In this document: positions 1-39,583 of the stretch, piece after piece
How positions within the stretch are numbered: the stretch's first letter is position 1
How the letters are laid out: every line of letters begins with the position of its first letter
From: a virus
IMG/VR virus record: IMGVR_UViG_3300044617_002163
Location: 1-39,583 of that record
Strand: one strand, 5' to 3'
DNA length: 39,583 nt
The notes under the pieces: model-generated
What the model saw: the letters and a program-made list of their open reading frames with translations, nothing else
The model's database searches: none
Told to the model about the DNA's origin: nothing
Position numbers and translations under genes: made by a program

Positions 1-84
1 GCCAATGAATACGGCATACTTCCTGCTGAACTGGATTTACAAATCTGGACAACCTATGCCAATCAAAAAATAAAAACCAAATGA
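1..84 (+). CDS. C-terminal end of an unidentified protein (partial)
   Basis: The open frame enters from the left edge and ends at TGA 82-84, giving the last 27 residues of a protein (ending IWTTYANQKIKTK). Its stop overlaps the next start as ATGA, which is typical of translational coupling and is the main reason to accept the frame. No domain can be recognised in so short a tail. Confidence 0.6.
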   Translation, partial: ANEYGILPAELDLQIWTTYANQKIKTK

Positions 85-236
85 AAAAAGAACTAAAAGA
101 AATCAGGGAACAAATCCAAGAAGATTTAATTTCTTTGTTGGATTCACAATTCGGTGAGGTTGAATATGTTGACGAAGTTAAAGACCTCGCCTGCCAAATC
201 ATTGTGGATAATTTCAAACAACTCGAAACCAAATGA
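81..236 (+). CDS. Small hypothetical protein, 51 aa
   Basis: The frame starts MKKELKEIREQI and is rich in Glu, Lys and Leu, so mostly helical. It is joined by ATGA overlaps at both ends to the partial gene before it and the 48-residue gene after it, so the three form a tightly coupled plus-strand operon. It is below the usual size cut-off for gene callers. I recognise no family. It and its neighbours converge on the first GGGCCC hairpin. Confidence 0.6.
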   Translation: MKKELKEIREQIQEDLISLLDSQFGEVEYVDEVKDLACQIIVDNFKQLETK

Positions 237-379
237 AAATGAAATCTTTCAAATTATGGATTAAGACTCCAAAGGTTCGCAAGCCTATGCCGAAACCCTC
301 GCGCCCTATTTCACAAAAGGGCTATTCGAGAAAAAGCAAGCACAAAAAGGGCTTCGACGATACGGGTTTAGAGCTTTAA
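233..379 (+). CDS. Small basic hypothetical protein, 48 aa
   Basis: The start overlaps the previous stop (ATGA) and the stop is TAA 377-379. The product is strongly basic, with many Lys and Arg, several Pro in the first half and a Lys/Ser-rich middle (SRKSKHKKG), so it may bind nucleic acid; that is inference from composition only. It is the last gene of the plus-strand operon and ends about 12 nt before the hairpin that also ends the opposing minus-strand cassette. Confidence 0.55.
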   Translation: MKMKSFKLWIKTPKVRKPMPKPSRPISQKGYSRKSKHKKGFDDTGLEL

Positions 380-390
380 GAGTTTGCAAA

Positions 391-430
391 TCAACGACTT
401 AGCGGGCCCTGGGCCCTGCAATCCGTTGTT
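391..430. repeat. GGGCCC-W-GGGCCC hairpin repeat, copy 1
   Basis: The core GCGGGCCCTGGGCCC is flanked by the imperfect inverted arms CAACGACTT and AATCCGTTG. It lies between converging genes (plus-strand stop at 379, minus-strand stop at 433), which fits a bidirectional terminator or transcript-end element. A short T run follows on the plus strand. It is the most diverged of nine copies. Confidence 0.85.
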
Positions 431-432
431 TT

Positions 433-624
433 TCAACCTGTTGCAGAGACTCGACAAGCTATTCGGCGGCAAATGTCCACGAGGTCGCTTTGCGTTAAAA
501 CAATACCACAGCGCGCAACAATTCGTTGTATCTTTTGGTCTGGAAACAATGGTTCTGTAACTTGTTCGCCATCAAACAATACATCGTGAAACTCTCCTGC
601 TATGTTAAGTATTAATGTTCTCAT
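433..624 (-). CDS. Hypothetical protein, 63 aa
   Basis: The frame starts MRTLILNIAGEFHDVLFDGE and is an unrecognised small protein, probably cytoplasmic, with a cysteine-containing C-terminal half (VARCGIVLT...VDICRRIACRV). The start lies 9 nt after the stop of the 59-residue gene at 634-813, so the two form a short operon driven by the promoter near 828-856. The operon ends at the hairpin at 391-430. There is no clear ribosome binding site. Confidence 0.6.
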   Translation of the reverse strand: MRTLILNIAGEFHDVLFDGEQVTEPLFPDQKIQRIVARCGIVLTQSDLVDICRRIACRVSATG

Positions 625-633
625 GTTCTATTA

Positions 634-813
634 TTATTGTTCGCGTTTTGCGAGTTCAGTATTCAAACGGAAAAGCAAAGTGAAATCCCTTGGGCTATAA
701 CACTCAACATCAAAAATCGCGTGTTCAAGAGACTTCTTTAATGAGGTCAAATCTTCGTTTGTTTTTTCCATAAACTCCCCATCAATCGGCTCAATGTCTT
801 TTAGGTTTATCAT
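634..813 (-). CDS. Hypothetical protein, 59 aa
   Basis: The frame reads from ATG 813 to TAA 634 and starts MINLKDIEPIDGEF. It looks helical and charged (LTSLKKSLEHAIFDVE, then LNTELAKREQ) and has no recognised domain. It is supported by a well-formed sigma-70-like promoter 15 nt upstream of its start, with the same architecture as the promoters before the genes at 2167 and 3103, and by close linkage to the 63-residue gene downstream. The leader CTACCACT before the ATG is shared with the gene at 1952-2167. Confidence 0.7.
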   Translation of the reverse strand: MINLKDIEPIDGEFMEKTNEDLTSLKKSLEHAIFDVECYSPRDFTLLFRLNTELAKREQ

Positions 814-827
814 AGTGGTAGAATCTA

Positions 828-856
828 TTTTTAATTCAATTTTATACTGCGGTCAA
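828..856 (-). promoter_or_regulatory. Sigma-70-like promoter, TTGACC-N17-TAAAAA
   Basis: On the minus strand, TTGACC (851-856) is followed after 17 nt by TAAAAA (828-833). The spacer has the same A/T-rich block (ATAAAATTGAAT) as the promoter at 2188-2216, so the two are related copies. Confidence 0.65.
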
Positions 857-898
857 GAATTATTTTGAATAAAATTTAAGGTATAAGCTGTTTATTTG

Positions 899-935
899 CA
901 ATGACTTAGCGGGCCCAGGGCCCTGCAAGTCGTTG
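899..935. repeat. GGGCCC-W-GGGCCC hairpin repeat, copy 2
   Basis: The arms CAATGACTT and AAGTCGTTG pair with one wobble around GGGCCCAGGGCCC. It sits 17 nt past the stop of the minus-strand gene at 953 and upstream of the promoter of the next cassette. Confidence 0.9.
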
Positions 936-952
936 ACTCACAGGGGTTTGCG

Positions 953-1141
953 TTACTCAACTTCGATATATTCTCTATTATTCTCTACGGCTTCGATTCC
1001 TTTGTTCGTAAAGGTGCTTACAAACATTTCAAGCAGTCTTTTCAATTCTTTTTTTGTTTTTGGTTTCCTGCCAAAGTATTTTGAAACAATAGTTTCAATA
1101 TAAGCCATCTCATTTTCGCGGAACTCAAGAGTTATTTTCAT
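953..1141 (-). CDS. Hypothetical protein, 62 aa
   Basis: A small charged protein starting MKITLEFRENEMAYIETIV and ending in an acidic tail. It looks like a short helical DNA-binding or arm-type domain (KPKTKKELKRLLEMFV), but no family is recognised. The start lies only about 14 nt downstream of the degenerate tRNA-Lys-like element. It would therefore be translated from a transcript that also carries two tRNAs and upstream small genes. It is the last gene before hairpin copy 2. Confidence 0.65.
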   Translation of the reverse strand: MKITLEFRENEMAYIETIVSKYFGRKPKTKKELKRLLEMFVSTFTNKGIEAVENNREYIEVE

Positions 1142-1155
1142 TTTATTAAAAATTT

Positions 1156-1225
1156 AGGGGCAGAAGGTAACGCTCCTTCTTCAATACTTTAAAAGAGTAT
1201 TGCATCACTTTAATGCTTTGCCCCC
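1156..1225 (-). tRNA. Degenerate tRNA-Lys(TTT)-like cloverleaf
   Basis: The minus strand folds into a full cloverleaf. The acceptor is 7 bp (GGGGGCA with TGCCCCT, terminal G-T pair). The D arm is GCAT/ATGC with a 7-nt loop, and the anticodon arm has loop CTTTTAA (anticodon TTT, T33 and a purine at 37). The T arm is GAAGG/CCTTC with loop AGCGTTA. It lacks the usual T-loop TTC, has no GG in the D loop and encodes no CCA. It lies 7 nt downstream of a normal tRNA-Glu. It may be a divergent functional tRNA, a tRNA-derived RNA, or a decaying copy. Confidence 0.55.
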
Positions 1226-1232
1226 TTTAAAT

Positions 1233-1307
1233 TGGCATTCCCGAGGGGATTTGAACCCCTGCTACCTCCGTGAAAGGGAAGTGTGCTAACCGCTACACTA
1301 CGGGAAC
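1233..1307 (-). tRNA. tRNA-Glu (anticodon TTC)
   Basis: The cloverleaf has acceptor GTTCCCG/CGGGAAT with a terminal G-T pair, D-arm region AGCGGTTAGC, anticodon loop CTTTCAC (anticodon TTC) and T arm GGGGTTCAAATCCCC. A discriminator G and an encoded CCA follow. It sits 5 nt after the stop of the gene at 1312 on the same strand, so it is probably cut out of a polycistronic transcript. It would read GAA codons, which are abundant in the A/T-rich late genes. Confidence 0.95.
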
Positions 1308-1311
1308 AAAA

Positions 1312-1506
1312 TTAATCGGCAAACGCCGCTTCCCATTCCTCGTCGGTGATGCCCGTTTTGATAAACTCCCTGTCTGAAGCCGAGAGGTGCGGCATTGCGT
1401 TTTGGATCAGTTCCCCGTTTTCCCAAGACTCAATTTGAGCCTGGGTGACATTGATTTCGCGGATGTTGGTTTTGCCCGAAAAGGGCGATGTGCGAGCGAT
1501 TCTCAT
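1312..1506 (-). CDS. Small phage protein, 64 aa, conserved C-terminal motif
   Basis: The frame starts MRIARTSPFSGK. The second half (INVTQAQIESWENGELIQ, AMPHLSASDREF, GITDEEWEAAF) matches a motif I recall from small uncharacterised proteins of environmental phages, roughly T-x-Q-x5-W-x-x-G-x-x-I-Q then L-S-x-x-D-R-E-F and G-I-T. The function is unknown. It is followed after 5 nt by tRNA-Glu and preceded by three closely packed small genes, making an operon of mixed protein and tRNA genes that starts at the promoter near 2188. Confidence 0.75.
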   Translation of the reverse strand: MRIARTSPFSGKTNIREINVTQAQIESWENGELIQNAMPHLSASDREFIKTGITDEEWEAAFAD

Positions 1507-1535
1507 GGTGGTGGTTTTTGGTTGGTTTGTTTTGT

Positions 1536-1772
1536 TTACTGCTTGATAGATACTTTAAAGTAATTTGCCCCTCTACGCAATGAAATTATTTGGTCTGCTT
1601 TGACTTTTTGAAGGCTTCTTGCGATTGTTGAATGCGAAACCAGATTTGCAAAAATCCCGCTATCATCGTTGTGAACAACTTTACCTTCAAGAAGGTCGGC
1701 TTGAAATTCTTCCTCTACCACAATATCGTCGCCGATTTTTATTTCGTTTGCGTTTGTAATTTCTTTGTTCAT
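1536..1772 (-). CDS. Hypothetical protein, 78 aa
   Basis: I place the start at ATG 1772 (MNKEITNANEIKIGDD), one nucleotide after the stop of the upstream gene at 1774. A longer reading from TTG 1811 would overlap that gene by 38 nt. The N-terminal half suggests a small beta-barrel (IKIGDDIVVEEEFQADL) and the C-terminal half a DNA- or RNA-binding fold (ARSLQKVKADQIISLRRG), by composition only. I recognise no family. It belongs to the four-gene run 2167-1312. Confidence 0.65.
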   Translation of the reverse strand: MNKEITNANEIKIGDDIVVEEEFQADLLEGKVVHNDDSGIFANLVSHSTIARSLQKVKADQIISLRRGANYFKVSIKQ

Positions 1773-1773
1773 A

Positions 1774-1950
1774 TTATTGCGCGAATTGAAAGACAAATTG
1801 GTTTTCATCAATAGGGTCGGGTTCTACGATTTCTTTAATGCTCCATCCGAGTTGGTCGAGTGCTTCATGCGCGGCATCTTCGGGGTTGTCTGCATCAAGT
1901 TCAATGTAGTCGTTGGGGTCGGAATCAAGTGTGGCAATATACTTTTTCAT
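1774..1950 (-). CDS. Acidic hypothetical protein, 58 aa
   Basis: The frame reads from ATG 1950 to TAA 1774, starting MKKYIATLDSDPNDYIELDA and including DAAHEALDQLGWSIKEIVE. It is strongly acidic. It fits exactly between the stop at 1952 and the next start at 1772, with one-nucleotide gaps on both sides; this tight packing is the best evidence that it is a gene. The pattern resembles the small acidic proteins phages use as inhibitors, but there is no evidence of function. Confidence 0.75.
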   Translation of the reverse strand: MKKYIATLDSDPNDYIELDADNPEDAAHEALDQLGWSIKEIVEPDPIDENQFVFQFAQ

Positions 1951-1951
1951 T

Positions 1952-2167
1952 TTAGGAATATAAATCTATTTCTTGGGTGTGATTAAACGGAACAATCCTG
2001 TAAAGTGAAATGTCGTCCATGAGAGAATCAACCATGTCTTGCAATTCAGATAGTGCATCATGGAATGTCATGTATTCGTCTGTTTCGTAGCTTTGTCCAT
2101 CGTTGGAGGATTTAAGGTCTGCCCAACCCCAAACGCTTTGCAGTTGTATTTTGAATGAGTTTAACAT
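1952..2167 (-). CDS. Hypothetical protein, 71 aa
   Basis: The frame starts MLNSFKIQLQSVWGWADLKS and includes DALSELQDMVDSLMDD, a likely amphipathic helix. It is acidic overall and has no recognised family. It is the first gene of the run 2167-1312, behind the sigma-70-like promoter at 2188-2216 and a leader carrying CTACCACT, which is also found before the gene at 634-813. Its stop is one nucleotide from the next start. Confidence 0.7.
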   Translation of the reverse strand: MLNSFKIQLQSVWGWADLKSSNDGQSYETDEYMTFHDALSELQDMVDSLMDDISLYRIVPFNHTQEIDLYS

Positions 2168-2187
2168 AGTGGTAGTGTTCAGTTTTA

Positions 2188-2216
2188 TTTTTAATTCAAT
2201 TTTATTGGTGCGTCAA
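2188..2216 (-). promoter_or_regulatory. Sigma-70-like promoter overlapping the end of uvsE
   Basis: TTGACG (2211-2216) is followed after 17 nt by TAAAAA (2188-2193) on the minus strand. The TGA stop codon of uvsE (2213-2215) forms part of the -35 box, so gene end and promoter share bases. Confidence 0.65.
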
Positions 2217-3103
2217 GGATTTTTTATCAATTCAAAAGATTTTTCCTTCATCTTGAACTCGAAATCAAGGTCAATGTCGCGCCCGTAGGTGTCCGGCATA
2301 ATCGAAACAAAATCGGCGTGTTTTCTTGGGTTCTTCTGATTTGGCTCACTCTCGCTGTAATGAAATAGCGGCTTGAATTTGCCCCATGTAGCGGCACACA
2401 TATCGAACGCATTTTTCTCTGCGATTGAATCGCTGTGGCATTTATGATGCAAGTAGTCGAATGTAATCGGAAAGCCGTATGGATTTATGTGTTCGATTAA
2501 TTTTTTGACGCTCCAACACTTTTCTTTGTCGTCATTTTCAATCACAAGGCGCGACAACACATCATTCGACAAACGCATAGAAGTTTCTGCGAATCTGCTG
2601 GCAATATCTTTCCAATCTCCGTTTGTATTGTTTACATGGATATTGATTGGTGAGCTATAATCTTTGGCGCATCCGATTTGCGTCATAAACCAAGCGTAAA
2701 AGTCAAGTTCCTCTATTGTTTTGTCAACTGCTTTTTTGTTATCGCTGGCAAGGACATTGAACTCGGAAGGATGGCAGCTAACCCTAACATTAGAAGAAAG
2801 AACAAGACTTTTAATCCTGTCCATAGCCAAAAGGATATTATTGTATTGAGGAAGGTCATCGAGTTTTACTTTTGCTTCGTCATAGGTAATAAGAGGAAAA
2901 AGAGAAGAAGATAATCTGTAATTGTATCCGTGAGCCGCGCAGTATGAAATAGCATCGTGCGTCACATTCATATTATTTAGGATTCTATCACCCAAAATAG
3001 CCAATGCTTCGCGCCGCGACAACTCGCTGAAACGCTTGTATGTCATCGTCTGAAACTTGCGAGGCTCAAGCGACAAAATAATGCAACAGATTCCTGCTTT
3101 CAT
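2213..3103 (-). CDS. uvsE: UV DNA damage endonuclease (UVDE family)
   Basis: A protein of 296 residues, the usual length for UVDE, a TIM-barrel metal-dependent endonuclease that nicks DNA 5' of UV photoproducts to start excision repair. Family motifs are visible in order: YNYRLSSSLFPL near residue 60, RVSCHPSEF near 107, INIHVNNTNGDWK near 153, RLVIENDDKEKCWS near 185, FDYLHHKCH near 215, and HYSESEP with HADF near 250. These supply the expected His, Glu and Asp metal ligands. The start ATG 3103 follows a promoter at 3111-3139. It is the largest gene of the accessory region and would repair the phage genome under sunlight. Confidence 0.95.
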   Translation of the reverse strand: MKAGICCIILSLEPRKFQTMTYKRFSELSRREALAILGDRILNNMNVTHDAISYCAAHGYNYRLSSSLFPLITYDEAKVKLDDLPQYNNILLAMDRIKSLVLSSNVRVSCHPSEFNVLASDNKKAVDKTIEELDFYAWFMTQIGCAKDYSSPINIHVNNTNGDWKDIASRFAETSMRLSNDVLSRLVIENDDKEKCWSVKKLIEHINPYGFPITFDYLHHKCHSDSIAEKNAFDMCAATWGKFKPLFHYSESEPNQKNPRKHADFVSIMPDTYGRDIDLDFEFKMKEKSFELIKNP

Positions 3104-3110
3104 AGCTATA

Positions 3111-3139
3111 TTTTTAATTGAATTTTATTCTTTTGTCGA
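3111..3139 (-). promoter_or_regulatory. Sigma-70-like promoter of uvsE
   Basis: TCGACA (3134-3139) is followed after 17 nt by TAAAAA (3111-3116) on the minus strand, with an ATAAAATTCAAT spacer block like the promoters at 828 and 2188. The -10 box ends 7 nt before the uvsE ATG, so the leader would be very short. Confidence 0.6.
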
Positions 3140-3158
3140 GAAGAATTTTTAAGTCGTT

Positions 3159-3206
3159 AATTTCCAGGCACTTAGCGGGCCCTGGGCCCCGTAAGTCCCT
3201 GAAATT
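3159..3206. repeat. GGGCCC-W-GGGCCC hairpin repeat, copy 3
   Basis: The core GGGCCCTGGGCCCC is flanked by arms AATTTCCAGG-CACTTA and TAAGT-CCCTGAAATT, which pair except for one bulge and one mismatch. The arm sequence differs from the other copies on both sides in a matched way, so pairing is kept while the bases change. Confidence 0.9.
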
Positions 3207-3235
3207 CAAGGACTTAGGGTTTGCTATGGGGAAGT

Positions 3236-3553
3236 TTAACCGATTACAAAGTTCTCGACTTCAGCGAGTTTGAAGCGTTTGACGGCGGCGTTGCTTTCGT
3301 CGTTGTTGGGTGTGCCTTGCAAGTAGAGGCTTCCGTTGTGTTCAACGAGCGCGCCCTTGGCATAAGATTTCCCCCAATTTCCAGCGCCAGCGAGGCGGTC
3401 GCGGAAGTTTGCGCCAAGCGTGATGTTGCGGCGTTTGCCGTTGTAGTCAAAACCCGCGAAGCAGGTTCCCTTGTTGATAACGATTTCGCTGATAAGCGAA
3501 GCGAGTTGAGTTGCCTTGCGGCTTGCGTTGTTGTTTGTGTTGGTGGTGTTCAT
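3236..3553 (-). CDS. Small protein, 105 aa, possible SH3-like beta-barrel
   Basis: The frame starts MNTTNTNNNASRKATQLASL. The middle (GTCFAGFDYNGKRRNITLGA) resembles the core of small phage proteins annotated as SH3 beta-barrel fold-containing, where F-x-Y-x-G-K-x-R is followed by a T-L-G turn; this is from memory. It shares the pattern YLQG-x8-9-KRF-x6-V near its end with the protein at 9500-9886, so the two look like distant paralogues. It has its own sigma-70-like promoter at 3564 and ends 29 nt before hairpin copy 3. Confidence 0.7.
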   Translation of the reverse strand: MNTTNTNNNASRKATQLASLISEIVINKGTCFAGFDYNGKRRNITLGANFRDRLAGAGNWGKSYAKGALVEHNGSLYLQGTPNNDESNAAVKRFKLAEVENFVIG

Positions 3554-3563
3554 TTCAGTTTTT

Positions 3564-3592
3564 AATTTAATTTTTTTTTATTTATTTGTCAA
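3564..3592 (-). promoter_or_regulatory. Sigma-70-like promoter, TTGACA-N17-TAAATT
   Basis: A consensus -35 TTGACA (3587-3592) is followed after 17 A-rich nucleotides by TAAATT (3564-3569) on the minus strand. It lies inside the last codons of the 27-residue microprotein at 3582-3665. Confidence 0.65.
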
Positions 3593-3665
3593 GCGTGTTT
3601 TTTATTACCATGAAAATTCCGACAAGTATTCCAATAAAAATCAATGCCTCCATAAATTGTTGCAT
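3582..3665 (-). CDS. Membrane microprotein, 27 aa (G-x3-G family)
   Basis: The frame reads from ATG 3665 to TAA 3582. The product has one hydrophobic segment (ALIFIGILVGIFMVIKN) with a G-x3-G pattern and a short polar tail. It starts 4 nt after the stop of the Gp88-like gene, so translation is probably coupled. It closely resembles two other microproteins in this window (5602-5679 and 9217-9285) in length, motif and position directly behind a larger gene. That recurrence is the evidence that it is real. Confidence 0.65.
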   Translation of the reverse strand: MQQFMEALIFIGILVGIFMVIKNTLDK

Positions 3666-3669
3666 TTTA

Positions 3670-4338
3670 TTAAATTACAAATCCGCTGTTGTCTTTTTTG
3701 CCTTTGCCTTTTGCTTTCAGCCCTACGATAACGCCGCGAGGGTCAAGAAAACGAAGGTCGGTTTCGTCGCCATCAACAACGGGCTTGCCGAGATAGGTTT
3801 TCGGCAGCTTGTGAAAAACCACAGCGACATTGCCGCCCATATTGGCGATGAGTTCGACCTGTGCTTGGTTGCTTTCTTTGCGCGAGAATGTCAAGTGGTA
3901 ATTTTTCGGGAGTTCACCACGGAGGAATTGAATCATTCGCGAAGGGTTCGGGGTGTAGTCGTAAAATTTAAGATTGGGAAATTTTTCCATGTCAATTAAA
4001 TTGTGCCACGGAAGGTCGGAAAGAACATTGAGGCGCACGGCGGTTTGCTCGCCTTTGCCTGCGCGTTTGTTTAGATTGGCAAGCTCTTTTCCGAGTTGAA
4101 TTAGAAAATCCGTGCGATTTTCAATCAAAAACTTTGCCTTGCGAATGCGTGCTTCTTGAACATTAGAGAAAACACCCATGCCCGAAGTATTGAGACAAGC
4201 CGCTTCACACCCTGCGGAGCGATGCGGACAAAGTTGTTTGCCAGATAGGTTCGCGGGAGCAAGCGACAAGCCAAGTGTGCGCCATCCGAGTTTTTCGCCC
4301 TTTTTGATTTTCGTGTTGTTGGTAGATAGAAGTTTCAT
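3670..4338 (-). CDS. Gp88-like phage protein
   Basis: I place the start at ATG 4338 (MKLLSTNNTKIKKGEKLGWR, 222 aa). The longer readings from 4359 or 4410 run through a promoter-like TATAAA. The motifs KLGWRTLGLSLAP, then Cys residues near 37, 44 and 48 (CPHRSAGCEAAC), then AVRLNVLSDLPW near 120 and FYDYTPNPSRM near 145, match the Gp88 family known from mycobacteriophages and many other phages. The function of that family is not established; the cysteine cluster suggests metal binding. It is followed 4 nt later by a membrane microprotein. Confidence 0.85.
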   Translation of the reverse strand: MKLLSTNNTKIKKGEKLGWRTLGLSLAPANLSGKQLCPHRSAGCEAACLNTSGMGVFSNVQEARIRKAKFLIENRTDFLIQLGKELANLNKRAGKGEQTAVRLNVLSDLPWHNLIDMEKFPNLKFYDYTPNPSRMIQFLRGELPKNYHLTFSRKESNQAQVELIANMGGNVAVVFHKLPKTYLGKPVVDGDETDLRFLDPRGVIVGLKAKGKGKKDNSGFVI

Positions 4339-4350
4339 TGCGAGAATAAT

Positions 4351-4376
4351 TTTATACATATTGGCAGCAAGCGCAA
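4351..4376 (-). promoter_or_regulatory. Possible sigma-70-like promoter of the Gp88-like gene
   Basis: TTGCGC (4371-4376) and TATAAA (4351-4356) lie in the correct order on the minus strand, behind an A/T-rich block, but only 14 nt apart. The similar promoter at 6194-6222 has 17. Its position argues for the start at 4338. Confidence 0.4.
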
Positions 4377-4450
4377 GTAAATTTTTTGAAATCACAAATT
4401 GTGACTTCAAGTTGGCACGAGAAATGCTGGTGATGTTAAGTGCTTGATTT

Positions 4451-4489
4451 TCAAGGACTTAGCGGGCCCAGGGCCCCGTAACCCGTTGA
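4451..4489. repeat. GGGCCC-W-GGGCCC hairpin repeat, copy 4
   Basis: The core GCGGGCCCAGGGCCCCG is flanked by TCAAGGACTTA and TAACCCGTTGA, whose outer halves pair only in part. It lies 17 nt past the stop of the gene at 4507. Confidence 0.85.
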
Positions 4490-4506
4490 GGTTAAAGGGC
4501 TTACTA

Positions 4507-5010
4507 TCACATCAGCATTTGTTCGGAAAGAGAAACAGAGGATGCGTCCCATGAGGGTGCGCCGCCATCAAGTTGTTGATAGAAATTCACTTCCGAGGGT
4601 TTGAATCCCATAAAGTTTTCGCGTTTAATTGCAGAAAACTCTTGTATTGCGTTTTCTTTTAGTTCATTGTAGATTCCTCCTTTCTTGCCTTTATGAATTA
4701 AATTACTGGAAGGGTCAATGTTTGCTTGCATTAACTTTTCGTTAAGCATCGCGCCAATCATAGAATCATCATCAGACAAAAAGTATGCGAAGCGGTCACA
4801 AGTGAAGTGAAGATAATTGTCGCCAGCTTCGCCATTCTCGCTACAAAAATCTTCTGTGCAGAATCTACCCGCGCCCCCATGATTGAAGAAACGATTGAAT
4901 TGAATTTCAATTTCCTCGCGGGAGCCTTCGATGCCAACGGCAAGACCATTGCCGTAGGATGAAATTACAAGGTTATTATTGGTGTTTTGTTGGTTGGTTG
5001 TGTTTGTCAT
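4507..5010 (-). CDS. Hypothetical protein, 167 aa
   Basis: I place the start at ATG 5010 (MTNTTNQQNTNNN), because the upstream in-frame sequence is the promoter region. The polar Asn/Thr-rich N terminus resembles those of the genes at 3553, 7827, 8773 and 9886. The rest has LVISSYGNGLAVGIEG and IQFNRFFNHGGAGRF near residue 45, an acidic middle and a C-terminal helix region. No family is recognised. It forms a one-gene cassette between two hairpins, with two sigma-54-type elements and a sigma-70-like promoter upstream. Confidence 0.75.
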   Translation of the reverse strand: MTNTTNQQNTNNNLVISSYGNGLAVGIEGSREEIEIQFNRFFNHGGAGRFCTEDFCSENGEAGDNYLHFTCDRFAYFLSDDDSMIGAMLNEKLMQANIDPSSNLIHKGKKGGIYNELKENAIQEFSAIKRENFMGFKPSEVNFYQQLDGGAPSWDASSVSLSEQMLM

Positions 5011-5019
5011 AACGGGAAA

Positions 5020-5047
5020 AGAATAATCCAAAGCAAAAACAATGCAA
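5020..5047 (-). promoter_or_regulatory. A-tract plus sigma-70-like promoter, TTGCAT-N16-TATTCT
   Basis: An A run on the minus strand (positions 5051-5058) leads into CCTTGCAT (-35 at 5042-5047), with TATTCT at 5020-5025. The A-run plus YCTTGC block recurs before the genes at 6185, 7827, 8570, 8773 and 9886. Confidence 0.5.
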
Positions 5048-5090
5048 GGATTTTTTTTATATTTTTTATAGATTGCGAAATTTTTTTGAA

Positions 5091-5105
5091 GCAAATAGTG
5101 TGCCA
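5091..5105 (-). promoter_or_regulatory. Sigma-54-type element, TGGCAC-N5-TTGC (exact)
   Basis: On the minus strand CTGGCAC, five variable bases and TTGCT match the RpoN consensus (YTGGCAC-N5-TTGCW) exactly. A predicted start about 12 nt downstream would give a leader near 70 nt for the gene starting at 5010. Confidence 0.6.
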
Positions 5106-5141
5106 GGCCCTATTAGCGAACGCAAATACGAACAAATAGCA

Positions 5142-5156
5142 GCAAATAAGGTGCCA
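5142..5156 (-). promoter_or_regulatory. Sigma-54-type element, TGGCAC-N5-TTGC (exact), second copy
   Basis: CTGGCAC-CTTAT-TTGCT on the minus strand, 51 bp upstream of the copy at 5091 and in the same orientation. The five spacer bases differ from the neighbouring copy while both boxes are kept. Confidence 0.55.
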
Positions 5157-5220
5157 GGCCGACTATCGGGTATCGGCTATCGCATTTATGGACAGCACTT
5201 GCTTCGTAAGTATTTGAATA

Positions 5221-5259
5221 TCAAGCACTTAGCGGGCCCTGGGCCCCGTAAGTCGTTGA
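5221..5259. repeat. GGGCCC-W-GGGCCC hairpin repeat, copy 5
   Basis: TCAAGCACTTA, core GCGGGCCCTGGGCCCCG, then TAAGTCGTTGA; nine of eleven outer pairs form. It lies 17 nt past the stop of the lipoprotein gene at 5276. Confidence 0.9.
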
Positions 5260-5275
5260 CATACAGGGGTTTATG

Positions 5276-5557
5276 TTAGATCTTAACGGTGTAAGAGGTG
5301 TGCTTTTTGCGGAAGTGCTTACGTTGCATATCTTTAAGATCTTGCTTAACAGCTTCATCGAGTTGTTCAATTGTCATTTCGCCCGTGAGGTCTGGAGTTT
5401 CAAGAATATCATCCACATCTCGTTGCATTTGACGAATTTCCGACATTTTAGTTTCCGCTGCGCTAAAGTATGCACAAGAGGCAAAGCACAGCATCAAGTT
5501 GATACAGAATGATATAAGAATAACTTTGCGTTTGATGTTTTGGATTATTGTTTTCAT
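5276..5557 (-). CDS. Small phage lipoprotein, 93 aa
   Basis: I place the start at ATG 5557 (MKTIIQNIKRKV). A basic N terminus and a hydrophobic stretch (VILISFCINLMLCFASC) end in a lipobox-like FASC with Cys28, so it is probably lipidated and held in the inner or outer membrane facing the periplasm. The mature part is a charged, helical segment of about 65 residues (MSEIRQMQRDVDDIL, IEQLDEAVKQDLKDMQ). Small phage lipoproteins of this shape often act in superinfection exclusion or as outer-membrane spanin subunits. No partner is visible here, so the role is open. It lies downstream of a membrane microprotein. Confidence 0.75.
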   Translation of the reverse strand: MKTIIQNIKRKVILISFCINLMLCFASCAYFSAAETKMSEIRQMQRDVDDILETPDLTGEMTIEQLDEAVKQDLKDMQRKHFRKKHTSYTVKI

Positions 5558-5601
5558 GGTGGTTTTTTGTTTTGTTTTTTTGGTTAGGATGATTTGATGT
5601 A

Positions 5602-5679
5602 TCATTTTTTACAACTAATTGAATTTGAACTGTTTAAAACGATAAAGATACCCATTAGAATACCGAACAAGACAATCAT
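5602..5679 (-). CDS. Membrane microprotein, 25 aa (G-x3-G family)
   Basis: The frame reads from ATG 5679 to TGA 5602 and starts MIVLFGILMGIFIVLN. A single hydrophobic helix with G-x3-G is followed by the polar tail SSNSISCKK. It starts 11 nt after the stop of the 164-residue gene at 5691. It is closely similar to the microproteins at 3582-3665 and 9217-9285. Confidence 0.6.
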   Translation of the reverse strand: MIVLFGILMGIFIVLNSSNSISCKK

Positions 5680-5690
5680 ATTGTAAGTAT

Positions 5691-6185
5691 TTAGCTGCAA
5701 ACGATTTCGAGAGTATATTTTTTGATGATATTGTCGGCTTCTTGTTTCCAGCGCGCCAACTGCCTATCGTGGAAGTCTTTGAAAAGAGTTTCCGGCAAAG
5801 TTTCGCTGTCTCCATCCTGCCAGAGTTGAGCCATAAGCGCGTCATGCGTAAGACCACGCGCCCTGTTTTCAGAGATTCGCCAGAGGCTTGCAAGGTGTTT
5901 GCTGTTTGCTTCTTCCCATTTTGTAAATCCAGCCCAGTACTTTCCATTCTCAAAAGAGTGCATCGGTTTGCCGTTCATATCGGAAAGATGAAGTGCGGCG
6001 GCATCTTCGAGTTGCGGGAATGCCTCAAGAATTTCTTTGTGGATTGCTCCGCTTGTAGTTTCGCGCCCCTTCTCAACAACGCGCCCCGTGAGGGAAAAGT
6101 ATGGAAGCTGGTCGCCAATCTTGTGAAGAATTAGGTTGGCTTCGATGTAGTTCAGCGGGTCTTTGGTTTTGCTGGTTAGTTTCAT
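5691..6185 (-). CDS. Conserved phage protein of unknown function, 164 aa
   Basis: The frame starts MKLTSKTKDPLNYIEANL. It contains LPYFSLTGRV near residue 27, SGAIHKEILEAFPQL near 45 and AALHLSDMNGKPMHS near 63, followed by ENGKYWAGF. I recall this block (G-A-I-H, then L-H-L-S-D-x-x-G-x-P-M-H, then N-G-x-Y-W) from uncharacterised proteins of many phages and metagenomic viruses. The conserved His and Asp residues could bind metal, but no activity is known. It is the first gene of a cassette with the microprotein and the lipoprotein, behind the promoter at 6194. Confidence 0.8.
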   Translation of the reverse strand: MKLTSKTKDPLNYIEANLILHKIGDQLPYFSLTGRVVEKGRETTSGAIHKEILEAFPQLEDAAALHLSDMNGKPMHSFENGKYWAGFTKWEEANSKHLASLWRISENRARGLTHDALMAQLWQDGDSETLPETLFKDFHDRQLARWKQEADNIIKKYTLEIVCS

Positions 6186-6193
6186 CGGTTGTT

Positions 6194-6222
6194 TTTATAC
6201 TTTATTCTGATAATCAGCGCAA
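6194..6222 (-). promoter_or_regulatory. Sigma-70-like promoter, TTGCGC-N17-TATAAA
   Basis: An A run leads into TTCTTGCGC (-35 at 6217-6222); TATAAA (6194-6199) follows after 17 nt on the minus strand, 8 nt before the ATG at 6185. Confidence 0.6.
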
Positions 6223-6254
6223 GAATTTTTTTTAATTTTTATTCTTTTACTAAA

Positions 6255-6269
6255 GCAGATTTCGTGCCA
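6255..6269 (-). promoter_or_regulatory. Sigma-54-type element with one mismatch
   Basis: CTGGCAC-GAAAT-CTGCT on the minus strand: the -24 box is exact and the -12 box reads CTGC instead of TTGC. Spacing and distance to the downstream gene (about 70 nt) match the exact copies. Confidence 0.4.
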
Positions 6270-6288
6270 GTTGTAAGTTGTTGATTAC

Positions 6289-6325
6289 CAAGGCTTTAGC
6301 GGGCCCAGGGCCCCGTAAGTCGTTG
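6289..6325. repeat. GGGCCC-W-GGGCCC hairpin repeat, copy 6
   Basis: The core GCGGGCCCAGGGCCCCG is flanked by CAAGGCTTTA and TAAGTCGTTG, which pair in part. It lies 17 nt past the stop at 6343. Confidence 0.88.
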
Positions 6326-6342
6326 ACTCACAGGGGTTTATA

Positions 6343-6555
6343 TTACCAGCAGTTCATGGCATCAGCCTGCCTCTCCGCATGAACATTGGCAACGCTCTTG
6401 AAGCTCTCAAGTGCTTCTTCTTTAGTTTCATCATCTTCCAAACTATTAGCAATGTCATTAAGTGTCCAGCACTCTACAATGACATCCCATCCGCCTTCGT
6501 CATAATGCTCTTGTGCGTAGTTATATATATATTTAGCTATATCTTGTTTGCTCAT
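6343..6555 (-). CDS. Acidic hypothetical protein, 70 aa
   Basis: The frame starts MSKQDIAKYIYNYAQEHYDE, with ECWTLNDIANSLEDDETKEE near residue 28 and a helical C-terminal half. It is acidic and probably an all-helical cytoplasmic protein with no recognised family. It starts 11 nt after the stop of the gene at 6567, so the two form an operon that ends at hairpin copy 6. Confidence 0.65.
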   Translation of the reverse strand: MSKQDIAKYIYNYAQEHYDEGGWDVIVECWTLNDIANSLEDDETKEEALESFKSVANVHAERQADAMNCW

Positions 6556-6566
6556 GTTATTAATGA

Positions 6567-6836
6567 TTAGTGTTTGATGTAAGGTTTGATGATGCCCAAT
6601 TCCTCAAGAATCGTGCTGATGTGATCAACCCAATTGAGTCCATAGACATCGCCCATCTGGAGGTCGTGGTATGCTTGAAGGATTGTTTCCTTGGTTGCGC
6701 CCTCGTATAGTCCATCCCCGTTCATGGTCGATTCGATGTGATCGTAAACCTTGTGCTTGTCCTCTGGGGTCAAGCCGATAAGAGTGTAAGCGGCAATGTT
6801 GAACAGAACTGTGTGATGTGGTGCTTGTATTGTCAT
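6567..6836 (-). CDS. Hypothetical protein, 89 aa
   Basis: The frame starts MTIQAPHHTVLFNIAAYTLI and includes LTPEDKHKVYDHIESTMNGD and YHDLQMGDVYGLNWVDHIS. The His-rich character is noticeable but forms no known motif. No family is recognised. It is the first gene of its cassette, and its leader is unusual: the ATG follows repeated CCACC/CCAAC triplet-like sequence. About 200 nt of possibly structured RNA separate it from the sigma-54-type element at 7041. Confidence 0.65.
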   Translation of the reverse strand: MTIQAPHHTVLFNIAAYTLIGLTPEDKHKVYDHIESTMNGDGLYEGATKETILQAYHDLQMGDVYGLNWVDHISTILEELGIIKPYIKH

Positions 6837-7040
6837 GTGGTGGTTGGTGGTTTGGTTTGAAAATTATTGCTGGCTTGCGCTATGCATTTGCCAGCCCGCT
6901 CTCTTTAATCTTTGAACCCTCACCTAATCGAGCAGAAGGTCGGTGAGCATTGTCCTTCGTTGTGCTTTTAATGTAGTCGATCCTTGGTAGCCTGTAAAGG
7001 GAAATCGTAATTTTTTTTGAATTTTTTTCTACCCCTGTAA
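6837..7040 (-). other. Possible structured 5' leader RNA
   Basis: The transcript expected from the element at 7041 would carry a leader of about 190 nt. It contains CTCACC pairing with GGTGAG (about 17 nt apart), an alternative GAAGG/CCTTC stem over the same bases, and GCTGGC pairing with GCCAGC just before the coding region. The overlapping alternative stems could act as a switch. A weak open frame crosses the stretch but has no start signal, so I treat the region as non-coding. No known RNA family is recognised. Confidence 0.3.
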
Positions 7041-7055
7041 GCAAACGCCGTGCCA
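7041..7055 (-). promoter_or_regulatory. Sigma-54-type element, TGGCAC-N5-TTGC (exact)
   Basis: TTGGCAC-GGCGT-TTGCT on the minus strand. It is the only recognisable promoter element before the two-gene cassette 6836-6343, which lacks a clear sigma-70 promoter near its first start. Confidence 0.6.
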
Positions 7056-7107
7056 AGTTTGGGCGCAAACCATTCAGAAACCATGCCAATCACAAGTTGT
7101 TGGTTTC

Positions 7108-7144
7108 CAAAGCCTTAGCGGGCCCTGGGCCCCGTAAGTCGTTG
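7108..7144. repeat. GGGCCC-W-GGGCCC hairpin repeat, copy 7
   Basis: CCAAAGCCTTA, core GCGGGCCCTGGGCCCCG, then TAAGTCGTTGA; only the inner CTTA/TAAG and part of the outer arms pair. It lies about 90 nt past the stop at 7237, further than other copies, because a sigma-54-type element intervenes. Confidence 0.88.
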
Positions 7145-7173
7145 ATATTCAAGCACTTACGATTTGGCTAAAA

Positions 7174-7188
7174 GCAAAAAGAGTGCCA
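7174..7188 (-). promoter_or_regulatory. Sigma-54-type element, TGGCAC-N5-TTGC (exact), upstream of a hairpin
   Basis: TTGGCAC-TCTTT-TTGCT on the minus strand. The -24 box overlaps the right arm of a short palindrome (CAAGCC-TGA-GGCTTG, read on the plus strand). Transcription from here would meet hairpin copy 7 within about 20-60 nt. Confidence 0.5.
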
Positions 7189-7236
7189 AGCCTGAGGCTT
7201 GCGCCCCAAACCCAGCAGTCGTCGTAATTTTTTTAT

Positions 7237-7482
7237 TTAAGCCGCGCTAACGGCTGACAATGTGGGAGTTAAGGGAGTCGGAGTGAACGGGCGAACGCCC
7301 AAGTTGTCGCCCTTCTTGTAAAACTGCCAAGTCTTTCCGGTCTTGGGACTTGTGAAAGTGTCGCCGTGGTAAACAAAGCGGAAGCGGTTCTTGTGCTTGC
7401 CAAGCTCGGCGTGGCTTACATAAGCCCACTCGTTGTTCCACTTGTCCCAGACTTCATCGTGTTCATTATCAGGTGAATACAT
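7237..7482 (-). CDS. Hypothetical protein, 81 aa
   Basis: The frame starts MYSPDNEHDEVWDKWNNEWA, with WAYVSHAELGKHKNRFRFVY and TFTSPKTGKTWQFYKKGDN, then a Thr/Pro-rich tail. The aromatic-rich, alternating pattern suggests a small beta-sheet domain. No family is recognised. It starts 42 nt after the stop of the acidic gene at 7525 and is probably co-transcribed with it. Confidence 0.65.
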   Translation of the reverse strand: MYSPDNEHDEVWDKWNNEWAYVSHAELGKHKNRFRFVYHGDTFTSPKTGKTWQFYKKGDNLGVRPFTPTPLTPTLSAVSAA

Positions 7483-7524
7483 ATATTTATTTTGTTAGTT
7501 GTTGATGTTGAGTGAGTTGGGCGA

Positions 7525-7827
7525 TTAGTAATCCTCGCCTCCGAAGTATCCATAATCCTCGTCCGTGCCATAGCCAGCACCCGCCAGAGCGTCCGCGTCT
7601 GCGTCCACATCGTCGCGGAAATTATCCTCGCGGGGTTCGGGTTCGCCGTCGAATTCGCTGCAATCGTCGCCGTCCTCGTAGTAGTTGTCGCCGCCCTCCG
7701 GCTCGGGTTCGGCGGCTTGCGCGTAAACCTCGTCAAGCCACTCGCCAAAGCCTGGCTGGTCGGCGTGATTCGGCGCGATGAGGATGTTCTGGATTTCGTT
7801 GACGGGTTCGGTGGTGGTGTTGTTCAT
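7525..7827 (-). CDS. Very acidic protein, 100 aa, possible DNA mimic
   Basis: I place the start at ATG 7827 (MNNTTTEPVNEIQNILIAP), after the promoter at 7834. About 30 of 100 residues are Asp or Glu and only a few are basic, with long acidic runs such as YYEDGDDCSEFDGEPEP and DDVDADADAL. Such proteins in phages (for example Ocr of T7 and other DNA mimics) can block restriction enzymes or other DNA-binding proteins. That role here rests on composition only. The coding DNA is visibly richer in G+C than its surroundings. It is preceded by both a sigma-54-type element and a sigma-70-like promoter. Confidence 0.7.
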   Translation of the reverse strand: MNNTTTEPVNEIQNILIAPNHADQPGFGEWLDEVYAQAAEPEPEGGDNYYEDGDDCSEFDGEPEPREDNFRDDVDADADALAGAGYGTDEDYGYFGGEDY

Positions 7828-7833
7828 GGTTAA

Positions 7834-7862
7834 AAGGTAGCACAGCATGAAAAGAACCGCAA
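7834..7862 (-). promoter_or_regulatory. A-tract plus sigma-70-like promoter, TTGCGG-N17-TACCTT
   Basis: An A run and TTCTTGCGG (-35 at 7857-7862) are followed after 17 nt by TACCTT (7834-7839) on the minus strand. The block is the same as at 5020 and 9893. Confidence 0.5.
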
Positions 7863-7895
7863 GAATTTTTTTGTTTTGCCTTAAATTTTTTTGAA

Positions 7896-7910
7896 GCAAC
7901 TGCCGTGCCA
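7896..7910 (-). promoter_or_regulatory. Sigma-54-type element, TGGCAC-N5-TTGC (exact)
   Basis: CTGGCAC-GGCAG-TTGCT on the minus strand, followed by TCAAAAAAAT as at 5091. The ATG at 7827 lies 69 nt downstream. A degenerate copy (7938-7952) and a plus-strand near match (7919-7933) lie beside it. Confidence 0.6.
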
Positions 7911-7968
7911 GGCCAGGTTGGCACGCTTTATGCTATGGCAGGATTCATGCCAGTTGTAAGTTGCTCAT

Positions 7969-8011
7969 TATCAATGACTTAGCGGGCCCAGGGCCCCGTA
8001 AGTCGTTGATA
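7969..8011. repeat. GGGCCC-W-GGGCCC hairpin repeat, copy 8
   Basis: TATCAATGACTTA and TAAGTCGTTGATA pair over 13 bp with one wobble, enclosing GCGGGCCCAGGGCCCCG. This is the copy with the longest perfect outer stem. Confidence 0.92.
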
Positions 8012-8040
8012 TTCAACACTTTGCAGCGACAGGTAGCATA

Positions 8041-8055
8041 GCAAGTAGTGTGCCA
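8041..8055 (-). promoter_or_regulatory. Sigma-54-type element, TGGCAC-N5-TTGC (exact), upstream of a hairpin
   Basis: TTGGCAC-ACTAC-TTGCT on the minus strand. It sits between the stop at 8112 and hairpin copy 8, the same arrangement as the element at 7174. The DNA upstream of both elements is also similar (CCCAGCARTCRTCGTAA on the plus strand). Confidence 0.5.
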
Positions 8056-8111
8056 AGCCTACAGTTGCCCGTAAGCCCAGCAATCATCGTAAAGTATTGA
8101 GTATGACTATG

Positions 8112-8240
8112 TTAGTTCATAGTGTAAAGATTTGAATACAAACGCATTGCCATTTCCGTAACTTCTCCGAGAAGAGAAAGCATAGCGTATGAAAAAACGA
8201 GTAAAGTGATGGGGAAGATGAGTTTGTCGATTATTTTCAT
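8112..8240 (-). CDS. Small membrane protein, 42 aa
   Basis: The frame reads from ATG 8240 to TAA 8112 and starts MKIIDKLIFPITLLVFSYAM. One hydrophobic segment near residues 7-24 predicts a single membrane helix, and the rest is a short amphipathic tail. It starts 2 nt after the stop of the 32-residue gene at 8243. It is the last gene of a three-gene cassette. No family is recognised. Confidence 0.55.
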   Translation of the reverse strand: MKIIDKLIFPITLLVFSYAMLSLLGEVTEMAMRLYSNLYTMN

Positions 8241-8242
8241 GT

Positions 8243-8341
8243 TTATTTTTTAGGTGATTTAGGTGATTTAGGTGTGGAAGCGTAATCCATTAAACCCAAG
8301 AGAATGAAACAGATAGCGCAGAAGATTAGTGTGGCAATCAT
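8243..8341 (-). CDS. Small membrane protein, 32 aa, with Pro-Lys-Ser tail
   Basis: I place the start at ATG 8341 (MIATLIFCAICFILLGLMD), one nucleotide after the stop of the gene at 8343, rather than the longer reading from 8425 that overlaps it. A single membrane helix is followed by the tail STPKSPKSPKK, encoded by a 9-bp tandem repeat. The one-nucleotide packing against neighbours on both sides supports translation. No family is recognised. Confidence 0.6.
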   Translation of the reverse strand: MIATLIFCAICFILLGLMDYASTPKSPKSPKK

Positions 8342-8342
8342 A

Positions 8343-8570
8343 TCAATCGCAGTAGCAAGTTGCGTCTCCAGAATAAGTGAACACGCCGTCCGCATTGCTT
8401 TCGGTATAGCCAAAAGACTGACCAAAGCACCCGTGGATTTGGCAAATGTGTTCGATGGTGTTTTTCGACAAAGGGCGATTCGCGGTGATGGTGAATTTCC
8501 ACCACTCCGTATTGCCAGAGGATGAAACGGAGCGAGTGGCTTTGAACTCGATTGTGGATTTGATTTGCAT
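8343..8570 (-). CDS. Hypothetical protein, 75 aa, cysteine-containing
   Basis: The frame starts MQIKSTIEFKATRSVSSSGN, with EWWKFTITANRPLSKNTIEH then CQIHGCFGQSFGYT and a final CYCD. The alternating pattern and C/H residues suggest a small beta-sheet or zinc-stabilised domain, but no known motif fits. It is the first gene of the cassette with the two small membrane proteins, behind the promoter at 8578. Confidence 0.65.
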   Translation of the reverse strand: MQIKSTIEFKATRSVSSSGNTEWWKFTITANRPLSKNTIEHICQIHGCFGQSFGYTESNADGVFTYSGDATCYCD

Positions 8571-8577
8571 GGTTTTT

Positions 8578-8605
8578 ATTTTAGAGGTTTAGATTAGGAC
8601 TGCAA
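8578..8605 (-). promoter_or_regulatory. A-tract plus sigma-70-like promoter inside the end of the upstream gene
   Basis: TTGCAG (8600-8605) is followed after 16 nt by TAAAAT (8578-8583) on the minus strand, preceded by an A run. The element lies in the last codons of the gene at 8594-8773, so that gene's C terminus (EKNKKNSLQS) is dictated partly by promoter sequence. Confidence 0.5.
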
Positions 8606-8773
8606 GGAATTTTTTTTATTTTTTTCGGCTTGCCATTTGGCGAACCACTTGATTGCCGCGCCCCATCCAGAGCGTTTGCCAATGCGCGCGCGTTGCAAGA
8701 GAGCTTGCGCGATTTCGTTTTCGAGTTGTTGTTTTGCTTCCTCGGGGATGCTGATTGTTGGCGTGTTGTTCAT
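8594..8773 (-). CDS. Basic hypothetical protein, 59 aa
   Basis: The frame reads from ATG 8773 to TAA 8594 and starts MNNTPTISIPEEAKQQLENE. A helical region (EEAKQQLENEIAQALLQRAR) is followed by a basic, Trp-rich part (WGAAIKWFAKWQAEKNKK). The start follows a sigma-70-like promoter at 8780 and has the MNNT-type N terminus of several cassette genes. A frame in another register over the same bases (8616-8840) lacks these supports. The pattern suggests DNA or RNA binding, but no family is recognised. Confidence 0.7.
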   Translation of the reverse strand: MNNTPTISIPEEAKQQLENEIAQALLQRARIGKRSGWGAAIKWFAKWQAEKNKKNSLQS

Positions 8774-8779
8774 GTTGGT

Positions 8780-8808
8780 AAAGTAGTGGAAAAGTTAATT
8801 GATTGCAA
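8780..8808 (-). promoter_or_regulatory. Sigma-70-like promoter, TTGCAA-N17-TACTTT
   Basis: ATCCTTGCAA (-35 at 8803-8808) and TACTTT (8780-8785) lie 17 nt apart on the minus strand, 6 nt before the ATG at 8773. Confidence 0.5.
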
Positions 8809-8940
8809 GGATTATTTTGCCCAAATGTATTTTTCTGCAAAAAGAGTGTGGGCGCTCCGGCTGGCTGCCATATCGTGTATGGCTTGCCATACCCTGTATG
8901 GTTGGCACACTTCCTGCTACCCCATGTAAGTTGTTTATTA

Positions 8941-8979
8941 CCAAGACCTTAGCGGGCCCTGGGCCCCGTAAGTCGTTGA
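8941..8979. repeat. GGGCCC-W-GGGCCC hairpin repeat, copy 9
   Basis: CCAAGACCTTA, core GCGGGCCCTGGGCCCCG, then TAAGTCGTTGA. It lies 23 nt past the stop at 9003. No further copy is seen to the right, where gene organisation changes. Confidence 0.88.
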
Positions 8980-9002
8980 TGTGCAGCAACTTACGGCGGC
9001 TG

Positions 9003-9212
9003 TCAGACTATACAGCCCATATATGGTTTGTATGCGTATACTGTGCCGCACGGCATACGCCTAACAGGAGGAAAGCCGTCGTGTTCGCGCATCTTATTGT
9101 ATTGCCAAAGTATATTTTGCTTGTAAGTCTCATAAAGACTGCAAAAGCCTATGATTGAACAACTTCCCTGATTTTTAGTTGGAGGAACAACTGCTTTGAG
9201 TATTTTTTCCAT
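9003..9212 (-). CDS. Hypothetical protein, 69 aa
   Basis: The frame starts MEKILKAVVPPTKNQGSCSI, with YETYKQNILWQYNKMREHDG and a C-terminal part containing Cys (RRMPCGTVYAY...MGCIV). It starts 4 nt after the stop of the 22-residue microprotein. It is the last of four genes in the cassette starting at 9886. No family is recognised, and weak sequence character keeps confidence moderate. Confidence 0.5.
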   Translation of the reverse strand: MEKILKAVVPPTKNQGSCSIIGFCSLYETYKQNILWQYNKMREHDGFPPVRRMPCGTVYAYKPYMGCIV

Positions 9213-9216
9213 ATTT

Positions 9217-9285
9217 TTATCTTGTTGAGTTTGATTGGTTTATGAGTATTAAGATGCCGAGGGCTACGCCGAGTAGAGCTATCAT
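9217..9285 (-). CDS. Membrane microprotein, 22 aa (G-x3-G family)
   Basis: The frame reads from ATG 9285 to TAA 9217: MIALLGVALGILILIN, then QSNSTR. The start overlaps the upstream stop as TAATG, which argues for translational coupling. The G-x3-G hydrophobic helix and short Asn/Ser tail match the microprotein at 5602-5679 (ILINQSN against IVLNSSN). Confidence 0.6.
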   Translation of the reverse strand: MIALLGVALGILILINQSNSTR

Positions 9286-9470
9286 TATTTATCGCGCAAA
9301 CCGCACGCCTCCAGGAACTTAACGCCTTTGAAGTTAGTGTTATCACTTTTGAACATAATGCAAAGCTCTGAAGCTATGTGATTTATGGCTTCTGTGGAAT
9401 TTTCATCCGTATGGATTGCGCGGACTTTGCTGATTATTTCAGCGACTTGTTGGTAGTGTTTCTTGCTCAT
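9285..9470 (-). CDS. Hypothetical protein, 61 aa
   Basis: The frame starts MSKKHYQQVAEIISKVRAIH, with EAINHIASELCIMFKSDNTN and KGVKFLEACGLRD. A nearly identical arrangement (KKHYEAIAEIIK..., then F..DNPNFD..RFLKACG) is known to me from short, uncharacterised phage proteins that occur widely in environmental and actinobacterial phages. The function is unknown. The stop overlaps the start of the 22-residue microprotein (TAATG). It is the second gene of its cassette. Confidence 0.8.
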   Translation of the reverse strand: MSKKHYQQVAEIISKVRAIHTDENSTEAINHIASELCIMFKSDNTNFKGVKFLEACGLRDK

Positions 9471-9499
9471 TTTGAATGATTTAGGTTGATTTTTATAGA

Positions 9500-9886
9500 T
9501 TAGAGAGCGGCAAGCGCATTAAGTGAGGAGGCGAAGTTGATTCCGGCGATTTTATCCTCAACCACTTGAAGATCACGGATATACGCGAAGTCGAAACGCT
9601 TGATTTGAAGGTGTCCATCCTCTTGCTCCTCAACGCCTTGGAGATACTCACGGCGTTCGGATTTGCCCTCGCGGATGAATTGCACGAAGCGGTTTCCCGT
9701 GTTGCTCCTGCCCCATGTCTGACCGCCACGGAGAAGCGGGATGATGACCTCGCGCCCCATGCGGATGATGCGTTGCGTGACACTCACGCTGCCATCCTTC
9801 ATGGGCTTGGCATAGGTGAAGCGCACGAGGGTCGTGCTGGCGGGGATTTCGTTCGCGTTGGTGCTGGTGGTGTTGTTCGTTGTCAT
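9500..9886 (-). CDS. Small protein, 128 aa, possible SH3-like beta-barrel
   Basis: The frame starts MTTNNTTSTNANEIPASTTL. The middle, VRFTYAKPMKDGS then RIIRMGREV, resembles the F-x-Y-x-K core of small SH3-barrel phage proteins (from memory). It shares YLQG-x8-KRF near its C terminus with the protein at 3236-3553, suggesting a distant paralogue. It is the first gene of a four-gene cassette, behind both a sigma-70-like promoter (9893) and an exact sigma-54-type element (9954). Confidence 0.7.
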   Translation of the reverse strand: MTTNNTTSTNANEIPASTTLVRFTYAKPMKDGSVSVTQRIIRMGREVIIPLLRGGQTWGRSNTGNRFVQFIREGKSERREYLQGVEEQEDGHLQIKRFDFAYIRDLQVVEDKIAGINFASSLNALAAL

Positions 9887-9892
9887 GCTTTT

Positions 9893-9920
9893 AATGTATC
9901 ACAGACTGCATGGAACGCAA
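9893..9920 (-). promoter_or_regulatory. A-tract plus sigma-70-like promoter, TTGCGT-N16-TACATT
   Basis: An A run leads into CCCTTGCGT (-35 at 9915-9920), and TACATT (9893-9898) follows after 16 nt on the minus strand, 6 nt before the ATG at 9886. Confidence 0.5.
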
Positions 9921-9953
9921 GGGATTTTTTTGTGCGATTGAAAAATTTTTGAA

Positions 9954-9968
9954 GCAAGAAGCGTGCCA
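9954..9968 (-). promoter_or_regulatory. Sigma-54-type element, TGGCAC-N5-TTGC (exact), rightmost copy
   Basis: TTGGCAC-GCTTC-TTGCT on the minus strand, followed by TCAAAAATTTTT. It lies 68 nt upstream of the ATG at 9886, almost the same distance as for the copies before 7827 (69 nt) and 5010 (81 nt). Confidence 0.6.
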
Positions 9969-10298
9969 ACCTGAATAAAAATGAATTAAAATTAAAAAAA
10001 ATGCTTGACAGGCATACACCCCCCCCAATTTTTCGAATTTCGGGTGCGTGCAGGCCCAAAAAGCTACGGGGGGTCTTAAAAATCAGTCTCCCCTAATAAA
10101 ATACCTAAATCAAAATAATACCGATACCTAAATCAAAATACTATCTACTGAATCAAAATAATGCCTATATCACAGTAATATTGGTAATATTGGTAATATT
10201 GATAATATAAATACAAATACAAATACAAATACAACAACACAGTAATACGGTAAGCGTGTATATATTATTACATATACATACCTATAGAATTTAATCAT
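9969..10298. repeat. Gene-free, repeat-rich A/T segment with homopolymer tracts
   Basis: About 330 bp hold no gene. Features seen are a run of eight C (10019-10026), a run of six G (10068-10073), and three iteron-like copies of a CTAAATCAAAATA-type repeat (10101-10117, 10124-10140, 10146-10160, the last altered). There are also tandem GGTAATATT units (about 10175-10205) and tandem AAATAC units (about 10208-10232). This is the divergence point between the minus-strand cassettes and the plus-strand genes. Replication origin, packaging site or control region are all possible. Confidence 0.6.
10256..10260 (+). promoter_or_regulatory. GTGTA element before the 10299 operon
   Basis: GTGTA follows GGTAAGC, 38 nt before the ATG at 10299. 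It has the longest distance of the nine copies and a TATATATT downstream. Confidence 0.35.
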
Positions 10299-10451
10299 AT
10301 GGCTAAGCATGTTCCTTTATCAGAAAAAGACAAACTTGAAAAGTGGATTGGCAGGCACAATCGCAAGCTGGAGATGGTTCGTACAATTGCCAATATAATT
10401 AGTTTGATTTTAACAAGTTTTGTATTTATAAGGGTTTTTGGAATTATTTAA
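10299..10451 (+). CDS. Small membrane protein, 50 aa
   Basis: The frame reads from ATG 10299 to TAA 10449-10451. It starts MAKHVPLSEKDKLEKWIGRH, a charged helix, followed by one hydrophobic segment (IANIISLILTSFVFIRVFG) that predicts a membrane helix near the C terminus. The stop overlaps the next possible start as TAATG. It is the first of three small plus-strand genes. No family is recognised. Confidence 0.55.
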   Translation: MAKHVPLSEKDKLEKWIGRHNRKLEMVRTIANIISLILTSFVFIRVFGII

Positions 10452-10639
10452 TGATTTTTTGTTTTTGGAGGTATATGACAAATAATAAATCGAATAAATT
10501 GAATAAATTGAATAAATTGAATAGATTAAATAGATTAAATAGGTTGCAAAGGTTTTTTCTTCATTTTAAATGCATTTTTAAGAACCCGCGCGAATATAGG
10601 TTTTATTTAAAAGGTATGTGGCGCGAAATAACTAAATAA
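10451..10639 (+). CDS. Basic hypothetical protein, about 54-62 aa, with Asn-Lys-Leu repeats
   Basis: The frame may start at 10451 (62 aa, TAATG overlap) or at ATG 10475, which follows a GGAGGT at 10467-10472 with very short spacing (54 aa). The N-terminal half is a tandem LNKLNKLNRL repeat encoded by 9-bp units, forming a basic amphipathic helix. The rest is basic and aromatic (FFLHFKCIFKNPREYRFY). It may contact membrane or nucleic acid, but no family is recognised. Confidence 0.45.
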   Translation: MIFCFWRYMTNNKSNKLNKLNKLNRLNRLNRLQRFFLHFKCIFKNPREYRFYLKGMWREITK

Positions 10640-10667
10640 CTAAATAACTAAACAACTAAATAAAATT

Positions 10668-10919
10668 ATGATAAAATTTTTTACCGGGCTTATTGTTGGC
10701 GTGGCGATTGGCTTAGCAATCGGGTTTTCGCTGGCAATTGGATATTATGACGGCTATGTCGCGCGCGAATACAAGGATAAAATTATTCTGGCTTCGCAAG
10801 CCCTTAAGCGCGCCAACGAGGAGTTATTAAAAAAAGAAGAAGAAATCACTATATTAAAAATATATATAGAAAATTTGCATAAACAGCATGCCCTTTCTCC
10901 TGTTTTTGCATATAATTAA
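10668..10919 (+). CDS. Single-pass membrane protein with coiled coil, 83 aa
   Basis: The frame starts MIKFFTGLIVGVAIGLAIGF. A glycine-spaced hydrophobic segment (residues about 5-27) predicts one membrane helix with Gly contact motifs. Residues about 38-70 form a charged heptad-like helix (ALKRANEELLKKEEEITILK), likely a coiled coil. The layout resembles small phage inner-membrane proteins such as spanin subunits or exclusion proteins, but no lysis gene is adjacent. It converges with the protease gene at 10943. Confidence 0.65.
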   Translation: MIKFFTGLIVGVAIGLAIGFSLAIGYYDGYVAREYKDKIILASQALKRANEELLKKEEEITILKIYIENLHKQHALSPVFAYN

Positions 10920-10942
10920 TTTAATTAAAATTAATTACAATA

Positions 10943-13129
10943 TTAAACACACGCCTGGCAAGAACAACCGCCCCGGCAATTTGGAGGCGCGTATGTTGAA
11001 AAACTTCCATCACCAAAAGTATAATATCTACCGCTAGGATCATTTATTAAATAGGCGACAGTGTTATTATGAACGCCTTGAGCAGAACAAGCTGGTTCAT
11101 CTGGAATTGTGGTGCTCCATCCACCGAACAAGGAGCTTTCTGGTGGATACATTGTATTTAGATAATTTAATAAATTTGTATATACTGATGTATTATATGA
11201 TTCATAAAAGAATCTAGTGCCGCCATATAGATCAAATTTATGTGCGCATGGACCTATAATTTCATAAACAAGTTGAGCCGTATTCCCAGGCTGGCCGGCG
11301 CCTGGGGGGGTATATGCATATGGGGCTGATGGATTACTTTTGTCTCCAAAATTTCCTTCTTCTCCACATAATGCAGAAAGCCTATAAATTATTTGTACTC
11401 TATTTTTTGGAATAATAATTGAGCCAACTGGTTGATAATAACCACGAACCTGCCATGTTACTCCTCCATCAGTTGAATACTCTAAAAGCAATATCCATAC
11501 ATTTTTACAGCCAGGCCCGACCCCAAGTGAAAACCCTATTTGCGTATTTCCATTAACTTCTGTTACATTTAATATATTTGGAGTACAGCATGAAGGGACT
11601 GAAGGGACTGAAGGGACTGAAGGGGCTTCAGGTATCCAGTTTAGTTGAGAGCTTGCTGAAGTTGTGCCAAACTGATAATAAACTCTGCCATCAGTGTGCG
11701 TAAAAAATGGAAGGGATTGTTTGTTTCTTACAATAAGTGATCTTCCTAAAGATACTCCGTTTCTCGAAGGATTTCTAATTGGTTGACCCAAATAAGGTTT
11801 TATTTTTAATAATTTTGCAATATTGTCTATTCTCGAAACTCTGAATTCACTTGGTCCGGAGGCATATGCGGTCCCGACTATTTTCCATATATTATTGAAT
11901 CTAGCTAGCACTACAGATCCAGAGTCTCCACCTTGGATAGGTTGCGTATTTGTGCAATTTCTAAATTTAAAACTTAAATTTCCGCCAATTTGACTTATAT
12001 TATTGTTAAAAAAATTAATATTTAAAGATACATAATTTAAACTCGTGCATTCATATACGCAAGCTGGGTTTGTGAGAGTACCCAATGCATTGGCGGGATT
12101 TCCTTTGCTGCCGGTTGTTCTTCCAGCGGTAACTATATTTGGATGGACAACTCCTTCGTTTCTAAATGCGACGCCTGTCATGGAGTTTATTTCTTCAGTG
12201 GTTGCAAAAGGGTAATATATTTGATTATTTACTAGTTGGGTATTGGCAATCTTCCATGAATTTTCAGTAGATAAGATTTGAGTTCCTATATTTTGATCGG
12301 CTTGATTTGTAGCTTTAATTATTCCATTTGCCGTTTCTAAATCTAAACCTATAACGGCATTTTCAACTAAATTAAAACCAGTCAAACTTAACGGGATATA
12401 TCTTTTAAGGTACCCTATGTTTAGAGCAGACCTATAAACCCCACCTTGATGTCCGGTAACGTAATGATCAAATGTTGCTTGGTCTGTTTTACCCTGTCTT
12501 CTCATCATTTCCAAAGTAAAATCTGTTCTTTGAGATTGCTCTATTCTATAACCAGAAAAATTATAATTATCTGTTGCGGCTGAATATCTTGGATTTCCAA
12601 TTACTCTTTCGTTTGCTTGAATACTTGCAAAATTATTGGATGAATCAAATGCTGCAACGTGTCCATTTGTAATACCAACAAGAGATTCGTCAAGTTCGTC
12701 CACGGCTAAAAATCCCAATGTGCCTCTCCATCCTGCGTTGCTGTGCGTTTCCAAACTGCCTACAGGCATCGAACAAATAGATACTCCTCCTAAAACTGGT
12801 CTGCTAGGAGACCTATGCGCTCTCAGGCTAGATAAAACTGGAATTGAGTTTTGTGTATAAACGGATCCTGTTGTTTGACAACTTGAGCATAACAACTCAT
12901 CCTTGCCTTCTAAAACGTCCATTTTTATCCATCCATGACTTTCAGAGTAAAATCCTGTTGGAATTATTTCTTTTGGATCAATTTCATTTAACGGCTTTTT
13001 TTTATCTACATAAACAGTTAAACCTATTTCATCTATAAATTCACCACTTACGCTTTTTCTTTGAAGCGCTATACCGTTTATTTTTAAATTTTTATTTTTT
13101 TCTAGAAATTCTATTACTGAATCATTCAT
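10943..13129 (-). CDS. Trypsin-like serine protease with C-terminal Ig-like domain, 728 aa
   Basis: The N-terminal part (about 15-75) has GIALQRKSVSGE and EIGLTVYVDKKKPLNEI, the leader domain I know from bacterial NAL1-like S1 proteases. The protease domain follows, with GITNGHVAAFD (His157), RTDFTLEMM (candidate Asp203) and QGGDSGSVVLAR (Ser403), the order of the chymotrypsin triad. A PSVPSVPSVPS linker (about 503-513), encoded by 9-bp tandem repeats, leads to an Ig- or Fn3-like domain (FSLGVGPGCK, YSTDGGVTWQ) and a Cys-rich end (CRGGCSCQACV). No signal peptide is seen. It lies 6 nt downstream of a gene with the same Ig-like domains, so the pair is probably an operon. The product may be a virion-associated or released protease. 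Confidence 0.8.
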   Translation of the reverse strand: MNDSVIEFLEKNKNLKINGIALQRKSVSGEFIDEIGLTVYVDKKKPLNEIDPKEIIPTGFYSESHGWIKMDVLEGKDELLCSSCQTTGSVYTQNSIPVLSSLRAHRSPSRPVLGGVSICSMPVGSLETHSNAGWRGTLGFLAVDELDESLVGITNGHVAAFDSSNNFASIQANERVIGNPRYSAATDNYNFSGYRIEQSQRTDFTLEMMRRQGKTDQATFDHYVTGHQGGVYRSALNIGYLKRYIPLSLTGFNLVENAVIGLDLETANGIIKATNQADQNIGTQILSTENSWKIANTQLVNNQIYYPFATTEEINSMTGVAFRNEGVVHPNIVTAGRTTGSKGNPANALGTLTNPACVYECTSLNYVSLNINFFNNNISQIGGNLSFKFRNCTNTQPIQGGDSGSVVLARFNNIWKIVGTAYASGPSEFRVSRIDNIAKLLKIKPYLGQPIRNPSRNGVSLGRSLIVRNKQSLPFFTHTDGRVYYQFGTTSASSQLNWIPEAPSVPSVPSVPSCCTPNILNVTEVNGNTQIGFSLGVGPGCKNVWILLLEYSTDGGVTWQVRGYYQPVGSIIIPKNRVQIIYRLSALCGEEGNFGDKSNPSAPYAYTPPGAGQPGNTAQLVYEIIGPCAHKFDLYGGTRFFYESYNTSVYTNLLNYLNTMYPPESSLFGGWSTTIPDEPACSAQGVHNNTVAYLINDPSGRYYTFGDGSFSTYAPPNCRGGCSCQACV

Positions 13130-13135
13130 AAGTTT

Positions 13136-14599
13136 TTAATTTAGTGTGTATGTATATATATCAGACCATTGGCTGTTTCCATTTATACCGCACGTTGATC
13201 TTATTCTATATGATGTTGTTTGACTTGGTTTTAAAATAGTCCAAGGGGAAGTGGCGGGTCCATTTCCTCCTGCGTTCCAGGTTATTCCGCCGTCTGTAGA
13301 AGGTTCCAAAAAAGTTGTTGTTACAGGTAGGCAATCGCCGTTACCTGTTGTAAATTCTAAAACTAAAATATTTGGATCACCAAATTGAGGTGTTATATTT
13401 GTTATTTGTGGCTTACAGCAAACAACAACACCGGGGGGTATTGGCGAATTTACGTCATACATTACTATATTTGAATATTCGCTTGGTTGGTAAGGAGTGT
13501 ATACTAATTTCATTCTAATATACGTATTTACCGAAGGAAGAGTGAATGTTGATGGTGATATAGATGGCGCAGAGAATGAATTCCAGTTTATTAAGTCGGT
13601 TGAAGTTTCAAAAAAAGCAAGTACTGGAGTATGACATTCATTGCTTAATGTTGTAAATGTTACGCTTATAGAATTATTTCCACTTCTCAATACAGATGTA
13701 ATAAAAGGGGTACAGCTTTTTGATGGTCTTGGTTCTGGCAACGCTGATTCATTTGGATCGAATGCGACTATATTTGAAAATTGACCAAGTTCAGAATTAA
13801 AATTAAATAAAACCTTATAATACGTTTTATTGATTGGTTTTGTAAGGATTCTTGGTGAATTCCATCCCGCTGTATTACCGGTCCCCCAATTTATTTGGTT
13901 TTCAGAAGAAAAAACGGTAAGAGCGGTTGGATCTGCACATCCCTCCCCTAGTCTTACAAAATTTAAGGCAATTTCAGATTCATTTATTTGCTCTATAGAA
14001 GTTATAAATGGTGGGCATTGATATTCATTTGATTTATGCCAGTCGGGTTTTCCATTTACAGATTTTAAATCAAAAACGCCATTGTAGTCTGGGATATTTA
14101 ATTCTTCTAGGTTTGAAAATTGATTATTTATTGTTAATTTTGGCGTACTTAGTTTACCGTATATAAATGATCTAGTCCAATTAGTTGCCAAATCAGGTGT
14201 TCTTACATCTGAAAATGATATATATTGATACGGTGGTACGTCTATTACATCACCTGGTTGTAATATAAATCCATTTACTTCTATTACTGAAGTTGCATCT
14301 GACGGATGTTGAAATCGCGGTCCTCCGTGAAAAGAAAGTATCCAACATTCAAAATTTTTATCCCAGTTTAAAGTTGTTTTATAGACCGCACCCCCTAGAT
14401 TAATTTCTTTTTTAAAGGATGGTCTTCCGCTTACTGATTTTTGTTCAATAGTATACTCTCCATTTATAAAATTTACAACACCGATTGATTCAGCTGGCTC
14501 TCCGGCGTCTTGAATAGTAAGATTTCTTATATTGGCAAAATCATTGTAGCCCACAGAAGACAATCCTAATTTTTTATTTTTAATTTTTAATGAATTCAT
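13136..14599 (-). CDS. Multi-domain Ig/Fn3-like surface protein, 487 aa
   Basis: The N-terminal half carries two blocks with the pattern N-G-x-Y/F-x5-SV-x-G-x-P (FINGEYTIEQKSVSGRP, then YNGVFDLKSVNGKPDW). The C-terminal half has three similar domains of about 90 residues, each starting with C-x-P-x-I-T (CPPFITSIEQ, CTPFITSVLR, CCKPQITNIT) and containing paired cysteines and an E/S-T-D-x3-W turn. The last domain closely resembles the C-terminal domain of the neighbouring protease. It is likely a carbohydrate- or protein-binding virion decoration acting with the protease. A GTGTA element lies 16 nt before the ATG. Confidence 0.7.
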   Translation of the reverse strand: MNSLKIKNKKLGLSSVGYNDFANIRNLTIQDAGEPAESIGVVNFINGEYTIEQKSVSGRPSFKKEINLGGAVYKTTLNWDKNFECWILSFHGGPRFQHPSDATSVIEVNGFILQPGDVIDVPPYQYISFSDVRTPDLATNWTRSFIYGKLSTPKLTINNQFSNLEELNIPDYNGVFDLKSVNGKPDWHKSNEYQCPPFITSIEQINESEIALNFVRLGEGCADPTALTVFSSENQINWGTGNTAGWNSPRILTKPINKTYYKVLFNFNSELGQFSNIVAFDPNESALPEPRPSKSCTPFITSVLRSGNNSISVTFTTLSNECHTPVLAFFETSTDLINWNSFSAPSISPSTFTLPSVNTYIRMKLVYTPYQPSEYSNIVMYDVNSPIPPGVVVCCKPQITNITPQFGDPNILVLEFTTGNGDCLPVTTTFLEPSTDGGITWNAGGNGPATSPWTILKPSQTTSYRIRSTCGINGNSQWSDIYTYTLN

Positions 14600-14615
14600 T
14601 TTTTACAGTAAATAA

Positions 14616-14620
14616 TACAC
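14616..14620 (-). promoter_or_regulatory. GTGTA element before the Ig-like/protease operon
   Basis: TTTAAGTGTATTATT on the minus strand, ending 16 nt before the ATG at 14599. It sits in the divergent gap opposite the PhoH promoter. Confidence 0.5.
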
Positions 14621-14679
14621 TTAAAACAAAATGGTAGGATTGTTTTTTTAAAAAAATAAAAATCTTCAAAAGGCTGATG

Positions 14680-14685
14680 TATAAT
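14680..14685 (+). promoter_or_regulatory. TATAAT box before phoH
   Basis: GATGTATAAT, a consensus -10 box also resembling the GTGTA element (GATGTATA), lies 11 nt before the ATG at 14697. No clear -35 is seen. Confidence 0.45.
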
Positions 14686-14696
14686 TTAATAGAATT

Positions 14697-15461
14697 ATGT
14701 CAAACGAAAAAAATAAAAAAGACAATCAGGTTTCATTAAAAAGCAAAGACAATTCACCTTTTATAACGCAAAGACCTAAAATTAGTTTTGAACTAAACAT
14801 AAAATCTAGAAACGATCTTACTGAAAAGCAAAAGAAAATACTTGAAGTTTCCTTTGAAAAAAATACAAAATGTATTTTTATAGATGGTCTTTATGGAACC
14901 TCAAAATCGTATATGAGTGTTTTGGCGGCTCTGAATCTTCTTAATAATAAAAAAATAGACGAAATTATTTTTATAAGAAATCCAGTTGAATCATCTACTA
15001 CAGGTAAAATTGGGTTTATACCAGGAACAAGTGAAGAAAAAATGGCTCCGTATAATGCAATTCTATTTGACAAGCTTGAAGAAATGCTACCGGAACATGA
15101 TATACAAAAACTAAAAAAAGATAACAGGATAAACTGTTATCCAGTTGGTTTTGTTAGAGGTAGATCATGGAATTGCAAGGCAATCATAGTTGATGAGGCT
15201 TCTTCAATGTCGTGGGATGATTTATTTTTAATAATGACTAGGTGCGGTGAATTTAGTAAAATATTTTTTATAGGAGACTCTGTCAATCAAAATGACATAG
15301 GTTCAAAATCTGGTTTTAAAAAAATGTTTAACCTATTTAATGACGAAGAAAGTCGTCGGTTCGGTATACATTGTTTTGAATTAAAAGAATATTCAGATAT
15401 AGTAAGATCTGGGCTCTTAAGATTTGTGATGGAAAAAGCCGGTTTGATTAAAAAAAATTAA
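14697..15461 (+). CDS. phoH: PhoH-like P-loop ATPase
   Basis: A protein of 254 residues. LTEKQKKILE near residue 41 is the usual lead-in. The P loop is GLYGTSKS (64-71), a variant of GPAGTGKT with Ser for the second Gly. IRNPVE near 93 and GFIPGTSEEKMAPY near 106 are family motifs; KAIIVDEASS (161-170) is Walker B, and FFIGDSVNQNDI near 188 is the sensor region. PhoH proteins are ATPases with helicase-like features that are common in phages, where their role is unsettled. The stop shares bases with that of the opposing metallopeptidase. The variant P loop means ATPase activity is not certain. Confidence 0.93.
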   Translation: MSNEKNKKDNQVSLKSKDNSPFITQRPKISFELNIKSRNDLTEKQKKILEVSFEKNTKCIFIDGLYGTSKSYMSVLAALNLLNNKKIDEIIFIRNPVESSTTGKIGFIPGTSEEKMAPYNAILFDKLEEMLPEHDIQKLKKDNRINCYPVGFVRGRSWNCKAIIVDEASSMSWDDLFLIMTRCGEFSKIFFIGDSVNQNDIGSKSGFKKMFNLFNDEESRRFGIHCFELKEYSDIVRSGLLRFVMEKAGLIKKN

Positions 15462-16111
15462 GTTGATGTTTCTCGACTATTTTCAAAAATATAAAAAATC
15501 TTTCTTGGTATATTTGATATATCAAAATAATGTCTACTATTTTTAAGTTTGGATATTTTAAATTCTAGAGGTTTTAAATTAATACCTTTTGATTTGTCAA
15601 TAAAATTTGGCCAGTGCCCGGTTTCTGCCCAAAAACAGTATTTATATAATACCAAATTAGATGTTGAAGAATATTCTGTTTTATTTACGGGTAAATTAAA
15701 TTTTTTGATAAATCTTAATGCCTTTTTATCTGCGTCAAGTTCCATAGGAATAATGCATCTGGCAAGTTTTTTTCTTAGAGATTTTTTAATTTTAGAATTT
15801 TTTATAAAAATTTCTTCTATATTGTCTATTCTAGAAGCTGTTTTTTGAAAATTTAACCACATTTTTTGTTTGTTTTTTGCTTGCAGAAAATGACCAAATT
15901 CATGAGCCAGTACTCCGACCCAATAAAAAGAACCGTGATTTACTGCGCATTTTATTGTCATTGTTGTTTCGCAAAATTCGCCATCTGTTTTTTTACTTTT
16001 AGGAAACGCATTAATACTTAATACTAGTTTTCCTTTTATTTTTTTTAATTCGCTTCTTACATATTCAATGAATATTTTTACTTTTTCATTTTTAATAGAT
16101 GAATTTTTCAT
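15458..16111 (-). CDS. HEFGH zinc metallopeptidase (gluzincin-like)
   Basis: A protein of 217 residues starting MKNSSIKNEKVKIFIEYVRS. VGVLAHEFGHFLQ (residues 66-77) contains HExxH with His70, Glu71 and His74. About 50 residues later MELDADKKAL supplies a likely third ligand (Glu124 or Asp128), as in ImmA/IrrE- or SprT-like peptidases. No signal peptide is present, so it should act in the cytoplasm. Possible targets are a host repressor or a phage structural precursor. It is the only minus-strand gene between phoH and the late genes, with its own GTGTA element, and it overlaps the phoH stop by 4 nt. Confidence 0.8.
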   Translation of the reverse strand: MKNSSIKNEKVKIFIEYVRSELKKIKGKLVLSINAFPKSKKTDGEFCETTMTIKCAVNHGSFYWVGVLAHEFGHFLQAKNKQKMWLNFQKTASRIDNIEEIFIKNSKIKKSLRKKLARCIIPMELDADKKALRFIKKFNLPVNKTEYSSTSNLVLYKYCFWAETGHWPNFIDKSKGINLKPLEFKISKLKNSRHYFDISNIPRKIFYIFENSRETST

Positions 16112-16123
16112 TACAATTAAATT

Positions 16124-16128
16124 TACAC
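16124..16128 (-). promoter_or_regulatory. GTGTA element before the metallopeptidase
   Basis: TAATAAGTGTAAATTT on the minus strand, 12 nt before the ATG at 16111. It faces away from the copy at 16163, so one 80-bp gap carries two divergent copies. Confidence 0.5.
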
Positions 16129-16162
16129 TTATTAATTACCGTTTATTAAATTAGATAAAGTA

Positions 16163-16167
16163 GTGTA
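16163..16167 (+). promoter_or_regulatory. GTGTA element before the late operon
   Basis: GATAAAGTAGTGTAATTAAA, 26 nt before the ATG at 16194, the first gene of the plus-strand run that includes the sigma factor and terminase. Confidence 0.5.
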
Positions 16168-16193
16168 ATTAAAATATAATTAATTATATTTAT

Positions 16194-16679
16194 ATGAAAT
16201 ATTATTGTCCAAAATGCTTTTATAAAAACGAATATAAATTCAAAAAACCAGAAAAATGTGAAAAATGCGGATTTGTGTTTGCGGCAGCTTCAAAAATTGA
16301 AATAAAGAAAGAATCGCAAGAATCAATAAGAAGAGCGGAACTTGAAAAACGAATTGCACGCGCGGAAAAATTTATTCAAGAAAGTGAAAAAAACGAAGAA
16401 GATGATGATTTTATTGAAGATGAAAGCGATGAAGATGAAAATGAATATTCTTTAAATTGGAGGGAAAATATTGCTAAATTGTCTAGAAATCCTGGTATAA
16501 AGTTAGATTATATTAAATCTAACTCTATATCTCTTGCTGATGCGGTCGCTAATAGCAATAGCTCAAATGTTTTTCCTGATATAAAAAGATCTCCGGTTGA
16601 TAAAAAAAATAACAAGGAGATTTTGGAAGAATTGAAAAAAGAAGCTTCTAGTCATTCTGATACTTTTGAAATAAATTAA
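16194..16679 (+). CDS. Zinc-ribbon protein with acidic helical region, 161 aa
   Basis: The N terminus has four cysteines as CPKC (5-8) and CEKC (22-25), a rubredoxin-like zinc ribbon. A charged helical segment (ESIRRAELEKRIARAEKFIQ) and a very acidic stretch (EDDDFIEDESDEDENE) follow. The C-terminal part is unrecognised. It lies 11 nt before the sigma factor gene. A zinc ribbon beside a phage sigma factor suggests a partner in late transcription, as the gp33 co-activator is for T4 gp55, but this is only a positional analogy. Confidence 0.7.
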   Translation: MKYYCPKCFYKNEYKFKKPEKCEKCGFVFAAASKIEIKKESQESIRRAELEKRIARAEKFIQESEKNEEDDDFIEDESDEDENEYSLNWRENIAKLSRNPGIKLDYIKSNSISLADAVANSNSSNVFPDIKRSPVDKKNNKEILEELKKEASSHSDTFEIN

Positions 16680-16690
16680 TTTCTATATTT

Positions 16691-17401
16691 ATGGATTATA
16701 AAAAATCTTCATTTGAAGACTGTATTGACGTAATTAACCAAGAACTTTTAAAAAGAAAATCTAAGTGGAGACTAAATGCAATAGCATGGATGGATTTTGA
16801 TGACGTTTGCCAAAAAATAAGATTGCATATATTTAATAAATGGGATCAATGGGATCAAGATAGACCTTTGGTACCTTGGGTTAATCGAATAATAACAAAT
16901 CAAATGACTAATTTAGTCAGAAATAATTATTCTTCGTTTTCTAGACCATGCTCACAGTGTCAATATAATCAAGGCGGAGATTTATGTGAGCTTTATGGAA
17001 CGCAATGTTCCGATTGTCCAATTTTTGCAAAGTGGGAAAAATCAAAAAAGAATGCGCACGATATAAAAATACCTCTTAGTATTAATGATCCTTGCTTTTC
17101 TTTTAACAATAATTTTAACGATAATGATTTTAAATCTATAGATATTAAAGACAACTATTCTTATGTAAATTATGATGAAAAAATATCCAAAATCCATACA
17201 TGCATGAAAGAGAAACTAACGACAGTGGAATGGAAGATTTATAATTTTCTTTTTATAGAAAATAAAACAGATGTTGAAACAGCTAAGTTGATGGGTTACA
17301 AAACAAACGAAAAAAATCGTTCTCCAGGTTATAAACAAATTAAAAAAGTAAAAAATAAAATTTATCAAGTTGCCAAAGAAATTGCAAAAGACATTTTATG
17401 A
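16691..17401 (+). CDS. Phage RNA polymerase sigma factor with inserted cysteine cluster
   Basis: A protein of 236 residues. MDFDDVCQKIRLHIFNKWD (34-52), then DRPLVPWVNRIITNQMTN (57-74) and LVRNN, match sigma-70 region 2, which binds core polymerase and the -10 element. CSQCQYNQGGDLC and QCSDCP (Cys 87, 90, 99, 106, 109) follow directly, a likely zinc site not found in ordinary sigma factors. KLTTVEWKIYNFLFIENKTD and TAKLMGYK near the C terminus fit a region-4-like helix-turn-helix. It is the best candidate for a late sigma factor reading the GTGTA elements. Its stop overlaps the next start (ATGA). Confidence 0.8.
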   Translation: MDYKKSSFEDCIDVINQELLKRKSKWRLNAIAWMDFDDVCQKIRLHIFNKWDQWDQDRPLVPWVNRIITNQMTNLVRNNYSSFSRPCSQCQYNQGGDLCELYGTQCSDCPIFAKWEKSKKNAHDIKIPLSINDPCFSFNNNFNDNDFKSIDIKDNYSYVNYDEKISKIHTCMKEKLTTVEWKIYNFLFIENKTDVETAKLMGYKTNEKNRSPGYKQIKKVKNKIYQVAKEIAKDIL

Positions 17402-18555
17402 TAGATGAATCGAAAGAAAATTTTGCACAATTAAATGAAGAACAAAAAGCCCTTATAAATTCGGCTTTTGCAGACGGCGCATGTCCAGATTTGTCTGATT
17501 TAACAAAAAAAGTATTTAATAATAATAGTTTAGATGGAAGAAGCAAAGAGGGAAGACTTATAAAAGAATATATATCTGAATTTAAAATAGGCAATATAAA
17601 AGTAAGGGTTCAACAGAAACCCAATCCAGTAGAACTTTCAGAAGAGCAAAAAAAATTGATTCTTGATAATTATAAGAAACGGGATTTTTCTATTTTGAAT
17701 TTTGTTAAAAGTATTTTTAATAACGATTCTATAACTCCATTTTTTCCTGAATATAAAGTTGTTTCTAATTTTATTAACGATCATGAAATAAAAAACTCAA
17801 AACATTCTTACGAAAATAATAACGACGAATTAGAGGTAAAAAAATATAACCCAGAGACAACTGATAGAACCAAAAATGAAATTTATCGTGCGCCTGTTAA
17901 TATGGCGCAAACAATTGCTAGAATAAATAAATATCTTAACTATGATTGGAAAGAAGATATTTTAAAAAAAAGCCAGCTTAAACAGGTCGAATCCTTGCAA
18001 TCTTATTTGAGAGTATTTAGATTTCAATATCAAATAAATTCCTATTCTAGGATGGAAGACAGAGAGCTTTTTGAAGACGCATTTATAAGATATACTCATG
18101 ATAAAGAAGATCTTACTCAAGAAGAACTTGATCAATTTATAACGCTTTCAAACGAAGTTGTTATAGCTGCTGATATTCAAAGAAGAATAGAGTATTTAAG
18201 ACTATCTCTTGATGATATGGCTTCCGATTCAGAAGGGAAAAAAATTAGCATGGGCTTAAATGAAGCAATTAATAATGCTCAAACAGAATATAATCAATGT
18301 ATTGCGCGTCAAGATAAATTATACAAAAGTTTAACTGTTAATCGATCTAAAAGAATAGAAGAAAAAAGAAACGAGAACGCGTCAATTTTAAACCTTGTTT
18401 ATGCATGGAAGCAAGAAGAAAACCGCGCAAGAATGATCGCGCTCGCAGAAAAACAACGGGAAGCTTTGCAGATTGAAGTTGATAAAATGACAAGCATGGA
18501 TGAATTCAAAGCGATTATAAGAGGATTAGATCCAAAAGAAATTTTAAATACATAA
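17398..18555 (+). CDS. Hypothetical protein, 385 aa, possible small terminase subunit
   Basis: The start overlaps the sigma factor stop (ATGA). The N terminus has two related blocks of about 55 residues: LNEEQKALINSAF...LTKKVFNNNSLDG and LSEEQKKLILDNY...FVKSIFNNDSITP. Each could be a small helix-turn-helix. The rest is long and helical (TIARINKYLNYDWKEDILKK, then a charged coiled-coil-like region to the end). Duplicated DNA-binding heads plus a helical oligomerisation part, just before the nuclease and TerL, would suit a small terminase. No direct sequence match is recognised. Confidence 0.55.
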   Translation: MIDESKENFAQLNEEQKALINSAFADGACPDLSDLTKKVFNNNSLDGRSKEGRLIKEYISEFKIGNIKVRVQQKPNPVELSEEQKKLILDNYKKRDFSILNFVKSIFNNDSITPFFPEYKVVSNFINDHEIKNSKHSYENNNDELEVKKYNPETTDRTKNEIYRAPVNMAQTIARINKYLNYDWKEDILKKSQLKQVESLQSYLRVFRFQYQINSYSRMEDRELFEDAFIRYTHDKEDLTQEELDQFITLSNEVVIAADIQRRIEYLRLSLDDMASDSEGKKISMGLNEAINNAQTEYNQCIARQDKLYKSLTVNRSKRIEEKRNENASILNLVYAWKQEENRARMIALAEKQREALQIEVDKMTSMDEFKAIIRGLDPKEILNT

Positions 18556-18557
18556 CA

Positions 18558-19487
18558 ATGAATAGTATTGAATGTAAAATTTGCTCACAGGAATTTGAAA
18601 ATTTTTCTATTTTTTTAGAACATTTAAAAGCGCATTCTATTTCACCAAAAAAATATTGTGAGGAAAAAGTTTGCAAAAAAGATATATTTAACGGAAATTC
18701 TATAAGATTCAAAAGTTTAGAACAATATCTTTTAACTGATTTTGAATCTAAAACAAATATGATGAATTGGTTGAAATATGAAAAAGACGGATTGGCAAAA
18801 AAATTTATTTTTGATAAAATAAAAAGTTTTTCGTTCATTAAAAGTGTAAGCATTTTTCCCTCATCTTCAGAATTAAGAACAATTTCTTATTTGCCGTCTT
18901 TAAAAACAATCGGCTTTTTTTATAACAATCTTAACGAATTTATAGATTCCACCGGAATGCGCAGAAGATATAATTATGATATAAATGAATTAAAATTAAA
19001 TTTTATTCATAAAAAAAACATAATCATAGACACACGCGAACAAAAACCACTTAATTTTAAAAACTTGGAACCTGTTTCAAGTAAACTTGAATACGGGGAT
19101 TATTCTTATGATGGTATTTTATCAGTTGAAAGGAAATCATTAAATGATTTAGTGTCAACTCTTTCCTCTGGTTTTGATAGATTTAAAAATGAAATTTCTC
19201 GCGCAAAAGAGTCCGAAGGTTATATTGCGGTTGTTGTTGATTGTGATATAAATAGATTTTTATCTTTTGAATACTCTTCGCGTGTTGGAAAATACGCCAA
19301 GGCATCTAAAGATTTTATATTCCATAGAATGCGAGATATATGCAAAATGTTTCCAGATAGTATTCAGTTTTGTTTTTCTGGCGGTAGAATAGAATCAGCA
19401 AAAATTATTCCAACTATTCTTTCAAACGAAATAAAAAAAGTTTCTTCTATTGATTTTCAATATATTATTGAGAAAAACCTAATGTAA
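18558..19487 (+). CDS. C2H2 zinc finger - ERCC4-type nuclease fusion
   Basis: A protein of 309 residues. The N terminus has a classical zinc finger (Cys6, Cys9, His22, His26) followed by SISPKKYCEEK, like the HNH-associated or MucR-type fingers that precede phage nucleases. The C-terminal half is an ERCC4 nuclease: NIIIDTREQKPLNF (about 154-167), LEYGDYSYDG (178-186) and SVERKSLNDLV (189-199), giving the GDYxxD and ERKxxxD catalytic residues. Such enzymes cut branched DNA. Its position just before TerL suggests a role in resolving concatemers for packaging, although a homing or recombination role is also possible. Confidence 0.85.
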   Translation: MNSIECKICSQEFENFSIFLEHLKAHSISPKKYCEEKVCKKDIFNGNSIRFKSLEQYLLTDFESKTNMMNWLKYEKDGLAKKFIFDKIKSFSFIKSVSIFPSSSELRTISYLPSLKTIGFFYNNLNEFIDSTGMRRRYNYDINELKLNFIHKKNIIIDTREQKPLNFKNLEPVSSKLEYGDYSYDGILSVERKSLNDLVSTLSSGFDRFKNEISRAKESEGYIAVVVDCDINRFLSFEYSSRVGKYAKASKDFIFHRMRDICKMFPDSIQFCFSGGRIESAKIIPTILSNEIKKVSSIDFQYIIEKNLM

Positions 19488-19490
19488 AAT

Positions 19491-21422
19491 ATGTGGGAAA
19501 TAGGAAATCAAGAAATAATAATTCCTGAAAAGCATATAAATCAAGAGCTTTTGAATTTAAAGGGTGAAATTGATGATGCTACGGCTAGAATAACTCTAGC
19601 TAAATTTTTACGTCATAATCTTGCTCTTACTGTTGAGCTTTTTTTGGGTATCAAACTTGAAAAATATCAAGAGATAACATTAAAAGGGTTTTTTAATAGA
19701 AACTTCAGTATGTTAACATGGGGTAGAGGTGCAGCTAAAACTTTCTGTGCGGCTGTTTTTTGTATACTTCAATGTATTTTTGAACCTGGCACAAAAATAT
19801 TGATAGCTTCAGCAAATTTTAGAACATCTCGACGTTTATTTATGGAGATTGATAAAATGTTAAATGCAAAAGATGCAGGTCTTGCAAAACAATGTTTTAA
19901 AGACCCAATAAAAAGAAATGATGAATATGTTTATCCTGTACAACTTCCTCATGGCGGATCAATAACCGCAATTCCTCTTGGTGGTGAAAATACAAGAGGC
20001 TATCGTGCATCTGTTCTTGTTATAGATGAGTTTTTACTAATGCCGAAAGATATAGTTGAAAGAGTTTTGATGCCATTTATGTCGTCGCCCCTTGATGTAG
20101 CTGAAAGGATTAAAGTCAGAGAAGTGGAAGACGAAATGATTCGCGCTGGAAAAATGAAGGAAAGCGAAAGAGTTGTTTTTAAAAACATGAACAAAATGAT
20201 CACATTGAGTTCTGCAAGTTATACTTTTGAATATCTTTTTGAATTATATTCGATTTGGTCCGATATTATTAGAGACCCTAAATTGCTTTCTGACGCCGAG
20301 AAAATAGGCGAAGACAGAATGGAGGCAATGAAAAATTCGACTTATTTTGTTTCGCAATTGTCATATGAATCTCTTCCAGAGCATATGATAGATCAGGGTG
20401 TTATACAGTTAGCAAAAAGTGGTGGAATTAGTCATTCGGCTTTTTTGAGAGAGTATTGTGCTAGATTTGTTGATGGCGGGGATGGTTACTACTCACCTAA
20501 AAAAATGAATTTGTGTACGGTTCCAAATGGTCAATATCCAACTACAAAGATAGTTGGTGATAAGGATAAAAAATATGTTCTCGCCGTAGATCCTAGCTTT
20601 AGTTCTTCTAAAAGCTCTGATTATTTTGCTATGGCTATTTTAGAATTAAACGAGGAAGATAAAACTTCAACTTATGTTCATGGTTATCAAAAGGCTGGCG
20701 GCAGCATACAAGATCATATAAAATATTTATATTATGTAATGACTCATTTTAATATCGTGATGATTATAATAGATAACGCTGGCGGTGATCAATTTATTGA
20801 AGCGGCGAATGGTTCAGCTATTTTTAAATCAAAAAATATGAAAATAGGTTTTTTTGAATTCAATTCTGACAGCGAGGGAGAAGAATATATAGAAATGTTG
20901 AAAAATTCTAAAATCCAGTATAATAGAGATACTGGAAATATATGCTTTAAACAATATTTTACGTCTGCATTTATAGGTAGAGCTAATGGATATTTGCAAA
21001 GCTGTATAGACCATAAAAAAATATGGTTTGCCAGCGCCTCATGCGCGCATCCCGATATTATAAATCATATGTTTAACTTAAATATACCAATAGATTACAT
21101 ATTCCCAAAAGGGATAGACGATGCGCCGGAAGACGCAATAGAAAGAGCCAAGCTAGGAGTAAGAGATTTCATGGAACAACAGGATTTTATAATAAAAGAC
21201 ACAAAAGATCAATGTGCATTAATACAGGTTTCATCTACAGCAAGAGGAACGCAAAGCTTTGATCTTCCCTCTCATTTGAGAAGGTTAACAACTGCAAACA
21301 AGCCGAGAAAAGATAATTATTCGGCATTGATGCTTGGTAATTGGGCGTCGAAAGTGTATTTTGACTTAAATTCCGATAAAGCTGAAATACCAAAATATAA
21401 TTTTACTCCTTTTTTTCTTTAA
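19491..21422 (+). CDS. terL: Terminase large subunit
   Basis: A protein of 643 residues. The ATPase domain has Walker A GRGAAKT (78-84), a GRGxxKT variant, then LIASANFRTSRRLF near 104, SVLVIDEF (174-181) as Walker B, and ITLSSASY near 237 as the coupling motif. The nuclease domain has YVLAVDPSFSSSKSSDYF (362-379, Asp367) and VMIIIDNAGGD near 430, the usual RNase H-like acidic residues. TerL powers DNA into the prohead and cuts the concatemer. It precedes the portal gene as in most tailed phages. No intein or frameshift is seen. Confidence 0.97.
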   Translation: MWEIGNQEIIIPEKHINQELLNLKGEIDDATARITLAKFLRHNLALTVELFLGIKLEKYQEITLKGFFNRNFSMLTWGRGAAKTFCAAVFCILQCIFEPGTKILIASANFRTSRRLFMEIDKMLNAKDAGLAKQCFKDPIKRNDEYVYPVQLPHGGSITAIPLGGENTRGYRASVLVIDEFLLMPKDIVERVLMPFMSSPLDVAERIKVREVEDEMIRAGKMKESERVVFKNMNKMITLSSASYTFEYLFELYSIWSDIIRDPKLLSDAEKIGEDRMEAMKNSTYFVSQLSYESLPEHMIDQGVIQLAKSGGISHSAFLREYCARFVDGGDGYYSPKKMNLCTVPNGQYPTTKIVGDKDKKYVLAVDPSFSSSKSSDYFAMAILELNEEDKTSTYVHGYQKAGGSIQDHIKYLYYVMTHFNIVMIIIDNAGGDQFIEAANGSAIFKSKNMKIGFFEFNSDSEGEEYIEMLKNSKIQYNRDTGNICFKQYFTSAFIGRANGYLQSCIDHKKIWFASASCAHPDIINHMFNLNIPIDYIFPKGIDDAPEDAIERAKLGVRDFMEQQDFIIKDTKDQCALIQVSSTARGTQSFDLPSHLRRLTTANKPRKDNYSALMLGNWASKVYFDLNSDKAEIPKYNFTPFFL

Positions 21423-21425
21423 AAA

Positions 21426-21430
21426 GTGTA
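21426..21430 (+). promoter_or_regulatory. GTGTA element before the portal gene
   Basis: CTTTAAAAAGTGTAAAAG, overlapping the region just after the terL stop and 23 nt before the portal ATG. Confidence 0.5.
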
Positions 21431-21453
21431 AAAGAATTTAATAATTAATTAAA

Positions 21454-23466
21454 ATGCCAGAAAGAAAAATAAAAAAGGAAAAAGTAGAAAATCAAGGTCT
21501 TGTTGAAGGTAAAGCAGAAAAGGAATTAAGAAATGAAATTCCTGAACCGGCTCTTGCATCAATAGACGAGCCTAATTTTATGAAAGTCTCTGCGTCTTCT
21601 GACTTGAGAACTTCATCAAGAAGAAATTCTGCAACTTCTATAACTACATCAGATAGATTTGTAAACCTTGAAAAAGGTGTTGTACCATTTTTATATAATT
21701 CAGGTAGAGGCAATTATGATTCAAATATATCTGCAAAAGATGCAATTATACTTTGTCAAAAGGCTTATTGGAATGTTCCTATCTTTAGAAATACTATTGA
21801 TTTGATGACAGAGTTTAGTATTTCAAATGTTTTTTTAACAGGTGGTAATGAGCAAAGTAGAAAATTTTTCAACCTTTGGCTAGAAAAAATTAATTTTTGG
21901 GATATACAAGATCAATTCTATCGTGAATTTTATAGAAGCGGTAATATTTTTATATATAAATTTAACGCCGACTTTAGTAGAGAGAATATGATGAAGATTC
22001 AAGAAGCTTTTGGAGAAGAAAAAATCAGCAGAATTAAAGCTTTTGAAGACAATGGTTCTATACCTGTTAAATATGTCATTCTTAATCCCGCTGATATTAA
22101 TATAATTACATCTTCCAGTTTTTTAGATAGCGTATACGTAAAAATATTAAATGATTATGAAGTACAGTCATTGATAAGTCCAAAAACTGAAAAAGATCTT
22201 GAAATAGCACAAAGAATACCTGAAATTAAAAAAATTATAGATTCTAAAAATATTAAAAAAAATAAATCTATACCACTTGGATTAAATAATATAAGTTTGG
22301 AGCTTGAACCAAGTAGATTAATTGCTGTTTTCTATAAAAAACAAAATTATGAACCTCTTTCTGTTCCTATGGGCTTTGCTGTTTTGGAAGATATAAGTTC
22401 AAAATTAGAATTAAAAAAAATAGATAAAGCTATTGCTAGATCTGTACAGCAAGCAGTATTGCTTATTACCATGGGCAATGAAAAAATAGGAATGCCCAGC
22501 GAAAAAAATATTAACGCAATGAGAAAATTATTTGAAAATCAAAGCGTTGGTAAAGTGCTTGTTGCAGACTATAGTACAGAGGCAAAGTTTGTTATACCAG
22601 ACATAGGAAATCTTCTTGACCCTAAAAAATATGAAATATTAGATAATGATATAAGAATGGGATTAAACAGTATTCTTTTTGGAGAGGAAAAATTTTCAAA
22701 TACATCAATTAAAGTAAAAGTATTTTTTGCTAGATTAAAATACGGCAGAGAAAAGTTCTTACGCGATTTTCTTATACCTGAAATGAAAAAAATTGGTGAT
22801 AAATTAGGTTTTAAACAAATACCTTACCCAAAACTCGAAGATATTGATTTTGAAGATAATGTTTTAATGAGTCGCGTTTATTCCAGATTAATAGAACTTG
22901 GAGTTTTAACACCAGAGGAAGGTTTGAATGTTTTTGAAACAGGCAGACTACCAACTTCTGAAGAAAGTATAGAGTCTCAAAAAAGATATAAAAAACTTAG
23001 AGATGAAGGATACTATATGCCTTTAATAGGTGGACCAAAAGTTCAAGAAGGCGAAGCAGCTGGAACAGGCGGAAATAAAAGTCCTACTAGCGGTGTTGGA
23101 AGACCTTCTGGAACAGGTGTAAAACAATCAACAACAAGAAAAAGTGTTTCGGCTGAAGAGTTTAGTTGCAATAAATTAAAAGAAGTTGTTTCCTATATTA
23201 CTTCTTTAGAAAACAAAATAGAAAAGCAGTTGAAGGCTAAATTTAATATCAAAAAACTTAATAATGAACAAAAAGAAATTGTATCGGATTTATCTATCTT
23301 AATAGCACAAAACGAGAACAAAGAAAATTGGGAAAACTCAGTTGAAAAATATGTTAGTCAGGACTATAAATTAAATCAAAATTTAAATGAAGAAATAGAC
23401 AAATTGGCTGAAAAATTTGGATTAGATGACAGAACTGCAACATTGTTATTTCATAGTAAAAAATAA
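21454..23466 (+). CDS. Portal protein
   Basis: A protein of 670 residues directly after terL. After a low-complexity charged N terminus, AYWNVPIFRNTIDLMTEFSI near residue 104 and FYREFYRSGNIFIYKFN near 155 match portal proteins, as do VKYVILNPADINI near 204 and the later IPLGLNNISLELEPSRLIAV segment. The long C-terminal region contains a flexible Gly/Thr/Ser part (about 530-565) and a charged helical tail that could reach into the capsid. The portal forms the dodecameric ring through which DNA enters. The family assignment rests on these motifs and gene order. Confidence 0.88.
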   Translation: MPERKIKKEKVENQGLVEGKAEKELRNEIPEPALASIDEPNFMKVSASSDLRTSSRRNSATSITTSDRFVNLEKGVVPFLYNSGRGNYDSNISAKDAIILCQKAYWNVPIFRNTIDLMTEFSISNVFLTGGNEQSRKFFNLWLEKINFWDIQDQFYREFYRSGNIFIYKFNADFSRENMMKIQEAFGEEKISRIKAFEDNGSIPVKYVILNPADINIITSSSFLDSVYVKILNDYEVQSLISPKTEKDLEIAQRIPEIKKIIDSKNIKKNKSIPLGLNNISLELEPSRLIAVFYKKQNYEPLSVPMGFAVLEDISSKLELKKIDKAIARSVQQAVLLITMGNEKIGMPSEKNINAMRKLFENQSVGKVLVADYSTEAKFVIPDIGNLLDPKKYEILDNDIRMGLNSILFGEEKFSNTSIKVKVFFARLKYGREKFLRDFLIPEMKKIGDKLGFKQIPYPKLEDIDFEDNVLMSRVYSRLIELGVLTPEEGLNVFETGRLPTSEESIESQKRYKKLRDEGYYMPLIGGPKVQEGEAAGTGGNKSPTSGVGRPSGTGVKQSTTRKSVSAEEFSCNKLKEVVSYITSLENKIEKQLKAKFNIKKLNNEQKEIVSDLSILIAQNENKENWENSVEKYVSQDYKLNQNLNEEIDKLAEKFGLDDRTATLLFHSKK

Positions 23467-23471
23467 ATTTT

Positions 23472-25541
23472 ATGTCTCTTAATAAAATTAAAATAAATCA
23501 ATTGGATTTTGATGTAGGTGAAATATCACTTGCGGCTAATAGCGGTTTTTTTATTACAAGTGATCAACTTGTTTCAGTAAGTGGTTCACTTAAAAATGAT
23601 TTAAATAATACAGGAATTTATTTTAATAGTTTGTCGGGGCAAGTTTCTCAATTTAGTGGAGATTTTAATAATTTTTCTTCTAGGAGTTTTGTTTATGGAA
23701 CCGGTGATCAAACAATAACTGGAATAAAAACCTTTAGGTCTCAGCCAAATTTTCAAGGAACCGGGTTTGTTTATAAAAATGAAACGGGCAATTTTATTGT
23801 ATCTACAGACTTAAGGTTTCTTCCTGATCTTTTTCTTTTATTTGTAACAGGAGCTGGTACGTCTTCAGTAAACGGTCTTTATTATAATACATTTGTCCAG
23901 GTAAATAGCAAGGACGAGTGGAGAGGTATTTTGTCTAATGGCTTAGCAGATAATACCAAGAGAATTGTTTGGCAACCGGCTCTTGGGTGGTGTATAGAAA
24001 CATTTTTTTCTCCAGGCGGTTGGCTAGCTAGATATAGACAACTCGAACCAAGCGCAAGTTCATTTTTACCAAACACTCCTACTGAAGTTGGTAAATTTGT
24101 TGCTGGTGGAAGCATATACGAAGGAAATCAACCTGCTCCAACTATATATTTTGGGTATAATAACTATTACAACTCAATAAATAAAGATATACAGTATTTT
24201 AAATTTATTTCTGGCAGCAATAACTCACTTTCAATTGGTTTTGTCGGTAGCGGTTGGTCTTCTAGCTCGTTTTTGGCATCAAATAAGAAAGTAAATTTTA
24301 GAGGAATAGATGGAACTGCGGCTCTGCTTGAAGATAATATTGTTTTTAGAACCGGCGATCAAACTTTAAGTGGCATAAAAGATTTTACAAATCGCCCTAC
24401 ATTTAGCGGCGCGAGAATTTTAGTAAGTGGAGATAATGATATTGTATATACAACTGGAAATCAAAATATAGGTGGTTTAAAAAATTTCACAGGAGAAAGA
24501 ATACAAATATCTGGAAGTGGAATTTTACATAGCGGTGAAGTTGCTTTGAGAGTACATACTCATCCTATTAGCGGTATTATAAATTTAGAAAATGAATTAT
24601 CTGGCAAATTGTCAAATATACAGCTTCCAAATAAAACAGTAATTGCAAATTCGACTCCGATTGTTTTTGACTCATATAGAAATGCGATACTTGACTATGA
24701 AATAAATCATGGTGGAATATCAACAATTTATCTTCCAAGAACCGGGGTAGCTGGTGCCCCAAGAAATGGAGACCAAATAATTATTCAGGTTTCAACAAAT
24801 TTACCATCCGTTTCACCAACAAAAATACAAACAGGTATAGGCGGCGCGGGAACTCCATCATATGGAGATTTTTATACATTTGATAACGGAGTTGGTGGAG
24901 TTTCTCTATTTTATACGAATGATAGATGGAATTTGAGGAGTATATTGACGGCTCACTCTCAAACTCATGCCATAGGCGGCAACGACAGAATATTTCCTTT
25001 GAATATAGGGGCTGCGCCTCGTCAAGATTTTGCGGCTTTTGAATGGACATCAAATTATAGTAATTTAGTTTTAGCAACTGGAAATTTAAATGTGGATGGA
25101 GTAAGATATAATTCTTTTCCAGTAAATTATATACCCTGGAATTTAACTGGTTATAACACAAACACAGGTGTTTTTTCATTAGTTAATCCTGGTACAACTG
25201 GCGCAAGAATAAAAATATCTGCAAGCGGAATATATGAAATGTCTCTAGTCACTCATTTTTATGACGCTAGTGGAAATTGTGATTTTTTAGCTAACTTAAA
25301 CAGATCTTTTGTTTCTACTGGAAGTATGTCTGCATTTGCTATGTTGATTGATGAAAGATACGGTGAAACAAAAACAGATAGAATGACTAATTCAAGATAC
25401 TCATTTATAAAAACGAATGCACTGGATGAATATTATAACGCAACTATAATATCAAATTGTCGTAATCCAGCTGGAACAGCAGGCATATATCCATCCGATG
25501 ATGGTACCCCTACTCGAATAGAATTTAAAAAATTAATGTAA
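23472..25541 (+). CDS. Tail fibre or baseplate-like structural protein, 689 aa
   Basis: The frame starts MSLNKIKINQLDFDVGEISL. It holds repeated units of the form TGDQTITGIKTF, TGDQTLSGIKDF and TGNQNIGGLKNF (near residues 78, 297 and 333), typical of elongated phage fibre shafts. VALRVHTHPISGIINLENEL near 357 looks like a hinge or stalk. The C-terminal about 150 residues (ISASGIYEMSLVTHFYD) resemble a compact C1q-like tip. It is one of several fibre-type genes lying between portal and prohead protease, an unusual position. A role in host recognition is likely but not proven. Confidence 0.75.
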   Translation: MSLNKIKINQLDFDVGEISLAANSGFFITSDQLVSVSGSLKNDLNNTGIYFNSLSGQVSQFSGDFNNFSSRSFVYGTGDQTITGIKTFRSQPNFQGTGFVYKNETGNFIVSTDLRFLPDLFLLFVTGAGTSSVNGLYYNTFVQVNSKDEWRGILSNGLADNTKRIVWQPALGWCIETFFSPGGWLARYRQLEPSASSFLPNTPTEVGKFVAGGSIYEGNQPAPTIYFGYNNYYNSINKDIQYFKFISGSNNSLSIGFVGSGWSSSSFLASNKKVNFRGIDGTAALLEDNIVFRTGDQTLSGIKDFTNRPTFSGARILVSGDNDIVYTTGNQNIGGLKNFTGERIQISGSGILHSGEVALRVHTHPISGIINLENELSGKLSNIQLPNKTVIANSTPIVFDSYRNAILDYEINHGGISTIYLPRTGVAGAPRNGDQIIIQVSTNLPSVSPTKIQTGIGGAGTPSYGDFYTFDNGVGGVSLFYTNDRWNLRSILTAHSQTHAIGGNDRIFPLNIGAAPRQDFAAFEWTSNYSNLVLATGNLNVDGVRYNSFPVNYIPWNLTGYNTNTGVFSLVNPGTTGARIKISASGIYEMSLVTHFYDASGNCDFLANLNRSFVSTGSMSAFAMLIDERYGETKTDRMTNSRYSFIKTNALDEYYNATIISNCRNPAGTAGIYPSDDGTPTRIEFKKLM

Positions 25542-25556
25542 TAAATATTAAAAACT

Positions 25557-25561
25557 GTGTA
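25557..25561 (+). promoter_or_regulatory. GTGTA element before the 101-aa gene
   Basis: ATTAAAAACTGTGTAATC, exactly 11 nt before the ATG at 25573; the copies at 28231 and 33425 have the same spacing. Confidence 0.5.
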
Positions 25562-25572
25562 ATCATTACAAT

Positions 25573-25878
25573 ATGGATCATTTTTATATAAATACTAAAT
25601 ATCTTTTAACTGGACAGAGTGCGCCGTTTACAGGCGAGTTTGTTAATGTGGCAAAAGCCAGAAACGCCTGCTTCACTGTTTTTTCAAGCGGAAACGGTTC
25701 CGTTTCATTGGAATATAAAAGCCCATTTTTTCAAAATCAAGGAGTTTCATTTTATTCTTTTACAGGTTTATCTACTGGACACGCTACTCCGGTTTATTTG
25801 ACAACTCCAATTGAAGAAGTCAGAGCTATTGCAAATGGAACTGGTAACTTCTGGGTGGCTGCAACTATACAAAACTAA
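25573..25878 (+). CDS. Small virion-like protein, 101 aa
   Basis: The frame starts MDHFYINTKYLLTGQSAPFT. The pattern of short beta strands (NACFTVFSSGNGSVSLEYKS, VYLTTPIEEVRAIANGTGNF, WVAATIQN) suggests a beta-sandwich of the kind found as small phage head- or fibre-decorating proteins. A second frame over the same bases lacks this support. It starts behind a GTGTA element and is followed 8 nt later by the glycine-rich fibre gene. No specific family is recognised. Confidence 0.7.
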   Translation: MDHFYINTKYLLTGQSAPFTGEFVNVAKARNACFTVFSSGNGSVSLEYKSPFFQNQGVSFYSFTGLSTGHATPVYLTTPIEEVRAIANGTGNFWVAATIQN

Positions 25879-25886
25879 TTTTGCGC

Positions 25887-27788
25887 ATGATCAAGGACGC
25901 GATAATTAGAGTAGAGGTTTCTGATGCCGATTCTTTAGGTGCAGGCGCTGTAACTTCAGTTAATTCTAAAGTTGGAGATGTAAATCTTAGTTTCTCTGAT
26001 TTATATGGTATGGTTCCATCTTCAAAACTTCCAAGTTATGTAGATGATGTTTTAGAATTTGATTCAACAGGAGTATTACCCTCACCAGGAGAAGGTGGTA
26101 AGATTTATTTAATAACAGGTAATAATTCTCAAAAAAATTATTCATATAGATGGGGTGGAAGTTCATATATTAATATTGGAAATGGTGAAGCCTACCCAGC
26201 GTCAAATCCAAGCGGTTTCATAACTGGGGTCAATCTTTCTAACTACGTTACAACTTCGCAAACGGGCAACTTTATAACCAACTCACAAACGGGCAACTTT
26301 ATAACCAACTCACAAACGGGCAACTTTATAACCAACTCACAAACGGGGCAGTTTTATCCAGCGTCAAATCCAAGTGGTTTTACAACTGGAGTTCCGGCAC
26401 TGCCAACAAATCTCGTTTACACCACTGGGGATCAAAATATTTCTGGTAAATTGACATCTTATTTTTCAAATGGAAATATACAAATTCCATTAGGTTTTTC
26501 AAACTATGCTTATGTAAGAAATTTAGATTCCGCGCTAACAAAAGGTGAAGTTGTTTATATTGCTGGCGCGCAAGGTGATAGGGCTGCTGTTAGAAAAGCT
26601 TCGAATACTGGTGAAGCAACTTCTTCGAAGACTTTTGGTATTGCTGCAGAAGCCATTGCCTCTAGCGCTGATGGTTATGTAATAAATAATGGACAGTTAC
26701 AAAATTTAAATATTTTAACTAGTTTTAATATTGGCGATTCACTTTGGCTTGGCACTGGGGCTGGATCAATTACAAATCAAAAACCAACCGCACCAAATCA
26801 TTCTGTATTTTTAGGCGTAGTTGAGAAGCCTGGAAACGGCAACAATGGAATAATGTACGTTAAAATACAAAACGGTTATGAACTTGATGAATTGCATGAT
26901 GTAAAAATTGATTCACCTTTATCTGGTCAGTTTCTAGTTAGAAACGATGTAAATAGCTTATGGATAAATAAAAATATTGATTTTTCAAATACACAGATTT
27001 TTACATCTAATAATACTTGGTATAAACCAACGGGTGCTAAATCTGTTGATGTTTCTATTATTGGTGGTGGGGGCGGTGGCGGTGCCGGTAGATATGACTC
27101 AGTAAGTACATCTAGGGGTGGCGGTGGTGGTGGCGGTGGCGGTGGATTTACATTTTTAAATTTAAATGCAAGCACTTTGCCTGATTCTATATTGGTAACA
27201 GTTGGATTAGGCGGGTCTGGAGCATTAGCTCAGACAGTGATTGGTAATAATGGAGCAAATGGTAATCCAGGTGGTTCTTCTAGTTTTGGTATTTATGGTT
27301 TAGCAAATGGTGGAGCTGGCGGAGCCGGTGGGTCTAATGCTACAACTTCCATATCTTCTGGTGGATTAGCTATGTTTTCAGGTTCTGCTGGTGGAGCCGG
27401 TGCAATAGGTGTTACGACTGCAAAAAATGGTTCTTCTTCTATTTCTGCTGGTGGCGGTGGTGGCGGTGGTGGATGTAGTTCTTCAAATGTAAATTCTGAT
27501 GGTGGAATTGGTGGGACAAGTACTATATTAACAATTAATGGTGGAACAGCTGGAGCTACAAATGGTGGTAACGGTGGAACAGGTGGTTCTGTTGGCGTTA
27601 ATCAATCTTTACCTGGTGCTGGTGGAGGTGGCGGTGGTGGTGCAAATTCATCTACAAAAGGTGGCGATGGTGGAGATGGTGGTATTTATGGTGGAGGTGG
27701 CGGTGGTGGAGCAGGATCTAATGCAAGTTCTTCAGGAAAGGGCGGTAACGGCGCACAGGGAATAGTTATGGTGACAACTTACTTTTAA
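25887..27788 (+). CDS. Glycine-rich tail fibre / adhesin, about 633 aa
   Basis: I place the start at ATG 25887 (MIKDAIIRVEVSDAD); an in-frame TTG lies 6 nt earlier. The N-terminal part has SVNSKVGDVNLSFSDL, a motif common in phage fibres. Four tandem QTGNFITNS units follow (residues about 125-155, encoded by 27-bp repeats) and then GDQNISGKL. From about residue 380 the protein is glycine-rich, with runs such as GGGGGGGAGRY and GGGGGGGGGGF. This is the architecture of phage adhesins with polyglycine-helix tips, such as T-even Gp38, which determine host range. The likely role is receptor binding. Confidence 0.85.
   Translation: MIKDAIIRVEVSDADSLGAGAVTSVNSKVGDVNLSFSDLYGMVPSSKLPSYVDDVLEFDSTGVLPSPGEGGKIYLITGNNSQKNYSYRWGGSSYINIGNGEAYPASNPSGFITGVNLSNYVTTSQTGNFITNSQTGNFITNSQTGNFITNSQTGQFYPASNPSGFTTGVPALPTNLVYTTGDQNISGKLTSYFSNGNIQIPLGFSNYAYVRNLDSALTKGEVVYIAGAQGDRAAVRKASNTGEATSSKTFGIAAEAIASSADGYVINNGQLQNLNILTSFNIGDSLWLGTGAGSITNQKPTAPNHSVFLGVVEKPGNGNNGIMYVKIQNGYELDELHDVKIDSPLSGQFLVRNDVNSLWINKNIDFSNTQIFTSNNTWYKPTGAKSVDVSIIGGGGGGGAGRYDSVSTSRGGGGGGGGGGFTFLNLNASTLPDSILVTVGLGGSGALAQTVIGNNGANGNPGGSSSFGIYGLANGGAGGAGGSNATTSISSGGLAMFSGSAGGAGAIGVTTAKNGSSSISAGGGGGGGGCSSSNVNSDGGIGGTSTILTINGGTAGATNGGNGGTGGSVGVNQSLPGAGGGGGGGANSSTKGGDGGDGGIYGGGGGGGAGSNASSSGKGGNGAQGIVMVTTYF
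26259..26347 (+). repeat. 27-bp tandem repeat, three full copies and a partial copy
   Basis: Units of 27 bp start CAAACGGGCAACTTTATAAC at 26259, 26286 and 26313, with a partial fourth at 26340. They encode QTGNFITNS repeats in the fibre shaft, and their near identity suggests recent copy-number change. Confidence 0.95.
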
Positions 27789-27794
27789 ATAAAA

Positions 27795-28211
27795 ATGAAT
27801 AATACTCAATCTTATGCTATTTTAGATATAAACGGAAAAGTTATTAACTTTTGCCTGTGGGATGGCGATTTAAATAATTGGCAACCACCTGAAAATACAA
27901 CTGCTATATTAACAAGTGAACTTCCAGAGAATTGGCAAAGTGTTAATTCTGTGACAGAAAAATTATTTTCAGCAGAGGAGTGGTTAAATGCTCAAGGTTA
28001 TTCTTCAATAAGATTAGTTACTCTTTTAGACTTAGAAAATAAATTAAAAGAATTAAATAAGTCAAGTCAAAAACTTACAGATATTAGAACTTGGATAGAT
28101 TTTATTTTATTGTCGTTTATTCAAAATAATGAACCAAAGAACGATTGGCAGCCCGCTCCCCATCTTTTTGAAGATACGGTTCAAGATGTTTTTAATGTTT
28201 TAAATAGTTAA
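27795..28211 (+). CDS. Fibre-associated protein, 138 aa, possible chaperone
   Basis: The N terminus (SYAILDINGKVINFCLWDGD, then WQPPENTTAI) matches the short domain seen in many small phage tail-associated proteins, where x-Y-A-x-x-D/N-x-x-x-x-V-x-N is followed by V/L-W-D-G and W-x-P-P. The C-terminal half is helical (TLLDLENKLKELNKSSQKLT). It lies 6 nt downstream of the glycine-rich adhesin, where fibre-assembly chaperones are usually encoded; the chaperone role is inferred from position. Confidence 0.65.
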   Translation: MNNTQSYAILDINGKVINFCLWDGDLNNWQPPENTTAILTSELPENWQSVNSVTEKLFSAEEWLNAQGYSSIRLVTLLDLENKLKELNKSSQKLTDIRTWIDFILLSFIQNNEPKNDWQPAPHLFEDTVQDVFNVLNS

Positions 28212-28230
28212 AAAGTTTTTTTTATAAAAA

Positions 28231-28235
28231 GTGTA
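28231..28235 (+). promoter_or_regulatory. GTGTA element before the lysis genes
   Basis: TTTATAAAAAGTGTATAT, exactly 11 nt before the ATG at 28247. Confidence 0.5.
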
Positions 28236-28246
28236 TATATTTATAT

Positions 28247-28915
28247 ATGAAAAAAAAATATATTTACTTTGCGTTAATTTCTGTTTTATTTTTAACTTCC
28301 TGCGCGGTTTATACTGAAAAAAGAAGCCAAGCTCTTTCACGCGCAGTTGCGGCTACAGCAGACTCTATTGAGGCTGCTCGCTTTGACCTTGCTTCAAAAT
28401 ATTCTAAAGAAGCAGAAAAAATAGCTTATCCTCCAAAAGAAAGAATAATAGTTCGCCCGATAATTACAAAAAATACAAAAAGCCTTGAGATAAAAAATAC
28501 AAAAAGTGATGCAACTTTAAATGGTAAAAAAACAAACTTGAATACAAGTATTGTTAAAATAACTGCTTCTAATAACGATGAAGAAACGGTCTTAAGATTG
28601 GTAGTTCCAGAAAACCTTAAGCATGCTAAACTATTGATAGAAAATTCGGATGAATGGCTTGAATTGTTGAAGACAAAAAGCTTTGCCGAACAGTTGGCTA
28701 AAGATAATAAAAATCTTAAAGATTTGGTTGATGAAGTAAATGCTGAACTTTTAAAACAACAAGAAATAAACAGCCAACTTATAAAAGATTTAAATAAATT
28801 GCAAAAAGAAGTTATTGAAAAACGCTTGCATATTTTAAAATTATATATTGCAATAGCTATATTGATTGCAGTTATCGGCGGCGCAACATATTTGAGAATA
28901 AAAGGTATTTTATGA
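28247..28915 (+). CDS. Candidate unimolecular spanin (lipoprotein with C-terminal membrane helix)
   Basis: A protein of 222 residues. The N terminus MKKKYIYFALISVLFLTSCA is a lipoprotein signal with Cys19. The mature part has an Ala-rich helix (SRAVAATADSIEAARFDLAS), a middle domain and a coiled-coil-like region (KDLVDEVNAELLKQQEINSQ). The C terminus carries a membrane segment (ILKLYIAIAILIAVIGGATY). An outer-membrane lipid anchor at one end and an inner-membrane helix at the other is the topology of u-spanins such as T1 Gp11, which fuse the two membranes in the last step of lysis. The adjoining holin-like and endolysin genes support this. Confidence 0.8.
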   Translation: MKKKYIYFALISVLFLTSCAVYTEKRSQALSRAVAATADSIEAARFDLASKYSKEAEKIAYPPKERIIVRPIITKNTKSLEIKNTKSDATLNGKKTNLNTSIVKITASNNDEETVLRLVVPENLKHAKLLIENSDEWLELLKTKSFAEQLAKDNKNLKDLVDEVNAELLKQQEINSQLIKDLNKLQKEVIEKRLHILKLYIAIAILIAVIGGATYLRIKGIL

Positions 28916-28916
28916 T

Positions 28917-29345
28917 ATGTGGGAAAGAATTGTAGAAATAGCAAAAACTGCAAGTGCAATGCTTCATAGCGGGCAAGTTCCGCCGAATACGCCTCCTTTA
29001 TATAAAAATGATTTAAGTAAAGTAAATTTTCTTGCTTCGAAAAAATTTTATGTTGTTTTTTGTTCAGTTATTATTCTTGCAATATTTTATGCGGCTAGTA
29101 TTTTTGTTTTATTTTTAACGGCAGCGTCACCAAATTTAACAGTTCCTTTTGTTAGTATTTTTACAGAAACAATAAAAATATTAGCGGTTATAATAGCTAG
29201 TTATTTAGGTGTTCAAACTATACTTGATTATAAAATGCAGTCCAATTCCAATATAGATCTTCGTGGCGAAAATAATTTTAATTATGATGAAGAAGTTACT
29301 TATATTGTAACAAATGCAAAAGAAGAAGATTATGAAATTGAATAA
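28917..29345 (+). CDS. Candidate holin, 142 aa, two membrane segments
   Basis: The start follows the spanin stop by one nucleotide. After a polar N terminus come two hydrophobic segments (VVFCSVIILAIFYAASIFVL, residues about 43-62, and IFTETIKILAVIIASYLGVQ, about 80-99) and a charged tail. Size, two membrane helices and position between spanin and endolysin suit a holin, which forms the inner-membrane hole at lysis time. No sequence family is recognised. Its end overlaps the endolysin start. Confidence 0.7.
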   Translation: MWERIVEIAKTASAMLHSGQVPPNTPPLYKNDLSKVNFLASKKFYVVFCSVIILAIFYAASIFVLFLTAASPNLTVPFVSIFTETIKILAVIIASYLGVQTILDYKMQSNSNIDLRGENNFNYDEEVTYIVTNAKEEDYEIE

Positions 29346-29949
29346 ATTATCAAAAGATGCTTATAATTTAATTCTTAAATATGAAGTTGGTGGTGGCAGG
29401 AATTATTATGAAAAATTTCTTTCAAAGTTTACCTGGCCTGGGGGAGCATCAGGTCCAACAATCGCTATAGGAATAGATTGCGCGTATTATAAACCAGAAG
29501 AGTTAAGAAATATATTTAATTTTTTGCAAGCAAAAGAAATAGAAATGATTTGTGGCGCGAGTGGAAAAACTGGAGAAGCTGGAAAGGAATACACAAAACA
29601 ATTAAGAAAAGCGGGTATAATTGTTGGTTGGAATGAAGCTGTTAATATTTTTGAAAATACAACTTGGTTAAAGTTTTCAATGCTCTCTGAAAAAACATTT
29701 CCAGGATTACGGGATCTTTGTGATAATGCTTATGGTGCAATTGTTTCAATAGTATTTAATCGCGGATCTAGTTTAAAAGGCGATTCCAGGCTTGAAATGA
29801 GAAATATAAAAAGATTAATCGCTGAAAAAAAATATAAAAATATAGCTAGTGAAATACGTAAAATGAAAAGGCTTTGGATTGGAAAAGGATTAGATGGTCT
29901 TTTAGAACGTCGTGAGGCAGAGGCAAATTTAGTAGAAACTTGTTATTAA
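29332..29949 (+). CDS. Endolysin (lysozyme-like muramidase), 205 aa
   Basis: I place the start at ATG 29332 (MKLNKLSKDAYNLILKYEVG), overlapping the holin by 14 nt; an in-frame ATG at 29314 would add six residues. LKYEVGGGRNYY with Glu18, then FTWPGGASGPTIAIGIDCAY (residues 33-52), match a widespread phage endolysin family with E-V/T-G/S...YY...P-x-W-P-G-G-x-S-G-x-T-I-G-x-G. Glu18 is the likely catalytic acid. It would cut peptidoglycan glycan strands. No signal peptide is seen, so release would need the holin. Confidence 0.9.
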   Translation: MKLNKLSKDAYNLILKYEVGGGRNYYEKFLSKFTWPGGASGPTIAIGIDCAYYKPEELRNIFNFLQAKEIEMICGASGKTGEAGKEYTKQLRKAGIIVGWNEAVNIFENTTWLKFSMLSEKTFPGLRDLCDNAYGAIVSIVFNRGSSLKGDSRLEMRNIKRLIAEKKYKNIASEIRKMKRLWIGKGLDGLLERREAEANLVETCY

Positions 29950-29985
29950 AAATAAATAAAAATTTGCGACATATTTTATAGCTTT

Positions 29986-29990
29986 GTGTA
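29986..29990 (+). promoter_or_regulatory. GTGTA element before the head genes
   Basis: ATAGCTTTGTGTAGATG, 24 nt before the ATG at 30015, with ATATAATATAA following. It would drive the protease, decoration and capsid genes up to the terminator at 33366. Confidence 0.5.
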
Positions 29991-30014
29991 GATGAGATAT
30001 AATATAAATTACAT

Positions 30015-31610
30015 ATGCCAAAGTTTGAAAGTTCATACATTTTGCTAAGTGAAGAATATATACCATCTATGAAAAAGAAATTTCCATTTGAAACATCGTT
30101 TGCATCAGAACCAGTAAAAATATTTTCTCCATCAAATGAAGATATTTATTTAGCGAAGGCTGGTATAGACTCTCTCAAACCTTTTTTAGATTCCTCTATA
30201 GATTTAGAAAAAAATTACGATCTTATAGGCGTAGCCTTTAATGCTTTTGTAGTTAATAGAGTTAATAAGAATGATCAGGTTATTTCCACCGAGAGTGCTT
30301 TGGCGGCGGTTGAAAATTTTAAGTTCAAACCAATGAATATTGAACATAAAAGAAAAGAAGTGGTAGGTATGATAACTGGTTATGGATTTAGTGAGTTTGG
30401 TACAGACAAACCTTTGACAGTTGAAGAAGTTAAAGATAAAAAAGAACCTTTTAATGTTGTGCTTAGTGGGTTTGTTTGGAGAGTTGTTGATTCAGAATTT
30501 GCTGATAAATTGGAGGATTCATCGGACCCTTCTTCTTTAAATTACTTAAGTGTTTCAACAAGCTGGGAAATGGGCTTTAAAGATTTTTCTATAGCTAAAG
30601 GTGGTAAAAATTTAAATGAGGCGGAAATAATTTCAAATCAAGAAGATGTAGATTCTTTGAAAGCAAAACTAGCTCACTTCGGAGGAGATGGAAAAGACTC
30701 AAATGGTGATAGAATTTATTTGAATTTAATAGGTGAAGTTTTGCCGCTTGGAATAGGCTTTACTATGCGCCCTGCCGCAGATGTAAAAGGAGTAAAGGTT
30801 GCTGGTTCTAAAGATTTAATTGAATTAAATAATCACGAAGTTGAAATTGATAGTTCCCATCTTGAAGAAAATGATGTAAAAAACAACATATCAGCAAATT
30901 CAGTAAAAGATACTGATTTTAACGAAATAAATAAATCAAATAAAAAAGATATGATTATAAAATCCATAAACGATCTAACCGATGATTCATTGAAGCAAAT
31001 CGCTGCTTCTGATATCAAATCTCTATTCGAAGAAGAAATAAAAAAAGCCAGCGAAAAATTTTCTCAAGAAAAAGAAGAAAAAGATAAAGCTTTTGCCGAG
31101 GTCGAAAACTCTAAAAAAGAAATTGAGACAAAGTTGGCTGAAATTACTGAGCTTAGTCAGAATTTACAAAATCAATTGGATCAGTTAAAATCAGAAGCTG
31201 CTGCCAAAGCAAAAGAAGAGCTTTTCCAAAACAGAATGGCTGGTCTTGATGAAGAATTTGAACTCGAAGCCGAAGAGCGCGAGATCGTTGGAGAACAAAT
31301 AAAAGATCTTGATGAAGAAGGTTTTGAAAAATGGTATAAAGCATTTAATGTTTTTGCAAAAGGCAAAAATAAAAAAATGAAAATGGCTTACCAAGAAAAA
31401 TCAGAAAAAACTGAAGAAAAAGAAATGAAGGCTTCTGAAGAAGAAATCAAAAAAGAGGCTGAAGAAGCTGCAGCTAAAGCACTTGAAACCGCTAAGGCTT
31501 CAGATGACAATCTTCCAAACGCAAGTTCTTCAAATGAATTATCAATCAGAGATAAATTTGCAAAAGCTTTCAACAATGAAACCGTAAAAGTACAGGTTTA
31601 TAAAATTTAA
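30015..31610 (+). CDS. Prohead protease fused to scaffold, 531 aa
   Basis: The N-terminal half is a phage head maturation protease: FKFKPMNIEHKRKEVVGMIT (103-122) carries the likely catalytic His111, VVLSGFVWRVV follows near 148, and LNYLSVSTSWE (176-185) carries the candidate nucleophilic Ser (about 179). The C-terminal half is a long charged coiled coil (KEKDKAFAEVENSKKEIETK; EITELSQNLQNQLDQL) ending before a short segment, typical of a scaffold that is cleaved and expelled. The fusion of protease and scaffold in one frame is common in HK97-fold phages. It starts the head operon, 19 nt before the decoration gene. Confidence 0.88.
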   Translation: MPKFESSYILLSEEYIPSMKKKFPFETSFASEPVKIFSPSNEDIYLAKAGIDSLKPFLDSSIDLEKNYDLIGVAFNAFVVNRVNKNDQVISTESALAAVENFKFKPMNIEHKRKEVVGMITGYGFSEFGTDKPLTVEEVKDKKEPFNVVLSGFVWRVVDSEFADKLEDSSDPSSLNYLSVSTSWEMGFKDFSIAKGGKNLNEAEIISNQEDVDSLKAKLAHFGGDGKDSNGDRIYLNLIGEVLPLGIGFTMRPAADVKGVKVAGSKDLIELNNHEVEIDSSHLEENDVKNNISANSVKDTDFNEINKSNKKDMIIKSINDLTDDSLKQIAASDIKSLFEEEIKKASEKFSQEKEEKDKAFAEVENSKKEIETKLAEITELSQNLQNQLDQLKSEAAAKAKEELFQNRMAGLDEEFELEAEEREIVGEQIKDLDEEGFEKWYKAFNVFAKGKNKKMKMAYQEKSEKTEEKEMKASEEEIKKEAEEAAAKALETAKASDDNLPNASSSNELSIRDKFAKAFNNETVKVQVYKI

Positions 31611-31628
31611 CAATTAAAATATAAAAAT

Positions 31629-32162
31629 ATGACAATTAGACCATTTAGAGATTATAGTGAGCACGAGGTTGTAAACCTTTTTGCTCTTCAAGGCGAAGGA
31701 AACAAGGGAACTTTCGTTACCGCTGTTGGTAATGGATTTTCATTTGATACCCCTTCTAATTTTGAGGATGATAGCTTTATAAACGGCTCTGTATCCGCAA
31801 GATTTACTGTTGCGCAAAAAGTCACCGCCGCCCCTTCAGGAACTCACCCAGCTCTTGTTTTAGGCATGACTTTAAAAGATGTTAAATATAGGGATGAAAA
31901 TGGTTATCCATTAAAATTTGATCCTAAAAAAGCAGCAGAACGCGACCTTGTTATAAGCGGTGAAGCTGTCCCTGTAGTTAAGAGAGGTCTTTTCTTATAC
32001 GACGGTATTTCTGGAACACCTGGTTTTGGAAGCGGTCTTGCCGTATCTGATGCCGGAGACGGATCACTTAAAGTTGTTGCTCCTGGTCACTCACATGCAG
32101 TTGCTAGAGCTTTAGGTCCAAAAGACGCTAATGGTTATACATTAATAGAAATTAAACTTTAA
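31629..32162 (+). CDS. Capsid decoration protein, 177 aa
   Basis: The frame starts MTIRPFRDYSEHEVVNLFAL. The segment LQGEGNKGTFVTAV near residue 20, then PALVLGMTLKDVKYRDENGY near 74 and DLVISGEAVPVVKRGLFLYD, suggest a beta-rich head protein. Position between protease-scaffold and major capsid protein is typical for decoration (stabilisation) proteins that bind the capsid after expansion. The family is inferred from position, size and this pattern. Confidence 0.72.
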   Translation: MTIRPFRDYSEHEVVNLFALQGEGNKGTFVTAVGNGFSFDTPSNFEDDSFINGSVSARFTVAQKVTAAPSGTHPALVLGMTLKDVKYRDENGYPLKFDPKKAAERDLVISGEAVPVVKRGLFLYDGISGTPGFGSGLAVSDAGDGSLKVVAPGHSHAVARALGPKDANGYTLIEIKL

Positions 32163-32222
32163 TTAAAAAATTAAAAAAAACAAAAACAATAAACAAAATT
32201 TATAAAATAGAAAAATAAAATT

Positions 32223-33341
32223 ATGAAAATCAAATTTGAAAAAACACCAGAACAAGTAGAGTTAGTAAAAGCCATGGGTTCTAGCAACAAGGTTGATGCC
32301 TTGGAAGCTCAGGACGCATTCGCAGCTTTTATTTCGCCTGTTATCCAAGAAGTTCTTCTTCAAGCCGGTACAGCACCAGCTATTTATGAAGATATGACAT
32401 ATAATGAAGATGATTCTCCTTCTATTCCTGTAGACCTTTACTACGGTGAAACAGAAGGAACATTTTCTGTTTGGCAGCAAACAGTTGCCGGTGGTCTTCC
32501 AACCCAACAAATTGGAACATTCCAAGAAATCAAAGTTTCAACATATCCACTCGATTCTGCTATCAGCTTCGACAAGCGTTATGTTCGCAAATGCCGTTTG
32601 GATGTTGTAGCAAGAGGTCTTGAGAGACTTTCTAACGATGTTCTTATCAAGCAAGAAAGAAATGCATGGTATGTTGTTCTTAAAATGCTTGCTGACGCAA
32701 TCACACAAGGAAAGAGACACGTTTTCAGATCAAATGTAAACAATGAGTTTCAAGTTGACGATATCAACAAAGCAATGACTCTTTTAAAGAGAATCAATGC
32801 TGCTTACAATGGTGCTACACCTGTTGGCAATGAAGGTCGCGGATTAACAGATCTTTATGTTTCTCCTGAAATTATGGAGCAAGTTAGAGGATTTGCATAC
32901 AACCCTGTAAATACAAAACAAGCCGTTGGCGGAACAACATCAATTCCTATGACCGATTCTGTTCGCGATAGAATCTACAATGCCGCTGGCATGTCTGATA
33001 TCTGGGGTGTTACGCTTCATGAACTACTCGAACTCGGCGTTGGTCGCAAATACAACGTTCTATTTGACCAGATAGCTGGAGCTACATTATATACAAAAGC
33101 CGACGGAACATCTGGTTCTGCAGCTTTTGATGGAGCTAGCGATGAGGTTCTTATTGGTGTTGATCGCTCACGCAGATCATTCATCAGAACACTTGCTGTT
33201 AATGCCGAAACAGGCGGAAGCTTTACATTAAAACCAGACGATCAATTCCTTGCTCGCTCTGGAAAAGTTGGATTCTACGGTGGTCTTGAAGAAGGTCGCG
33301 TTGGACTTGATGCCAAAGCTGTCGCCGGAATTATCGTATAA
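32223..33341 (+). CDS. Major capsid protein (HK97 fold), 372 aa
   Basis: The frame starts MKIKFEKTPEQVELVKAMGS. GSNKVDALEAQDAFAAFISP near residue 18, a long E-loop-like segment (TYPLDSAISFDKRYVRKCRL near 104), and the helical core with NAWYVVLKMLADAI near 146 suit an HK97-type capsid protein. The C-terminal part ends EGRVGLDAKAVAGIIV. It is the last gene of the head operon and is followed by a strong terminator, as expected for a very highly expressed gene. Its codon choice is also visibly less A/T-biased than that of its neighbours (more C-ending codons). Confidence 0.88.
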   Translation: MKIKFEKTPEQVELVKAMGSSNKVDALEAQDAFAAFISPVIQEVLLQAGTAPAIYEDMTYNEDDSPSIPVDLYYGETEGTFSVWQQTVAGGLPTQQIGTFQEIKVSTYPLDSAISFDKRYVRKCRLDVVARGLERLSNDVLIKQERNAWYVVLKMLADAITQGKRHVFRSNVNNEFQVDDINKAMTLLKRINAAYNGATPVGNEGRGLTDLYVSPEIMEQVRGFAYNPVNTKQAVGGTTSIPMTDSVRDRIYNAAGMSDIWGVTLHELLELGVGRKYNVLFDQIAGATLYTKADGTSGSAAFDGASDEVLIGVDRSRRSFIRTLAVNAETGGSFTLKPDDQFLARSGKVGFYGGLEEGRVGLDAKAVAGIIV

Positions 33342-33365
33342 TAGACTAGTTATAAAGTCTTTAGA

Positions 33366-33396
33366 AAAACCCCGAATAAAATTCGGGGTTTTTTTA
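33366..33396 (+). terminator. Rho-independent terminator after the capsid gene
   Basis: AACCCCGAA pairs perfectly with TTCGGGGTT around a TAAAA loop (33368-33390), followed by a T run. Confidence 0.95.
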
Positions 33397-33424
33397 TTTA
33401 TATAATCAATTTTGCGTTTAAAAT

Positions 33425-33429
33425 GTGTA
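33425..33429 (+). promoter_or_regulatory. GTGTA element before the lipoprotein gene
   Basis: CGTTTAAAATGTGTAAGCC, exactly 11 nt before the ATG at 33441 and just beyond a strong terminator, so some promoter is needed here. Confidence 0.55.
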
Positions 33430-33440
33430 AGCCTTAAGAT

Positions 33441-33824
33441 ATGAAAAAATATTTTTTGATTTTTGTTTTTTTAATATTTTTAACTGGATGCCAAACACCT
33501 GGTAATCCAGAATCATGGATGGAAATGGAAAAGAATGCTTGTCTGCCAACCGCAATAGCTTTCCGCGAAGGGTTAAGAAAATACAATGTTTGGTCTGAAG
33601 TTGTTGTTTATTATTATTTTGATCACAAAAAATCTGAACAATCAGGGCATGCTATAACTGCATATATGTATCCGCCTGGAAAAAATCAGTTGTGGACATA
33701 TGATTATATGGGTTCTTATAGAACAAGAGCATATAAAGAAAATCCATTTGATATAGCTTTAGAGGCTGAAAGATTAAGAGGAAGATCTCATAATCAAATT
33801 TATAGAGCAGAATTTTTAAAATAA
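33441..33824 (+). CDS. Lipoprotein with a possible Cys-His-Asp papain/transglutaminase triad, 127 aa
   Basis: The N terminus MKKYFLIFVFLIFLTGC is a lipoprotein signal with Cys17. In the mature part ACLPTAIAFREGL (Cys34), SGHAITAYMY (His70) and QLWTYDYMGS (Asp88) occur with the order and spacing of the catalytic triad of transglutaminase-like or papain-like domains, in a minimal form. The protein would sit in the periplasm or outer membrane of the infected cell. It has its own GTGTA element between the capsid gene terminator and the fibre genes. Possible roles are superinfection exclusion or cell-envelope modification. Enzyme activity is inferred only. Confidence 0.65.
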   Translation: MKKYFLIFVFLIFLTGCQTPGNPESWMEMEKNACLPTAIAFREGLRKYNVWSEVVVYYYFDHKKSEQSGHAITAYMYPPGKNQLWTYDYMGSYRTRAYKENPFDIALEAERLRGRSHNQIYRAEFLK

Positions 33825-33829
33825 AAAAA

Positions 33830-34189
33830 ATGACAACACCAGCTATTTATAATCTTCCAAGTGCTTATAGGGGCGATTCTTATGGTCCTATAACTTTTAA
33901 GTTTAAAAATGAAGAAGAATCTCCTGATTATATAAACTTTACGGGTTCGCGCGTTGACCTTCAAGTAAGAAATAAAAGATTTAAAGATATCATTGTTTTA
34001 AATTGGTCAACATCTAATGGATCAATTGAAATATCAGATACTGCTATTTTATTAAAACAAATAAATGGAGAAAATATGAAAATTCCGCCTGGAGCGTATT
34101 TATATGATATGCAAATAATAAAAGATGGAATAACAAAAACTTATCTAAAAGGTGATTTTACAATTGTTGATGATATAACAGAAATATAA
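33830..34189 (+). CDS. Small virion protein with BppU-like N-terminal fold, 119 aa
   Basis: YRGDSYGPITFKFKNEEESP near residue 13, then VDLQVRNKRFKDI, a central strand pair, and YLYDMQIIKDGITKTYLKG near 89 match the short beta-sandwich found in phage baseplate or fibre-attachment proteins (G-D-x-x-x-x-I-T-F, then Q-V-R, then Y-D-x-Q...G...TYL-x-G). It lies 1 nt before the next fibre-type gene and 5 nt after the lipoprotein gene. The role is probably to anchor a fibre; this is inference. Confidence 0.7.
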   Translation: MTTPAIYNLPSAYRGDSYGPITFKFKNEEESPDYINFTGSRVDLQVRNKRFKDIIVLNWSTSNGSIEISDTAILLKQINGENMKIPPGAYLYDMQIIKDGITKTYLKGDFTIVDDITEI

Positions 34190-34190
34190 A

Positions 34191-34715
34191 ATGGAAACTA
34201 TTGTAGAAGGAAATTTTGAAAAAACTATTGTTTTAGAGACTAACTATTCGCCCGTTCAGTCGGTAAATGGTCAGGTTGGGTTTGTAACAATAAATGCTTC
34301 TGGCATTGGGCTTGGAAATGTTGACAACACAAGCGATTTAAATAAACCGATTTCAATTGCCACTGAAAATAGAATTAGCTTGATTGAAACCGGTATAAAC
34401 CAATCTCTTCAAGAAGTTTATAGTTATTTAAATAATTTATCTACAGGTATTATAAATATTTCTGGAGGTTTTTCAGAAATTCAAGATATAAAAATAAGAA
34501 CCCCGCTTGAGTCTGGTATAGAAAATAAATATATAGATTATCCTTTTTTGTTACCTCAAAGACCAAAAACCATTCATTGTGAAATAGAAAATGACGTAGA
34601 TGATTTGATTTATATGCATAAAATATCAAATATATCGAACACGGGCTTCCTTGTTTCTTTTAGTGATAAATTAAGCTCAAGTGGTTATTTTTTAAATATT
34701 CAAGTGGGAAAGTAA
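34191..34715 (+). CDS. Tail fibre-like protein, 174 aa
   Basis: SPVQSVNGQVGFVTINASGI (residues 20-39) and GLGNVDNTSDLNKPIS (40-55) are classical fibre motifs; the second occurs in many T4-like and lambdoid tail fibres where shaft meets hinge. The rest (SLQEVYSYLNNLSTGIINIS and a C-terminal beta region) fits a short fibre. It lies one nucleotide after the previous stop, so it probably works with the 119-residue protein. Confidence 0.75.
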   Translation: METIVEGNFEKTIVLETNYSPVQSVNGQVGFVTINASGIGLGNVDNTSDLNKPISIATENRISLIETGINQSLQEVYSYLNNLSTGIINISGGFSEIQDIKIRTPLESGIENKYIDYPFLLPQRPKTIHCEIENDVDDLIYMHKISNISNTGFLVSFSDKLSSSGYFLNIQVGK

Positions 34716-34802
34716 AAAAAAAATAAAATTTATGTTCTATTAATAAAATTTTACTGTAATTAAGTATATCTTTTAACCTCAACAATAAAAAAATAAATAT
34801 AT

Positions 34803-36422
34803 ATGATAAATGCATTCAAACAAATTAGATTAACTAACGTTAATATCAGCGGTCAAAACGGCAGAATTGCCGTTGCGAACAGTGGAAATTTAGCTTTTAC
34901 TTCAGAGCTTCAAGCTGTAGAGTCAAGCTTAAATACAACAATTAATAATCTTAGTGGCTCACTTGCTTCTACAATAGAGGGTAATAATAGTTCTTTTTTA
35001 GCTGCTAGTGGAGTTCTTGATAGCAGAATTACTAGTGAAGTTTCAACCTTAAATGGTACAATTTCTTCTGCATCTGGTTCGCTAGATAGCCGTATTACAA
35101 GCGAAGTTTCAACTTTAAATAGCTCTCTTCTCGCTGCTTCTGGCGATTTAAAATCATATGTAAATAATCAAATTAGCGGTGTCATTGATATGGCTCCAGA
35201 GGCGCTAAATACGCTTAACGAATTGGCGGCAGCCCTTGGTGATGATGCAAGTTTTGCTACAAATTTAACAAATACTCTTACAAATATAAGTGGGAGCCTT
35301 AATTCGGCGATTGACTCAGCTGAAAATACATTGAATTCTGGCATTGCGGCTACAGGAAGCAATCTACAGGGTCAAATAGATAATCTTGCAAGCACATACG
35401 TAACACTTAATACGACTCAAACAATCTCTGGCGACAAAACATTTGCTGGTAATACAAGTTTTGCTGGCGGTTTTGAAGTTAATGCGTCCCAGCAAGGTGA
35501 TGCTGCGCTTTTTGTTAGTGGTAATTATGTAGGTATTAATACAGAGGCTCCTACCGAAGCTCTTGACGTAAATGGAAACGCTAAGGTTGCTGGCAGCTTA
35601 TTTGTTGGTTCTGGTATTAATGCCAATAATAAAGTAATCAGCAACGTTGCTGCTCCTGTAAACAGTACAGATGCTGTTAATAAAACCTATGTTGATTCTG
35701 CTTCTGGTGACTTGTCTACAAGACTCGTTTCTAGCGGTGCAGCTCTTGATAGTAGAATTACAAGCGAGGTTTCCTCTCTAAATAGTTCTCTTTCTACTGC
35801 ATCTGGTGCTTTAGATAGCAGAATTACAAGTGAGGTTTCTGCTCTTAATAGCTCAATTTCTACAGCATCTGGTGCATTGAATAGCAGCCTTGTTGCGGTT
35901 TCAGGTGATTTAAAAAGCTATGTTAATAGCCAAATTAGTGGTGTTATCGACATGGCTCCAGAAGCCCTTAATACTTTAAATGAACTAGCCGCAGCTCTTG
36001 GAGACGATTCAAGTTTCGCTACAAATTTAACAAATACATTAACAAATATAAGTGGTTCTCTAGATTCAAGAATTACTTCAGAAGTTAGCGCTCTTAATTC
36101 TACTATATCCACCGCCTCTGGCGCATTGAACTCAAGCCTATCTTCTGTTAGCGGAGTTCTTCAGAGCGCAATAGATACTAAAGTTGCCAGTGCAACACAA
36201 AAGCAATTTGCAGTTCTTCTTCCTGTTGGGGTAGAAAGCACGGGAATTTCTTTTCCTGGTAACGTATTTGGCTCGACCCCATCTGTCCAAGTAACCATGG
36301 AAGGTGACGTGATTTATCAGTCTTTGATTAAGAACCGCACGGTTTCTGGTTTTGATATTTATTTCTCTGATTCGATTCAAGAAGAAAATGTTTATTTAAA
36401 CGTTTTTGCTTCTAATCAGTAA
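34803..36422 (+). CDS. Fibrous structural protein with duplicated modules, 539 aa
   Basis: The protein is built mainly of short repeats such as LDSRITSEVSTLNSSL, with two large modules containing ISGVIDMAPEALNTLNELAA (about 125 and 380), LGDDASFATNL and TLTNISGSL. The module is common in tail fibres of marine and T4-like phages. TQTISGDKTFAGNTSF and the GINTEAPTEALDVNGNAKVA segment mark a central shaft domain. The C-terminal about 80 residues form a separate tip. The two modules are almost identical in protein but differ at many synonymous sites. It ends at a strong terminator. Confidence 0.82.
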   Translation: MINAFKQIRLTNVNISGQNGRIAVANSGNLAFTSELQAVESSLNTTINNLSGSLASTIEGNNSSFLAASGVLDSRITSEVSTLNGTISSASGSLDSRITSEVSTLNSSLLAASGDLKSYVNNQISGVIDMAPEALNTLNELAAALGDDASFATNLTNTLTNISGSLNSAIDSAENTLNSGIAATGSNLQGQIDNLASTYVTLNTTQTISGDKTFAGNTSFAGGFEVNASQQGDAALFVSGNYVGINTEAPTEALDVNGNAKVAGSLFVGSGINANNKVISNVAAPVNSTDAVNKTYVDSASGDLSTRLVSSGAALDSRITSEVSSLNSSLSTASGALDSRITSEVSALNSSISTASGALNSSLVAVSGDLKSYVNSQISGVIDMAPEALNTLNELAAALGDDSSFATNLTNTLTNISGSLDSRITSEVSALNSTISTASGALNSSLSSVSGVLQSAIDTKVASATQKQFAVLLPVGVESTGISFPGNVFGSTPSVQVTMEGDVIYQSLIKNRTVSGFDIYFSDSIQEENVYLNVFASNQ

Positions 36423-36441
36423 TATAAATACTATGAAGTTA

Positions 36442-36485
36442 AACTTAGGAGTGGTTCTATCCCGCTCCTAAGTTTTTTTTTTTTT
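36442..36485 (+). terminator. Rho-independent terminator after the fibre gene
   Basis: AACTTAGGAG pairs with CTCCTAAGTT around GTGGTTCTATCCCG, and a run of more than ten T follows. Confidence 0.93.
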
Positions 36486-36527
36486 GAAAAATTTAACAAT
36501 AACAACAAATAAATAAATAAAAATTAT

Positions 36528-39116
36528 ATGATAGACGAAAATTTTACAGGTTGGGATGCGGAAACAGACACGTATTATATTAATGGCGTTGCAACTACTC
36601 TTAACAGTGATGGTAATGGTCGTTGGAATAATTTATTATATTCGGCTGGTATGATAAACGAAAATTTTACAGGTTGGGATAGCGAAACAAATACATATTA
36701 TACTAATGGCGTTGCAACTACTCTTAATAGTGGTGGTAATGGTGTTTGGAATAACGTATTTTATTCTGGTGGTGTTGCTACTACTATTGATTCTACTAGT
36801 CTTACAGGTTGGGCATCTAATATTTATAATAATCGTTCTGAAACTAATGGAATGTACTTTATTAACGGGGGGGCATATAATGGTTTAAATTCTTCTGGAA
36901 CCGGACCGCATTATGACGTAGGTCACGGAGGATTTGAAAAATATTATTTAAATGGTGTTGAAACTACATTAGATGGAAGTGGAAGTGGTTTGTGGAATAA
37001 TGTGTGGTATATCAACTCAACCCAAACTACACTAGATACTTCTGGAAATGGAGTTTACAACAATAAGCGCTATGCTAACGGCTCTTTAATAAATGGATGG
37101 AGTTCAGAAGATAACGGTTATTACGTTTTTGGAGATTTAGTTACAACTATAAATCAAAACGGTGTTGGTTTATACAATGGAGTTTATTATAGTGACGTTC
37201 AAAAACTTATAGATAATTTTCCAAGTCAAGGAAGAGGTACAGCGATTTATAATGGCGTTTACTACAGAGATGGTTATCCTGCCAATGGAAGTTATACAGT
37301 ATTTTCAAACAATCAATATACTACTTTATATTATTCTAATGGTTTACCGTTTACAGGAACTGCTGATGGAATTGATTACATAAGCGGCAAGACTGTTTAT
37401 CACTTTACAAATACAGTTGACAGTATTTTTGACACATTAGGAAACTGGTATTTGGATTCAGCTTTAACAATTCCTGCTCCAAATATTCCTCCAGCTGGAA
37501 GTCATGTTAAAGTATCTCCTTCTTGTACTTCTACAAATTTAAATTTTGTTAGTAAAGGTTTAGTTTCTTTAGACGTTTCTGGTTGTACAAGTCTTCAAGC
37601 TTTGTATTGCGATAACAACCAATTGACTTCTTTAAATGTCTCTGGTTGTACGAGTCTTCGAGATTTGTATTGCCACTATAACCAATTAACTTCTTTAGAT
37701 GTCTCTGGTTGTACGAGTCTTCAAGAGTTGTATTGCCAATATAACCAATTGACTTCTTTAAATGTCTCTGGTTTAACGAGTCTTCAAGATTTGTATTGTC
37801 AAAACAACCAATTAACTTCTTTAAATGTATCTGGTTTAACAAGTCTTCAAAATTTGTATTGCAATAACAACCAATTGGCTTCTTTAAATGTTTCTGGTTT
37901 AACAAGTCTTCAAACTTTGCATTGCGGTAACAACCAATTGACTTCTTTAAATGTCTCTGGTTGTACGAGTCTTCAAAATTTGTATTGCAATAACAACCAA
38001 TTGGCTTCTTTAAATGTTTCTGGTTTAACAAGTCTTCAAAATTTGTATTGCAATAACAACCAATTGACTTCTTTAAATGTCTCTGGTTGTACGAGTCTTC
38101 AAAATTTGTATTGCAATAACAACCAATTGGCTTCTTTAAATGTTTCTGGTTTAACAAGTCTTCAAAATTTGTATTGCAATAACAACCAATTGACTTCTTT
38201 AAATGTTTCTGGTTGTACGGGTCTTCAAGATTTGTATTGCTTTAACAACCAATTAAATGACATAGAATTGGATAACATATCTACGCAAATTCCAGATAGG
38301 ACAGGCGGTTCTCCAGGAAGATTATATTGTTGGAGCAATATTGGTTCTGAAACTTGTGATCCAACTATAGCTACTGCAAAAAACTGGCAAGTTCTTATTA
38401 CTGAACCAGTTTCCGGTGGAGGATCAAGTTCCGGATCAGGTTCCGGATCAGGTTCTGGAGATAATGGTGTTGGACTTACTATCATCGGAGAATTCCTCAA
38501 TGGAAAATATTATATTAATGGAGTTGCCACAACACTTAATGAAAATGGAAATGGTGTTTGGAGAGGTAGAAGATATTTAAACGGAATATTAAGAAGCGAT
38601 GGAGGTTACACCAACGGCATTATAGGTAGAGGTCCTAACAGTATTCTAGCTCAAATAGTACAAAATTCAGGGAGTAATATTGAAGTCAATCTCTATGATA
38701 CTGTTAAAGTTAAGTTTACGGAAATATTAATAGCTGGATTAAGCGTAGGGATTGGCGAAAGCTCACTCGAAAAACTTGCTATCGTACCACAATATAACGA
38801 AAATAATTTAATTTTAGCTAGTAAAATTGACGCACCAACACAAGGTATTTCTGGACCAATAGAACTCACCTTCTATATCCCAGAAAACTTCAGTCAGGAT
38901 GTTTTCAACCGTTGTAAAATATATCATGTAAAAACTGATAATACTGTTGAAGAACTTTCAAGAGTTTCTTCAAATCTTGCAACTAGAGAAATTGTAGTTT
39001 CTGTAAATTCATTCAGTGATTTTGTAATCATGGATAATCCTCCTGCTGCAACTTCTGCTCTAATAAAAATTCAAGGAAAAACAAAATTCTTTGGAAATGT
39101 TAAGTTTGTTTCTTAG
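36528..39116 (+). CDS. Large surface protein with leucine-rich repeats, 862 aa
   Basis: Residues about 1-250 are repeats of the form YYINGVATTLNSxGNGxWNN. A connecting segment follows, then eleven leucine-rich repeats of 21 residues (345-575; LTSLNVSGCTSLQNLYC plus a xNNQ end), a Gly/Ser linker (GGGSSSGSGSGSGSG), and a single YYINGVATTLNENGNGVW unit. The C-terminal domain (VNLYDTVKVKFTEILIAGLS; IELTFYIPENFSQD; VSVNSFSDFVIMD) resembles bacterial surface-protein modules. The LRRs are BspA/internalin-like and bind proteins or glycans. No signal peptide is seen. It is probably a virion receptor-binding or decoration protein, with the LRR block inserted within the YxNG repeat array. Confidence 0.82.
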   Translation: MIDENFTGWDAETDTYYINGVATTLNSDGNGRWNNLLYSAGMINENFTGWDSETNTYYTNGVATTLNSGGNGVWNNVFYSGGVATTIDSTSLTGWASNIYNNRSETNGMYFINGGAYNGLNSSGTGPHYDVGHGGFEKYYLNGVETTLDGSGSGLWNNVWYINSTQTTLDTSGNGVYNNKRYANGSLINGWSSEDNGYYVFGDLVTTINQNGVGLYNGVYYSDVQKLIDNFPSQGRGTAIYNGVYYRDGYPANGSYTVFSNNQYTTLYYSNGLPFTGTADGIDYISGKTVYHFTNTVDSIFDTLGNWYLDSALTIPAPNIPPAGSHVKVSPSCTSTNLNFVSKGLVSLDVSGCTSLQALYCDNNQLTSLNVSGCTSLRDLYCHYNQLTSLDVSGCTSLQELYCQYNQLTSLNVSGLTSLQDLYCQNNQLTSLNVSGLTSLQNLYCNNNQLASLNVSGLTSLQTLHCGNNQLTSLNVSGCTSLQNLYCNNNQLASLNVSGLTSLQNLYCNNNQLTSLNVSGCTSLQNLYCNNNQLASLNVSGLTSLQNLYCNNNQLTSLNVSGCTGLQDLYCFNNQLNDIELDNISTQIPDRTGGSPGRLYCWSNIGSETCDPTIATAKNWQVLITEPVSGGGSSSGSGSGSGSGDNGVGLTIIGEFLNGKYYINGVATTLNENGNGVWRGRRYLNGILRSDGGYTNGIIGRGPNSILAQIVQNSGSNIEVNLYDTVKVKFTEILIAGLSVGIGESSLEKLAIVPQYNENNLILASKIDAPTQGISGPIELTFYIPENFSQDVFNRCKIYHVKTDNTVEELSRVSSNLATREIVVSVNSFSDFVIMDNPPAATSALIKIQGKTKFFGNVKFVS
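37560..38252 (+). repeat. Eleven tandem 63-bp repeats encoding LRRs
   Basis: Each unit is 63 bp (21 codons) without indels. The last units form nearly identical 126-bp pairs (alternating GGTTGTAC and GGTTTAAC forms), which indicates recent homogenisation or expansion. Confidence 0.95.
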
Positions 39117-39138
39117 AATTAACAACTAAGTAATCAAG

Positions 39139-39173
39139 AAGGGCGTGTCTATAAAAGCGCGCCTTTCTTTTTG
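39139..39173 (+). terminator. Rho-independent terminator after the LRR gene
   Basis: AAGGGCGTG pairs with CGCGCCTTT (two G-T pairs) around TCTATAAAAG and is followed by CTTTTT. Confidence 0.85.
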
Positions 39174-39179
39174 AAAATT

Positions 39180-39583
39180 ATGGTTCCTTATATGTCATAC
39201 TGGTGCGGTGGTTATAGAAAACAACCATCAGAAATAATTCTCTTGATGCATAAGATTGCTTGTCACTTTGCCAAGCAGCATTATGGAGAGTGTCATATGT
39301 TGACTGATGAAGAGGGGGCTAAAGTTTTTAAAAATTTAAATTTTAGTTCTATAGAAGTTATTAAAAATTCAAAAAAGCTTCCAGAAGAATACAATGGAGA
39401 GCCTTGGTCGTTTGGAAAAATGGTCGCATATCAACATTTGGCTTCTCAAAATGTTCATTTTTTACATTTTGATTATGATGTTTTTATGTGGAAAAAGTTA
39501 CCTAGCTTTATAGAAGAAGCTGAAGTGTTTGCTCAAAATAAAGAAGCAAACGTTGAAAGTTATTATGGAGTGCCTATTTTTAA
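39180..39583 (+). CDS. DUF6734-like, glycosyltransferase-like protein (3' end outside the window)
   Basis: The first 134 residues are visible, starting MVPYMSYWCGGYRKQPSEII. MLTDEEGAKVF near residue 41, EPWSFGKMVAYQHLA near 72 and VHFLHFDYDVFMWKKLP near 91 match my recollection of the DUF6734 family of Bacteroidota. There a tracked donor-binding-like F/V-D-x-D motif (here FDYD) follows a conserved W-x-x-x-K region. The fold looks like a GT-A glycosyltransferase. It follows the LRR gene, so it may glycosylate the phage surface proteins; this is inference. It lies close behind a terminator and has no clear GTGTA element. Confidence 0.6.
   Translation, partial: MVPYMSYWCGGYRKQPSEIILLMHKIACHFAKQHYGECHMLTDEEGAKVFKNLNFSSIEVIKNSKKLPEEYNGEPWSFGKMVAYQHLASQNVHFLHFDYDVFMWKKLPSFIEEAEVFAQNKEANVESYYGVPIF

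Follow-up and report, generated by a model that had tools for sequence, protein, structure and literature searches.

In phage T4, late promoters consist of a single box in the −10 position with no −35 box, precede virion genes and are read by the phage sigma factor gp55 on the host RNA polymerase core, and late transcription also uses gp33 and the sliding clamp. Promoters of the ECF sigma factors normally carry both −35 and −10 boxes. In phiEco32, host sigma70 promoters serve the early genes, and the phage sigma factor gp36, which is reported to be without region 4, works on the host core at promoters before middle and late gene clusters, where it uses a single box, tAATGTAtA, with transcription starting 6–8 bp downstream (PMC8948821). 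Phage 7-11 gp47 is a phage sigma with region 4 that acts, on the host core, at bipartite GTAAtg-16-aCTA late promoters (PMC8948821). Searching the literature for a published phage promoter of the GTGTA, GTGTAAT or AGTGTA type, we found nothing relevant; here we describe a GTGTA box in a large lineage of uncultured phages from lakes and oceans and compare it with these systems.

The DNA analysed (the window) is a viral contig from IMG/VR, 39,583 bases long and probably fragmentary, in which genes were called throughout as simple ATG open reading frames (ORFs). It comprises two arms: bases 1–10,200 (early arm; 40–48% G+C) hold small genes, mainly on the minus strand, and two tRNA genes, and bases 10,200–39,583 (late arm; 27–39% G+C) hold packaging, head, tail and fibre genes. 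A first-pass annotation had proposed that GTGTA precedes nine transcription-unit starts as a candidate phage-specific promoter. All nine boxes lie where it had placed them (Table 1), the distances to the ATG are 11–38 nt and exactly 11 nt in three cases, as it had given, and the terminator that it had reported ahead of the 33441 box is real. Candidate unit starts at 14697, 32223, 34803 and 36528 are without an exact GTGTA box. The divergent boxes between 16111− and 16194+ face, on the plus strand, an operon headed by 16194+ that also holds the genes of a sigma-like protein, ORF 385, a nuclease-like ORF and the terminase.

Table 1 GTGTA boxes and associated features of the window (distances run from the end of the box to the ATG; fractions are relatives with a box).
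Feature	Position	Strand	Remarks
TTGAC, −35-like	852..856	−	43 nt before ATG of early-arm gene 813−
TTGACA-17-TAAATT, sigma70-like promoter	3564..3592	−	early-arm gene 3553−
GTGTA box	10256..10260	+	ORF 10299 (membrane-type, 50 aa) at 38 nt; the weakest box of the nine
GTGTA box	14616..14620	−	gene 14599− (487 aa, function unassigned) at 16 nt, in operon with 13129−
GTGTA box	16124..16128	−	gene 16111− (217 aa) at 12 nt; paired divergently with the 16163..16167 box; 17/35, at 11 nt in 13 of those 17
GTGTA box	16163..16167	+	gene 16194+ at 26 nt
Sigma-like protein, 236 aa	16691..17401	+	Sigma70 region 2, residues 33–79; region-4-like helical C-terminal domain (predicted)
Terminase large subunit	19491..21422	+	last gene of the sigma operon; own box in 1/105
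GTGTA box	21426..21430	+	gene 21454+ (portal position, 670 aa) at 23 nt
GTGTA box	25557..25561	+	gene 25573+ (101 aa; in the tail fibre region) at 11 nt; 18/23
GTGTA box	28231..28235	+	gene 28247+ (222 aa, lipoprotein-like; possibly lysis cluster) at 11 nt; 8/13, at 9 nt in 7
GTGTA box	29986..29990	+	gene 30015+ (531 aa; probably in the head cluster) at 24 nt; 9/10
Intrinsic terminator	33362..33396	+	16-pair stem and T run; closes the unit before 33441
GTGTA box	33425..33429	+	gene 33441+ at 11 nt; box directly after the terminator
Strong intrinsic terminator	36441..36475		precedes leucine-rich-repeat protein gene 36528

The word proved strongly enriched over shuffled upstream sequence: 9 of the 28 late-arm upstream regions (785 nt) carry GTGTA against 0.57 expected, and 2000 dinucleotide shuffles of these regions gave a maximum count of 5. 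GTGTA ranked first of the 1024 pentamers upstream of late-arm genes, with an approximate Poisson p of 1.3e-8; across 200 sets of shuffled upstream regions no pentamer reached a p below 4e-5, likewise approximate. The genome-wide count that the first-pass annotation had suggested gave 30 occurrences in the whole window against 43.9 expected. Inside late genes, GTGTA and its complement TACAC occur 14 times on both strands, against 36.3 expected when synonymous codons are shuffled, and form the most avoided pentamer pair in late-arm coding sequence (rank 1 of 393). As proof, such avoidance of cryptic promoters was rejected, and we treat the deficit as supportive only, because in long relatives the pair ranks only 22 of 512, with palindromic words (CCWGG, GGWCC) outranking it. 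As a separate observation, the genes of the long relatives G001, G002, G005, G006, G009 and G010 and of the late arm of the window are markedly depleted of words of the CCWGG, GGWCC and CTNAG types (ratios of 0.37–0.68), which suggests restriction pressure in the host.

The same box was recovered across relatives of the window. GTGTA is the top upstream pentamer in each of three clades, occurring in 60/229, 115/248 and 90/181 regions against 7, 11 and 10 expected, and the extended word GTGTAAT was counted 52 and 57 times in two of them, against 1.3 and 1.5 expected; the contigs behind these counts are redundant, strict correction being applied only to the site and distance profiles and to a set of 727 upstream regions with similar sequences removed. 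In that set GTGTA was found 192 times against 10 expected. None of its single-mismatch variants rose clearly above chance, GTGTC and GTGTT reaching p values of about 0.02, uncorrected, and ATGTA being seen 34 times against 30.2 expected; with the variants at or near chance, we rejected degenerate versions of the box, which is close to all-or-none. As a method control, the same pipeline recovered TATAAATA in T4, without GTGTA, and it returned no GTGTA enrichment in the phiEco32 genome. A second conserved element near GTGTA was sought in the site profiles, and none was found: neither a −35 box nor a TAAAA partner is present there, and the TAAAA-like stretch that the first-pass annotation had described reduces to general A/T richness on both sides.

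The box is placed with respect to both the ATG and the transcription unit. It lies on the sense strand and mostly ends 9–13 nt before the ATG and rarely nearer than 9 nt; longer distances, trailing off at about 50 nt, also occur. The claim that it marks unit starts and is absent between packed genes held across relatives, where it precedes 5 of 586 operon-internal genes and 336 of the 1039 genes that follow a gap (51/127 after gaps of 9–24 nt and 285/912 after gaps of at least 25 nt). Orthologues of the sigma gene, ORF 385, ORF 309 and the terminase large subunit gene, all of which lie inside one operon, have a box in 1 case out of 442, and the portal-position gene directly after that operon has one in 65 of 72. 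In the window, a box is found upstream of 33441, and 33830 follows that gene; in relatives the 33830 orthologue has the box in front of it (12/12), and because of this shift we conclude that the box tracks the unit start rather than the gene. Genes with the box at 9–13 nt carry the Shine–Dalgarno word AGGA in 0.6% of cases versus 15.5% for internal genes, a scarcity that leaderless or near-leaderless mRNA would predict.

GTGTA is one of two classes of candidate promoter. Among the genes of the window and of six long records, GTGTA precedes 96, TTGAC precedes 73 and both words precede 2 (Fisher test, 2.8e-6). The second class consists of TTGAC, a 17-nt spacer and a weak TAnnnT, and often starts exactly 35 nt before the ATG, as if the transcript began at the ATG; with this spacing as a ruler, a GTGTA box ending 9 nt before the ATG would occupy roughly −14 to −10. 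The left arm of the window uses the TTGAC class, not GTGTA. In the late arm, between 20000 and 39583, sigma70-like promoter matches are at chance (69 versus 75.7 expected). One such match, TAGATA-17-TATAAT at 16152–16180, overlaps the GTGTA box at 16163 and could start off the sigma operon, although it is a consensus match only, of a kind common by chance. The functions of the units point to late timing for the GTGTA class: in record G002, GTGTA-led units encode the terminase, the tape measure and tail- or decoration-like proteins, and units without GTGTA encode DNA polymerase, DnaB helicase, ribonucleotide reductase, a clamp loader and rIIA.

The early arm has further repeated features of its own. 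Its promoters (window 813–8818, minus strand) share an A-tract followed by CCTTGAC or CCTTGCA and belong to repeat families D3, D10, D11 and D14, and ATAAAATTGAATTAAAAAT occurs in the spacer of several of them. Nine copies of the GC-rich sequence CTTAGCGGGCCC[TA]GGGCCCCGTAAGTCGTTGA, whose core GGGCCCNGGGCCC is palindromic, lie between early-arm genes (window 390–9000; at about 396, 905, 3170, 4456, 5226, 6293, 7112, 7976 and 8946) and are possible terminator, processing or replication elements. For the host there is one weak pointer, since the only match to the sigma gene among GTDB genomes comes from one contig of a Flavobacteriales MAG, where mis-binning is possible; the TTGAC-17-TAnnnT early promoters appear unlike the Bacteroidetes consensus.

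The likely reader of the box is the 236-aa protein, which by its sequence and predicted structure is a sigma-type protein with an ECF-like fold. Pfam PF04542 (Sigma70 region 2) scores above cut-off in the window protein and at E ≤ 0.01 in 26 of 26 aligned relatives. Pfam gave no match to region 4, which is thus present as a predicted fold only, and no PHROG or PDB sequence matched the protein below an E value of 0.001. The AlphaFold model (mean pLDDT 74.7, pTM 0.39) is confident for the two domains and not for the linker, and among the 50 matches listed in a PDB structure comparison there were only sigma factors and sigma-containing complexes: predicted residues 160–236 superpose on sigmaE region 4 (Z 9.6, 2.4 Å) and the predicted region 2 on ShbA region 2 (Z 8.0, 2.6 Å). 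A region-4-like domain is predicted even though GTGTA is accompanied by no conserved −35 box. Between the domains stand four cysteines (residues 87, 90, 99 and 109; window 16949–17017), invariant in all aligned relatives and possibly forming a zinc site. In two relatives a second Sigma70 region 2 protein is encoded besides the lineage sigma (G003:C1:74631-74840 and G004:C1:38760-38966).

We also looked for a polymerase encoded by the phages. No Rpb1-type RNA polymerase was detected in 6 records, in a search that found its 14 positive controls, and no T7-type enzyme (PF00940) in the window and 8 records, which are possibly incomplete, with the T7 control detected. On the basis of these records, a phage RNA polymerase of either the multi-subunit or the T7 type was rejected as the reader of GTGTA, and the host core is the likely partner of the sigma-like protein.

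The sigma-like gene has relatives on at least 572 IMG/VR contigs, of which a narrower scan gave 375, and 50,697 phage records contained none; the lineage sigma is without a recognizable relative in cultured phages. The terminase shows 22–27% identity to those of cultured phages over about half its length. All closely examined members of the lineage carry both the sigma gene and the box, and even the deepest members seen (terminase identity about 38%) have the box 9–10 nt before structural genes. PhoH relatives, meant as a sigma-free control, nearly all turned out to carry the sigma gene too.

The placement of the box, its conservation in the lineage, its exclusion of sigma70-type promoters, the 9-nt minimum distance and the accompanying sigma-like protein all support the candidate phage-specific late promoter of the first-pass annotation. 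From sequence comparison, we consider it probable that GTGTA is a single-box late promoter read by the 236-aa sigma of the lineage on the host core. GTGTA, extended as GTGTA[AT][AT] and often as AGTGTAAT, would be the single core element of these promoters and would lie at about −14 to −10 from the transcription start, in the place of a −10 box, so that at the closest sites the mRNA would begin at the ATG or a few bases before it. Early and replication genes would be transcribed by the host primary sigma from TTGAC-17-TAnnnT promoters. The phage sigma, made from a GTGTA-led operon, would then accumulate and direct the host core to the boxes, its region 2 reading the single box as phiEco32 gp36 does, and virion, packaging and probably lysis genes would be switched on. 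In the window, the sigma's own operon would also be switched on by the phage sigma; across relatives, an automatic walk-back found a box before 33 of 109 sigma operons, so either such autoregulation may not be general or the walk-back may miss starts. Besides this low fraction, points against the reading are the candidate unit starts with no exact box, the second Sigma70 region 2 protein of two relatives and the prediction of a region-4-like domain where no −35 box is conserved.

The strongest competing account keeps GTGTA as the late promoter core and has it read by the host polymerase with a host sigma and some other phage activator or co-activator. Co-activators are common in phage late switches, T4 gp33 and the clamp being examples, and the clamp loader of G002 and the second sigma-like protein of two relatives would fit. 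We nevertheless regard this account as unlikely: a box that most often ends 9–13 nt before the ATG occupies the contact place of sigma region 2 and is too close for an activator box at −30, sigma70-like matches in the late arm do not exceed chance, and the sigma gene is present throughout the lineage.

Were GTGTA instead an mRNA element in the 5′ leader acting in translation start or stability, its regular short distance to the ATG and its sense-strand orientation would be expected. Operon-internal genes need translation signals too, yet they almost always do without the box (5/586; 1/442 among the sigma-operon orthologues), and on this absence we rejected a translation signal; distances reaching 50 nt, the gene-by-gene exclusion of GTGTA and TTGAC, and avoidance of the word on both strands inside late genes also make an mRNA element very improbable. 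We give the least credence to an operator or other DNA-binding site (for a repressor, nucleoid protein or methylation). The box is directional, not palindromic, it keeps a sharp minimum distance to the ATG, and with no second promoter element beside it nothing else is left as the late promoter, although a fixed word that tolerates hardly any mismatch does resemble a modification or tight binding site.

If GTGTA is read as a promoter by the 236-aa sigma, five fixed bases and one protein would amount to a highly compact switch for gene expression and a clear-cut test of the extent to which region 2 of a sigma factor can by itself define a promoter. The box lets putative early and late genes be mapped from the sequence itself in hundreds of uncultured phage genomes. 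The wider proposition, to which we give even odds, is that this abundant lineage of fresh and marine waters has reduced its late promoter to a nearly invariant pentamer, makes many leaderless late mRNAs and uses a sigma of a new subfamily, in which four cysteines between regions 2 and 4 form an insert that probably binds zinc.

Compared with known systems, the lineage differs from T7-type phages in that the window and 8 records, possibly incomplete, yielded no single-subunit phage RNA polymerase. With phage 7-11, whose sigma has region 4, it shares a phage sigma (here with a predicted region-4-like domain), probable use of the host core and putative late targets, but promoters there are bipartite and here there is no second box. 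The ECF sigma factors sigmaE, CnrH and SigW resemble the 236-aa protein in region 2 sequence (a weak CnrH match) and in the predicted fold of regions 2 and 4, and differ from it in the four invariant cysteines between its domains. The T4 late promoter, to which the first-pass annotation had likened GTGTA, holds as a looser analogue and not as the nearest parallel: the box is unrelated, and in the three clades GTGTA words, not TATAAATA-type words, lead the enrichment. phiEco32 gp36 is closer: both systems have a TGTA core, neither has a −35 box and their spacing agrees, and an ATG at least 9 nt after GTGTA would be compatible with a phiEco32-like start 6–8 bp after the box. The pentamer's first base differs, however (ATGTA there, GTGTA here), so that the consensus tAATGTAtA is not matched; gp36 does not align with the sigma-like protein (hhalign probability 0.1%), which has in addition a predicted region-4-like domain and the four-cysteine insert. 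The GTGTA system would thus work like the phiEco32 system and is not a member of it.
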